Part shown: positions 1 through 64,000 of the stretch, one piece after another
Layout: each line of letters opens with the position of its first letter
Numbering within the stretch: position 1 is the first letter of the stretch
Assembly (NCBI GenBank): GCA_018902385.1
Contig: JABSSW010000009.1
Location: 186,001-250,000, forward strand
Direction: 5' to 3'
DNA from: Physcia stellaris
Lineage: Eukaryota > Ascomycota > Lecanoromycetes > Caliciales > Physciaceae
Length of the DNA stretch: 64,000 bases
The notes under the pieces: model-generated
What the model was told of the DNA's origin: nothing
Databases searched by the model: none
The model's input: the letters and a program-made list of their open reading frames with translations, nothing else
Translations under genes and position numbers: made by a program

Positions 1-248
1 GGATAGGGCTGTGTCAGCCAAGGCTAGACAGATATCCTCGATAGATAAGCATTTCCCTTCCTCAGACCGCAATTCCTCGATCGTAAGATCTAGCTGTAAC
101 CTTCGAAACTCGTCAACAAAGGCCGAGTTCAACAGCAGTCCTCTAAGGCACCGTCTTTGACAAGATCTCACTTAGACCCAGTGTCTACGTCCACGCCAGT
201 CCCACCCTGAAGTGACTGGTATATGTGAGAGAAACCGTTTAGCCGATC

Positions 249-1325
249 ATGGATATCCAGAACACCGCACATTATGACTTTGGACGTCCGGAGGATGATC
301 TTCAAGCCCCAGACTCTTGTGAAGACACCAGAGTGCCCAATTCGCCGGTATTGGCGCCCGTCAAGTCATCTTGTACGGAACCTGTTAGCGGGAGCCCCGA
401 CTCCAGTGTGGACCTAAACGCTCTTGAAAAAGGCAATGCACTGTCAAGCACACAATCAAAACCAAGCTCTCGCCTCCGTAGGCATCTCCAAGATGACGTG
501 CAGACAGAATGGGCGGATATGCTGCTGCTGCTCTGCTGGTTCACGACTGGTTTCCTGGATAGTACGATCTTCAATGGTATGGCTTGAAAGTATCCTCTAA
601 GTACCGACGCTGGACTGACAGTCCTTATAGCCTACGGTACTTTCGTCTCCATGCAAACAGGTATGTGCGGGTATTTGCATTTCCGTTTCATCATGCTAAC
701 GCCAGTAACAGGAAACACGGTCCTCCTTGGCCTTGGTGCTTCCAATTCAAGGTCCAGCAAACATCCCTACCGCTGGGCCAAGTCGCTCGTGTCTCTTATC
801 TCCTACACAACCGGTTGCATATTCTTTCCAGTGGTCACTCGCAAGCTAGGCTCACAACGACGAAGTACTCTCATAACCTCTTTCGTCTTTCAAGCTATGA
901 TCATCATCGTCTCTGCTGCTGTGGTTCAAAAGGGAGTCGTGGAAGGCCGTCTTGACTATATCACCAATGACATCGAATGGCTGCAAGTGATTCCGATCAT
1001 CCTCCTCAGCTTTCAGGCTCCTGGCCAAGTCTGTGGCAGTCGTCAACTCGGCTACTTCGAAACACCAACGGTAGTCGTCACGACCATGATCTATGACTTC
1101 GGCTCGGATCCGCAACTGTTCCTCGGTTGGAATAAAAACCCAGTACGTAACCGAAGGTTTGCTGGTTTCCTCGCCATGCTGCTAGGAGCAGTCTCTGGAG
1201 GGTGGGTCACCATATCCATGGGCCAAATACACGTGACCTTATGGGTTGCAGCGGCGATCAAGACCTCGATTGCACTGGCGTGGATCGTCTGGCCGAGAAA
1301 GAAGGAGACAAAACAGTGGAACTGA
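249..1325 (+). CDS. DUF1275 (YoaK-like) integral membrane protein
   Basis: Three exons: 249-576, 631-660 and 712-1325, with GT-AG introns of 54 and 51 bp; the phases join cleanly (FN-AYGTFVSMQTG-NTVLLG). The product is about 323 aa. A polar, Ser/Pro-rich N-terminal tail of about 95 residues precedes several hydrophobic helices. The stretch 'AYGTFVSMQTGNTVLLGLG' and the later 'GYFETPTVVVTTMIYDF' are typical of the DUF1275 family, which is widespread in fungi and bacteria and has no settled biochemical role. The start is the first ATG of the open frame, in the context GATCATGG. Length and helix pattern fit a whole gene. A transporter-like role is only a guess. Confidence 0.85.
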
Positions 1326-2527
1326 GGTTTCTCAACAGCTAAAAGGCAGTAGCAGAAGGACAACAGAACTCGACACAACATAGCTGGGCGTTAAGGGTAG
1401 CGGTCCGAGACTGGAGAGTCTTGTTGATCTGGGAGGTCTAATTGTGGGCAATGAAACCCGGGGAGCAATAGAGCGCCATGATTCCACGGAATGACTAGAT
1501 GATTAGACGATTAGATGACCGGCATTCATTTGCCCTTTCGGTTCATTTGCTATATCAGTAAATTGAATCTCTATCATGACTCACGAAACCAACATCCCTT
1601 CCTGGTCTCTGCCTGCCCCAAGAAGAGAATCATCTCGCAGATCAGATTGTTTCCATCCTCCTCATACGGAGAGCCAGTGAAAATGATTGGACAGACGACC
1701 CACGAACCAACCACGTGCACCTTGCAAGCGACTGTCCGATGTAGGATGTGCATTGGAAATCTGTTTGACTCTTGCGCTCTAGAGAATCCTTGATTGAAGA
1801 GACAGTGTGCCTACGTAGTGAGTCTACCGGTTCAGTTCGTCGATAGGACTGTCAACTCTGGTCATTGATCGCCACGCTGCGTTGAGCCCAAGTGGTCGCG
1901 TCCTGCTCAGACCAACATCTCCGGACCAGGTGGCGGATATGTTTCTAGCAAGACTGTGCAAAACAGCTGTACCACTGATCGAACATCATGAGCAGCTCAT
2001 CTGATTTTTGATCACTATGGACAGATAAGCTACAGTCTTGGGCGTGAAAGAGACACGAATATCGAGGTAGAAAAATGCGCTCGAAGATGATTGGGTGTGA
2101 CTTAGGCTTGGCGATGATGACTCAGCAAGCTCGAGATGCAACCAACGACCTTCCCACAACATCTCGCTTGGATCACAGGAACCTCGCGAGCCTGTCGACC
2201 CCTTCCAAGCATGGCCACCATCTCTACCTAGTACTCATAAGATCCGACTGCTTCTCTGGATCGAGCTTCATCAGTCTTCTCGTCCCCAGGTCCCCATACA
2301 AGATGCAGTCAAGGGGCCCACGTGGATAGCATCATTGGCCAACCGCAACTGGCAAGCTCGTCACATCATCCACCATGACGGAAGAGGCAGCTTTTTGACA
2401 GCCCTGGCAATGGATCACTTAAAGAACCATGAACAGGTACATTTACCAGCAACTCTGGTACCTTCACCGCCCAGCTCTCTTCCTGCCCCTGATCTCGACT
2501 TTATCGAAGCTCCTCGAGCCATTGAAG
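1326..2527. other. Intergenic, about 1.2 kb
   Basis: No frame in this stretch shows recognisable protein sequence, and I see no tRNA-like clover or long repeat. It should hold the terminator of the DUF1275 gene and the promoter of the AIM6-like gene. An ATG at 2429 lies in frame with the AIM6-like gene but would place 33 extra residues before its signal peptide. Confidence 0.5.
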
Positions 2528-3531
2528 ATGTATCTCTCCTCAGTCCTGTCCATTATCCTACTGGTCTCATCGGCGATAGTGGCTAGTCCAGATGTCTCGC
2601 CAGCACTCCAAGCTATCCTCAACAAGGCCCACCAAGCTCCGCTTTACACCTATCCAACCAGCCTGACACAGGGCATCATACCCAAGTACATCCATAGCCA
2701 CAACGATTATTGGAGGGACGTTCCCTTCTATAGCGCATTGTCTGTCGGCGCTGTTTCGGTGGAGGCAGATGTCTGGCTTTACAACGGTACGCTGCATGTG
2801 GGCCATGAGCGGGGCGCTTTGACCAGCGAGAGGACCTTCCAGTCGTTGTACATAAACCCGATCTTGGATACCCTCCACCGGCAAAATCCAAACTCCTCCT
2901 TCCTGAAATCTACAACACACAATGGGGTTTTCGACACTGATGGGACGCAAACATTATACCTGTTTGTGGACTTGAAAACGGATGGTCCTACAACTTGGCC
3001 ATATGTCCTCAAAGCTTTGGAGCCACTGTAGGTTAAAAGAAGCCGTGTAATGGCTTACACGTTAGGCTAATAGCATTCAGGCGTTCTGGAGGTTGGCTGT
3101 CCAGGGTGAACAGCACGAACCAGTTCATCTCTGCTGCGGTCACAGTCATCGGCACCGGCAACACTCCGCTCTCTCAAGTACAGCCAGTCGCCGAGCGCTA
3201 CTACTTTTACGATGCCCCCATACCTACCTTAGGCACCACCTTCAGCAACATAACATCCCTCGTCTCGCCCATCGCTTCTACCAATTTCGCAGCGAACTTT
3301 GGCTCGGTCAATGGAACATCCCTCAATGAAACACAGCTCGCTTTGCTGCGGAATCAGGTTGCAACGGCACATGGAAAGGGAATACAGCTGCGATATTGGA
3401 ACCAGCCGGGGTGGCCTATCAGCACTCGGAACGGCATTTGGAGACAATTGAAAAGTGAAGGTGTGGACTTCATCAACGTGGATGACCTGGTGGCTGGTGC
3501 TGGACTAAGCGATGAAAGTAATTATTGGTAG
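2528..3531 (+). CDS. AIM6-like secreted protein (PLC-like phosphodiesterase fold)
   Basis: Two exons, 2528-3027 and 3081-3531, flank a 53-bp intron; the junction reads LEPL-RSGGWL. The product is 316 aa. Starting at 2528 puts a signal peptide (MYLSSVLSIILLVSSAIVAS) at the N-terminus, so I prefer it to the in-frame ATG at 2429. The motif IHSHNDYWRDVPFYSAL (about residues 55-71) followed by SVEADVW and LHVGHE is the hallmark of the Aim6 family. That family shares the TIM-barrel fold of glycerophosphodiester and PI-specific phospholipases, with His and Glu/Asp in the metal-binding positions. Yeast Aim6 was named from a mitochondrial inheritance screen, but no reaction is established. The C-terminus WNQPGWP...INVDDL also fits the family. 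It appears intact. Confidence 0.9.
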
Positions 3532-4621
3532 AGACGTATGTATGTCTGTTGGTATTCAGCGCCATACTACAGAAGGCTCCCTGAGGCCTAACAGCAATCA
3601 ACCTCAAAAATTAGGCCCTACATGAAGTCCTCTCCTAGGTTGATTCGAGGACAGAACTTGTCAAAGCTGGAGGGCAGGCCTACTATTTGGCACCGCGCAA
3701 CCCATTTCTTCGTAGCGTAGATTATGCCGATCAAGAGCACAATGCTCAGCTCCTCTTCAGCGCTTGTTCTGGACGCTTTGCGAAGTCTCTGCTCCATGTC
3801 TGTCAACAACCCGAGCAATACTTGCCGACTACTGGCACCGGAAAAGATTGAGAACCGCAGCGACAAAAAATACAGAAACTCGACTTGGGAATGAGATCTG
3901 GCTCAAAGATACTTTTATATCGCATACATACATACAATATGCTAAATTCTTGCCACTGCGATTTCATCCTCGTCAACTTCCTTTTCGTGCTCATCTTTTC
4001 TCCAGAGGCGGTTGCTGCTCTCTGTCTATCGGCGACTACCGGATTCATTCCTGGCGTTAAACTCGAGTTTCCTTGCAACACGTAAACCAGGAGCGGCTGA
4101 GGACCTTTCGGCGAAGTTAATGGACCACATTGGCCAGTAAGATAGGAGACTGTTTCTGGGGGTCAAGCTTCTCTTGGCTGTACCACCCGGAAGTTACAGC
4201 CTTGCATATAGGGCGCTAACGTACCTTAGCATTGCAAGTGAGCTCTCTTCAGCGCGCAAGCTCTTCCAACCACAGCTGATCATGTCTTGAATCAGAATCA
4301 CTTGAAATTGGATGCCGCCCAAACACTCCAATCAAGCCCGTAAGCGATCAAAACTGGTGTTCTACAGCATTTTCGATGAAGAAAGGCAGACTGGAGCTGA
4401 ATATGTAGTCCTTCTCGACCCTTGGAAGCGTGGACGATTGAGACACAAGACCAATTTCATGGTATATAACGTGGGTTTCCGGCGGCTTACAATCTGGGAC
4501 AAACTTTGTGCTTCTCGAATACGTCTTGATTCTCTGCTCTAGCGTCAACGCCGTTGCTTATATACTACTTCATTCTCAAGCCCTCAAGAGCTGTTCGGAC
4601 TCGAAGGGTGTTTCCACAGTC
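3532..4621. other. Intergenic, about 1.1 kb
   Basis: I see no supported gene. A 76-codon open frame at 4312-4542 lacks recognisable domains and sits where the promoter and leader of the downstream membrane-protein gene would be expected, so I leave it out. Confidence 0.4.
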
Positions 4622-6132
4622 ATGGACAACACATCATGTGTGGCGAAAAAGAACATTACTTGTGGGCTTCCTGATTCACTTCAAGCCAATGGTGCCATTG
4701 CGGGTGTTGGTGTACGTACTCCAAGTGTTCGACAAGGGTTCGGCAGCGGCTAACTGTTTCCACCAGACCTTCGCTGCATTCATTTACCCTCTCGATTTTG
4801 GCACTTGTGACGGCTTTGTTCTTATTGTGTATCGAATTGTACGGTCAATTTACCGACTCTACAGATCAGTAAGTAATGCAACAATCTAATGAAAAAGAGA
4901 TAAGCTTTACGCTGATAAAGTTGGACTAAGGCAGGAACGAATGAAACGGATACGGAAGGCTACATGTACTGTCTTAGTTGGCCTGAGTGATACCCAAGCG
5001 GTGACAAGTCTCGCACTCGCTATCCCCACCTTGACAGCCGTGCGCTGTACGATCTCCGCATATCATTACAATCTAGTATGCTACCTTTGTGTGATGGCCA
5101 GCTCGTCATATTTCAGCACCGCTTTGGTAATCCACGAGATCGACGAACGAAGAAGGAAATTTTTGCCTCGATTCCTACTAACGGTAGCAAATCTCATTTG
5201 CACTACCGTGCTGGTATATAAAAGATTCGAGAACAAGATTTTTCCAAAACTCAGCCCAAATGCTATGCCGCAAAGCAATAAGACTAGCACTGGCCTTGTA
5301 TTGCCTGCTGCTTGCTTCCTTGAATATCCAGGCGCCAACATATTGAATGGATCTTTGGCCAATTTCACGGGGTCTGATCAATGGACACAGAATTCTTCAC
5401 ACCCTCAAAAGAATCATACAGGCTCGGCTCCGTCGAATGGGACATTACAAAACTACTTCAAGTTCAGCTCCGAGGATGTTCTATCCACGCATTTAGAGGA
5501 TATCTTCATTGCCGTTCTAATAACGACTGTCATTTTTTTTGGCGCGCAATTGATCAGATTATGTTGCACCGGGAATGCTGAAGGTCGAGAGATGCTGATT
5601 CGCGGTTCTTCTTTGGGTTCGAAAAGGGCCATGGACGTTGTACGTGCATGTTTCTGGGTCGTATCTGTTGTCCAACTGATTATTGGAACGGTACGCTTCG
5701 TGAAGCTACAAAGGTGGATGATCCGTTCAAACTGGTTTGGTAAAGGGGATGAACGGGGACTGGAAGGCTCGATTGGGCAGTTCATGCCACTCGTGATGCT
5801 GATTTTACCTGTGCTCGGTTTCTTAGGCGCTCTTTTGGGTACGTAAGCTTTGTTCAAAACCGCGAGTGGTTGCTAATGCGTACCATTTTTGTTAGATTAC
5901 AGCATCGATCATGAAGAGCGCAAACCAGGATATGACGCTCGAAGAGCTTTTCAGCTGGAATATTTGAATCGAAGTAAGTAGTTCAGCGGCATCGTCTTCA
6001 TGTCAAGGTCCTGATCTTGTCAAGGACCCAGCTACGGCAGGCTTCAGTAAAGGAAGCAGTCTCTTCAACTTCACGCCTATCACTACCGATCATTTTTCTC
6101 TCAGGCGAGCACCCAACAATGACCGGCTTTAA
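4622..6132 (+). CDS. Multi-spanning fungal membrane protein, unknown function
   Basis: Exons 4622-4711, 4767-4868, 4935-5838 and probably two more separated by introns 5839-5895 (GTACGT...TTAG) and 5974-6040 (GTAAGT...GGCAG). All phases agree. The start at 4622 gives MDNTSCVAKKNITCG, an extracellular-looking Cys/Asn-rich N-terminus. The core contains 'VLVGLSDTQAVTSLALAI' and 'CTISAYHYNLVCYLCVMAS', matching a broad family of uncharacterised ascomycete multi-helix proteins, followed by an N-glycosylation-rich loop and three further helices. The last exon (6041-6132) would encode FSKGSSLFNFTPITTDHFSL and beyond. If intron 5974-6040 is not removed, the protein ends at 5981 instead. Function unknown. 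Confidence 0.7.
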
Positions 6133-8103
6133 GCAAACCGAAAGATCGAAGATATGCACGGGATTGTCTCAAATTCACATCTTATCAATCATAAAAAGCT
6201 TGATGACATAGCGAGGCGACCATCAAGAAGAGGCTATCATTCCACCTTGGTACACTTAACACGAATCACCCCATTGCATACTCAATAATCCGTCAACGCG
6301 AACAACCTGAACGCCGCTCTCTCCAAACCCACCGTTGAACGTATCTCAGATCTTAGATCCCTACCGCAGCAAGCATTCAACCAAGCAAAAAGGGCTCTAT
6401 CAAAATCCTGCCCCGGCCATCTAAACGTGCGCCAACGAGGTTGGCTATGTACCGCAATCCTGTCTCCGCTGAGCATCAATACTTTAGAGCATGCGAGACA
6501 AGTGCAACTTTCACTTTCATTCTCCCAGCTCATCTCGTACACCCTCAATTCCACGTTTATTCCCGCCTTACTCATCTCATTTTCTCGTTCTACCTCTCTC
6601 TACTACTTCAGACGAGTTCGCAGAAAGCCAAGATGCTCCAACGACAGGATAAGGGCAGCCAGTGATTGACACGTTGTTCGCATAGGGAGTTCAACGTGTC
6701 AGAGAGAGTTCAACGTGTCAATTCAGTGTATTGTAAGAAGTTATAGCGCCTAGGCGCAACCCGACTAATTCTACACGAATCATGCTTTTACACAATAGAA
6801 GGCTAATCCACAACCTTCCAAATTATTCAATTTAGTGTATAAATCAGAATTCCTGTAAGGACAACGGTGCAGCAGAATTCGGGAAGGGACTTGTTCAAAA
6901 TGTCGGAGACACGATCGTTGATGTCACCATTGTATACAGAGATCAGTGGTAAAGATAGACGTAGTACGCAATGGATATCAGAGAAGCGCAAGTACAAATA
7001 CGGCTGAGCTCCAGTGCTTTTTATGTCATGCTACTACCTGAACGGCGGTGTGCCAGGACAGACAGCATGCAGCTCGCGTATCATCATTACATACAGATCC
7101 CCTCTTTGACCCTGATCAGATTTGCATAGGGCACGACAACGTTACATGAGGCAACCCATGCAGCTCATGCGGAAAGCTATGCCGCCTTGGAATCGCCTGA
7201 CTTAAGCATCCCGATCTATGTACCTCATCACGTTCTGACAGTCCAGCGGGGCTGGTAAGATACATCTTTGATGTTCAATCCATATAGGCATGTTATCAAC
7301 TCGTCCGGTCTACATCAATTGTTGAAGGCTGTTGCCAATTCTAAACCTTCAGGGAATCGGATTAGATTTCATTTGGAGAAAGCCGCTTTGATCGAACTGT
7401 CTCCACGGTGCTTTATCTTCGTGGTTCGGTAAACATTCAGCTGGTGAATTATGGTTTCCATTCTGGTCTACTTCACTCTTCCGTCTCTTCTCTTGCACAA
7501 TTGATCCGATCTATGATCACTGATCGACCAAAGGATCCACCAGCGGACTTGTACCTCCTGGTTATCTGTGTTCATCTCGCATCTCCACGAGCTCATGAAC
7601 GTGAATTTGGCGCCATATCGGGAGATCGTGGGGATGATTGAACTCGATCGCTATACTTGTCTAGCCGAGATGCCTTCCAAGCCTTGGAGTTTAGCAGGCA
7701 CGGTATGACACGTGCTATAGTAACGAGGCACTAAGCTGTGGAATCAATAGAAGTTACACGTCAAGATATTTAGTTGGGAGATCGACAGGCATGTCTGTTG
7801 AAAACAAGTTGTTCTGGGTAATGCAGAACCATACTCGCTTTTTTTCCACAACATCCATATTTGGGTTAACCTTCTGGTGATGCCAGGGTATGCATATTAC
7901 CGATCCCATCGGCCGTGAAAGAATCACCAAGCCCCGGGCAGTGTTGGTCGATGATCCTTCCAGTCCATGTTTGAATACCATCAGTATTGTTTATGTGGTC
8001 CCGAAGAACAGATCACACCAAGACGATACATCAATCCCAGTAATCGCAGCCCGCTATTGTGTCATCCAGGCACATCGGTGTTACTCTCTACCGTCGTGCA
8101 TGA
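6133..8103. other. Gene-poor stretch, about 2.0 kb
   Basis: No convincing gene. The short frames here lack domains and overlap each other on opposite strands. The only structure I can point to is the repeat cluster at 6666-6721. The right part should contain the 3' end region of the Zn2Cys6 gene. Confidence 0.4.
6666..6721. repeat. Inverted/direct repeat cluster around AACGTGTCA
   Basis: TTGACACGTTG (6666-6676) is a perfect 11-bp inverted copy of CAACGTGTCAA (6711-6721). A 14-bp direct repeat AGTTCAACGTGTCA occurs at 6688-6701 and 6707-6720. Three copies of one 9-mer in 56 bp is more than I expect by chance. It could be a cluster of binding sites, a hairpin, or the edge of a decayed element. 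Confidence 0.6.
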
Positions 8104-9928
8104 TCATCTCTTGAACCACACAGGATCGCAGAAAAGGAAGATCTTCTGCAACCGTTTCACTTGCTGCTTTATCCAATCCAGCTGCCCCTCGCGCAAGACG
8201 ATTGGAATTGCATCATCCTCTGGTTCTGCGAGTCGCCATAGGTTTACCAATTGCGGGAAAAGGATCCAGCCGCCAGACGCGGCTGCTTGGGTTTGATGAT
8301 TGGATCCTAAGCTAGGAAAACGTATGGGCAAACCAAGGTCCTGATCGAATCTAAATGTGTAGGGGAAGTTAGTCATCGCGCTGTACGATGGATTCTTCGG
8401 GACGACTGTATCACCGAGATAGAAGGGGACCGTCTCGCAGATAAAGTCCGCTAGCTTTTGGACGCTTTCGTCTACTCTGGAGAGTAGCTCCCGGTGCTCC
8501 TCGCTGTCCAGCAAACTGACTTCGTCAGCGAAGGACTGTCGCATAATCTGAAGCGTGAGTAAATATCGAAATGAGAACAGAATCCAAGTGCCGCCAATTG
8601 AAAGGTTCGTCCATACACTGCAGCGGGTGCCGTAGAAGCCAGCGTTCTGGATGGACTCCATCACCGCATCGCGCGCGAGATACTCTGGTAACCATTCGCG
8701 GTCAACGATGCTTGCTTTCCAGTCCAGAAGAAGTTCTTCAATCCCAAGCGCTTCAGAGATGATTTCCTCGTACTGTGCACGGCGGTCATCAAGATGCCTC
8801 TGGTGTCGGCTGTCAAGGTGTATTGCCCATTGACGGCTCTGAATGCGAGACAAAGTCAATGATAGTAAGTCGAGCTTTGTAGCTTTCGTATCGTTCACAG
8901 ACGCATGAGCGAACAGGTAGTCCGATTGCCATGGGAACGGTTTCCTTGAAGAAAGCAAATAAGGCAGGAGTGTATGTCGGACGGCTCCGATCAGCGCGCG
9001 ACTTTGCGATGTTTCCAAGTTGGTAAACCCTCGATGCTCAATCATCGCTAGAGCTCCTTGCTTATGCTTCCCATAGTCCACTGGTCCCGGTGCATAATGC
9101 AACAGTAGCGCGTCGTACAGATCAAAAATCAAGATGGTCATAAGAATCTCGTCCGTTGAGCTTGAATGAGGGTCGCGCAAGGTTCTCCGGGCGGCAGCAA
9201 TTGCTCGGGTGAAGAGACTCTGCGCAGGTCGCGTATGGCAGCCCCGGAAAGACCACATCATAGCGATGTTTATAGTAACCGCAGCAGTTGCTAGCCGCAA
9301 GGAGGACTGAGTCGCTGCTCGCAAGTACATTGGTTGCCATAGTTGGTTGAAGCCGAGGGCCTCGGGATCGAACGCTGTACCAGCATAGTGGCGGAAGAAG
9401 AAGCAAATGGAAGCGTCCAATCCGTCCTGTCTAAGAGAGCAAGGAATTGAGCTTTTAAAATCAATGGAGTCCTTCTGCACCATTACACCTGGTAACGTGC
9501 CAGCTGGCGAGTCTATCGCTTGACGGGCGGAGCTGGCTCGATCATTTTCTGGGCAATATACTACCCATTTGGGCGAAGTCTTGCTACGCGTGGTAGCCGA
9601 GCTTGAGGAGTCTGCGGTGATAATCCCTGCGATGTTTTCGCTGGTGGAAGCTGCGCTGTTTTTCGTTGAATGTCCTGCATCTCTTGCTCTAGTCTGTCGT
9701 TCGAGGTGGCGCCGTACGACTTGGTTTTGAGGTCTGTGTTTGCCATCAAACGCATCGCTGTAGCCTGGACAGCTCTTCTTTCGCCGAATGCAATTGTTGC
9801 ACGCTGGCTGGGTTCGATCGCACTGATAGATATTAGTCTTCCTCCAAAATTCGAGTCCTTGGGAATCCGACCTTGACTCGGCGAGTCCGGCAAACTCCGC
9901 AGCCTGTGCTTGGTCCGTTGTACACCAT
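8104..9928 (-). CDS. Zn2Cys6 (GAL4-type) transcription factor with fungal-specific domain
   Basis: The zinc cluster is split by an intron. Exon 1 (9928-9872) encodes MVYNGPSTGCGVCRTRRVK. A 49-bp intron (9871-9823, GTCGGA...CTATCAG with a CTAAT branch-like site) follows, and exon 2 (9822-8104) opens with CDRTQPACNNCIRRKKSCPGY. Together they give CX2CX6CX6CX2CX6C, a complete binuclear zinc cluster, and a 591-aa protein. Exon 2's frame stays open upstream into the intron, so a single-exon model starting near 9951 would lose half of the DNA-binding domain. The region after about residue 150 (HYAGTAFDPEALGF, WSFRGCHTRPAQSLFTRAI, ILIFDLYDALL) resembles the fungal transcription-factor middle domain. 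Its targets are unknown. The A-T-TE synthetase lies 11 kb away, and a regulatory link is only possible. Confidence 0.93.
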
Positions 9929-12123
9929 CCCTTATCACGGAGCATGCACATACATCACCTACGATAATGCTGAAGTGGCAGATCATGTAGAGTGGAGGGC
10001 AAAAGGCCAAGAGTCTGATCAAACTCAGCCACAAAACCGTTATCATCCTACCGCGGCGTCGATGCTTTAAAATAAGATGAGCAGGCCTAGCGACGCGAAG
10101 GATGATCCTAGTGTCGCAAATTGACGTCATACTTGCTTTGTGACATCCAGAACTGCCCGGGGATAGACGTTTCGTGGAACATCAATTCCTCCGACTTGAG
10201 ACGCGCGAATAGCAAGCATCGCATCTTGGATTTTGGTGCAGATCATGAGGCTATGGCGCCATCCCTCCCTGACTTAGTGTTTAGCTCACTCACTAGGATC
10301 CGCTAAATGCTAGATCCCAGCTCGCTTAGTGTTCGGAGCCTTATTAGTCCGTGTGTCCTGCTCTATGGTGTATCTTTGTAGTCCTAAGGCATCACATGAA
10401 GCCGATAATCATCAGCGATCTATCCTCTAAACAGGCCAACAACCAGTATGACTCTGCCCCGCCCAGATCGACTCGAAGCGCTCAGCTCTTGTAAACATAG
10501 CTACAAAACCTCACTGTCTATTTGTACGGACTCGCGGCAAAACGCATCTCTTAGTGTGTCTCATCGACGTGCACGACAAAAAATTGACTATGCGACCCCA
10601 CGATGCTGTAGTGCTGATGCCCATTCTCCTTTTTAAGGGATCATTGGATTACGTTGCAATCACCGAGACTAATCTGTAAGCATGTAGCGGTACGTGTTCT
10701 CTATCCCGTCTCTATCTCTAAGATCTAGTAGTCAATTCAGCTTTCGGACGCAACGAAGAGATTTAATATCATAATTCTTTTTGTTAAAAAAGAGCCAGGA
10801 TGCATATACACACATTTCAGCTCTGTAAATTGAACTCGACAGCTCATTATTTCTCTTATGACTTTTCCCAATTTCGTTCATCGATGTGATATAGGAGCAG
10901 ACACTCTGTCAGCGCCCAAAGTTGAGCACGACAAAATATAACCAATCACGATATCAAACCACGACTGCGCATATCGAATCCAAGAATCAACTACAGAAGT
11001 GCGTGTATCAAATTGAATCTGCAGAGAAAGACGCTTGCGAGGACTTCCAGACTTGAAAGGAGTTTTGTCAATCTAGTGGTTTCCTTTATCACAAAATTTC
11101 CTCTTTTCTTGAATGTTATCAACCTCTATCCTTTGTAAAGCAACATCAAAATTCTCACATACCTTTCCTCGTAAAAAATCACTACAGCTGGATTCCAGTG
11201 CTTGGAGAAAACCCTCGTTCACAATGCCTTAGGCCCTTTAGCGGGGCTACACAAATATCATTGAGCGTGATCTAGGCCCCGGATTGGTTTGGAATTGCTG
11301 GTATACAAGTGCTTAAAATATGATCTTGCTGGAGTATTCCAGGAAATGACCTAGTTTACTTACTATGTACGGAGGTAACCAGAGTGCGTACTGAGTCCGC
11401 CGAGCCCCAATGTCCTGCGCAAAGCCCAACACTTCACCGTCAAAGAGAGGCGGAGAATATGGATCATCAATGGTCGGTGAGGCGCTGAACCCGTGTCCTC
11501 TTTGGAGATGTGAGGCTTTGATATATGGGGCATAGACTCAGCCTCGGATCTCTCCATCTTTCCTCGAACAAGACCTCTTTGCCCACCGTACTTCTCAGCA
11601 GACCCAAGTGTCCACCGCTGGCGTATAGCAACCCTTTCAGTGCTGTGCAAATCGGGTATACCTTTGCTGAGCATGAAGGTGATGCGGATTTCTGCAGGAG
11701 CAGGAGCACACGTCTCGGACCTGGACTCCCCACCTCAACCCCAGTGACAGATTCAACAATCACCAGTCCTAGCGTGTTCGTTACTTGATGCCTCCTTGAT
11801 TGAGGGCTGTCAGCCTAACTTTATTTCAAGCATATGCTGTCCTTGAGATATTGTCTCCTCGTCGCTACCAGCCGTCGAAGTTTTTTCGTTCGCGCGGCAC
11901 TTTATTATCCTCAACCATTCGTATCTCCAAGATATAGCAGACCAGACGAATGAGAGAGTTGACGGTGAACTAATTGATGTCTGCTTTGGAGGATTTGCTT
12001 GTCTATCTTGTTTGAATCTAGGGGTTCGCGGATATACAAGTTCATATCTTGCTATCACAGAACCCCTTGCCCTAGTCCTCGAGCGCATCTCACCCTTCCA
12101 CACGCCCGTGCCCTCAATCCAAC
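9929..12123. other. Intergenic, about 2.2 kb, partly AT-rich
   Basis: It lies between the divergently placed promoter of the Zn2Cys6 gene and the 3' end of the phospholipase-D-like gene. About 10.7-11.2 kb is AT-rich. Frames at 11363-11788 read on both strands without any family resemblance. I see no RNA gene or element with clear ends. Confidence 0.4.
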
Positions 12124-14077
12124 TTATCCAAACCCTCCCTTCTCGGACGCCTTCTTCACCATCCCCACCGCCCCTTTAAACCACCCCATCACCTTTCCCG
12201 GCCGCCCCATACTCCCCTCCGCCTCTCTCCCCTCGCCATCTCTCCAAACCCCATCCTCACCCGCCATGCCGAATCGCGCTGTATTTTGATTGCGCTCGAT
12301 TCCCTCCCTCCACTTCCGACACACCTCCGCACTATCAATCAGAATGTTGATCTCCTGGCTATGATACCAGCTCTGCGTATCCTGGTTCCCCGACCCCTGG
12401 ATCCCGATATGCCCGTCCGCGATCAACAGCTTGATATGACAACTCCTGGCTTTGAAGTTATGGTGGATAGGTCGATTCTGGTCTTTGGCGACGTAATACC
12501 CGATGTGCAGCCGTGCACGTTCTTGCTCCGAAAGCGCGGCGCAGAGATTGGAGGCAAACATTTCGTTGGTGCCGTTCTGGCCGGGCATGATCTCGCCGGC
12601 GTCGTTGTAGCCAAGGCAGACGTAGTAGGTGATTTCGACGCCGCGTCGGAGGGCCGTGATGATTGCGTTGTGTAAGGGTGGGGCGTTGAGGTTCGGGGTT
12701 TGGATGAACAGTGAGGTGCGGGCGTTGCGAATGCAGGAGAGCCAGGCTTCGTTTTGGGGCACGAAGACGTTACTGTTTTTGAGAGATCCGAAGGGCGGTC
12801 GGGAAACCAGTGCGATGGGTACCGGGTAAGGGGTGGAAATAGGGATGTAGGGGGTGAATTCTTGGCCGGGGCATATTTCTGGGCCTGCTGGGGGAAATTG
12901 TTTGTGGCAGGGAAGATTCAATTGGCGATTTGCAGCTTGCAGCAAGGTCTCGTTTGGCCGGGAGGAGTAGACTGATTGCATGCGAGTTATTTCAGAGGCG
13001 AGGTCTGGATCGTAATGTGGCGCGCCTGGCATGTGCTCCGAAAGGTGGGCGGCCTCACCTTCGGATACGATCTGCTGCTGCTCTCGAGCCGGGCCACGAT
13101 CCATGTTCAAAGGCTCTTTGGGCCCGCTCGTGATGCCCAACCCGCCATCGGTAGCCGGTTTGTCGACGCTTGGCAAGGATGTATTGAAAGCATTGCCCCA
13201 AGTGATGAGAGCGGTATCATAGATAGAGTCTACAATGGGGCCTTCCACGTGGGTCATCATCTCCATATTATCGTTGTCCTCCATATTGTTGCTTTCAATG
13301 ACAGCGATCTTCCTGTCCACGACCATGAATTTAGCATGCAATGTTCCTAGTAGTGGCTTGTGGAAGTTGATGGCTTCAAAGTCAAGATTGGGAATCTCCT
13401 CGGGCTTTGGTAGCTGAATAGATTTCCTGATGCCTGTCATCAATCTCATACTATCCAATTGCAAGTACTATCTTGGGAGTTACATACCCAGAATACACAT
13501 CCGGCATGACGGGCTGACGGCTGTTCATGAATTGAGCAGCCCCAGCTTTATCATACATGAGCTTTACAACGACACGAACACCTCGCTTGCCAGCCCTGAC
13601 AGATAGCTCTCTCAATGCATCACTGATCAATCTTGAAGCGAGAGAAGGTGACCAAGAGCAGGTAATAAGAAAGACCTCTTTTTCCGCTCTAACAATCAGA
13701 TTGGACATATGGCGAATGATGTCAGCCAACGGAGCAATCACAGTCAAAGGGATGCTCCCATGGCTGCCCATCAGGGACGGTGACACCATGCTGGACATGG
13801 GATCTTCGCTCAGGCATTGCAAGGCGTCCTCGTATACGCGAAGGAAGAACTCGCTGGGCAGCTCTGGGCCCCATTTCCCACATTGGACTGTTCGCTGGAG
13901 ACTCTCCTTAGTCGCAGGTTGGCGGCCCCCTTCAGAGACGTCGAGCTCTGAATCGGGTTTGCAATGGCCATAGAGTCGTCGGATGATCTCTGTCGGTGCT
14001 TCTTTGGGATTCTGGGCATACGCCAAGCTCACATTTAGCTGCTCTTGGCAAAGCTTGTACACCTCCTGTGTAGGCAT
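12124..14077 (-). CDS. Phospholipase-D-like protein with two HKD motifs
   Basis: Exon 1 is 14077-13488, the intron 13487-13427 (61 bp, GTATGT...ATCAG) and exon 2 13426-12124, giving 630 aa. Of several possible acceptors, this one preserves the frame and yields VYSGKSIQLPKPEEIPN, which fits the family. HKD motif 1 is HAKFMVVD (H227, K229, D234) and motif 2 is HIKLLIAD (H527, K529, D534), each followed by the expected Asn/Gly-rich segment (ESNNMEDNDN; GIQGSGNQD). Two HKD motifs form one active site in the phospholipase D superfamily. Substrate is unknown for this fungal branch. No signal peptide is seen. A well-formed intron (14126-14079, GTGAGT...ATCAG) ends one base before the ATG and is probably in the 5' leader. 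Confidence 0.88.
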
Positions 14078-14878
14078 CCTGATTGGTTGGATTACGGTAC
14101 TGCAGGATTGCCAAGCGGTCACTCACAGATACTCGAAACACAAGTAGACTTATCAACTGTCAGCGAAGAAAGCTGAGGATTCCCATCTCATTTTTTGCCT
14201 CGAAGCAGGCTCATGGGATTTCCCACTTCCCCGCCGTGCCAGGTATTTCTAACTTGCAAAGTGAAATACGATCCACCTACGTCATTTTGGCGCTAAACAG
14301 TATCCGAGGTAAACCGCGAGGCCTCGCTGCCCTGACTCCTGAAGGAAAGACTAAATCGAACATCACGAGTAACAGTGGACCTGAGCCATCGACATTCGCC
14401 CTCCAGCTGTCGCAATGATCGAATAGCCGAAACGGCGTTTTCAACCTGGGTACGCCATGATGAGAATGCCCAACGTCATAAGGCGAAAATGTCCGTTATG
14501 CCACGATTTGGTCTGTCTACCAGAGTGTGTGATTCGCTGGGTTTGAGAGCTTCTTATTTTGAATAATTCGAGCTCTTCAACGGTATGGGTCGCATTGCGT
14601 CAGGACCGTCAATCGAACAAATCATTTATGTCATCGATTACTCATGAACGCAATCTTTGCTCATCAGTATCGTGTCATGTAAGTAGTATTCAAGAAAACT
14701 TTTAATCTATCTAAATCGTATTATGATTAATCTATCCTGTCTTCATATATGTGTCTACTCCTCAAACCGAATCCTCCGACCGAAAACTCTCAGCACATCC
14801 ATCTAAGCACCAAAACATTACTAGCTTCCACCATCTCCCCATCTCATCTCCCACATCCTATCCACCCCCAGAGACCTC
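14078..14878. other. Intergenic, about 0.8 kb, with likely 5'-leader intron of the PLD-like gene
   Basis: Contains the probable leader intron 14126-14079 and the promoter of the PLD-like gene, then the 3' flank of the Arg/Pro-rich gene. From 14820 on the + strand is strongly C-rich, but no separate gene is supported. Confidence 0.45.
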
Positions 14879-15805
14879 TCACCCCCGCCGCTGAACAATC
14901 CACTCCCCATCTAACATTACACCCTCTTCCCAAACCCCATCCCCACTCCGTACCCAGACCTCCCATCCCGGGGCCTCATCACTCCTGTCCCTGTCCCTAT
15001 ACCCTCCTCCACTACCATCTCGACGTGTCCTGCTCCCAACCTCGTCGATTCTTCTCCATCCATGCCCATGGATCGCAGCAAGCGCGTCCTGCGCAAAATC
15101 GTACACGTCCTGAGCGTAACGGGCTATGTATTCGCCGTGTCTTCGATCCATTGGATAAGTACTCCAGCGTTCGTAAGCGGGGCGATTTTGGCGGCGCGGA
15201 AGAGTGGGGGAGCTGGCATTGGATGGATTGTTACGTTGTCTTCTTGGGAGATCGATGGTGTCGGGGTCTACGTAGCGGAACCCAGACGGGGGGTTTCGAG
15301 CTTGGATGTCGTTTCTGGATCTGGGATCGGAGGAGGGAGCGGTTTCTGAGAGGGGGAAGCTGGGAGGCCGGTATGAGTGCTCCCTCATTCGATCCCGGCG
15401 CCGATCTGATCTGCGTGCTTCGTGACGATGGCGAGAGCTGCGCTCGTCGTATTCAGGGCGGGGATTCGTATAACTATAAGTGGAAGTGTCTGGTTCTCGG
15501 TGGAACGTGCCGTCAGAGGAGGGAGCGGTTTCGTGGAAGGAATTCGGAGCTCTGAAATTGTGAGGCGAATAGGAGTCCTCCCTCCTTCGATCCTGGCACG
15601 GACCTGATCTGCGTGCTTCGTCACGACGGCGATAGCTGTGCTCGTCGTATTCAGGCCGGGTATTTGCATAGGTATAGGCATCAGGATCGCGGTGATGAGG
15701 GGCGTTATCGAGTGGGATGGGATTCCCGTCGGGGCCTTCGACCGTGTAGGGCTCGATGTAGCGCGGTTGGGCATGGCTGGCCCAGCGGTTTTGGGAGTGA
15801 GGCAT
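14879..15805 (-). CDS. Arg/Pro/Tyr-rich hypothetical protein with internal duplication
   Basis: I do not recognise a family. The first ATG (15805, MPHSQNRWASHAQPRYIEPY) gives 308 aa without introns. The protein is highly polar and probably largely disordered. Two imperfect copies of a module occur: one carries TRPEYDEHSYRRRDEARRSG and the other PRPEYDERSSRHRHEARRSD, each followed by an Arg-rich segment and ETAPSSD. The DNA shows a matching direct repeat. The C-terminal third (GEYIARYAQDVYDFAQDALA, then GWEVWVRSGDGVWEEGVMLD) looks more ordered, with a possible helix and a strand-rich tail. Arg/Tyr-rich composition is seen in RNA-associated proteins, but that is only inference. Confidence 0.6.
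   Translation of the reverse strand: MPHSQNRWASHAQPRYIEPYTVEGPDGNPIPLDNAPHHRDPDAYTYANTRPEYDEHSYRRRDEARRSGPCQDRRREDSYSPHNFRAPNSFHETAPSSDGTFHREPDTSTYSYTNPRPEYDERSSRHRHEARRSDRRRDRMREHSYRPPSFPLSETAPSSDPRSRNDIQARNPPSGFRYVDPDTIDLPRRQRNNPSNASSPTLPRRQNRPAYERWSTYPMDRRHGEYIARYAQDVYDFAQDALAAIHGHGWRRIDEVGSRTRRDGSGGGYRDRDRSDEAPGWEVWVRSGDGVWEEGVMLDGEWIVQRRG
15376..15673. repeat. Imperfect direct repeat inside the Arg/Pro-rich gene
   Basis: About 100 bp at 15376-15476 recurs at 15573-15673, sharing blocks such as TGATCTGCGTGCTTCGT and GCTCGTCGTATTCAGG. Flanking similarity (GAGGAGGGAGCGGTTT near 15327 and 15512) suggests the duplicated unit was about 190-200 bp. Copies are in the same frame, so the duplication extends the protein. 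Confidence 0.75.
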
Positions 15806-16724
15806 TATGGCTGGTGTGAGAGGTGGGCTGGGTGGTGGTGGTGGTGGGAGATTTTGCTTTGGGGATTGATTCAATAGCTCAGGACACGATCGAATATTAA
15901 CTTTTTCATTAAGGTCGTTGAAAGCTAAAGAGGGTGTACTGGGGTTTGGGAAAATATTTTAGGCTGAGCGCTCTTTTATATAGCCTCCTCGATGCTGAAA
16001 GACTATGAACAGGTTAGGAATTGATGTGAAAAAATTGACAGCATCAATGAATGCCGCAATGGTGTTTTATTGTGGTGAATGATGATGGGGAGTTTAGCAT
16101 CACGCTCCAACGTCTGGCGTAGATGATCTCATAACCTCATCTCTATATTCATTGAGCACATAAGATCCAAACACGTAATATTCAGGATCTTGTGAAGCAG
16201 TTGGAGTCACGATCCTCAACAATCCACCGTCAAAGATTATCACCAGACGTCTCGGAAACTGCCATACTCGCTTTTTGGTTTTATTTGAGAGGGACATTTG
16301 AAAAGAAGCATCCGTATGTCGCAGCACAAACGGTGCATCCCCTCCTTCACTGTCCCTTCTTCCATAAAAAAAAGTAATCACTCTCATGTTCCAGAGCACC
16401 AAGAAACCCATTCATTGCGATCCTTCAATTCTTGTCTCACAACATGTCCCTCGTTCGCCGTCCGTGTAAGACCGTGAACTAGGACGGTGCTAATTCGGAA
16501 GCGAGGTGTGGTAGGAGAATGCAATGCCCTTGGTCTTTAATTGGCGAGCGATCGCCCGCCCTTTAAGGTAAGCCTTCAATAACATCAGACTCTTAGTAGA
16601 AGTGCTGATCTGCCGGTGAGATGCGCACCGAGCAAGTCAGACCAAACCAACCGCCAACAACGGAGACTCGCGAGACGTGCGTGATTTTGTAATTTATCAA
16701 TCGGATAGACTTCCCGAGCGAGAC
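15806..16724. other. Intergenic, about 0.9 kb
   Basis: Promoter side of the Arg/Pro-rich gene and 3' side of the secreted-protein gene. A minus-strand frame at 16100-16411 lacks recognisable features and I do not call it. Confidence 0.4.
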
Positions 16725-17797
16725 TCAATACACATGCGTCACCGCAACCCCATCATCCCCAACCTCTCTCCCACCAAAACTCACCGGCGGTCTGACTCCG
16801 CAGGCAGTCGTGACAACCTCCATCCCATGCGACATAACGCCCGCTCTCTCCTCATACTCCCACCGATCCGCCCTTGCCGCCCTAACCGACAAGTCCAGCA
16901 ACGACTCCGCCACGTTTCGCCACGGTAACGCTCCCCGATACTTGGTGATCGTAAGGTTGCATTCCAACATCGGATCAATGTCCGTCCGGAAATGCACGTC
17001 TCCTACAACGCCGGGGATCGTGTCAATCACGCGTGCGGTCGGAGCCCATTTGATGACGAACATCACCATCTTGAAAAGCACGTGGAGCCAGGCTCTTTCT
17101 CTCGTTGCTTTATCCGGGGGACGGAAAGGGGGTTGCTACTATTGCTGTTGCTGGTAACGACGGTGACGTTCTCGTCAGCAGTGGAGCTGAATTCAGGACC
17201 GGTGCTGTTCTTCGGGGACACCACGGCGCCCGCAAGGGGCTTGTTTTCCACATGTACAATGCCAAGGGGTAACCCAAGTGGTCGTGCGGCTGGTCCGCGC
17301 TTGTAAATACTGGCAGTGATCTCTCCGGGCCAGGGCTGCTGTTGCAGCACCCCCTTCATCATCCAGCAGTAGACGAGTCCAACCTTCAAAGGCGTGAGAG
17401 GTGTCGTTTCAGATAAGAGCGCGGGCTGAATGGTGTGTTGGATGCTCTCAAAGGGTCTGTTGCGAAAGGTGACTTTTTGCCGGAGTGGTGCGTTGTCGGT
17501 GTTCTTCCAGCTGATCATCATGTTTTCCAATATGCTGGTTATTAATTGCCCGCCCTTGGGTGGACCTGCGCCGATGCGGCCGTTGAGAAATCTCACTTCA
17601 AAATCGGTGGCCTGTCCCGGATCAAGCGGGAGCTCGAGATGTCCGACCGCAGGTCCTGATTCGTTTATTGGGGGTAGAAGCTCCGGCGGAAATCCCATTG
17701 ACTGACTGTCGGACGTAGAAGAAGCCCTCACATTTACTGGCAGCGTCATTACGCAGATGCCGAGGAGCACGATGAAGCGTAGCGCATTCCTGTACAT
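16725..17797 (-). CDS. Secreted hypothetical protein, probably interrupted by a one-base run error
   Basis: The ATG at 17797 gives MYRNALRFIVLLGICVMTLP, a clear signal peptide; an upstream in-frame codon at 17905 would bury it. The first part runs to about 17115 and contains FPPELLPPINESGPAVGHLE and an Asn/Ser-rich stretch. The second part (to 16725) reads AWLHVLFKMVMFVIKWAP, then VIDTIPGVVGDVHFRTDIDP. The two lie in frames one base apart with no plausible intron between. Adding one C to the C5 run (G5 on the + strand, 17116-17120) gives SVPPDKATRERAWLHVLFKM and a total of 357 aa. No family recognised; the well-behaved second half suggests a real fungal protein. Likely secreted or wall-associated. 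Confidence 0.6.
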
Positions 17798-18329
17798 TTT
17801 GTAGCGCCGTAGCCTTAGAAGCCTCTCACGTGGGGATTGAATATGTGCCTTCCTGGAAGAAGGGCAAAGCGCTTTACATATATGCGTGGTGGTCAAACAC
17901 GGCATCTTACGCGACGCGGATGACGGAAGCCACTTGACTAGGTAGCATGAAGACGGAGCATTCTTTCTAATATTTCCACTCGACGCGAATACTCTAAGCG
18001 ACGCATTTATTAGATTAAACCGTTGAGTTTAAAGAAAAATAAAATTGTTCAATCAACATTATATGACACACAGATACGTATTATTCAAAAAGATTTTAAA
18101 CAAATTATCAGGACAAAAAAGAGGGAAAAATCAGTCCGTCGCCCAAGAAGCATAGAAACGGTGAGCGGAGAAAAAAAGGGAAAGATCGTATGTGATATCG
18201 AAGAAAAGGCACAGAAAAAGAGAATGCAGAAAAACAGATGAGAGACTTGGGTCGACCTTATAAGTCCTCATCCATCTTCCGTAGCTTCGTCTCATTCCTG
18301 ATCCAGCCAGCCAACCACTTCCTGCGCGC
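17798..18329. other. AT-rich intergenic, about 0.5 kb
   Basis: 18020-18240 is A-rich on the + strand with many AAAAAG and GAAAAA runs. It separates the promoter of the secreted-protein gene from the 3' end of the PLP-fold gene. A short Lys-rich frame at 18023-18241 is a product of this composition, not a gene. Confidence 0.5.
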
Positions 18330-19922
18330 CTAGCCATCCTCTCGATCCCTCATCCGACAAACGTGTTCGTTCTCCTCACACTTCCCACAAAACCTCACAA
18401 CGCACAGCTGACAGCTTCTTATCCTCTCCTCCACCGCGTCCCCGCAACCCCCACAAAATCTCAATCTCAACCGCTGACTTCTCAGAAATGCAGACACTTG
18501 TTCCCGATGCGGGATGCTAGTTCGTCCGAATACCTTGGCCCGCAATTCTTCCTCCGAAGCCATGACTTCGTCCAAGACCGGCAGCCAACGAATATGTTCC
18601 TCAGCTTTGGCGCCCATGACCGGAGAGCTGAGACGCTTGACATCGCGGGGCTTGATGTAGATCAAGCTATGCAGACCCCCGATCTCTGCACGCCGAACCC
18701 CATCCGCGGCGAGGATGTCCCTTAGCAGTCTTCCGATTTGCTGCGCTCGTTGCGGCCATCGCTCCTTTCGCGCTAAGACCATCGTGCCCCAGGAAATCAA
18801 CAGGTCGGCAATCTGCGCCATCTCCGTTACGCGCTCTTGCCATTCGAGGATGGCTTGGGGACGATCCTTGATTCCCAGTTTCTGGATATTGATGCCGCGC
18901 CACTCGACCGCGATACCGTTCGTTCGGACCGCCTTGCCGAAGAGGACGAGGTCTGGGAAGCCGTGGGTGGAGTACTGCGGTAGTTGATAAGCGAAGGGAG
19001 CACCGCAACGTATGGCAGTCAATGCTTCGTCGACAATGAGTATCAAGTCGTGTTTATTACAAGCTGCCAATATACTCCCCCATACTCTCTCGTTGATGGG
19101 CTTGCCGTCCTCCGCGCGAACAATTTCAGCGATCAGGGCAACACAGCCATCATTTTTTGCTCTTTCGACTTGAGCGTCGATTCTGCGGGCGATGTCGGTC
19201 TTGATTATGAAAGGGCGCGGTCCATTCGCCAGGGGTCGTACGGTTCTTATGATTGCGTCATATGCGAGACACCCGTATCCGGCCCCGTAAGAGCCTTCAA
19301 GGATTGCGATTCGAGGATTCTCTTTAGCTTCGTCGCTGAAGAATTCAATTCCAGGGCCTTCGGAAGCATCTTCTTCGCTATGGTCTTCCGAGGGGTTTTC
19401 TTCGCTATGGCCTTCAAAAGCGTTTTCCTCGCTATGGCCGTCGGAAGCGTCTGCTTCGCTAGAAGATAACTTTTTTTCGTTTTTGGAAGCACAGACGAGG
19501 TGGGAGATCAGACTGGTCAACAGGGCGACGTTTGAAGCGTCACTTACATGACCGTGGAGACTGATTGGATCTGAGGTGAAGAACTGTCTGAATGCGCCGC
19601 GGTACCTTTCACCGATTCTGTGTGTCTGGTGTTGTAACAATGAAGGTGTTTCACTCAGTAAACCCCAATATTTGGCAATTTCCGCATTGACTGTTCTAGA
19701 TATGGGATTCTTTCGCGTCAGAAAGGAGCCAAAAGTATGGTGGAAGTCTAAATCGGGGTAATCTTCTGGATGCTCTGCTCTAGTTCTAATGTTGGGTGTG
19801 ACATCGAGTGGAGTGTTATCTTTTCGACCTTTGCGGCTCTTCTTCGGAGGATGTAGCGATCTTTTCGGCCTCGATGGGGTCTTTTGAATGGCTGCGGCCT
19901 TGCGGCTTCGGGTAACGGCCAT
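18330..19922 (-). CDS. PLP-dependent (class III aminotransferase-like) protein with C-terminal Cys cluster
   Basis: The ATG at 19922 (MAVTRSRKAAAIQ) gives 530 aa; the frame is open further upstream but that part looks like leader. The N-terminal 45 residues are Lys/Arg-rich and nuclear-signal-like. The fold is suggested by ILEGSYGAGYGCLAYDAI, by LILIVDEALTAIRCG (Asp about 298, the class III cofactor Asp) and by FPDLVLFGKAVRTNGIAVEW (Lys about 330, where the Schiff-base Lys sits). An acidic insert (about 158-190) carries three imperfect copies of GHSEENxxE. The last 45 residues hold CGGC, CQLC, CGKC and a final Cys, a probable zinc site that I do not know from classical aminotransferases. Reaction unknown. 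It neighbours the A-T-TE synthetase, transcribed the same way. Confidence 0.75.
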   Translation of the reverse strand: MAVTRSRKAAAIQKTPSRPKRSLHPPKKSRKGRKDNTPLDVTPNIRTRAEHPEDYPDLDFHHTFGSFLTRKNPISRTVNAEIAKYWGLLSETPSLLQHQTHRIGERYRGAFRQFFTSDPISLHGHVSDASNVALLTSLISHLVCASKNEKKLSSSEADASDGHSEENAFEGHSEENPSEDHSEEDASEGPGIEFFSDEAKENPRIAILEGSYGAGYGCLAYDAIIRTVRPLANGPRPFIIKTDIARRIDAQVERAKNDGCVALIAEIVRAEDGKPINERVWGSILAACNKHDLILIVDEALTAIRCGAPFAYQLPQYSTHGFPDLVLFGKAVRTNGIAVEWRGINIQKLGIKDRPQAILEWQERVTEMAQIADLLISWGTMVLARKERWPQRAQQIGRLLRDILAADGVRRAEIGGLHSLIYIKPRDVKRLSSPVMGAKAEEHIRWLPVLDEVMASEEELRAKVFGRTSIPHREQVSAFLRSQRLRLRFCGGCGDAVEERIRSCQLCVVRFCGKCEENEHVCRMRDREDG

Positions 19923-20044
19923 GCGCACTCTTTTCCTGTAACCTAGGCAAGATTTATGTTGAATTGGGGATTTGGATCGGAGTCTAAAACCCACAATGTG
20001 TCGATGGTTTTCCGCACAAAAATGGCGTGACCGCAATGATACGT

Positions 20045-20545
20045 TTACTGTGTCCTAAGTTCGAATTGAATTCTACTGGGAATGGAAAATATACCAGAAA
20101 GGTCGCTTTTGTAGATTTTCCGCATTTGGGCATAATGGAGACAAAGAAATGAAACCACGGATTCACAATTTTCTTTGTGTTGACCTACGGCTTCATCGCA
20201 ACATGCCATAGACTCAATGTCCGATACCCGAAGGGGGCATAGAGAGTGTGAATAAGAAGACAAAATGGAACTGATTGCAAGCAGTATTATGATATCCACA
20301 ATCAAAAGAAATTTCTGGAGAATAGGAGAAGCGGAATTTTTTGAAACCTCCTGTACCGCTCGGAGAATTTTGATTGTAGTTGTACCTTTCCCTTCTTTGA
20401 CTTTCCATAGTTTGCTGCTGAACCTGAAGTTCTTCCATGACAAACCAGGATCAGACCAGGCATCAAGCCTTGGGCAATAGGCCGAGGGTGCTAGATGAGT
20501 TTGCTCAAAGCAAAAGCAGTGCAAGGGAAATCTTGAAAGTGCCAT
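20045..20545 (-). CDS. Doubtful 166-codon reading frame with one hydrophobic segment
   Basis: An ATG at 20545 opens a frame with a hydrophobic stretch (FLLIVDIIILLAISSILSSY) and scattered Cys. I recognise no family. It sits just upstream of the PLP-fold gene, in what may be that gene's promoter. It could be a small membrane protein, an upstream exon, or chance. I record it because it is the longest frame in the 19.9-21.0 kb gap. Confidence 0.2.
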   Translation of the reverse strand: MALSRFPLHCFCFEQTHLAPSAYCPRLDAWSDPGLSWKNFRFSSKLWKVKEGKGTTTIKILRAVQEVSKNSASPILQKFLLIVDIIILLAISSILSSYSHSLCPLRVSDIESMACCDEAVGQHKENCESVVSFLCLHYAQMRKIYKSDLSGIFSIPSRIQFELRTQ

Positions 20546-21044
20546 ACTAGCAGAAGGAAAAAGACATTCTCCGAACACCGACCTGCCACGAAGCAATAAA
20601 GTATTTGAGAGTTACGGGTTTGTCTACGTGAGAAGGTGAGTCCTGATCGCTGAGGTGTGAAACTTTGATTACAATAGACGACAGGGCTACGCTAGCTGAG
20701 GCGCTAAGCGTTAGTGGCTTGGTATCAATTCTCCAGAGTCTTTCTTCCGCAGCACGCGTTTGTCAAAGAGAATGCGCGAAATAACGATCAACAACGCTTT
20801 TCCAGGAATCAACTGTGTTTCTTTAGCCACTGAATACTGTGTATCTGTATAAGCTATGAAATGTATCTATCTTGCTCTGCTCCTCTAACATCTATGCGAC
20901 GCCTCGCAAGCTACAGCATGACACAATGACCAGTAGAATATTCAATGTCCATATGCCACCCCATAATCATAAGATAAACAATAATAAAAGACACCAATCT
21001 TTGCCAAGTCGCTCTATGCTCTCAGTAGCCAATATTCCAGTAAC

Positions 21045-23807
21045 TCAGATCCCCCTAGCAGCAATAGCAGCCTTCAACTTCCTCTGAAAGCTCTGCACAT
21101 GCTCCTGCCCCATCATCGTATAATGCGCCCCATCCACATCATGGAACTTGGGCTCCGACCACGAGAAATCCCTCCACTTGATCAGTTTGTTGTCGATCCA
21201 GTCCTGTTTGTTCTTCGCCACGCCCGCCAACGGGATGGCCACAAAGACGTCGATACTCGCCACGACACCAGTGGGCTCGTAGTCAACAGCCAGATTCTGT
21301 AGTGCTGAAGCGACGGAAGCCCACTTCTCTAGCTTCGTCTGGTCGAGGCCGAGTTCGGCTAACCGCTTCGGCGGCGCGAGCTCGACGATGTAGTCAAGGA
21401 CTTGCTGCTTGCTGTACTGATGGAGCATAGGTCCGACTTTCACGGAATGCTCTTCGGTCATCAAGCCAAGGAAGTAGCTAAGATGGGAGACAACCTCGAT
21501 GAAGTCGAGCTGGCGCATACGATCTTTGATATGTGGAGGAAGGTTGAAGCTGCCAAAGAACTTGACCTCGTCGCCGTTCGCTTCCAGACGTTTGATGACT
21601 TCGAAAACGAGCATTGCCCCGAACGAGTACCCGGCGATGGCGTAGGGGCCTTTGGGTTGCGTGTATTTGATGTGCGTGTAGTAGGTATCGATGACTTCCT
21701 CAAGGGAGCCGAAGACTTCCTCTCCAGCGTTGAATCCACGAGCGCGAAGGGCATAGACGGGGCGATCCGTGAATGTTTTTGCTAGGTTGAGGAAGACGAG
21801 GATCTCGCCTACGCCGGGGTGAACGAGCCATAGGGGCGTCTTTCTACCAGAGGCTTGGAGAGGAACGACAGGGTTGTATTCGCCAGTTCCGCCTTCGAGG
21901 CCATCGAGAGCTGCGGCCATGGCACCCACCGATGGAGAAGTGAGAGCGAGTGAAAGGGAGATGGTCTCGGTCATGCCAAGCTTGTGCTGGAGTTGGTAGA
22001 GGAAGGAAATAAGGGCAACGGAGTCAATGCCCAGATCGAAGATGCTGGCCTCGAGACCGATTTCTAATGGGTCTTTGGAAAACATTTCAGAGATGAGTGC
22101 GGCGATAGTCTTTTCGGTAGGGGTGGTGGGTGCTTTGAACTGGGTCAGGCGGTAGTCACTGACAGCTTTTGCGTTCCTGAGGCGGAGATCAGCGAAGACG
22201 CCAGATTCGAAGTCGGCGCGGACTTTCGATCGGGAAATCTTGCCCAGAGAAGTTTTTGGCAGATTGTCTTTCTCTACGGCCAAAATCTCGTAAGGTCGAA
22301 CGCCACAAAGATTTACCGAGACTTCAGCTATTGCGTTGCTAGCCGCGGAGTAGGCCTCAATATCGGTATTGCTGAACGTAGGAAGATAAACCACGACAAT
22401 ACCTTCAGTGTGGGAGTCAGGCGCTCGGTAAGCGAAGACCACCGTACAAGAGGGAGCAACACCAGGAAATTGGGCCTCCTCGATAGCAGACTCGAGCTCA
22501 GCAGGGGAATATTTCACACCGTTGACAATGACTGTCTCTTTGTCACGGCCAACTAGGTTCAAGTGAGACTCAGCATCAATATAGGCTCTATCGCCAGTCC
22601 TGAACCAGCCATCTACGGTAAAGGCTTCTGCTGTCGCTTGCTCGTTATTGAAGTACTGCTTGAAGACAACTGGCCCCGTAAGCTGGAGCTCACCAATCTC
22701 TCCGGCACCGAGAGGCACATTGTCGGATCCTGCCACCCTCATCTCGATGCCAGACATTGGCGTGCCTAGCGATGCGAAGTCGAGAGCTTTCTTGAGATCG
22801 TACTCAGGGCAGTCCTTTGCATGAATCGAACCGGCACACGTCTCAGTCATGCCAAAGCCCGGGCTGAGGAAGCCAGCGGGAGCTTGATATTTTCGCATGA
22901 GCTCGGAAAAACGACGACAAGTTTCGGTGGGGTTGGCTTCACCGCCAGACAAGCAGACCTTGAGGCAACTCAAGTCATAGGCTTCAGAAACCTCAAGTTG
23001 AAGATTCTTGATCAGTGAAGCAATGAAGAAGTTAGGGGCAAAGGTATATGAAACGCGATGCTTGTTGATAAGCTGTAAGAATTTGAGAGGATCAATCAGG
23101 AGGTCTGTGGCTTGAACGTGAATCTGTTCAGCACCGAGGTATAGAGCCTGAAGGTGGATTTGGGAGAGAGCAGCAACGTGATCCATGCCGATCCAATTGA
23201 GGAAGACGTTCTTGCTGGTATTATCGTGGTGGAGGCTCTTTCCTTGCATTGCCGAGATCAGCTGGCCGTGGCGAAGACAGACAGCCTTAGCATTCCCGGT
23301 GCTTCCAGAGGTGAGCATGAGCACGGCTGTTTCGTCGGCATCCTTGAAAGCGCCAGTCTCGATACGTGTCGCGTTATGGGCTGCGATTATATCAAGCGAC
23401 TGAACGGTGGTCAGGGAAAGCTTGTCGGTTTCCAGGAAGTCAGGAACTAGATGGTCAGATGTAAGAACCACTGGACTTTTCAGAAGCCGGCGGAGATGGT
23501 TGAAATGTCTCTTGCGTCGCTCCAAGTCAGTCGTGAAAGGAGGTGACATAGCTGGGATAAAACCCGCGGCGATTGTTGCCCAGAACCATCTGATGCTGTC
23601 AATGTGCTTGTCGAAATGCAGGAGAACAATTGACTCATTGCTGATACCTGCGATCTGGGAAAGCTTTCGGGCATCTGACTCGGCAGTCTGCAACAGCTTG
23701 TTGTAGCTTAAGCGTGTGGCAGAGTCTTTCGCATCTGGAGGATAGACAGTAAGACCAGCACTTGTATTAGAGGCAACCTCAAGGAGCTGGAACAAATTCT
23801 GCTGCAT
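21045..23807 (-). CDS. NRPS-like A-T-TE synthetase (aryl-keto-acid type)
   Basis: Intronless, 920 aa from the ATG at 23807 (MQQNLFQLLEVA); an in-frame ATG at 23846 would add 13 residues. Adenylation domain, about 1-540: LMLTSGSTGNAKAV (164-176), GFGMTET (318-323), GWFRTGDRA (400-408), GRDKETVIVNGVKYSPAELE and NLPKTSLGKISRSK (A10 Lys about 523). Carrier domain: DLGIDSVAL with the phosphopantetheine Ser at about 596. Thioesterase: GYSFG with Ser 728 and a late GAHYTMMG with His 895. There is no condensation domain. This size and order match fungal enzymes making furanones, quinones or dioxolanones by joining two arylpyruvates (the TdiA/AtrA/MicA group). WIGMDHVAAL stands where amino-acid-activating domains keep the Asp that binds the amino group, fitting a keto-acid substrate. 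Product unknown. Confidence 0.93.
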   Translation of the reverse strand: MQQNLFQLLEVASNTSAGLTVYPPDAKDSATRLSYNKLLQTAESDARKLSQIAGISNESIVLLHFDKHIDSIRWFWATIAAGFIPAMSPPFTTDLERRKRHFNHLRRLLKSPVVLTSDHLVPDFLETDKLSLTTVQSLDIIAAHNATRIETGAFKDADETAVLMLTSGSTGNAKAVCLRHGQLISAMQGKSLHHDNTSKNVFLNWIGMDHVAALSQIHLQALYLGAEQIHVQATDLLIDPLKFLQLINKHRVSYTFAPNFFIASLIKNLQLEVSEAYDLSCLKVCLSGGEANPTETCRRFSELMRKYQAPAGFLSPGFGMTETCAGSIHAKDCPEYDLKKALDFASLGTPMSGIEMRVAGSDNVPLGAGEIGELQLTGPVVFKQYFNNEQATAEAFTVDGWFRTGDRAYIDAESHLNLVGRDKETVIVNGVKYSPAELESAIEEAQFPGVAPSCTVVFAYRAPDSHTEGIVVVYLPTFSNTDIEAYSAASNAIAEVSVNLCGVRPYEILAVEKDNLPKTSLGKISRSKVRADFESGVFADLRLRNAKAVSDYRLTQFKAPTTPTEKTIAALISEMFSKDPLEIGLEASIFDLGIDSVALISFLYQLQHKLGMTETISLSLALTSPSVGAMAAALDGLEGGTGEYNPVVPLQASGRKTPLWLVHPGVGEILVFLNLAKTFTDRPVYALRARGFNAGEEVFGSLEEVIDTYYTHIKYTQPKGPYAIAGYSFGAMLVFEVIKRLEANGDEVKFFGSFNLPPHIKDRMRQLDFIEVVSHLSYFLGLMTEEHSVKVGPMLHQYSKQQVLDYIVELAPPKRLAELGLDQTKLEKWASVASALQNLAVDYEPTGVVASIDVFVAIPLAGVAKNKQDWIDNKLIKWRDFSWSEPKFHDVDGAHYTMMGQEHVQSFQRKLKAAIAARGI

Positions 23808-23949
23808 CCTCACCAATTTTAGAAGAAATGGAGAGAGTATTGACAACTTTCCGTTTGGTCAGATACCGTCAATGTCTGAGGTGGTCTCTGATCAGCTCGT
23901 TTGGAAGGGAAAAGAATGAGCCTGAGCCCTTGTAGAAACTGCCACACCT

Positions 23950-23958
23950 CTTTATATA
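23950..23958 (-). promoter_or_regulatory. TATA box of the A-T-TE gene
   Basis: On the minus strand this reads ATATATAAA, about 145 bp upstream of the ATG at 23807. Position and sequence fit a TATA element of a regulated gene. Confidence 0.5.
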
Positions 23959-26606
23959 TCCAAGCTCTTTTCTAGACCTCATGCACGATGCACCCCTTTG
24001 CTTCACCGAGAACATTGTAAGCGGCTAGCAAATGGCTAGACGCAACCCTCCTCTGATGAGACTATCACTGCAATCAGACGGAATCCGACGGTGATTGACC
24101 GAGTCTCTCGTATGATAATCGACTGCACGTTTTTCCTTTAGACGTTACCATATCTGCCGCCAAGAACGCCATCGCTCCGGGGCTTCTCGAAGAGAACTCA
24201 TGACAGTAAGGGGCGGTGAAGTTAGATAAGAGCCGGTTCGGACAACCTGGTGGCTTTCGAGTCTGGACACAAAGTGCTAAAACTATACTAGTGAAGCCAG
24301 TATCGCAGAGGCGTAATTGTTGCCCATCATACCTGTTCAGGCAGGTGGTTTGGATCTCGCTTGCCTACTGCCTGTTCGGGCACCGATAACGCTCAATAAG
24401 GCTTACGCTTTCGCTTGTAAAACTACACCTGACCGCATGGAGCCCATTATTTTTTGAGCGCTGCGAGATCCAGTTGGCGAGATCCCGCTGCAAAATCTGT
24501 CAAATGATGAAGAAGATTTCTTCGGAGCTGCTGACGATGATAAGGTTGCACTGCAGAGCATAATGTAATAGATACGAGTAAGCTGCGTGCATTATGTTTG
24601 AGCACGAAGTCGGTGGATGGGACTGTTCCAACAGCAAATGATCAGACCAGGTGGATCCCTTTTCATTATTCCTCCGGGCTGCCTCCTCCCGAGAGGCTTA
24701 CTGCCAAGCAACAGTTGCAACCGTGAGACAAAAGCCTAACACGTTAGGTCAGTGAATTAGCCTCAAACGACCAAGACCCTACAGCTTCTGGAGGACCAAG
24801 CTTCCCATAGCTTTTTCAGTGATTGTGTAGGATAGGGTGTAAATCCATCGGGAGGTTTCGAGTCAGTGACCGGACGGCATAACTTACCATATCTCCTTGA
24901 AAAAACATCTGGCCGTCGGTGCTGCTGTTGTGAGGTCAATGATGTAGCATGGTTCATGCATCGTACTCCACTAGTTCATCGACATACCATACTACCCGTT
25001 GACTTACCCAAGTGGATCCACTGTCAGCTTTAAAAGATCATGCCATGCCCCAACCGAGCCAGGTTCCCACAGAATAGGATATCTGTTCCTGCTCCGTCGA
25101 GAAAGTTGAATGCAGGGACCAGGATAATGTTCCTAGCACTGTGGTACCAGGTATGACAGCCGCACACCAGAGCCGGATCGAGAACCAACAGGGCAAAGAA
25201 CCATCTCCGTGATTCTTTTGTAACCGAGCCGGGTGCTCGCAGTTTAAGGGTTCCTCGCTGATGATTGGTCCATCAGTTCTTTGTTCTTCAGACCATACAT
25301 ACGTCCCGTAAGCTGCAGAATCGGATGATTATAGCAACCTTGGATCTCTTCTGGTCATGCTCTGGAAATTTCCGACAAAGTCTAATTTTCACCATTCGGC
25401 CAGCAGATACCCTTGAAATGTCTTCATCGGCGGGGACTGTCATAGTAGGATCCACAAATTGTATGGCAGAACTGAAAGGCCACTTGAACAGGCGCACTAT
25501 GTGGCATTGAGGGTTTCCATTAAGAAGTATAGGGGAAGAAAACCAGTTGCCCGAAGATTTCATGGTGGACCGTAGATGTGACCATACGAAGCCTGTGACA
25601 CTTAGAACTCGCGAAGGTGCATGACGCTTGTAACGCCATATGACCCTCGATGAAGTAAACAGAGGTGGTCTCGGAGAATTGAGGGTTACTTTGCGCCACA
25701 TGCTGGGAGATGACAATCAACGCAGCAAATCACCACGGACTTGTCAGTATGGAAAGTATTCCTGTGACTGTTTTCCACCTTTTTATCCCAAACGGGGCAA
25801 GAAGCAAAGCCCTGAAGCCGCTTTTGAGACGATTCAAATGCCCTCTCCGCGTCATCAGGGAAACCGCGGTTGAAACCAGAAATATCCTCAAGTTGACGCG
25901 CCATCGAGCACGTCCACAATGAGTCCAATGCCGAAGGTATCCAACATCCAAAATCCAGGCCTGGCTGAACCTAAGTCTGATAATAATAATCAATTGGCTG
26001 TCGATGATCACACCATGCTGCAAGCTGACGGTGGGAGACAGAACACTGACCGCTTTATTCGGAGGGACTGTTGCTTGGCCTTATATGGAATGCTTTTGCT
26101 ATGCCACCTACACTCTCTTCTGGACAGATCAGCGAACGGCGATCTGGGGGCGGGGAGGAAGGTCATATCAGCAATGTGGAGAGACAAAGGAACGTTGGCG
26201 AGATTGGCTTGCCGACTGAAGGGAGGTCATATCCTCTTGGCAACAGTTGGGGCAATACCGACGAAGCATAAAATCCGCCACGCTTAGCCTTCATGATTGA
26301 CGGAATCATGAGTGCACGTGTTAGATGTGATTGGGGAAGAGGGCGACAGATTAGCTGAACCTCTATTAAAATATGGATGGCTTGACTGTTGGTTGTATCC
26401 GCATCAAAAGACATGCTTTGTCCGACTCAAAGCATGATGCCATCTACATGTACAAAAATCCCTCAAGCCATCCCTAGCCAGTCGAAGTTAGAAGAGCTTT
26501 TTTCGAAACAATGGGGGGAAAGCTGTATGAACATTATTTTCTTGCCATGGAACTCGTGATCGTGATATCATCAAAACCCAGGCTCGCCGCTGCAAGCACG
26601 CTTGTA
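23959..26606. other. Gene-poor stretch, about 2.7 kb, possible gene relic
   Basis: No complete gene. On the minus strand between about 25930 and 25288, neighbouring frames carry protein-like fragments such as YFIEGHMALQASCTFASS and ISAGRMVKIRLCR-like text (VSAGRMVKIRLCRKFPEHDQ) separated by frame changes. This may be a decayed gene of unknown family. Around 24330-24380 there are short direct repeats (GCCTGTTC-type). I see no terminal repeats or transposase. Confidence 0.35.
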
Positions 26607-29600
26607 TCAATACGGAGGTCTGCCAGAGCTTGCAATCCGACTACCGCGTTCCCCAGCACCACTCATACCATCGATGCTTCCAAGCAAAGCCTCCACGTCA
26701 ATCCCTTTCTTCTTTCTCCTCCTCCTTGCACTGCCGGCTTGCTCGGAAGTTACATCGGACACCATGGTACTGGGCGTACCGCTGTTCGTAGTTTGCGCTG
26801 GAATTTGTGCGCTGATCCCTACGTTCTTTTGCAGACTGACACTAGCTGGCAAAGGTGGAACAGGTGGTACTTCATCCCCCATCTCCCCGGGACTCCCTGG
26901 CACAGCGATAGGCGGGACCAGGTCGCCTCTTAGTGCTTTTGCGTTGCTGATGGGGTCCTCACCTGCTGAGCTGGAGGACGAGGGCGGTCGAAGAGCGGAG
27001 CGGGGTCGGCCTGTAAACGAATTGCTGCGAGGGGTTTGGGGGCGCGAAAGGGGGGGTGGTGGTGTAGTAGGTGTCTTGGGCGGTGTCCGATCTCGCGAGG
27101 CGGGTATACTACCACGAGGAATAGTCTTAATCGCAGTGGGGGCTACCCTACTGGCGGGAAGTTTTGACGGCTTTTTCATACCCGAGTTGACACTTGATAC
27201 TGGATTCGATGCTACAGGCGGTAAAGGTCGGGAGAGTTCCCCATCGCTTGTGGACTCGAAGTCTCCAGCAGTGGCAATGCTGTCACTACCAGTGGATATA
27301 CTACCTCGATGATAAGGAGCCACGGCTGTATCTCGATCGGCCGTGCTATGGCGAAGTGGGCTTGCTCCCCGAGAGCTGAAGACGCGACCGCCAGCCAACA
27401 CCCTTTTGAGGTCTTCGACGCGAAGTGTAGGATTCTGGTCGGAGCTGCTGACAGGAGTAGGTGAGCCTTCATCCTGGCCGCTGGGTTGACGTTTGAGAGG
27501 GTTGAGATTCGATGGGTCATTTGGATGGCCAGGAGGGGAAGCGTGTCGAGAACCGTTCATGTGTATCGGGGAATTAGCTCGTGCTGGTTGACCCTCTGGA
27601 GCAAGGAAGTTGCGTGTGGAAAGGTTTGTCCCTGTCCTGGAGCCACTCAAGGAAACAGTACGCGCGCTTTCTTTCTCGACTGTCGCAATACATGCTTCTT
27701 TGGTCCAATCTGAAAGCATGGCTTCCTTGATTGTGTTTGGCAGCTCTTTATCGACCTTCGGAGACTGAGGCATGGCCGATAGGATAGGCAGACTAAAGAC
27801 TCGCCCAGGCGAGCTTGGAGGGCTCGTTGGAGGAGTTGCAATAGATGCGGTGTATGCTTCTGCAATTTGCTCCACAAGAGCTTCTCGAGAATCAAATGGC
27901 TTCAAAGATTCCCGCTGAACCACTGGCAGCGGCAGCCTGTCCCTGAGCGGTATCGAAACTGACATGGTTTGGTCAAGCGGCAATGGTGGGAGGCGGATAG
28001 TCTCAAGCCATAACCTATGGCTTTTCCTTCTCGTGATCTCATTATGGATCGCACGGCCAACTCTCGTATTGTCAATCTCGAACTTCTCGGTTAGCGCCCA
28101 AAGATACCCGTGCACAAGGCTACCTATGTTTGATTTTGCGGTCGGCGTCGAAAAGACCTTGTCTAAATTGATGTCTTCCTGTAACCGAAACATCATAGGG
28201 AGTCCAGTCTTAGCCGCGTTAACACCGAGTTTCTCGATGAGGTTAACCAGAACAAGGTGCATCAAAAGTAAGTCGGACTCGGATTCTGGGGCTTCAACCG
28301 CATTGTCATAGATTGCAAGATGCAACAACTGTAGAAATGTCGATCTGGCAGGCTTTGCAGTCTTCTCTCGATGAGACGCGTTGGAAACAGCTCGTCGGCT
28401 GAGATTGCCAGTACCGCCGGTGTTAAGATCCTGTCTAGATGATCTTTTCAATAATTCTCGCTTATCTTCCATAACCCGAAGATCCCCCGACTCATTTCGA
28501 GTCTTAGCCACGTCAGAAGAGCATCGGCGTATGCTCTCCTGACCCTTCGGTCGTCGTCACGTATAAGCCACTGTGTGCCTTCCCAGACGTGAATACCTAC
28601 GCGATTGCGTCCACTTGCTGCAGCACCACTCACTGAGCCTTGCATGTTGGCTACTGTAAGTACCCCCTTTATAGCTCTGAGCGCTGTGACTCTAGCAGTA
28701 CCAAAGGAAAAGAACTCGTCCGTGTTGGGATTTTCCTGAAGGTTTACTGACGCCGATATAGCTTTGGCCGCTGCCTGTGGGTGCTCGATTGCTGCAGCTT
28801 CCGAGCTCACTGCCGATGCCGCAGAGGGCTTAAGACGAAGTAAGATAGCGGAGATGATGTCTGACACCTGATCAGAATAATAGATATGTGTCGCTAAGTC
28901 TCCAATGCACCCTTGCAATTTAGTGAGCAGCTCTTGGCGATTACTTGATGGAGACTGCTCCTCAACCGCATTTTCGGTCGATGAGGGTGCATTTATCAGA
29001 CCTTCAGTGTCCCGGAATAGGTCGATGGCTTCAGTCTGCTGATGATGTGGTAAGACGTCCGATCCTTTGCCGCCAAGCTGAAGGACAAGAAGAATGTGTT
29101 GAACAAGACCGAGCAATACGTCTATTATGCTGAGACCGATAAGATTAATGTCAGAGCGCAGTAACCAGCCGACCAATCCTACCAGCACCAATTGCTGTTC
29201 AAGATTTTCTTCGGTTATAGGGCTCCTGATCAGTGTTTCCATGACCGTAACAAGCATCACAAAGCGATCTTGCACAGGCGCCCATCTTGTCACCAGCTCC
29301 ATGACAGTTGTGTGCCAGGACCGAGCGTGAGCAGACCCAGGTCTTTGTGTGGTAGTCCGATGCTTTGACGCGTTTGCACATATGTATCGTAGCATCGCGG
29401 ATGTTGCCAAACGAATTTGTAGACGGTTGTTGGCCAGAAATATCTGCTTCAGACTTCTCAATGCGTGCATTCCCGCCTCTTCTTCCGCTAGACGATCGGC
29501 GTCATCTGTGCTTGCAGACATTGCGGCAGTCTCCGGGTCTGGATTAGCGTCGACTGTCTGGACCGTAGATACGCTCATCCTTCTCTTGAGTGCCAGCTCT

Positions 29601-30384
29601 CTGTCCGTGTCCGCCATGCTCTCAATCCGGCGGTATAGCATCCTAAGGTAGGCTTCGTCGTCTGGGTGTAGATTTTGCAGAATGATAGGGATGACAACAT
29701 GAAGCTGTCTTCCGCCATCAGCACCCACAGCTTCAGAGGATGTGATAGCTTTGATGGCTTTGAGGCCAACACTACGCCAACGGATTGCCAAGTGAGCGCT
29801 CAATACGCCCTTGACCTTCGGAGGTGATTGTCGATTCGCAAAGTCAGCGTAGGTCCGGACTATCTCCTCATACTGGCCAATGTGTGCCTGATCAGCTGCG
29901 AGCGTAGCCACGTCATGGTGTGCGCAAAAGGCCTCGAAGGTTGGTATTGAGTCCTCGACAGTTGTCAGGTCCTGAGAGCGCAGAACGTTGCCGAGTATAC
30001 GAAGAATGAAGGGTGCGTAAAGGGGGAGGTCTCGAGGAAGTTTCTCAATGAGAGCTTTGAGAATCTGAAGGGTGACCTGTACATTGCTGTCATTTGGTCA
30101 GCTGAGATTCAATGCACAAATATAGAAGTTGAGATATCCTTGAAATGGATATCCACCTCCGTGGCATACCCAATCTTGTTCCTCCAAAGATCGCTTGCTG
30201 TCCGCTTCTCAAGGAAGGCTCCAACTTTCTGGAGCTTGCTCCGCCGGGTGCTCGCGTAGTAGAGCAAGTAGCTCAGCTCGCTTGAGTTAGGCTTCACATC
30301 TTGAACGTTCTTTTGGTATTTGGGATAGCATTTCAGGATAAGGACTTGATGTTTCGCCAGAAATGACTGCCTTACGGCATGCAT
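26607..30384 (-). CDS. EFR3: EFR3, plasma-membrane anchor of the PI4-kinase complex
   Basis: Exon 1 is 30384-30170, the intron 30169-30087 (83 bp) and exon 2 30086-26607; the junction reads WRNKIG-NVQVTLQILKALI. The N-terminus (KHQVLILKCYPKYQ, then SSELSYLLYYASTRRSKLQK) is diagnostic of Efr3, which holds the Stt4 phosphatidylinositol 4-kinase at the plasma membrane with Ypp1; Cys 19 lies where metazoan homologues are lipidated. Armadillo-like helices fill the first two thirds, and the C-terminal third is disordered Ser/Pro-rich. The frame breaks once: YADALLTWLRLEM in one frame, DLRVMEDKRELLKR in the next. One extra G in the G5 run (C5 at 28484-28488) restores MSRGDLRVMEDK and a 1231-aa protein. 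Conservation on both sides argues for a sequence error. Confidence 0.92.
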
Positions 30385-31075
30385 TGAGGGAAGTGTGAGG
30401 GTGGTCGTCAGCTTGCGCGGGAAAGCTGTATCTCGCGACGATGGGCCACGGTCATGAGCATCAATGGCGCCTTCACTGAATGCGCAAAGTCAGTAAGTGA
30501 AGAGTCAATAAGCAGAGTCGGTGCGACCATCATGTCAGGCTGGGATCCGTGAAGTACATACAGTACTACGAGTACTAGTAACTTTACGCGGTTCAGGCCA
30601 ATGGATGTTCTTACTCATCCTCTTAAGTCCGAGCCCGCGGTTTAATTCCGCATCCTGACTCTCTGACACTGTTAAGGTGATAGTGGCTGCTAACATACCT
30701 CAATCTTAAAGGTTAGAGGATTCGTAAGAACATCACACAGTCCTTCACAGTGCACGAACATAGGGTCGAGCGAGTTTCTACCTCTAATCATTTTGACCAT
30801 TGTAGAAGCAGAGATCTAGCAAACTAAGCCTTCCCCTCGTCTAGTCGTAGCATTGACAAAGGAAACCACATGTCAGGATCATATCCGAACTCAGAAGACC
30901 ATGCCACATGTGCCGAGATGATTCAGACGCCAAAGGAAGAAAAAGGGGTATGGCAGAAAGTGTAAGAGAAGACAGCGCTCGAATGGACCGTGATGCAAAA
31001 ATGTCTGGTCAGACAGCCAGTAGAAACATCATCCACCAAGCACATCTCGCTTGGCAACTTCATGTCATGAACTCC
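30385..31075. other. Intergenic, about 0.7 kb
   Basis: EFR3 promoter and TEF1 3' flank. GAAGTACATACAGTACTACGAGTACTAG around 30552-30580 contains several short AGTACT-like palindromes. No gene supported. Confidence 0.4.
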
Positions 31076-32878
<1,803 letters not shown>

Positions 32879-33130
32879 GTTGACTGTGGTTGATTTTTGA
32901 AATGGATGAAATTGGAAGGATTGATGTGTGGTGAGGGTTTTAGAAGTAGGGAACTGATTCGACTGTTAGCATGGTAGTACTCGATGCAAGGGTGATGTAG
33001 ACGGGATCGCGTACATGCTCAGGTTGATCAGCTGGTGTGATGCGGCAATGAGCAGGCGAAGAGAAAAGAAAGAAAGGTTAGAATGGATGGAGGGCGAGAA
33101 AGATTTAAGTACGTGAACAGCCCGGATGCT
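32879..33130 (-). promoter_or_regulatory. TEF1 leader with intron and pyrimidine-rich promoter block
   Basis: A GT-AG intron with a GCTAAC branch site (33014-32954, 61 bp) lies in the 5' leader, 75 bp before the ATG. Upstream, 33050-33110 reads as a CT-rich block on the coding strand (CTTTCTTTCTTTTCTCTTCG), a common transcription-start context of strongly expressed fungal genes. Confidence 0.65.
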
Positions 33131-35198
33131 AAGCGAGAGTCTAGGCAGGATCGGGCTAGATAAGCTCCGTGATATCTGCGAGTCATCCCTCCAGGCTCCG
33201 AGTCACTATCATTCACTGCATTCGATTCGTTTCTTGCACCCTTCCCCTCTAGGTGTCAAACGTCTTGTAAACAATCGATCCACTTCCATGAGATAGTCGA
33301 ATGGTCCCATACGGTGGCAAAAGAATAGAATCTGCCCAACCATGTCCATGCCCACAATGTCACCTCGATGTTGTTCATCATTAGAAATTTCCAAATAACT
33401 ACCAAATCTATCCATCATAAAATGGAAACCACAAAACATGTCTTGACTCCAGTTCAATACACATCTCTATAGATCTCTTTCAAGTTGACGAAAACTCATC
33501 CTTTCATGACTCTACGAGCGGGGCCTTTTCGGTCAGTCTGATACCAACTGTGTATATCTTCATGATGTCCCTCTTTGCCAACTTTATTCATCGCGACCAC
33601 ACCGATCTATCAACCTTGGAATGTCCAACCTGCAACAGAACATTGGACGAAAAGCATCAAACGACCATTGGCCGGGGAGTCAGGAGCTGACATCGATGCT
33701 TCTTGTATTCATGCAGGTGTCAATCAAGTTTGAAGTGAACCCCTATCGGAGTACACATGGGTTTTCGCGGATGTATTATGCTCACCTACATTGTGGCTAA
33801 CATTGTCTGAAGCTAATTCCGTGGCGTCTCGAGATGGAGTCACACCGAGGGAAAGAGATAGAATCGGAAGCCCCGTCTTTAATATCACATTATTAGCACG
33901 ATTTTCTTCTCCACACCCATGTATCGAGGAGTAATGCCATGGTTATTGTTTCGGAGGCGTACCACGTCGTATCCTGCTCTGTTCTGTAGGTAGGAGTAAG
34001 TATAGCTCTAAGTGGATATAAATATGGCAGAGACTGCTGGATCTCACACCACCGCCAGTTGTTAAGCAATCTGTGTTCTTTGCCTTCCGAACTCTGGAGC
34101 AAACCCTTTTTTCTTCCCTATCAGATGCCGTTTTTGAAGTGGGTTTCAAACACTCTTGAAGCTCCGCTCTCTCATGACTATTCCACTCTGTTGTCGATAA
34201 GCCATACAGGCCAACGCTGCTCTGACTTCTTGAACTGTTTGCTCGATGGAGGCGGGCTGAGGAAGCATTATGAGTCTCGAAAACCTAGGGGCTATTCGAG
34301 AGTCGTCGAAAGACAACAACTGACTAGGTGTATCCCCATGGCAGAACCGGTGTCGGTAGGCTAGACACTTCCCTACTCAATTCAACCATAGGCGTCTTCC
34401 CAAGTAGCAAGAACTAAGCTATGATTCCACATTCAATGTGCAGTTACACCAGATACTACATCAAACATCATGGCGGAACTGATTTACCCCAACCAGCTCA
34501 GGACTCATCGAGGCAGAGCAACAACTTTCCATCAAAGACACATGTGCAACGTGCGGATAAATGATAATTTTCCTCTCCCCTATACCAAAGGGATAGTTCG
34601 GTTATTTCCTCGGAGACTGAGAGCAACTAAGTCAATAGAACGTTTGCGGTGCCGAGGAGAAGGTCAAGTTTCCTCGAAACGCCATTCCTTCCTCTAAGGA
34701 GTATCTGGAGAACCGTGCGCTCAACGACGAACAAACCGGAACGCGCCAGTATTTTGCGTTAGGTTGTGCAAAGCACGCTTCTGTAAATCAAAATCACCCT
34801 TCCCGCGGCCCACGGGTTGGAATTTTCAGTCTGGGTTGCAAGTGGCTGCGCGTCGCACAGGATTCCAGTGGTAAAGCTTGATAGCTGTACACGGGATGGT
34901 CGTGGCGCGCATATCGCTTGAGATCCGGGGCCATGTGAACCTTGAGACAGCTTCCGAAAGTCCCTGCTTCGAGGGAAATTACATCAGTGAAATCCCTGGA
35001 CTATTTGTCGGCGTGGAAACCCGAAAAAAGCAATATGTCACGAGTCTCATCGCTTTGTGGGGGTGCAGTGAAGCAAGAAGAACTGGATTGGATGGAAATT
35101 TTAGAAAAAGAAAAAAGAAGCATGAGGGGACCTTTGGGATATAAGACCCTTCGAGACTTTGGGGACGACAATTCCATCTCCTGAAACAGAAACACAAG
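33131..35198. other. Intergenic, about 2.1 kb
   Basis: Lies between the TEF1 promoter and a divergently transcribed secreted-protein gene. Several 60-100-codon frames exist on both strands, none with a domain, signal peptide or coherent exon partner. No repeats or RNA genes seen. Confidence 0.4.
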
Positions 35199-36139
35199 AT
35201 GTCGCCCTATCTACGATGGTCTTTCCTTCCATGTTGCCTTCTATGTGCAATTACTTCAACTTCACCACTAGGAAGCTTGGCATCGTCTTCGGCGGACAGT
35301 GATAGGCAGATGTGGAATACATCAAAACCACTCAAGGGCGATGCATCCACGTCAAATCATTCCATGTGGGCAGGCATCTTGGCAGATTCAGTGAAGCCGA
35401 ATGGATGACTGACTGAATGTACAGCATACGTTTCGATTTGTCCGTAGTCAACTCAATTGGGCATGGCACCGTAGACAAAGTCGCCGTCCTCCTTCATCAT
35501 CAGTCGACCAAAGCATTAGGGCGTCGCAAACAAGCATCTTCCAGCCCTATCAACAAATGCCCGACTGGCCTTTACTTCCTTGGGTCTCGCTGTATTCGGA
35601 GCCAAAGCCCCCAGGCATACAGCACTCTCTGTACTACCCTGCCAGATTCCGATGAAGGCCGAAGTATTCGTTGGGGAAGTTGTGCATCTAACGAAATCTG
35701 CATCGACGGTCGAGCGAACATCATCGCTGAGGGACATAGCTATCCTACCACGACCGCATGGTGCGTGAGCCAAGAGAATTTTGTAAGGATAGCCATGAGC
35801 GAGGACCCTAGTCAGACACTGCCATCGACTTTTCAAACGACATTCGATGCCATTGACGCGGGCAAGTATTCGGTAGAAGCGCTACTCACAAGCTTAGACT
35901 CACAAACTGCGGTCGAGGCACAGAATCTCGACATCCAGGCACAAACGAGAAATTATTTTCACGATGTTCAATCATGGCGAACTCTGAACGCTGGAGAGAT
36001 GGAATGTAGTGATTGTGCAAGCGTTGGTATAAAGTCTCTTCCGGCCAGAACACAGAGAATCAAGACGCATGTCGAGCTCAAAGAGAATTCGGGAATGGCT
36101 CTGTTATACTTAGCAAGTGTTCCAGTCATCGGACGTTGA
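35199..36139 (+). CDS. Secreted Cys-containing hypothetical protein
   Basis: Two exons, 35199-35365 and 35425-36139, around a 59-bp intron (GTGGGC...CTGACTGAATGTACAG); the phases match and the sum is 293 aa. Exon 1 encodes a signal peptide (MSPYLRWSFLPCCLLCAITS) and exon 2 the mature body. The central part has six Cys: CPTGLYFLGSRC, then STLCTTL, WGSCASNEICIDG and TTAWCV, probably three disulphides. The rest is Ser/Thr/Gln-rich with a C-terminal CSDC. I do not recognise the family, but it resembles secreted fungal proteins annotated as hypothetical or effector-like. If the intron is not used, the second frame would start at 35417 without a signal peptide, which I find less likely. Confidence 0.65.
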
Positions 36140-36374
36140 TGCAGTTCGCGGCGATTTGTTTCTGAGGAAGATGATGAACCTCTGAGATTGTACTCCGTAC
36201 CTCGGTATGAAAACATCAGTCTAAATTAGCGCTGTATTTCTCATACCAAGCACGTGCCTTGCCGAGCCGAGATGCAGCCATTTCACGTGACAATTGGAGA
36301 CATTTGAACTTTGAAAGTTGCTTCTCAGGAGATGATCTGTGAGATGGTGCTAGCTCATTCAAAGACCTTTCCAT

Positions 36375-39285
36375 ATGGCTTCGAAAGCCCACATAATATT
36401 GGAAGCCGTCAAACTCTCGACCAACGCAGAACCGGCCCAATTGCACCAGTTCCTAATCCAGCATCACACGCTCAAGCTCGACGTCCTTCTCCGTATTATC
36501 CTCACCTACCTGCCTGAGACTCTGGAGCCTGGTGAATACTATCATCTACTTGTATATCTTTCTGGAAAAGATGATGCCAGACCCACCACTACTTCCTCGG
36601 TAGAGCCACGGGTCTCCTACGATGAGCTCAACGAGTCCGAAGCCCGTGAACGTGTCAAGCAACTGCGTCTCCTACCGCTTCTTTCTCCGCACTACAATCA
36701 CTCTAGCACAGATATAGTCGATGCAGACCCATTCACCAAGTTCCTCATTCACCGAGCTCACAGAATTGAAGCGGAAACCGGGTCGCTTCTGCTTGTGTCA
36801 GCGCTCGTCGAACCCTTTCTTGATCATTCAGCCTGTCTTCGTACTTGGGCGATATCCGTTCTTCTACCGCTGCTGAGGCTCGACTACGATTACTATCAAG
36901 CCAACGAGCCTACATATTCGCTTGAAGCTTTCGAAAATTCCAGCGACGATGCAGCGATTGAGGTTTTGCTGTCAAGAGCTGGTGGGAATGAGGAAAAAAT
37001 ATCTGGGAAAAACGTTGCACGGGACTTGAGGGGCTTGATAGGCCCGTGGACCTACGGCGCAAACATTAGGAAGCGCCGAAAGCTGGATGGTGTCTCCAGA
37101 CGTCGAAGCTCCACCGCTAGCACATCATTCGAGACCGGTGAAGATGCAACCTCGCAAGGGAAAGTTGATGGGAGCTGGACCCTTGTCAATGACTGGCTTC
37201 TTGATTTGTCGATGCGCGACTTTGCTCGGGCAGTCGATGCCTTCTCGCAGTGGGATGGTCCTCAGGATGTTGATTACGGAGAATGGAAGGGCGTGTCTAC
37301 GGGCTCGGAAGGGGAGTTTCCGGTCAGCAGTACAAAAAGCTATGCGCAAACAGGGCTGGCCATTATCTACTCCAACAACATAGCTTCAAAAGATATCACT
37401 GAGAGATCCCATGCTATTTCACAAAGGGTTGCGAGCCTAATGAAGCTTACCAGCCTACCGGAGCCTCCGATAATCAACAACTCGGTCGCTCAAAGCATAC
37501 CTGATGATTACTTGCAAAGTCTGTCGCCTACTCAACTCCTTCACAATGCGCTTCTACGGTCCCAAAATCCCGTCACGACACCGAGCAACACTTCACTCTC
37601 GCTAGTACACCTCTTCTTATCATCTAACCATGTCCTAAATTCTCTTGAACAGTCTAAATCATGTAAGGGCTTGCTTGACCTTGCTGTGTTTGCCGGTGTA
37701 TCGGATCAAATGGCCGAGCTTCGTAAGATGCTTCACGGACTCTCTAGCAGGGTTCAGAACGATGAATCGTGGCATTCAAGCCGACAGAAACTGTTGTGGT
37801 TACGAGATTGGAGTCAGTCAATGGATGAACCACGCGATAACACCTCAAATATACGACGTGGTATCTTCTCTAAGATCGAACTGTCTACGATGGAGGTAGA
37901 GATCTTGAAAGCAATGCTTGCTGGCTCAAGTAAGTTTGAGCTCTTGTGCCTTAGACTGGAGAGTTCCAATCGGCCACGCAGGTCTTCTAATATTGGATCA
38001 CAGATTACAATCAAGCCGCGAAAATCTATTGCAAGCAAGACGACCTCCCACTTCCTTTGACAGACTTAGAGAAGGTTGTTGTAGACGTAGCCTTAGCTTG
38101 TTACGATAGTGCAAGTAATGGAAATAGAAACCGTGGAGGAGTACGCAAGGCGTCTGAATTGTAGGTTTTCTTCCGTGAGATTGAGGTTTGCGCTACACTA
38201 TTGACAAGTCCAGGCTCACCGCATTTCGCACTTTCTTCCCTAGTTCAGACTCATTCCGTAAGATTGATGCCTTGTTGAAAGCAACGCATGCAATGTCATA
38301 TTATTCTTTAACCCTTCAGCATGGTATCTTGTTCCAGCCTGTCAACATCAGAGCTCACAAAGATCCAATGCTGCTTGTCGGCAAGATTCTTGAACAAAAC
38401 CCAAAGAGCTACACAAAGCTTGACGATCTACAGAATATCGGACAAGACCTTGTCGCAGCTGGCCTTGGTACGGCGAATGTAGACTCTGATTCGGTCAAGC
38501 ATAGTTCGGAAGATCCAAATCAGCAAGCTTTAGTAGCACGAAGGCGTGTAATCAGTATGGCCATTGAGGCCGCCCTGAGCGAAGACGACTTTGATACTGC
38601 TTACTCTTATGTCGTCAATAGGCTATCGCAAACAACCGATCCACGTCCGAAAAAGCTATCAGCAAGCGATGACGATATCTCCTGGCGCGCAGCTTACCGA
38701 GCAGGCTGCTATAAAACTTCGAATACTTCCGGGCCTTCTAATCTACGACGATTAGAGCAACGGATGGAACTCTTGTCGGAAGCCTTACTCTTGGCACCGG
38801 CAGCAGCGCTTTGTGATATCCTAGAGGTCTGGCGCCACTGCGAAGAAGAGTTGAACGTAGTCATAGCGCAGGAGGCTGAGGCCGAAGAGAAATGGGATGA
38901 TCGTGGAGATCGAAAAATACCTGGACAATTTACTACGAATTCAAGCCCCGCTGGTCAAAAGTCAAGGGAACCCAGTCGGGCTGCAATGAACGAAGAAGCG
39001 CCAATGGGCTTATTTGATGTTGCAAGAGGTGCTGCCGCTACTTTGAGCAAAAGCGCTTTCCCACTCCGGGCTTCGCCGAACCCTGCCAGTGCTGGCGATC
39101 TGAAGACGGTCCATGAGAGATCGTTGAGTAAGATGAGCGCAGGAGGAAGTGACAGTGGGAGTGGCACCGAAGCAGAGGGCAGGGTCAGGAAAAGGGATGT
39201 GGTAAGTAATATGGTCACTGGTGGCCTTGCATCTGGCATCGGTTGGGTTCTGGGCGCACCCCGGCGCGGGAACATGAATGAATAG
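36375..39285 (+). CDS. SEC39: Sec39 domain protein (Dsl1 tethering complex)
   Basis: Exons 36375-37929, 38004-38160 and 38214-39285 with introns of 74 and 53 bp; phases agree and the product is 927 aa. The start MASKAHIILEAVKLSTNAEP fits the family N-terminus. Further landmarks are HSACLRTWAISVLLPLLRLDY, LPLTDLEKVVVDVALACYDSA (exon 2) and AFRTFFPSS...THAMSYYSLTLQHGI (exon 3), matching Sec39, the alpha-solenoid subunit of the Dsl1 complex that tethers Golgi-derived COPI vesicles at the ER. The C-terminal 150 residues are disordered and Ser/Gly-rich, ending SGIGWVLGAPR. No signal peptide or membrane helix. It looks intact. Confidence 0.9.
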
Positions 39286-40437
39286 AGCATGCATGGGGAG
39301 GATAGAGATCATGTAAGTAATTCCGGCAGGGTGAGTCTCAGCGTATACCCCAATTAGCAACTGGCGATTCCAGCATTATAACATCGGCGTATGATTTCCA
39401 CCACATTGGACGCACGCCTTCTTGTGCCTACAAAGATGTAAAACAGCGCTGAACGACAGCATATCATCCGGATGGTTGGATGTAGTGCTTACACTCCGCT
39501 TCGAGGCTTTTGTCATGCTTTGTCTTGCGCTGGGCTCTTAATGCACTGGACATTCTGAGTCCATTTCTCGCACCTGCCGTTGACAGGGTGTTGAGAGTCA
39601 ATCATCCCGTGGCGCAGAATCAGAATAGGGTGTTTACCTCATCTTCAGGTCTTTAGGTTGGATTTCATTGCGACATTTGGCACGAATGTCTGGATCGCTG
39701 ATCTTTGGGGTCGAAACCTCTACTGGTTAGGAAGAAACGCTGCACAGCGGTCAAGGTAAGCACACTTGATAATTTGCTCTCTTTTCTACACTGCGATGAC
39801 TAAAGATCACGCCAGGTCGGGCAAGCGATTAACAGAGTGGTCTGATAATTCCACGCCACGATGTTTCATGGGGTAATATCTCGATCTCTTATGATTTATG
39901 ACCCTGGCGGGCCTACAGATCACCAACGACCCTGCCCATGGATTTTGAAGCCGAGGGCACTCCTCCATCAGTTTGTTGCCATTGGCTTGTCATGGCAAAG
40001 CAAGCGAAGCTTTGCTGCCCCTGCGCCACACTAAGGGGGCCGAAACACAATACCACCTGCCGGAAAACGGTTGGCTGCAGGCATCAAACGGCTGAAGCCG
40101 TCCAGCTGCAAGTGCACTGACAATGAAATTATGATCGACTCTCTTTATTGCCTTTTATTCTACCTCGTCTTGTGGTCGAAGAGCCCACGCGCAGCGTTCT
40201 GATATTATGGTAGGTTGCGATGCGATGTTCTGTATGGCTGGCATATACTATAATATCCAGGTTGCTCGGCAAGTTCCCCAATAGCAACTGTGAAGAGCAG
40301 CATGTGTTCCAAAGTCGTCTCTATTTCCTTTGTCGTCGTATCAGATGGATATTACTACAGCTGTTGCTGCTGCGTACGATAGCGATCGATCTCGATGAGC
40401 ACTTAATCACCGGAAAGTAAGATGTGTAGTGGGAGAA
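39286..40437. other. Intergenic, about 1.2 kb
   Basis: Sec39 3' flank and GH25 upstream region. A 60-codon Cys-rich frame at 39938-40120 has no signal peptide or homologue I know. No other structure seen. Confidence 0.4.
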
Positions 40438-40446
40438 CCATATAAG
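40438..40446 (+). promoter_or_regulatory. TATA-like element of the GH25 gene
   Basis: CATATAAGG lies about 125 bp upstream of the ATG at 40568, a normal distance for a fungal TATA element. Confidence 0.45.
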
Positions 40447-40567
40447 GTGGGCTAACCCCCAAGAACACATCCTACCTTGGATTTACCTCAAATGTATCGC
40501 ACTCGATAGCTGTCAAATCCAATACAAGCCTTTCTCATTGATAAATCACTTTTGATCACGGTTCACC

Positions 40568-41629
40568 ATGCAGCTCTCTATTCTCACTTCTCTTTTCGCC
40601 CTCTCTCTCGTATCCGCAGCCCCAACCGAAGACCTCGAGAAACGAGACACGGTCAAAGGCTTCGACATCTCCCACTACCAAGGCACCGTCGACTTCAAAG
40701 GCGCCTACAACAGCGGCGCCCGTTTCGTCATCATCAAAGTGCGCGCCCCTTTCTCTTCCGTCCTGAAACCAGTACTTCGTCCCATCCCCCTCCCTCTCTA
40801 TTTCGTTTCCCTACGGCACAGCCTAGCATGGTGTGTCATATAATACAACCACTCCACCCACCCTTCGCCAAGAGAACCAACCAACTAACCACCCCCCTCA
40901 CTCCACGCAGGCAACAGAGGGCACAACCTACATCGACCCGCTCTTCTCCTCCCACTACAGCGGCGCCACCTCCGCGGGCCTAATCCGCGGCGGCTACCAC
41001 TTCGCCCGACCCTCCTCCAGCTCCGGCGCCGCGCAAGCGACCTATTTGTATGTCCCCTCCCCTCTCCACCCCCTCCCCCTTCCCCTCCCCTCACCCCTCC
41101 CCCAACCCCCACCACCATCACCCCCCACCTTCACCACCACCCCAACTAACACCCCCGCAGCCTCGCCCACGGCGGCGGCTGGTCCGCCGACAGCATCACT
41201 TTGCCAGGGATGCTGGACATCGAATACGGCCCCAGCGGCTCGACCTGCTACGGGCTGTCCGCGTCCGCGATGGTATCCTGGATCGCGGACTTCGTGGCCA
41301 CGTACCACGCGCGCACGGGGCGGTATCCGCTGATCTATAGCACGAATGACTGGTGGCGGACTTGTACGGGGGATAGTGCGCGGTTTTCGGGGACGTGTCC
41401 GCTTGGTGGGTTGCTTTTCCTTTTTCTGTTTTGTATAAAGAGAAGGTGGGGGGGGGAGAGAGGCTGATATTGTGTAGTATTAGCGCGCTATGGCAGCAGC
41501 CCTGGCACAATCCCTGGCGGTTGGCCGTTTCAGACTATTTGGCAGAATGCGGATAGTTATACCTATGGAGGCGATAGTGATATCTTCAATGGCGGATTGA
41601 CGCAGTTGAAGAAGCTTGCGACGGGGTAG
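40568..41629 (+). CDS. Secreted GH25 lysozyme (Chalaropsis type)
   Basis: Exons 40568-40738, 40911-41047, 41161-41405 and 41478-41629; introns 172, 113 and 72 bp. The product is 234 aa. N-terminus MQLSILTSLFALSLVSAAPT is a signal peptide, followed by a short propeptide ending in KR (residues 25-26). GH25 landmarks: GFDISHYQG with Asp 33, GGYHFARP, and MLDIEYG with Asp 122 and Glu 124, the residues that cut the peptidoglycan glycan chain in this family; then YPLIYSTNDWW and the last exon VLARYGSSPGTIPGGWPFQTIWQ. These enzymes hydrolyse bacterial cell-wall muramic acid linkages, so a role in antibacterial defence or feeding is likely. Introns 1 and 2 are extremely C-rich on the coding strand. 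Confidence 0.93.
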
Positions 41630-41770
41630 AGGGGGGTGTGAATGGGAGGAGAGGGGGAAGGGGGTGACGGAGGTGATGGAGAAAGGGGAAGAGAGGAGGG
41701 GGAAGAGGGGATAGGGGAGAAGGGAGAGGGGGTTGAAGAAATCAACTTTCGGGCAGGGTGAAAGGTGTCG
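41630..41770 (+). repeat. G-rich low-complexity tract
   Basis: Runs such as AGAGGGGGGTG, GAGAGGGGGAAGGGGG and GGGGATAGGGGAGAAGGG fill about 140 bp after the GH25 stop codon. Four or more G-tracts of length at least three could form a quadruplex. It lies between convergent genes. Confidence 0.55.
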
Positions 41771-41930
41771 ATAGCCGCCATGGATGCAGAGAATTTTCTT
41801 AGTAGCCACGCTCGGCAACTATCCCAATATCTGCTGAAAAGTGAGGTTTTACGGAAAATCTACGACTGGGATATAGAGGCTGTTTTGCAAATATCTAGCT
41901 ACCATGAATCCCATCAAGCTTGGTGATACA

Positions 41931-44656
41931 TCACGTCGGCTCGGACCAATCCACCTGCTCCGTAACCAGTGCCCCTCCGTCCTTTGAGTAAGACACTTTT
42001 AACCGTAATCGTAGCTTAGGTGGTAACGCCTGCAACATCACTCTGTCAGCACGTTTTCTCAACCACCACTACTACTCAAGGAAGGCAAAGTTGATACTCA
42101 CCCCGGTAACGCCGGCCACCTTCATCCCCTGTGTCGCTTCCTCCCCACCATCCAGTTCACTCCTACTTATCGCCTGCAATTGCAGCTTTTGGCTTTTAGG
42201 CACCGCGGCCTGTAAGCCTACGCCTGTGAATCTGTCAAAGTTGCTCTCGTTCCGGAATCGCGCGAGGATCTGGGCGTTGCCGGCGTTGCGTTGCACGGAC
42301 AGGGTGAGAAGCAGGCCCTCTTTATTGTATGCGGTGTGGGCTTGTGAAGATGGCTGTGATGGGGAAGGAGATGAGAGCCCGCCGAGGAGGTCCGCCGAGG
42401 GTTGTGGGGAGGGATTTCCGTTGGGGGCACCGTTGGAAGAGAAGAGGTCCATGATGGAGGAGGTGTTGTTGGTGGGTTGTGGGGAGGGAACAGGGGCTGT
42501 AGAGGCAGAGGTGCCACCGCCCAGGATGTCAGCTAGGAGGTCTGCGTTGTTCTGGTTGCCATTCATAGTGGCGCTCATGTCGACGGCGGGGAGATCTGAG
42601 CCACCCATCAAGTCAAGCAACATGTCTTGCTCGGTCTGCTTGCTGGGCTTCTTCGCTTTTGCGGCAGCTTTCTTCTGCTTGGGCGTCGCTTCACCTAAGA
42701 CGCGTTGCTCTTCCCGGATCTCAGGTGGTGGCATCCGCTCCAGAACACCTCGTCGAATCTCGTCATAGCTGAAAAGATTACCGTACTCGACGGCCCGTTG
42801 CTGGATCTCTATACTTAGATCTGCAGTTCGTTGGGACAGGAGACGACGTATTCGGTCGACTTGTGCTGGATCATTGAGGCGAGCGGTGAGCTTCATGGCT
42901 GAGGTGACGATATACTCTGTTACGGTGTGTGAGGCGTAGCTACTATTCAAGATAGTCGTGAATAGATCAACAATATCCTTTTCGTTGACCGGCTGGACCA
43001 ATTCTTCTTCTTCGTACTGACCCCCCGTAAGAGGGCGTCGCCGTACTCTCCAATGACCCAGGTGCCTGCTAAGGTCAAAGCTTCTTGAGTGATATCGTCT
43101 TTCAGGCCTGCGTAGAGCTTCTGCACAGAGTATGTCTGTAGCTCCGGGGTAGTTGCAATCAGGCGAACGAAGGATGACAGAATCTGCTCTTTGACATAGT
43201 TGCCAGCTAGCTTCAGTACTCTCAGCATAGTGTCCACATGCCATCTTTTATTAGGAGCAAAACGATCCGCCGCAACGCCAATCTGGCTGGTCATAATTGG
43301 CTTGAACTCAGTGTCGGCCACTTCCAAGAACGCGAGTAGCTCTCTGATCAGAACCCGAACATTGCCTTCATTGATTAGAGTGAAACTCAAATCCAATGCC
43401 CTCCTCCTAATGCTGATATCAGGATCCCGAAGGCATTCCAAGATCGTGTTTCTATGTCTCTGCACGGCATTCGGTTCCACAGCCACGACCTTGATCAAAG
43501 TGTTGAGAGCGACGTATCGTATATTATTATCTTTGTTTGTAAGAAATTTGCCCAGGATGTTGACTCCAAGCACACGTAGACCTGAATCGGCTTCAATGTC
43601 AAGTATCGTCAGGACTGATTCGTAAAGTATTGAGTTTCCAACGTTCTTAGAAGAATCAGTATTCGTGGCGACTTGAGCAAGAATGTCGTTGATTTGCTCG
43701 CTGGTACGTGCATCGCCTCGGCCCAATACCCGAAGCAATCTGAGTAGCTTGACCTGAAGGAACGGATCTGTGATACCAGTAACATCATGCTCTGGTGCAT
43801 ACCCTGAGCTTGCCAGCCCTTTCAGCGTTCGGACGAGTCCAGGCACAAGCGGTCGAAATAATTCACTGATATCCTCTCCCCCTTCCAGCTCTTCTGCCTC
43901 GCACATACCGGTGACAAGGGTAAGCCCACAAAGTAGTACACCATGGTTCCGATCCGAGAGTAATATCTTCGCTTTTTCCAGGAAATGTTCCTGAAGATCT
44001 GGCACCTTCCTACATATTCTCATGGCGCATAGCGCAGCTTTCCGCCGTATATATGGATTTGCCGTCGACAGTAGATTCTCAATCTCAGGAAACAGGTCTC
44101 TTGACATCTCGATCGAGGCAATGTTGCCAAGTGTGCAAAGAGCGAGGCCAACGACATATTGATTGGAGTGGTTCAAATCACTGCGCCTTTGGGTCAGCAC
44201 CGTCCCTCTCACATATCAACGGACCTACTTCTTCAATGAATTTGTGACCAGTGTCAAAACCTCTTGATTTTCATCCAGCAGCAGCATTGTCCCCAGGTAA
44301 CCCAATCTCTTGTCCGCAAACCGCGGAGACGCCAATAGCTTCAGACATTCTATTTGACCAAAATGTGTTCGTTCACCCAAGGTAAACAGGTAGAGTAGTT
44401 TGGCAACATTGTTTCTCCTGTCCGTACATCAGCCCAGTTGTCGATCGAGTCCACAGCCATGAGGCGGACCTGATGTTAGCGTCACCGCTCTCCTCCCTGA
44501 AGCTTGCTCTTATCGCCGCGCTTTCTTTTTGTACGACCGCCCGCTCATCAGCAATGGTTTTTGAAGCCCGTACACTACGTATGAATTGCTTCACTGGTTC
44601 TCCATCAGCAGTTGCCGTTTCAAGACTGTGGGGAGGGCAGATTTACAAGAGCTCAT
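41931..44656 (-). CDS. AP-1 clathrin adaptor complex, gamma subunit
   Basis: Exons: 44656-44647 (10 bp, MSS plus one base), 44593-44470, 44417-44229, 44180-42102 and 42029-41931; introns 53, 52, 48 and 72 bp. The product is 833 aa. [20 protein letters not shown] and [20 protein letters not shown] mark gamma-adaptin, the large subunit that binds clathrin and cargo at the trans-Golgi and endosomes. The hinge carries [10 protein letters not shown] and Asn/Pro/Ser repeats; the C-terminal ear ends [17 protein letters not shown]...VDWSEPT. The frame breaks once: [10 protein letters not shown] in one frame, [20 protein letters not shown] in the next. One extra G in the G6 run (C6 at 43021-43026) gives [12 protein letters not shown] and a whole protein. 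No intron fits. Confidence 0.93.
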
Positions 44657-45305
44657 GGTGGCCTCATGGACCCCAAGCTGCTAATTTGAAGCAGTACAGG
44701 CGTGGATGACAGATGCGCGTGATACCGCTGAATTCTTTCGGGCGTAGGAATTTGCAATCGTCTCGAGCGCCACTGAATTTAACAAGGAGGCACTGGGAAT
44801 GAGGTACTGCTTCAATTCGATGCGAAGACCCCTGCAATATGCCCAGAGAACGGGATACACCCCGCCAGACCCTGTCGCCGTTCGGAACCACGGCTGCTCC
44901 ACAATGGGGGTATCACCATTGGGTCAGCCCTACGCCGCGGCGTCCACCTCCCCCAACAGGCATTCCGCGATTCCGCATTGGCCAAGCAAATTTGTCTGTT
45001 TGGCTGTGCTGACTTGGCTGATCAAACAAAGCCTCATGATTATCTGGCATCACATGCTATTTCTAGCTGTTACCCGACACACAGCTCGCCTGAAGATGTA
45101 TCATGGCAGTCGTCCTTTCCCTGCTGCCATCTTGAATTTTGCTGCCTTCTACATATCGGAAGTTGGTTAAGCCCGACCCCGAGTGACAGCTTACCTCTAC
45201 GCTCTTTTCGATACACGCGGACAACAACTTCCCTTTTCTGGGCCACTTTGACGCTACCACTCATCATATATGTAGATAACCCGTTCTGGCGCTTCGGACT
45301 TCATC
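44657..45305. other. Divergent promoter region, about 0.65 kb
   Basis: Shared upstream region of AP-1 gamma (minus) and the acyltransferase (plus). No supported gene; overlapping short frames only. Confidence 0.45.
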
Positions 45306-47163
45306 ATGGCATCCAGTCCAACATCTAATGGTGCCCTTGATCACATACTCCGACCTCGCCCCGTGAAGCCTGGGAATCCGAGGGTGCTAAGAGCTCAAAG
45401 TGAAGATCACGAAAGAGGCCTGAAACCAGCCGGTGGTCCTGAAAGCAATGTACAATCAGGTATATCTAGGTAAGAATGGTTTGCGCTCTCTAGTAGCTGT
45501 TGCAGCACGCTCACGATTCAACAGCGGTCGGTCAACTCCACTCCCTCCCGACGCTCTTCCATCAGCCAAGTCCATATCCTCGGCGCGGAAGCAGATTCGC
45601 GCCCAAAATAAGCACAGGATGTTCCCCACCATCGACTACAGCGCTCGCGTTTCACACTTCGATCCAAAGAGCGACTACAAGGATTTCAGGGGCTTCTTCG
45701 TACTCTTCTGGGTTGGGCTGGCAATCATGGTCATAACCACAATGCTGAGGAACATCAAAGACACTGGATATCCACTGCGAGTACAAGTCTGGTCTCTGTT
45801 GACAGCCAACACCTGGCAGCTTGCGCTTAGCGACATCCTGATGGTTGCTAGCACTGGCATAAGCTTGCCTTTACAAAAGATCTTTCGGGAGAGTAAAGGA
45901 TGGCTACGGTGGGAAAATGGGGGCATGGCTGTTCAAAGTGTCTTCCAGGCCGCATGGATGGTAGTAATGATCAAGTATGGTTAGACTCAGTCCATCCTTC
46001 GAAGATCCACGCTAATTACAGTAGTTGGCCTTTTATGCTCAATTGGACCTGGACCTCTCAGGTCTTCTTTACCCTGCACACACTTGTCTTCCTGATGAAG
46101 ATGCATTCATATGCCTTCTACAACGGACACCTGAGTACGACGGAGCACCGGCTCTCCGGTCTAGATAACCCCGAAAATGCTTCCACCGCAGCAGCAGTAC
46201 GCTACCCGAGTTCAAGCGCATTGCTTGCTGACGCAGATCGGGTTGCAGACAAGAAGAAGCATGACGACGAGAAAGAAGCTTTGGCGCAGCTGCGTGAAGA
46301 CCTTGCTGTAGAGTTGACATCGCCCCTTGGCCAGGTTACGTACCCACAGAATCTTACGGCCTCGAATTACATTGATTATGTCTTGTGTCCGACCCTGTGC
46401 TACGAGCTCGAGTACCCTCGAACGGAAAAGACACAGTGGATGGAGCTTTTCTACAAAACACTTGCCGTCTTCGGCTGCATCTTCTTGTTGACGATCACCT
46501 CTGAGGAATTCATCGTCCCAGTCCTCAGCGATTCAGCTCAGCGCTTGGCCGGCGTCTCAAGCTGGTCCGATCAAGGCCTGATTCTCGCCGAAACAATCAG
46601 TCTTCTACTCTTCCCCTTCATGGTCACTATTCTCCTGGTGTTTCTGGTTATATTCGAATATGTACTGGGGGCATTTGCAGAAATAACGTGCTTCGCCGAC
46701 CGGCACTTCTATTCTGATTGGTGGAATTCGTGCGACTGGCTTGAGTTTTCAAGAGAGTGGAATATACCTGTGCACCACTTTCTGAGAAGGCACGTATACG
46801 GTGCAGCGAGACCCAAATTATCACGGAACGCAGCCACTTTTATTACCTTTCTGATCAGCTCAGTGGGCCACGAGTTGGTCATGGGGTGCATTACGAAGAA
46901 GCTTAGAGGCTATGGGCTCTTAGCCCAGATGTCACAATTGCCCATCATGGCTATCCAGAGATCGAAATTCGTAAAGGGCCGAAAGCTGTTCAATGTATGT
47001 CTCGTAATCCCTTTGTCCTAGCGTCACGCTAATCACATGTGAAGAACGTGATGTTCTGGATCTCGTTCATCCTTGGTCTCTCGGTTGTAAGTAGACTACC
47101 AATGCCTGATCGCTCACTATCTGACATGCCTGCTAGATGTGCTCCTTGTACGTGCTCGTCTAA
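45306..47163 (+). CDS. Sterol/acyl-CoA O-acyltransferase (MBOAT, ARE1/ARE2-like)
   Basis: Exons 45306-45469, 45525-45974, 46022-46994, 47045-47086 and 47137-47163, with introns of 55, 47, 50, 42-50 bp class; the product is 551 aa. Multi-pass ER membrane enzyme that esterifies sterols (or diacylglycerol) for storage in lipid droplets. Landmarks: WTWTSQVFFTLHTLVFLMKM, YNGHLSTT, the active-site motif FYSDWWN (about 434-440) and the conserved His of SSVGHEL (His 488). The C-terminus comes from two tiny exons giving NVMFWISFILGLSV and MCSLYVLV, which complete the last helix as in Are proteins. Upstream N-terminus is cytosolic and Ser/Pro/Arg-rich. No lesions seen. Confidence 0.92.
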
Positions 47164-47670
47164 GCCAATCAACAAGTGGCGTTGAGGTTATCGGGTCGAG
47201 TGGTCAGTTTGAATCTTCCTGCGATTTGGCGAGCATACCTTATACCATTATCCAAAAACTCCAAATGCACCAAAAGACGTGGGAGTCTGCATGCGGAGTA
47301 GTGATAGAATTCATAGAAGCCTTCCTTTTCATCGACATACTTGTATTATTGTGTCACGGCCATAAACGCATCGCGTTGTGACGGAGTTAAATCGCTACCG
47401 TGAAAGGGATGCTTCCTTCTCTGCAGGGCTGCTATTCTTAGCAGTGATTGGCACGCGATACGAAATGACAAGTAATGGATTGCCCCTGACTCTCAAAGAT
47501 TTGTCCCTTTGTAATCCAGAGAGCGCACATAAAGCTACTTTACTTGTTACCTTCCAGGCTGCGCTGCGCTACAGATTCCTAGGGTTGCTAAGCAAAGCAG
47601 GTCCTATGTCCAGAACATTCTGAAAGCTTTGTCTCAGTAGTAGTTGTAGGTCATTACAAATTGACGGGCA
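47164..47670. other. Intergenic, about 0.5 kb
   Basis: 3' flank of the acyltransferase and upstream region of the BAG protein. A frame at 47378-47623 has no recognisable content. Confidence 0.4.
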
Positions 47671-49137
47671 ATGTTCAAGCGTGTGTGAAGCAGGTTAGGC
47701 TAGATTCGGGGTTCACGGAGAGTTCCAGCGGAGGTGATTGGGGGCCTTCGCGTTTTGCCTCACCCCAAAATTTCTCATCCCACTTCGATCGTTCAAGACA
47801 TTAAGGCGAGTGAGGCTGCACCCTACAACGACGTCACCCTGGCTTCCTCAATCCTATCCAAATCCTCTACCTCGCCCACCTCTCACCTACAATCCATTTA
47901 CCATCATCTACCTGAACCTATCAAACCCCACATTGCCGCCGCCTCCAGCTTCCTTGACCGCAACCTGCCCCGCCCCATCCTCGAATATACCACAGACCCT
48001 GCCTTCCTTTCTGCTATCTGCCTTCCTCTGCTGCTGATACTATTCGCCATGTCAAGCGGCTGGGGACGAAGCTTCTGGTCCAGTGGTGGTGGAGGACGAT
48101 ACTCGCCCTTTGGACCTAGTGCTATGAGTGGACCACCGAGAGTAACTGACGACGACTATCATTACCTCGGCCCCGACGATATTGTCGACGCCCCTCGAGG
48201 TGCACCCCGTAACGACGGTTACGCCTTTCCGCCGAGCGGTACGCAGCGCAATGCTTCCAGAGCAGATAGCGCCAACCCTTTAAGCCCTGATATCCTTGTC
48301 CTCAAGCACCGCGGAACCACATACCCGTTACACTTCCCTGCATTCACCATCGCCGAAGGGCAAATACGGGTCTCAGAATTACGTCGACTGGCTGCGAAGG
48401 AGACAAAGTGCGAGGACCCGAGGCGGATTAAACTACTCTACAAAGGCCGCGTTCTCAAGGACGATGCTAAAGCATGCAGAGACGAAGGTCTCAAGCAAAA
48501 CAGCGAGCTAATGTGTGTCGTCAGTGAAGGCGTACCGAGTGCTGGTAGTCGAGGGTCCGAAATTGAGAGCAGTGAAAGCGCCGACGATGACGACCCATAC
48601 GAAAATGGCGGGCCTCGAATGGAGGTGGACGGTACAATACGGCATCCCGAGCCGAAGTCTAAGAGAAAGGGTCACCGAGGTGGCAGGAGGCGAAAGGGTC
48701 GCGACAGTGGTACTTCATCCCCAGTAACAGCCCGCGACTCTGGCTTCCTTGCCCCAGAACCTACACACGCTACTGGTCACTCCCGCTCTTCATCACCTAT
48801 GCGTCCAGCTCCATCGGCCGGTGCGCCTCCACCTTCTACGATACCAAAGCCACCGACGACAGCTGCCGGAAAACTTGAAGAAATATCCACTACTTTCTAC
48901 ACAACGTTCTTGCCGAAAGTCGTGCAATTCACCTCACATCCTCCCGCTGACGCGAAGACGAGAGATTTTGAGTACAAGAAATTAAGTGAAGGCATACTAG
49001 CCCAGGTGATATTGAAATTAGATGCTGTGGAAACAGAAGGCGATGAAGATTTGAGATCAAAGAGGAAAAACCTCGTCAAGGAGACTCAGAGAGTTCTCAA
49101 TGGCTTAGATGAAGTTGGCAAAGGGAAGTCTCTATGA
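47671..49137 (+). CDS. BAG-domain co-chaperone with ubiquitin-like domain
   Basis: The body (from about 47750) is one open frame: a hydrophobic segment DPAFLSAICLPLLLILFAMS, a Gly/Ser-rich linker, a ubiquitin-like domain (ILVLKHRGTTYPLHF ... RRIKLLYKGRVLKDD ... ELMCVV), a Lys/Arg-rich stretch (SKRKGHRGGRRRKGR), and a C-terminal BAG domain (KLEEISTTFYTTFLPKV to RVLNGLDEVGKG). BAG proteins release nucleotide from Hsp70; the membrane helix suggests ER or nuclear-envelope anchoring. The frame has no ATG before 48049. One in-phase solution is a 10-bp first exon (47671-47680) and a 48-bp intron (47681-47728), giving 472 aa, but this donor is weak. A start at 48049 would give 362 aa without the helix. 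Confidence 0.75.
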
Positions 49138-50298
49138 AGAAGGTTGATGTCGTACCAGATGAAGATATGCGTAAATACCGTTGGACAGGTTAACCAATCA
49201 ACTGGTACCGTATGAGCACCCACATTTGCATATAGAAGGCTGATTCGCGTCATGGTGTTCATGGAGTAATGTATCCAAATCTCAGATTCTGGTGGGGTGT
49301 TTGGTCTTAGAAGATCACGTCAAATGCTCACCTTTCGCAACTCAGTCTATTTCAGTCGTCAGTGATCCTTCCTACTTAGCTATTCGTAGAATCTTGTTGT
49401 TTCCATCTTCTTTTCAATTCCTATCACTTCCTAGGCCATCTAATATTCTGAGCGCTTTTCCAATCATGCTTTGAAAACAAACCTAAGGTACAATGAACAC
49501 ACACATCGTGCCCCTTGAGCCATTCCCAAATCAGTATAATCGTCATCATCTCTCGCTGTCTCGGCAAATCACACTATGAGAGTGTAGCAACGTCCGTTCT
49601 CTCTACAACACTGTGGTATGCACATTCGCCGGCTGACAAAGGCTACTATATGCCCACTGTGGAAGTTGGGAGCCAGGACAACGATCATCAAGCCTTCTGG
49701 AATGATGCGGTCGAATCTTTGAGATGGAATCACAAGGATTTAGCCAGTATATGCCTAGTTACAGGAAGCAGATTCCGCATTTCTTTTTTCGCTATGATGC
49801 CATACTCGATGATGATCAAGGCTCCGCATAAGGGAGACAAGACGAAGCACACTCGGCAAGTTTGAGCCTGGTACTTTAGATCTCTTTCGAGTTATTGAGT
49901 GCGCTAAAATCATCAGGTTGGCTACATCGACGCACTCCGATGGGTTTTCCAATAGTCCAGCATGTTGTACAGATCGAAGAGCATGAAAATCCATGCGTTC
50001 TATTGGTAAAGCATTTCTGAGATATTTTGTGCTCTGATGTGTCGCCCAGAAAGCGACGAAGTACAGTCTTTTTGTGTCGTTCCTTCCTTGCGCCGCTCGC
50101 CTTGAAAGCATACTGGAAAAAGTTGACCGTGTAGCACTTGCCTTGCTACGTCGAACCGCAAAGACAGATAACAATTCATAACCCTCCGAGTGTTTTCTCT
50201 TTTCTTCATCGACCCGAACAACAGTCTTTCATAATTCTAAGCATTTAATCTAGTTTTACCAGCAGTATATCACATTCTCTTAGACCTCTATCATCAAG
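49138..50298. other. Intergenic, about 1.2 kb
   Basis: 3' flank of the BAG gene and promoter of the GH5 gene. A 116-codon frame at 49515-49865 lacks any signal or domain. No repeats seen. Confidence 0.4.
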
Positions 50299-52851
50299 AT
50301 GCCGAGATCGATTAGATGGGACGAATCTCGTGGGCATTATGCAGCCTCATTGCTGCTCAACATGACCAAGCGACTTTGTCGAAAGATCAAAGGGAGTGCC
50401 TCCGCTGAACAATCCAACTCCACTACATCTGATTCAATGACAATCACTCTCGACCCTCCATCGGCCACCGAAATCCTTCGCTATCGCTATCAGTACGGCG
50501 TTAATCTTGGAAGCATATTTGTGCTCGAAAGATGGCTATCGCCGGACATGTTCGATGATAGCTGCACTGGTGACAGCGAGCTAGATGCTGTTCAAGCGTA
50601 CGTATAGCCATTCAATCTCTTAGCTCAACATGACCACTCAACCGAGCTACCAACGCTTATTCGAATCTGCAATAGTTCCATTAGGGTCCACGGCCTTGAA
50701 GCAACCCGCCAAAAGTGGGAACAACATTGGACCTCAGCACTCACAGACAAAGCTATCAATTTCATAGCTGACCGCGCACGTTGTAACGCTGTTCGACTCC
50801 CGATCGGTTACTTCACCTTGGGCGCTGCATTCACCGAGGGCACGTCTTTCGCCGACGTAGCAGCCGTATACTTGAACGCTTGGTCGACCGTGCAAAAATA
50901 TTGTTCCCGGCTACATGCTCACGGTATCGGCACACTCATCGATTTCCATGCTCTACCTGGAGGACAGAATGATGAAACTCATAGCGGAGCTAAAGAATGC
51001 AAAAAGTGGAGCTCTATTACCCTTAGAGATCAAGCTAAAAGCTGCGTAGTATTCGTTGCGAACGCAATTAAGAATGGCGATCTGAAGGGCTGCATTGGGA
51101 TACAACTTGCCAATGAGCCCAAGGTAGCCATAAGCAAAGTTCAAACCTGGTATAACGACGTGCTTAAGGCTGTTGAAGCGGTGGATAGTAGTATACCGAT
51201 CTATGTCAGTGATGCTTGTGGTTTTGGGCGAGCACTTGCTTGGGTATGTATTCCCCCTTCTCACCTTCGCTATCAATTGCATCATGGTGTGACTTGTAAT
51301 CAAGCCTCCAAATACTAAAACTTCTCGTCTTCTAGACTGCTAGAGCAAACAAAGTCGCCTCAGCCGTGAACCCCCTAATCATTACCCGCCCTGAATACTT
51401 CACCTTCACAGAGGGAGATAACCTCCTCTCCGGCCCTGCGCTGATGGCGACCCTCCAAAGTCGCATTCTCCAACACCTTCCCGCCACAATCGGCGACGTG
51501 GCCAACCATGGCGCGTGTCAAGTCTGCATTTCGGGGTATAGCTGCGCACTCCCCTGGAACGCCGAACAAGCCGTCCAACCGTCCGGGCCGGAAGAGGTAC
51601 GCTACACATTTGGGCGAAAGCAATGTGAGAAATGGAGGGAGATGACGAATGGAGCTTTTTTCTGGACTTGGTTGCCATACAAAGAGTCACAGGGAGTAGG
51701 ACCGAAAGGATGGGGGTTCAAGGAAATGATTGACTGTGATAATCTTGTTCCACCTGAGGAATTCATGGCAAGAGCTAGGGATATTGAGAGGAACGTGCAA
51801 GGGGCGAAAGACCGAATGGTGGCGATGAGGAAAAGAGCGGCCAAGAAGCATGAGAGGTACTGTGAGAGGAGAGGGGCGTATGAATGGGAGCATTGGAGGT
51901 TTGAGGTATGTCAAATTGCTTACTTTCCATTCTGTCAATCTTCTATGTTAACTCCCCATTTCCTTCCCTTCTGTTTTCTCTTCTCAGGAACCCTTTTCAC
52001 TGATTTAGCTGTCTGTTACCGTACAAAACTCACGGCACTTTAAACAGGCAGGCTTCACACAAGGCTTCAACGACGCGTGCGCATTTTATACCTGTCGCTC
52101 ACTTCTCACTCCAACTGTCGCTTCCGATCCTGTCTCTCGCCGCGCATCCGAGACTTCACAGCACTACCCCGACAGCAACGCATCCGATACTCCCCTCCTT
52201 GAACCTAGCAACCAGGGTACCAACTCAGAAAGCACAATCCCGGACAATAGACTCGATAATCCCTCTCTCGACCCCACCAGCAACAGTGCGGACACGAACA
52301 TCATCGACCCCAACGACGGACCCGACACTTCCGATCAAAATCCTAGCAGCCACAGTGCCGAGCCAGCAGCCACCGTCCCGCGCGATCATTCCGACAACGA
52401 CCTTGTCAGATGCAACAGCCACAGTGCCGAGTCAGCAACCACCGTACCGCACGATCGATCCGACAACACCCCTGTCAGATCCAACAGCAACAGTGCCGAG
52501 AGAGCAACCACCATCCCTCCATCCCGATCCGACGATGCTCTTGTCAGATCCAACAGTAACACTTCCGCACTAAAGGTGATCCGCCACCCCAGGAAACCCC
52601 ATCCTTTCAAACCCAACCCGAGACCCCCCCTCGGCGCCGATCGGATCGGCGCCCTGGAACTGTGGATCCGAAAACGGATCGCCGACTGGCTGAAGGCGGG
52701 TGCAGATCGTCGAGGTGCCAATGGAGGGAAACGCGGGCGGAGAAACCGGGAACGCTTGGGTTGGGGCTACGAGTTGGTTTGGGAATATGAGAAGGGGTTT
52801 AGGAAGGGGGTGGAGGGGTTTGAGTGGGCGGTTGATATTGTTAGGGGGTGA
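50299..52851 (+). CDS. GH5-fold (exo-beta-1,3-glucanase-like) protein with repetitive C-terminal extension
   Basis: Exons 50299-50597, 50676-51243, 51336-51905 and 52048-52851; introns 78, 92 and 142 bp; 746 aa. GH5 landmarks: YGVNLGSIFVLERW, CNAVRLPIGYF, GIGTLIDFHALPGGQN and QLANEP with the acid/base Glu at about 247. The nucleophile is normally in a GEYS/GEWS motif; here the equivalent text is CISGYSCAL (about 353-361), with Gly where Glu is expected. No signal peptide is visible, so it may be cytosolic. After FFWTW...GWGFKEM the protein continues with AGFTQGFNDACAFY, then about 100 residues of Ser/Asp/Asn-rich 23-residue repeats and a basic C-terminus (RKPHPFKPNPRPP, RGANGGKRGRRNRERLGWGY). 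Function as an active enzyme is doubtful. Confidence 0.85.
52321..52566 (+). repeat. 69-bp coding minisatellite in the GH5 gene
   Basis: Units begin near 52321, 52390, 52459 and 52528, 69 bp apart, each encoding about SDN-x-LVR-x-NSxSAE-x-ATTVP (23 residues). Older partial copies extend back to about 52252. Because the unit is a multiple of three, copy-number change keeps the frame. Confidence 0.85.
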
Positions 52852-54735
52852 TTGTGGGGAGGGTTTGGGGGGATGGTGGAGGGGAATGAAAGGGCTGGAG
52901 ACAGGAGGTAAAATGGGGGGTTATGGTTTTGGGAAGAGTGGAGGGGGAAGGGATAAAGGTTAGTTATAGATTCTTTTGATGTCTTTCAGGTAATTGAATG
53001 AATGTCGGGTTTCACTACCTTACTCTGAACCCCGGCTGGCCTAGAACGAGGATACCTCAGGACGACGGGAAGGATAAAGCTTCCAGTAGTTCCGGGTTTA
53101 GAATCGATTCCATATCCGACGTGCAAAGAGATCCTGGACTGCAGTGGTTAGAGAAAATGGATCATGGTGTACGATTCTTTCAAGAACGCAAAGTCCGGAG
53201 AAAGGGTGAAGCGATTGTGATGTTATCACGGGGGAAAGAGAAAGAGAAAGAGAAGAGAGAAGAGAGAGGAAACGGCGTGAGGGAATTTGAAATGGATGAG
53301 GGAAAGGGATTTGAGAGATAGGGGGAAGGGGGAAGGGGGAAGGAAGGAGATGAGATGAAAGTGAGGGTTTGTTCATGGACGTTTAAGGGGGAAGGAGAGG
53401 TGAGGGGAGGAAGGATGTATACGCTGCGTTGGTGGATACTTAGGATGTTTGATTTGATTCGGTAATTTCTATCTTGCTTTGAAAGTTTCCCTGAAACATC
53501 AACCGTTTTTCATTTCTGTTTATTTCATTTTTTTGTTTTTTGTTTTTTGTTTTTTGCTTATATAATGTCTATATCCTTTTTCATCGATTACAGTCATCTT
53601 CATCATTCACATCGATAAATCCATCAAATTGGAAAACCCCTTTTCTCTTCTCTCCTCACAGCTTTTTCACATGGGTCTTCTTTAAGTTCAAATTATCACA
53701 CCACATTCGCAGCCCTCAGGCACAGAAATTCTCTCTCGATCGCGGAAGTGAACAGCAAGTTTTCGTCAAGATATCGAGCTTCCGAAATACAGGTAAACCG
53801 TGAGAATAAAGAGTAGAGAGTTGTACTTCAAAAGGATCGATTCAATTCAGGACAGAAGCAGAAGCAAAAAAGCAAGAACCAAAACCACATTAAGGAATGA
53901 TATCCTACATCAGATCATCCGATAACTTGATGTCCCATGCCCTTGAAGCAGTGCGCCATCTACGACTTTAGATAGACGACCTTTAATTGGAGGACAGGGC
54001 AGTAGTCGGTGCCTGACTTGGCAGAACCGCCAGACGCGAATCCTGCAGGAGTCACACTCCACCATTGAGTGTATGAGTTCAGAATCGGTCGCCGCAAATT
54101 TCGATAGCGGTTACTCTTACCACATGACGGTACTGAACCGCTGCCCGGAGCGTCTAGGCGGATGAGAGATGTGGATGGAATGCTCGAGCATCGACTCGGT
54201 TTGGGTCTAGCTTGCTTGAATGATCAGTTACTGCGCTCCATCTCGATGGGCTGACGTAGATCCTAGTGCTGTTGCTCTGAGTCCAGAAAGTAGTTTTTTT
54301 GGCGATGGAATTGAGCTATAGGTAGATGCAGAATTGCCCCTTTGGGGGACAGAAGATGCGCGAGCGGAGTCACTGCGGATGATGGTTATTTTTTTCCGTC
54401 AATGGTTTCGTTCCATTAGAGAAGGGGCTTGTCCCTTTTCATGGGATGATCTGACGGCCAAGCATGACCGTAGCTTCGATGCAATTCAGACCTTTGCGCT
54501 GAGTCCTGAAAACAGATTTGCTATCTCGTAGGAGGGGCAGGGATCAATTAACGAGCAATCCCGTGGGAACTTTGTTAGCACTGTTGGCGGTGTCCTATTT
54601 GATTTCACTTCGTCTTAGAGACTCGGATTCTCATATCTCAATGGAGATCCCGTTGGTGTATCCCACCCCATCTCGTCTTCGGGATTGGGATATTGAATCG
54701 TAATCGAGATCCCTCTGACACTCTTCTGCCGACCC
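52852..54735. other. Intergenic, about 1.9 kb, with low-complexity tracts
   Basis: 53210-53350 is purine-rich, with (GAGAAA) runs and then three G5 tracts spaced by AA near 53320-53340, a possible quadruplex. 53528-53556 is a (TTTTTTG)n microsatellite. A mixed-charge frame at 52998-53321 owes its composition to the purine tract. No gene supported. Confidence 0.5.
53525..53558 (+). repeat. T6G microsatellite
   Basis: Four to five units of TTTTTTG/TTTTTGT in tandem. It could be length-variable between strains. Confidence 0.8.
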
Positions 54736-56914
54736 TCAACGCCCCTCGAAAGGACTTGTCGTCAACAATGTCGGGTTCTCTTCCAACGCAATGGCATCTA
54801 GGTGTTCGGGATCTGCGCCTTTCAGAAGGAGCAGCCTTTTCACTTTCAACGAGCCGTTGTACGATGCCCAGTGTAAAAGCGTCCACCTATCATCATCAAC
54901 ATCCTCCGCCCCGTAGATAGGGTGAGCTCCTTCCGCTTCTTCGTTGTCATTAGGGGTCGTGTCCCAGAAGAAATCCTTGTCGCCTTTTAGATCCACATCT
55001 CGGCCTGTTTCGGCAAGAGCCTCCATGAACATCTGGTATCGGTTGGGTCCGACGTAGAAGGCGACATCAATAGGGGTCAATTCCCTGTAAGACAGTTCCG
55101 GATCTTCTGGCAGCGGTGCGGGGTGCGATAATTGGTTGACATCGACACCATTCTGCAAGACCATCTTCATAACGCGAGAAGCACCGAAATAGATACAGCA
55201 ATGCAAGAGGGTCCACCCATCACCGTCGAGAGATTCATAGACATCATTTCCTGAGTGACGAACGATTGTCTCGAACGTCTCGACATTGTCGTGTGAGGCT
55301 GCAAAGAACAGCGCAGTCCAGCCGTACCATTCTGCTCTCAAATCAAGCGATGCTCCCAGCCGCAAGAACGCCTCGACGTCTTCAGGTGTACCGATAGCGG
55401 CCGCTCGGTGAAAAGCTGACCAACCCTGCTGTCGCAGGCATTGACTTCGGAGAATTCGCTTGTGAGACAGAGACGCATAAAATCCACCGACTTCTCCAAG
55501 GGTCTATCGACAGTCCACAGGTAGGAGAGTACCGAGTAACCGTCGCTGTCAACGTGCTCGATGTCCGCCCCTCGAGTTAGGAGAAGTCGAGCGATGTCAA
55601 AGTGTCCTCGAAGGAAACAAGACTGCAAAGCCGTCCTGTGATGCCGCCCATCAACCTCGGCTTCTATGCTGTGACAGGCAAAAGATCTGCTGTCGGACTT
55701 TACTCACATGTTATGCTCTCCATACGCCATGTCGGGATGAGCTCCATATTCGAGGAGTAAGCGGACGAGCCTGGCCGACCCACTCTCGATAGCATACTGA
55801 TCGAATCATTAGCAACGATATTTCGATACGAATGGACTCTGCACTGACATCAAGCATTGGCCAACCTGCAGGTGTGATATCACTGCCATGTGCCGCGCCA
55901 CTTGCCAATAGTTTATGGGCGCCGTCGAAGTCGCCCGCTCTACAAGCAACAGTCATTGCAGAGTCGATGGGTACCATATTGCGAACCTGAAACATAGGGC
56001 TGAAGGAGAAGCTCGGACAGGACATTTGTAGTTTGATTGAGTATAACTTCCCAAACAGTGCTATCCGTACAGCGGCTTCATAGCTCATGCCTTTGTCTTT
56101 GGGCAATGCGAATATTTGCGCCGAGAATCCTTGTTGGTCGAATCGAGCTATCCATGGAAGTAATTTGGTTGGCTTGGATATTATCTGGCTTGACTGGTAT
56201 GCCCCTATTTTGCTTTCCAAAGGTTGGGGCTGAGCGACCGGAGGCGACGGTTCTGAGCTGTGCTGGCTGAATACTGCCATATTAAAAAATTCTGGGTTGA
56301 GATCCCGCCACATCCAATGTCATGCGAGGTTTGTTGCTGCTGGAGAAGCATCCCGTATATCACATGACTGACTCGCCTAGGATTGATGAGCGCAGACACT
56401 TGCCAGGAAGAATGTTATGAGCCCCAACGTAGCTCTAAATATTGCATAGAACTTACAATTGTTCCATCGTCACAATGCCTTGCAGCGTGCTTTCGGCAGA
56501 TCTTAGTCGCTCCTGTAATTGTGCGAAAGTATTTTTGTCCTTCATTGCCCATCTCACTTTACTCCTCCATGTATGCGGCTTGGAACGCAGAGGAAACGAC
56601 CCATCTATGGTGGAGAGGAGCTCATGAGCGGTGCACATCGCCTTTGCGAACGAAGCCTTTTCCAAGACGAGGTGACTGCTTTCGGTAGCGCAACTAAAAC
56701 CATGGTGTGTCTTACGAGGCGTGGGATAATTGGTCGCTCCTCTTGACTCCAATGCCCGTATTTCCTCCTGAAGAAGCAGCGAGTGCTGCCGAGCGATGTC
56801 CAAGTGCGTGTCTGCGAGTTTATAGTCCTCTTTGAATCGAGATATGGCGCAGCTTATTTTGGTCACGGCATCTAAGATGCCAACGACGCCTGCCGTTATC
56901 GAAAGAGGGTCCAT
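54736..56914 (-). CDS. Ankyrin-repeat protein with fungal N-terminal helical domain
   Basis: Probable exons: 56914-56457, 56266-55849 (acceptor uncertain), 55796-55708 and 55635-54736, giving 621 aa after one correction. The N-terminus MDPLSITAGVVGILDAVTKI is the standard opening of the fungal N-terminal domain found in STAND-type and ankyrin proteins, followed by a coiled helix (QHSLLLQEEIRALESR). Ankyrin repeats follow: YAIESGSARLVRLLLEYGA, TALQSCFLRGHFDIARLLLT, GWTALFFAASHDNVETFETI, DGWTLLHCCIYFGASRVMKM and DDRWTLLHWASYNGSLKVKR. There is no NACHT or NB-ARC domain between. The frame breaks at FSEVNACDSR / GWSAFHRAAAIGT; one extra G in the G3 run (C3 at 55424-55426) restores it. Partner and role unknown; such proteins often act in non-self recognition. 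Confidence 0.75.
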
Positions 56915-57709
56915 CACTAGTCGATGGAAAAGAGGAAGATCAAAAAACGGCTACAGGGAGCGATGAGCAGCCATGTGCTCACTGGGGTCCTTTTCCAGAC
57001 CGACTAGCATATGAACGCTGCAAATATCGGTTTTCAAAAGATGCCAGTACTACAGTGTTAGTGACTTTGTCGTGGTAATGCTAGGCTTTTTGCTTTTCGG
57101 CCTACGTGAGCAATACGCGCGAAATGGTCCGTAGAGAAATGGTCATGACCCGGAGGCGAGTGGACTTATCCTTTGAAATACCGTTACTTCGAAGCCTGCA
57201 TTCACCAGGAGACTCAGTCTTGTCCATCTTCTAACGATTTAGCCGCCCAGCTTCTTCACTAATTTAGGTGAAGGTTGCAGTCCCGCATTTATGGCCCCCA
57301 CATTGGGAAGATCCCACCACGAACCTTGGACGATCCACTGCCCCAGAAACAGGGATGATACACTTCCGAAACCTGTCGAAAAGGCATTGACAAAGGCTCA
57401 GGGAATGACAATTATTAGATATGTCAATTATCGTGTTTGACATATTTGACATCTAAGCTTAGCGGAATTTGGCGCCTACAGTAAGGGACGCTATTGGCTG
57501 CTTACTCGCCTCCTCTTTCCCTCGCGGGTCGTCTCTCCATGAGCTGGCTGAATAGGTAGTAAGGCTAGATTTTCTACTTCATGATCGTATCGCTAGCCCC
57601 ATGCTATGACTTCTTTCCTTTGCACCAAGGCAGGACGTCCAGGAGTAGGTGATGAGTGACTTCGTGGAGCCATAAGCCTAGCATGCTTGTAGGTGTCTCC
57701 GATAGCGGC
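56915..57709. other. Intergenic, about 0.8 kb
   Basis: Promoter of the ankyrin gene and 3' flank of the amine-oxidase relic. AT-rich around 57390-57460, with TTATTAGATATG...GACATATTTGACATCT repeats of ATATG/GACAT. No gene. Confidence 0.4.
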
Positions 57710-59286
57710 TCATATGTTTATGGTGACTCCATGACAGCGCGAGATTCTTCTTGCGACTTCTTCACCGCTCCAGTAAGCACCAGTGACAGTACCCAGTCCG
57801 CCGGGTGGAGATGTATGCTCACCAGCAAGCCAGATGCCACGAGCCTCACCCATTCCCTCCCTCAAAGCCTCAAAGTGCTGAAGGCAATCTCCAGAACCAA
57901 TTGGCAAGTTGGTAAAAGACCCAAAGCCTGCGAACTTGTCGCTTTGCCAGTCTGTCGACATGAACGCCAGGGGCTTACAGGTAGAAGAGGCGGGATCGAA
58001 GTTAGGAGTCTGGAATAATATGGTCGCAAATTCTCGTCTAGAATCCGATAATACTCTTGAGAGTCATCTGCCATGCCTTTAACAAGCCCAGTAATATGCC
58101 TTCGCCATTGGCCGGAGACGAAAAATATAATCACCGGATGGGAGAAGGGCTCCAGCATTCCCGAGAAAGATATGATTTGATGCCGCTAGTTTTCTGGATT
58201 TGTATCTGCTGCATACGTACTCGGGACGAAGAAAAAGAGATTCGATAGACGAAGCCCTCCAGATGTATGTTCTTGATGGCCAATTGGTGTGGAGACATGG
58301 GCGTTCCAGATTGCATGTGGAGACTTGATGAACATCTTGTCCCAGGTTTCCATATCCAAGACTGCGGAGCGCGGTTGATAGCTTTGGCGTTAGTCGCGAC
58401 GAGAAAACATTCTCGTTGCGTTTTCAGCCAGCCTGTCACCACTACATCATCGAAAATACCCCGGAATCCATCAGCGGCTTCGACATCGAAGCCATCGGGC
58501 TCCCTGGAAGTTACCTTTGTGACCTCACGGGCTAATCGTAGAGTAACATGGTTCGACAAGATGAATGAAAAGGCTGTCACAATGTCTTTGCAAATGAACG
58601 CAAGGGATACTAAGTTGTCTGCACGGTGATTTAGCGCCATATGTCTTTGGCTAAGTGAGAGGACGACGAGATCGACTATACCTCCTTCCAAGCCCGCGTC
58701 CAGCCACAAATGCTTCAACCCTTGGGTTTCGCACTCATTACCCATGAAAGCGCCCCACATTTCGACAATCTGAGACATCAAAGTCTCGTAAGCCTCCGGT
58801 TGTTCGGCTTGCGAGCGTCTCCTTTCGACCTCTTGACGGAAGAAGGTCATCATCTTGACAGTGTCTGAAATGGACGTGTTTTCTGTGCGACTCTTAGCTA
58901 TGGCCATATCCAGGATCTCCCAGACTTCCTCGTAGTAATTCCCTGCCACAGTACCTACTGGGAAGCCAAGTCCCGTTCGAATTGCAGATCGAGTCAACAG
59001 CGCCGCATGCAATATGATCGTTGATCCCGCCTCCATTGCGAGATGTAGAAGTGAGTTACACCATGTTCCATAGATTCAGCTAGCGGCTACGTCCATTGGA
59101 GGACCGAAGCGAGTACTCTGATGGATGCGGCCACCAACACGATATCGGGCCTCGAGGATTATGACCTCCAAGCCTGCCGCAGTCAGCAGTTTCGCCGGCT
59201 CGAAGCCCGCTTATACCAGCTCCGATGATGCATATCTTGCTCGACCGGCCTTTGAGACTCGGATGCACATCGAGGATCTCCTTCAA
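57710..59286 (-). pseudogene. Decayed flavin-dependent amine oxidase
   Basis: Homology runs over the whole length of a flavin monoamine oxidase: dinucleotide fold ICIIGAGISGLRA, then LLTAAGLEVIILEAR and VGGRIHQSTRFGPPMDVAAS, a middle region (EVTKVTSREPD...FDDVVVT), then TYAADTNPEN, HITGLVKGMADDSQEYYRIL, and the C-terminal FAD site GIWLAGEHTSPPGGLGTVTGAYWSGEEVA. The pieces are in different frames. Two Trp codons conserved in the family are stops (TGA at 59076-59078, where AASW is expected; TAG at 58186-58188, where PENW is expected), and at least three one-base frame changes occur (near GLRAGE, in the middle, and at 58005). No start ATG fits. Enzymes of this family oxidise amines with FAD. The Trp-to-stop changes are all G-to-A on the coding strand, like repeat-induced or other C-to-T decay. 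Confidence 0.8.
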
Positions 59287-59293
59287 CTTGCAT

Positions 59294-59981
59294 GATTCGT
59301 TGAAAATGAATGCAGCTTAATTGTGACAACCTTGAGAGTAAATGAGTAAATGCTCAGCGCGCTGCTTGCAAGCGGCTGATTCTACACCATATAAACTTCC
59401 AAAAAGCCTCGATGATTACCTTCGGCATAACTTGCATCGCAATAGACAACCCGAACAGGAAGTTCGTTGCGATCACAGCCGAGTATCTGGGGGCGAAGGC
59501 GAACCCCGATAAGCTTTTACAATGGCGATGGAGTTTGTGCTCGCTCATGTAGTCTCCCAATACTAGTGATAGAGCAGTATCGCATGTAGTTCATCGTTGT
59601 TGTGGAATGGTGTTGAACTTGAAGGGTAAAATGTCACAGAAATGAGCTTCCAATGGGCGAGCGTTTATGTAATCCAGAATTACGTCTTGGCAATACGCGC
59701 GCTAGAGCTGACAAATACGAGATTAATGCCGCCTTTTTTCAGAATTATTGGACTTCGAGTCGTCAGTCGTGGCTTATCTAATGACAACTTAAGGTTTTCC
59801 GTCTCATAATTTCACTGATTTATAAGGGCTATGTAGTGGCGCAAAATTGCCTGGCAGCTTTACTCTCGAAGACGCAATGACTTACAGTACGAGTAACTTT
59901 CTACCTACTCCGTAGATTATTCTTTATCGGCCAGAGTCTGCCGCTATCCACCCCAGCCAACCATCAGCGCCTGCCAAGTAC
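59294..59981. other. Intergenic, about 0.7 kb
   Basis: Upstream flank of the decayed oxidase and promoter of the GNAT gene. A 68-codon minus frame at 59354-59560 shows no family. AT-rich near 59730-59830. Confidence 0.4.
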
Positions 59982-60563
59982 ATGCTCGGAATGAAGGTGG
60001 CAACTACCGAAGATTCGGCGAAAAGCTCCGCCAAGACCAAGGTAGCCTGGCGCTCTATGTCAATCGATAATATTTTTCGCCTCGTTGCCGTTGCCAATAC
60101 AATCCACCCGGACCTCCCCGAAAGTGACCAAGTCTTCGCCGAGCGCGTCAAGCTCTTCCCTTCAGGCTGCCTCGCTCTCATGTCCGGAGAAAGCGACGAG
60201 CTCTACGGCTACGTCATCTCTCATCCCATCCGCCACCGCCAACCGCCAGCTCTCAACAGTTTGCTCGGCGAGATAGCGCCTGATGCGGACCAGTACTATA
60301 TCCATGATCTCGTTCTCCTCCCTGAGGTAAGAGGGCGGGGGTTTGCGCAAGAGTGCATCGGTAGGCTCTTTGCTGTCGCTGAAAGATGCGGGTATGCTAC
60401 GACTTGCCTCGTTTCTGTGTACGGGACGGCGCCCTTCTGGGGCCAGTTTGGGTTCGTCGAGCCAGAAGAGATGGACGAGGGGTTGGAGAGGAAGGTAAGG
60501 GGTTATGGGGATGATGCTACATACCTTGAGTGTGTGAACGGCTCCAGAATGAGGGAGAAGTGA
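59982..60563 (+). CDS. GNAT-family N-acetyltransferase
   Basis: Intronless, 193 aa, start MLGMKVATTEDSAKSS. After a 22-residue leader the GNAT fold begins (AWRSMSIDNIFRLVAVANTI). Motif A, which holds acetyl-CoA, is YIHDLVLLPEVRGRGFAQE with the RGRG turn at about 117-120, followed by FAVAERCGYATTCLVSVYGT and FWGQFGFVEPEE, the usual end of the fold. These enzymes move an acetyl group from acetyl-CoA to an amine; substrate here is unknown. Cytosolic by appearance. It looks intact, and no operon-like neighbour gives a clue. Confidence 0.85.
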   Translation: MLGMKVATTEDSAKSSAKTKVAWRSMSIDNIFRLVAVANTIHPDLPESDQVFAERVKLFPSGCLALMSGESDELYGYVISHPIRHRQPPALNSLLGEIAPDADQYYIHDLVLLPEVRGRGFAQECIGRLFAVAERCGYATTCLVSVYGTAPFWGQFGFVEPEEMDEGLERKVRGYGDDATYLECVNGSRMREK

Positions 60564-61291
60564 TTGACTGATCTGGGGATGATGGGGCCGGCGGTGACTT
60601 GATCCTCGTCTGCCAGGTAGATAACGATGATTGGAAGAGGAACCTCTAACCGATTTTGTGGGTGGTAGCTATACATGGGATCTGTTTTCTAGCGTTCTCA
60701 GACACCACTTACCTGGTACCTAGCCAAACATCGTGAAGGCGTTTGCGCCAGCAGGTTTGGGAAAGTATTGGAAATAGTAAGCAACAAGGAACATTTCTGG
60801 AATTCATCGATACGCCTCGCGACTTCGCTGGAGGCTGCATTCTCGACGCTGCAGATGAGCGTTACAGAGCGCCATACTGGGAAGAGTTTTTCTCTGATGT
60901 TGTTTGTGGTGGATGACAGACATCCATATCAAAACTGAGATAAGTTTCTAAGACGTCCATCGAAGCAGATTCGAGCTTGATTACGCTGCAGGGGTGATTC
61001 TGCTTCGAAGTCAAGGTACCTTAGCGTTGCATCATGCACAGGGCTGCGCCATGGCCAAGCCCCGCCGTACTGAGTGCAGCCTTGTTCTCCTCGGTCGGAA
61101 AACCTTCACAATCTTTGATTTAGAAATAGGCTTTCCCAGATTCCACGCAGTAAGCGCGGTAGAAATTGACTACATGCCTTCAACGAGCAAATCTTGCATG
61201 TAATAGTAGATCAAGAACAGCCTTGTCAGAAATCAGACGATTTCGAAAGGAACAGATCTTCGCGGTGGCAAATGTGTTGAGGGGTTGAATC
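60564..61291. other. Intergenic, about 0.7 kb
   Basis: Between two plus-strand genes. A frame at 60994-61203 has no recognisable content. It may contain an upstream exon of the next gene, but I cannot support one. Confidence 0.35.
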
Positions 61292-62448
61292 ATGTCAAAG
61301 AGAAGACTCTGGCTTCCCGGTTATGTTCCTGGTCAATTCTTTCTTGATCTCAAAGAATTACAATATAGAGTGCTAATTGGTCTTTTAGCGTCCCTCGAAA
61401 GCAATGAACAGCCGCGCTCTAAACGACGAAAACAGTGGCTTCTCAGTCTAGCTCAAATCAAGTTCCAGATCGAGTTTGAAGCTCTTCAGCTCTGTGGATA
61501 CCCGCATACAACAGGTTCGGGCTCGATACCTTTTCGCGAACTGTATCCGTGGGGCAGAGGGGAGGGTTTCATAGCTGGTCGCAGAGTCTCGAGGAACGCT
61601 CTGTGCAAAGTAATCCAGTTGCTGAGGCTGAGGTATGGACGTACATTATTGACCTACGAGGCCTACCTGGCTGGAGAATTGCTCGCGATTACTGCGGTGA
61701 GGCAAGGGGACTGGGCGAAGGTGTCGATTCCCAGGTTCAAACACAGAGGGTTATGAGTTCGAGCTTCGTTTACTTGGGTATCCAGCTTCTAGAAACTGTG
61801 GTTTCCGGACATGTTGATGATCTGAGCACAATGCACCAGATCATAGATGCTATCGATCTACAATTGAGCTTACTCGGTTCCTTTGGCGAGATCTATCACC
61901 GGCATATATCGGAAAGCGGAAAAATCGTCTATGACGATTTTACCTGGCATACTGACCTTCGAGGTCGACTTCGTGATGTTTTCAAACAAGAGGAGGCCCG
62001 AAAAGCTAGCGGGAATATTAAATCTACAAGATCGGCATCACAGCGTCAACAAGACAATCTCCTACTGCAGGCACTTCTCGGAGCTCTCCTTTTGGCATGC
62101 ATCTACCCTCTCTATCGAGCACTGAAATCTTCATCGCCAACACCGGGCTCTCATTTGGACGCCGATTTCTGGCAACTGATTCTAAATGTCATTCTCCAGC
62201 TTGCTGGTTTCTTGACCCTGCTGCTACCCATTTACCGAGAGACAATAGCCAAGGAATGGGTGGGAACCTGGATCCTGTCGATTCTGGGAATTTTGTCGGC
62301 TCTTGTCACGGTACCGCTCTACCTCTTGGCTCCTATATCGTGGAGCACATTCTTCTCCTGGCTGGGTGCGTCGTCCCAATTGCTGGTCGTGCTACAGGTT
62401 GCCCTGGTGGCTACTTTTCGAGATGGGGAGCACGTCAAGCAGGCGTGA
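61292..62448 (+). CDS. Membrane protein of unknown function, probably one-base error
   Basis: The ATG at 61292 (MSKRRLWLPGYVPGQFFLDL) opens a frame that reads well to AGELLAITAVRQGDW (about 61710). The adjoining frame then continues SSSFVYLGIQLLETVVSGHV, EIYHRHISESGKIVYDDFTW and three or four membrane helices (LLLQALLGALLLACIYPLYR; LILNVILQLAGFLTLLLPIY; WILSILGILSALVTVPLYLL; ASSQLLVVLQVALVATF). One extra G in G4 (61706-61709) or G3 (61713-61715) joins the two into 385 aa. No intron fits. The soluble N-terminal half is helical and Lys/Arg/Leu-rich. Family not recognised. The N-terminus may be incomplete if an upstream exon exists. Confidence 0.6.
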
Positions 62449-63944
62449 AATGGGCAGCGTCCTACTCATATGTGTCTCCACTGGATTCGATAAGTCGGGT
62501 GCTTTTTCTCTTCAGCCTGTCGGTAGTTCCAGATCCGTGGAGGTTTTCTGAATTTTTTAATACAAGTTGCGCGCTAAGGCGGTGCAAAGTTTGGCTTCTC
62601 TGACATTGAGGCTTTCTACACGATAGCAATACTTCATCACAGAATCCCGCAATGCAAGGATCACATAAACTGGAAGATTCAGGCCCCCCTTTGAGGTTCT
62701 CCATGAGAGCGTGTATCAATCCGTTTTAATGACGAGGGTCAAATTCATTGAAGCACGAGATACAGCACAATTACTCTTAGTCTATTGGTCCTGATTCACT
62801 GCGTCCGTTACTTTCCCTCCGTTTACGTGAGCTATACCATAGGCACAGGCCTGACTAGGAAGTAAACGGCGAGCTCATCCAACAACGCTGATTTGAGTGT
62901 CTTTCTTGAAGGATTTGCTTGCATCTTGCTTCGGTCTTCTACGAGCAACCCTGACATAAGTTTTCGTCCACATACATACATTCGCAACCTCAAGATCCTT
63001 CTAAGAAAGAAACCGATTCAGGGAGAAAGCGAAGAAGAGGCCACATCAACTACCAAAACAACCTGAACTAACCCCTCCCGATCGATCACGCCTTCTCATC
63101 CTCATCCTTACACTAATGACAGCACATTCTCACCCGCACCTCCGCAATCAATCATCCAAAATCACGCCTTGCCAGACCCTACTCCAGATATATCGGGAGC
63201 CAAAACTCGCCATCAGGTGTTTGAAGCTCGCTGGTAATATTCCGCAAGCAAGCGAGCCCCAAATTGCCGACTGATGGGGATTGGCCTTCAGTCTTCCATC
63301 CTCAGATTTCAATTGAAATTGATTGAGGGGAAAGGAGGAAGAGATGGCAGATAGGAGAGTGAGGAACGATTTTATTAAACAAATAAAACCAAAAAACAAT
63401 CTCGTCAAATCCATCATAAATCATTGAAATTTTCATATCTCCTCACCCCCACCCCACAAGTCCCGCGAAACAAGTATCAACCAACCCTGAACCCAACACA
63501 ATACCGCCACTCGCAATCTCTCGCCTCTTCGCATCCCGGTATAGTCCTTATTCGCACTCGTATATCTGATTTCTCTCCTACCGACCTACCTTCCTTCTTG
63601 ATTTCCATCCTACAGTGACTTGCAATCGGAGCGAATTCAACAATCGAACTCCGTCATAAACTTCCGAAAACACTGGGTACCATCGAGTCTTGTCTCTGGA
63701 TTTTGGATTTTGGATTTAGGATGGGGAGTGAGGATTCAGCATCCCAAGATATGGATGATAAGAGGGGACTGGAAATATCTAATTCTATCTATTTTATCTT
63801 GTGATTATAGAAAGGAAGGGAACGGGATTATCGAGGAGAGGAGAGGAATTACTCGTCCAAAACAATAAACCATCCGTCTTTCTTCCCCCAACACCCTCCT
63901 TCCTCCTCCATCCTCCATCCACCCCCCTCATCCACTCCAAACCC
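62449..63944. other. Intergenic, about 1.5 kb
   Basis: No supported gene. Short frames at 63148-63417 and 63424-63868 lack domains. TTTTGGATTTTGGATTTAGGATGGGG near 63698-63725 is a small tandem repeat of TTTTGGA. From 63880 the + strand is strongly pyrimidine-rich. Confidence 0.4.
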
Positions 63945-63960
63945 CCTATATATATACACA
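63945..63960 (+). promoter_or_regulatory. TATA element in CT-rich promoter near the window end
   Basis: CTATATATATACACA follows a CT-rich block (63890-63940) and precedes another C-rich stretch. This is the usual look of a fungal promoter and suggests a plus-strand gene starting just beyond the window. Confidence 0.45.
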
Positions 63961-64000
63961 CCTCCCACTCCCATCCCCTAACCTCGCAACTATCCCAACT

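Follow-up and report, generated by a model that had tools for sequence, protein, structure and literature searches.

In programmed -1 ribosomal frameshifting, translation continues past the switch in the -1 frame. Homopolymer under-calling, a sequencing error, is commonest in long runs. In the description of Polypolish, homopolymer-length errors are named as the most common residual errors of long-read sequence (PMC8812927). For the lichen-forming ascomycete Physcia stellaris, the genome publication reports an assembly of 46.57 Mb in 184 scaffolds, which was derived from nanopore R9.4.1 reads (31.16x) called with Guppy 3.0.3, assembled by Canu, scaffolded by SSPACE-LongRead and polished twice with Racon and then twice with Pilon using MiSeq reads at a depth of 30.25x (SD 37.36x); genes were predicted by Augustus with Aspergillus nidulans training and BUSCO was 95.6% (PMC7513301). 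The combination of R9.4.1 and Guppy 3.0.3 is the nanopore origin expected if homopolymers have been under-called.

The window studied here is a stretch of 64,000 nucleotides (C9:186001-250000) that forms part of a 912,417-base contig; DNA searches covered 43.97 Mb in 147 contigs of the assembly. Five genes in the window, encoding a secreted protein, EFR3, the gamma subunit of AP-1, an ankyrin protein and a membrane protein, are each present as two overlapping open frames on the same strand, each with coherent text, and the sense of the shift is identical in all five: one base is short (Table 1). This agrees with what had been proposed from the letters of the window alone (hereafter the sequence-only reading), namely that five genes each lack one base in the same direction. 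On the comparisons presented below, the five switches are, with high confidence, to be regarded as nanopore homopolymer under-calls that survived the polishing of the assembly. Relatives or paralogues are continuous at all five places and the recipe of R9.4.1 reads, Racon and Pilon fits, which supports the same explanation as offered by the sequence-only reading. The frame switches are thus very probably real in the sequence file and not in the organism, where the genes are most likely intact and where the strain's own DNA would carry the extra base.

Table 1. Frame switches and reading frames of the five genes (positions in the window)
Feature	Position	Strand	Context and basis
Secreted protein, frame-switch interval	17109-17119	-	C5 then GG on the coding strand; scan on two paralogues
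EFR3, frame-switch interval	28483-28491	-	around G5 on the coding strand; placement scan, 40 of 120 relatives
EFR3, open frames	28451-30097 and 26610-28556	-	overlap 28451-28556
AP-1 gamma, frame-switch interval	43020-43026	-	G6 on the coding strand; placement scan, 58 of 120 relatives
AP-1 gamma, open frames	42950-44215 and 42075-43247	-	overlap 42950-43247
Ankyrin protein, frame-switch interval	55423-55439	-	17 bases, only a G3 inside; 11 paralogous repeats scanned
Ankyrin protein, open frames	55341-55703 and 54739-55503	-	
Membrane protein, frame-switch interval	61563-61571	+	AGGGTTTCA; four-relative alignment and placement scan
Membrane protein, gene	61292-62448	+	

Protein-database searches covered AP-1 gamma, EFR3 and the membrane protein, and all three are intact in relatives. 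For the secreted and the ankyrin protein, continuity is seen in paralogues only, and these two are the weakest of the five because the database searches went to the other three. When scored against relatives (four for AP-1 gamma, three for EFR3 and four for the membrane protein), the unchanged sequences reached 291.0, 303.3 and 187.5, respectively, removal of two bases gave 530.5, 562.3 and 370.2, and addition of one base gave 546.5, 576.3 and 385.8. The order was the same in all three cases, as expected for genes that are exactly one base short. DNA searches found a single place in the assembly for each of these three genes, which is evidence against an unpolished duplicate.

The EFR3 switch is crossed without a gap by 120 of 120 relatives (the best 120 of 1,123), counted pair by pair, and the residue at the position of the missing base is the same in 119 of the 120 relatives listed. 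One near-identical and intact EFR3, P0138, sits on a separate 14,847-base contig and aligns with the window's protein over 1133 residues free of gaps, of which 1126 are identical when the residue spanning the missing base is scored as a difference. A decoy intron, 28539-28600 on the minus strand, lies beside the switch and combines a good donor (GTAGGT) with a CAG end; a gene predictor could hide the frame error of EFR3 behind it.

For AP-1 gamma, the Adaptin_N profile stops at position 446 in one frame and restarts at 446 in the other. The switch is crossed ungapped by 119 of 120 relatives (the best 120 of 2,479), and the lone exception among those listed, P0001, is the assembly's own deposited protein, which matches the first AP-1 gamma piece at 100% over 95%. 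At the frame switch, P0001 (window 42072-44215) carries 12 aberrant residues instead of 28 conserved ones. The model deposited for AP-1 gamma in this assembly is wrong, apparently because the frame error was bypassed with a false intron.

The sequence-only reading had assigned the switch in the membrane protein to 61706 or 61713. In an alignment with four relatives (358-384 aa, 66-75% identity), the downstream frame is in use from about 61570, and over residues 60-170 a base inserted at 61567 scored 357.2 against P0121-P0124, as compared with 148.8 and 143.0 for the two places originally suggested. The placement scan thereby rules out 61706-61715 on the plus strand and moves the switch to an interval some 140 bases upstream. 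It is crossed without a gap by 15 of 16 relatives, i.e., the 17 found minus the window's own protein. As the interval reads AGGGTTTCA, either a G or a T could have been lost. The length of 385 aa claimed for the repaired protein was reproduced, as was that of 357 aa for the secreted protein, with the stop excluded in both cases.

The coding region of the secreted protein was taken as 16725-17797. Its paralogue L029 (C61:61584-62618) aligns through the switch with 142 identities in 332 positions, and the more distant paralogue L030 (C9:7921-8748) likewise reads through. The match on C61 holds two TAG codons, and the L029 copy may therefore have an intron or be broken. Paralogues of the ankyrin protein in the same genome run through the switch region in one frame, and once a base is added every ankyrin repeat, inspected by eye, opens with a glycine-aromatic pair. 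The Ank_2 profile gave 96.4 bits for the read-through sequence and 85.8 and 20.7 bits for the two pieces; since the read-through value lies below their sum, this case is not decided by Pfam.

According to the sequence-only reading the same kind of base, in a G/C run, was lost each time. This applies securely to three of the five intervals (AP-1 gamma, EFR3 and the secreted protein), which contain a G/C run of at least five bases, but not to the other two: the missing base of the membrane protein can be G or T, and the ankyrin interval offers only a G3. In these two intervals the longest runs comprise only three bases and neither switch is fixed to one base. The sites originally named for AP-1 gamma, EFR3 and the secreted protein were confirmed, that of the ankyrin protein only to within its 17-base interval. 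A random interval of 7 to 11 bases, drawn from a coding mask of about 30 kb delineated by the analyst, meets a G/C run of at least five bases with P = 0.017 to 0.022; with an assumed, not computed, chance of 0.03 for the 17-base ankyrin interval, the probability that at least three of five intervals do so by chance is 9.4e-5, a figure that speaks for a link to runs and not for a rate because the five sites were picked as seen. Homopolymer spectra compared within the same assembly, which by themselves neither support nor refute under-calling, showed no deficit of G/C runs of at least five bases in the window relative to the loci L001-L017, the five-base class amounting to 104.7 and 65.9 runs per 100 kb, respectively. 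Two loci outside that set are A+T-rich, with a G+C content of 0.247 for L018 (C9:500001-510000) and 0.368 for L019 (C10:100001-110000), the other loci ranging from 0.46 to 0.52.

Replication slips at G/C runs too, and Pilon left the five sites unchanged with MiSeq reads at about 30x, while the near-identical EFR3 proves only that another sample is intact. These points would be accommodated if the sequenced culture had truly suffered five one-base deletions and the genes were broken in the strain. We consider this improbable: the five genes lie on one stretch of 45 kb, two of them (AP-1 gamma and EFR3) are conserved throughout the relatives listed, and the frames are open on both sides of the switches with no decay beside them. 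Continuity in relatives and absence of decay likewise bear out the view of the sequence-only reading that true frameshifts in essential genes are unlikely.

A second possibility is that short introns lie at the switch sites and that the frames are joined by splicing. A home-made codon/intron/frameshift model, which was run on the window and on the loci L001-L020, drew introns in EFR3 (28539-28600, with the donor GTAGGT) and in the ankyrin gene (55429-55487), and the protein deposited for AP-1 gamma likewise leaves the switch out. However, such introns would delete residues that are kept by relatives (120 of 120 for EFR3, 119 of 120 of those listed for AP-1 gamma), and the intron in the ankyrin gene, with the poor donor GTGGAT, would by eye cost one repeat roughly half of its length (some 20 of 39 residues). 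A genuine intron would remove a stretch that is absent from the proteins of relatives; here, the stretch is retained, and conserved residues abut on both sides and leave no space for an intron. Splicing at these places is therefore very improbable.

Joining of the frames in vivo, by programmed -1 frameshifting or by RNA editing, would suit the identical sense of all five switches and the presence, at some sites, of runs that allow ribosome slippage, but it is hardly conceivable given that the genes are unrelated, that no slippery motif common to the five intervals is seen by eye, and that relatives, the near-identical EFR3 included, encode the region in a single frame, the listed relatives being discontinuous at the switch in 0 of 120 cases for EFR3 and in 1 of 120 for AP-1 gamma; a version in which the sequenced runs have their correct length and this one species recodes AP-1 gamma, EFR3 and the others, by slipping back one base or by editing the transcript, is just as hard to credit.

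The preferred explanation, residual under-calling, would proceed in three steps. Homopolymers commonly come out too short in reads of the R9.4.1 type. The Canu/Racon consensus would have retained such calls, and Pilon, run twice on uneven MiSeq coverage of about 30x, would have corrected only part of them. Such uneven coverage may be why polishing failed at the five sites. Against under-calling, Illumina polishing should have cleared most such errors, the intervals of the ankyrin and the membrane protein are devoid of long runs, long G/C runs show no depletion in the window relative to L001-L017, and the kinase survey described below gave no convincing case.

With regard to error density, five switches within the coding mask of about 30 kb correspond to one per 6 kb. 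The term systematic, as used in the sequence-only reading, is not borne out as a genome-wide rate, as 74.5 kb of kinase-domain DNA (74,523 aligned bases in 139 matches) contained no convincing frameshift. This survey was incomplete, 124 of 199 candidates having been scored, and 31 neighbouring pairs were comparable. The single frameshift-like pair among these 31 was discarded, its DNA reading as a short intron in what is presumably the casein kinase 2 alpha gene. Hence, either the window is unusually dense in errors for this assembly or the survey has the lower sensitivity; among the genes of the window compared with Pfam profiles, AP-1 gamma alone would show by the method used for the kinases. 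By eye, no frameshift-like pair was apparent among the scored matches to MFS (9 of 342), AMP-binding (14 of 113), p450 (92 of 248) and ABC_tran (19 of 90), which are too few for a rate and biased to intact genes. AMP-binding domains at C18:555521-572307 and C32:482052-483140 lie within open frames of 2,000, 4,855 and 3,617 codons, and the assembly therefore contains long stretches without frame errors. A local pocket of poor polishing in the window is possible.

Among the other frames of the window, no further clear frameshift was found in Pfam matches, nor in one frame compared with PDB. They include an unbroken frame of 937 aa (21045-23858, minus strand) with AMP-binding, phosphopantetheine and thioesterase domains, i.e., an NRPS-like enzyme, and a frame of 574 aa (18330-20054, minus strand) of which only the central part resembles class III aminotransferases, and weakly. 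Of the five switches, the home-made model at its normal penalty recovered those of the secreted protein and AP-1 gamma; it resorted to the introns for EFR3 and the ankyrin gene, missed the membrane protein, and produced a candidate extra base at 2581 and a candidate missing base at 12174; in L001-L020 it made two candidate calls, one missing base and one extra. At a relaxed penalty, missing and extra bases were both called in large numbers but on slender support, and the gain for AP-1 gamma, a case that homology makes certain, was no more than 3.6 units. In view of these weak calls in two senses and this small gain, the model was judged unfit as an estimator of the error rate.

The five switches would thus represent an ordinary artefact that adds no biology, and their value lies in caution. 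Further genes of the assembly may be truncated or spliced around errors, and the published BUSCO value of 95.6% is compatible with such errors (PMC7513301). None of the titles and abstract openings listed for P. stellaris (12, and the top 10 of 493) concerned frame errors in the assembly. The P. stellaris genome should be re-polished before it enters studies of selection, pseudogene counts or gene loss in lichen fungi.

When compared with described systems, the situation most resembles the residual homopolymer errors of nanopore assemblies as presented for Polypolish, in which single-base errors of run length likewise outlast assembly and break frames; it differs in that the present case concerns a eukaryote with introns whose sequence had already been polished twice with short reads, and in that, at two of the five sites, the run is short or loosely placed (PMC8812927). 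The gene-fragmenting errors addressed by Kastor are similar insofar as they are spotted by comparing fragments with intact relatives; Kastor, as described, is intended for small genomes, whereas here a gene predictor can mask the error by a false intron, as exemplified by AP-1 gamma (PMC12007338). With programmed -1 frameshifting the five genes share the -1 position of the downstream frame, but their relatives possess one continuous frame and a conserved signal is absent.
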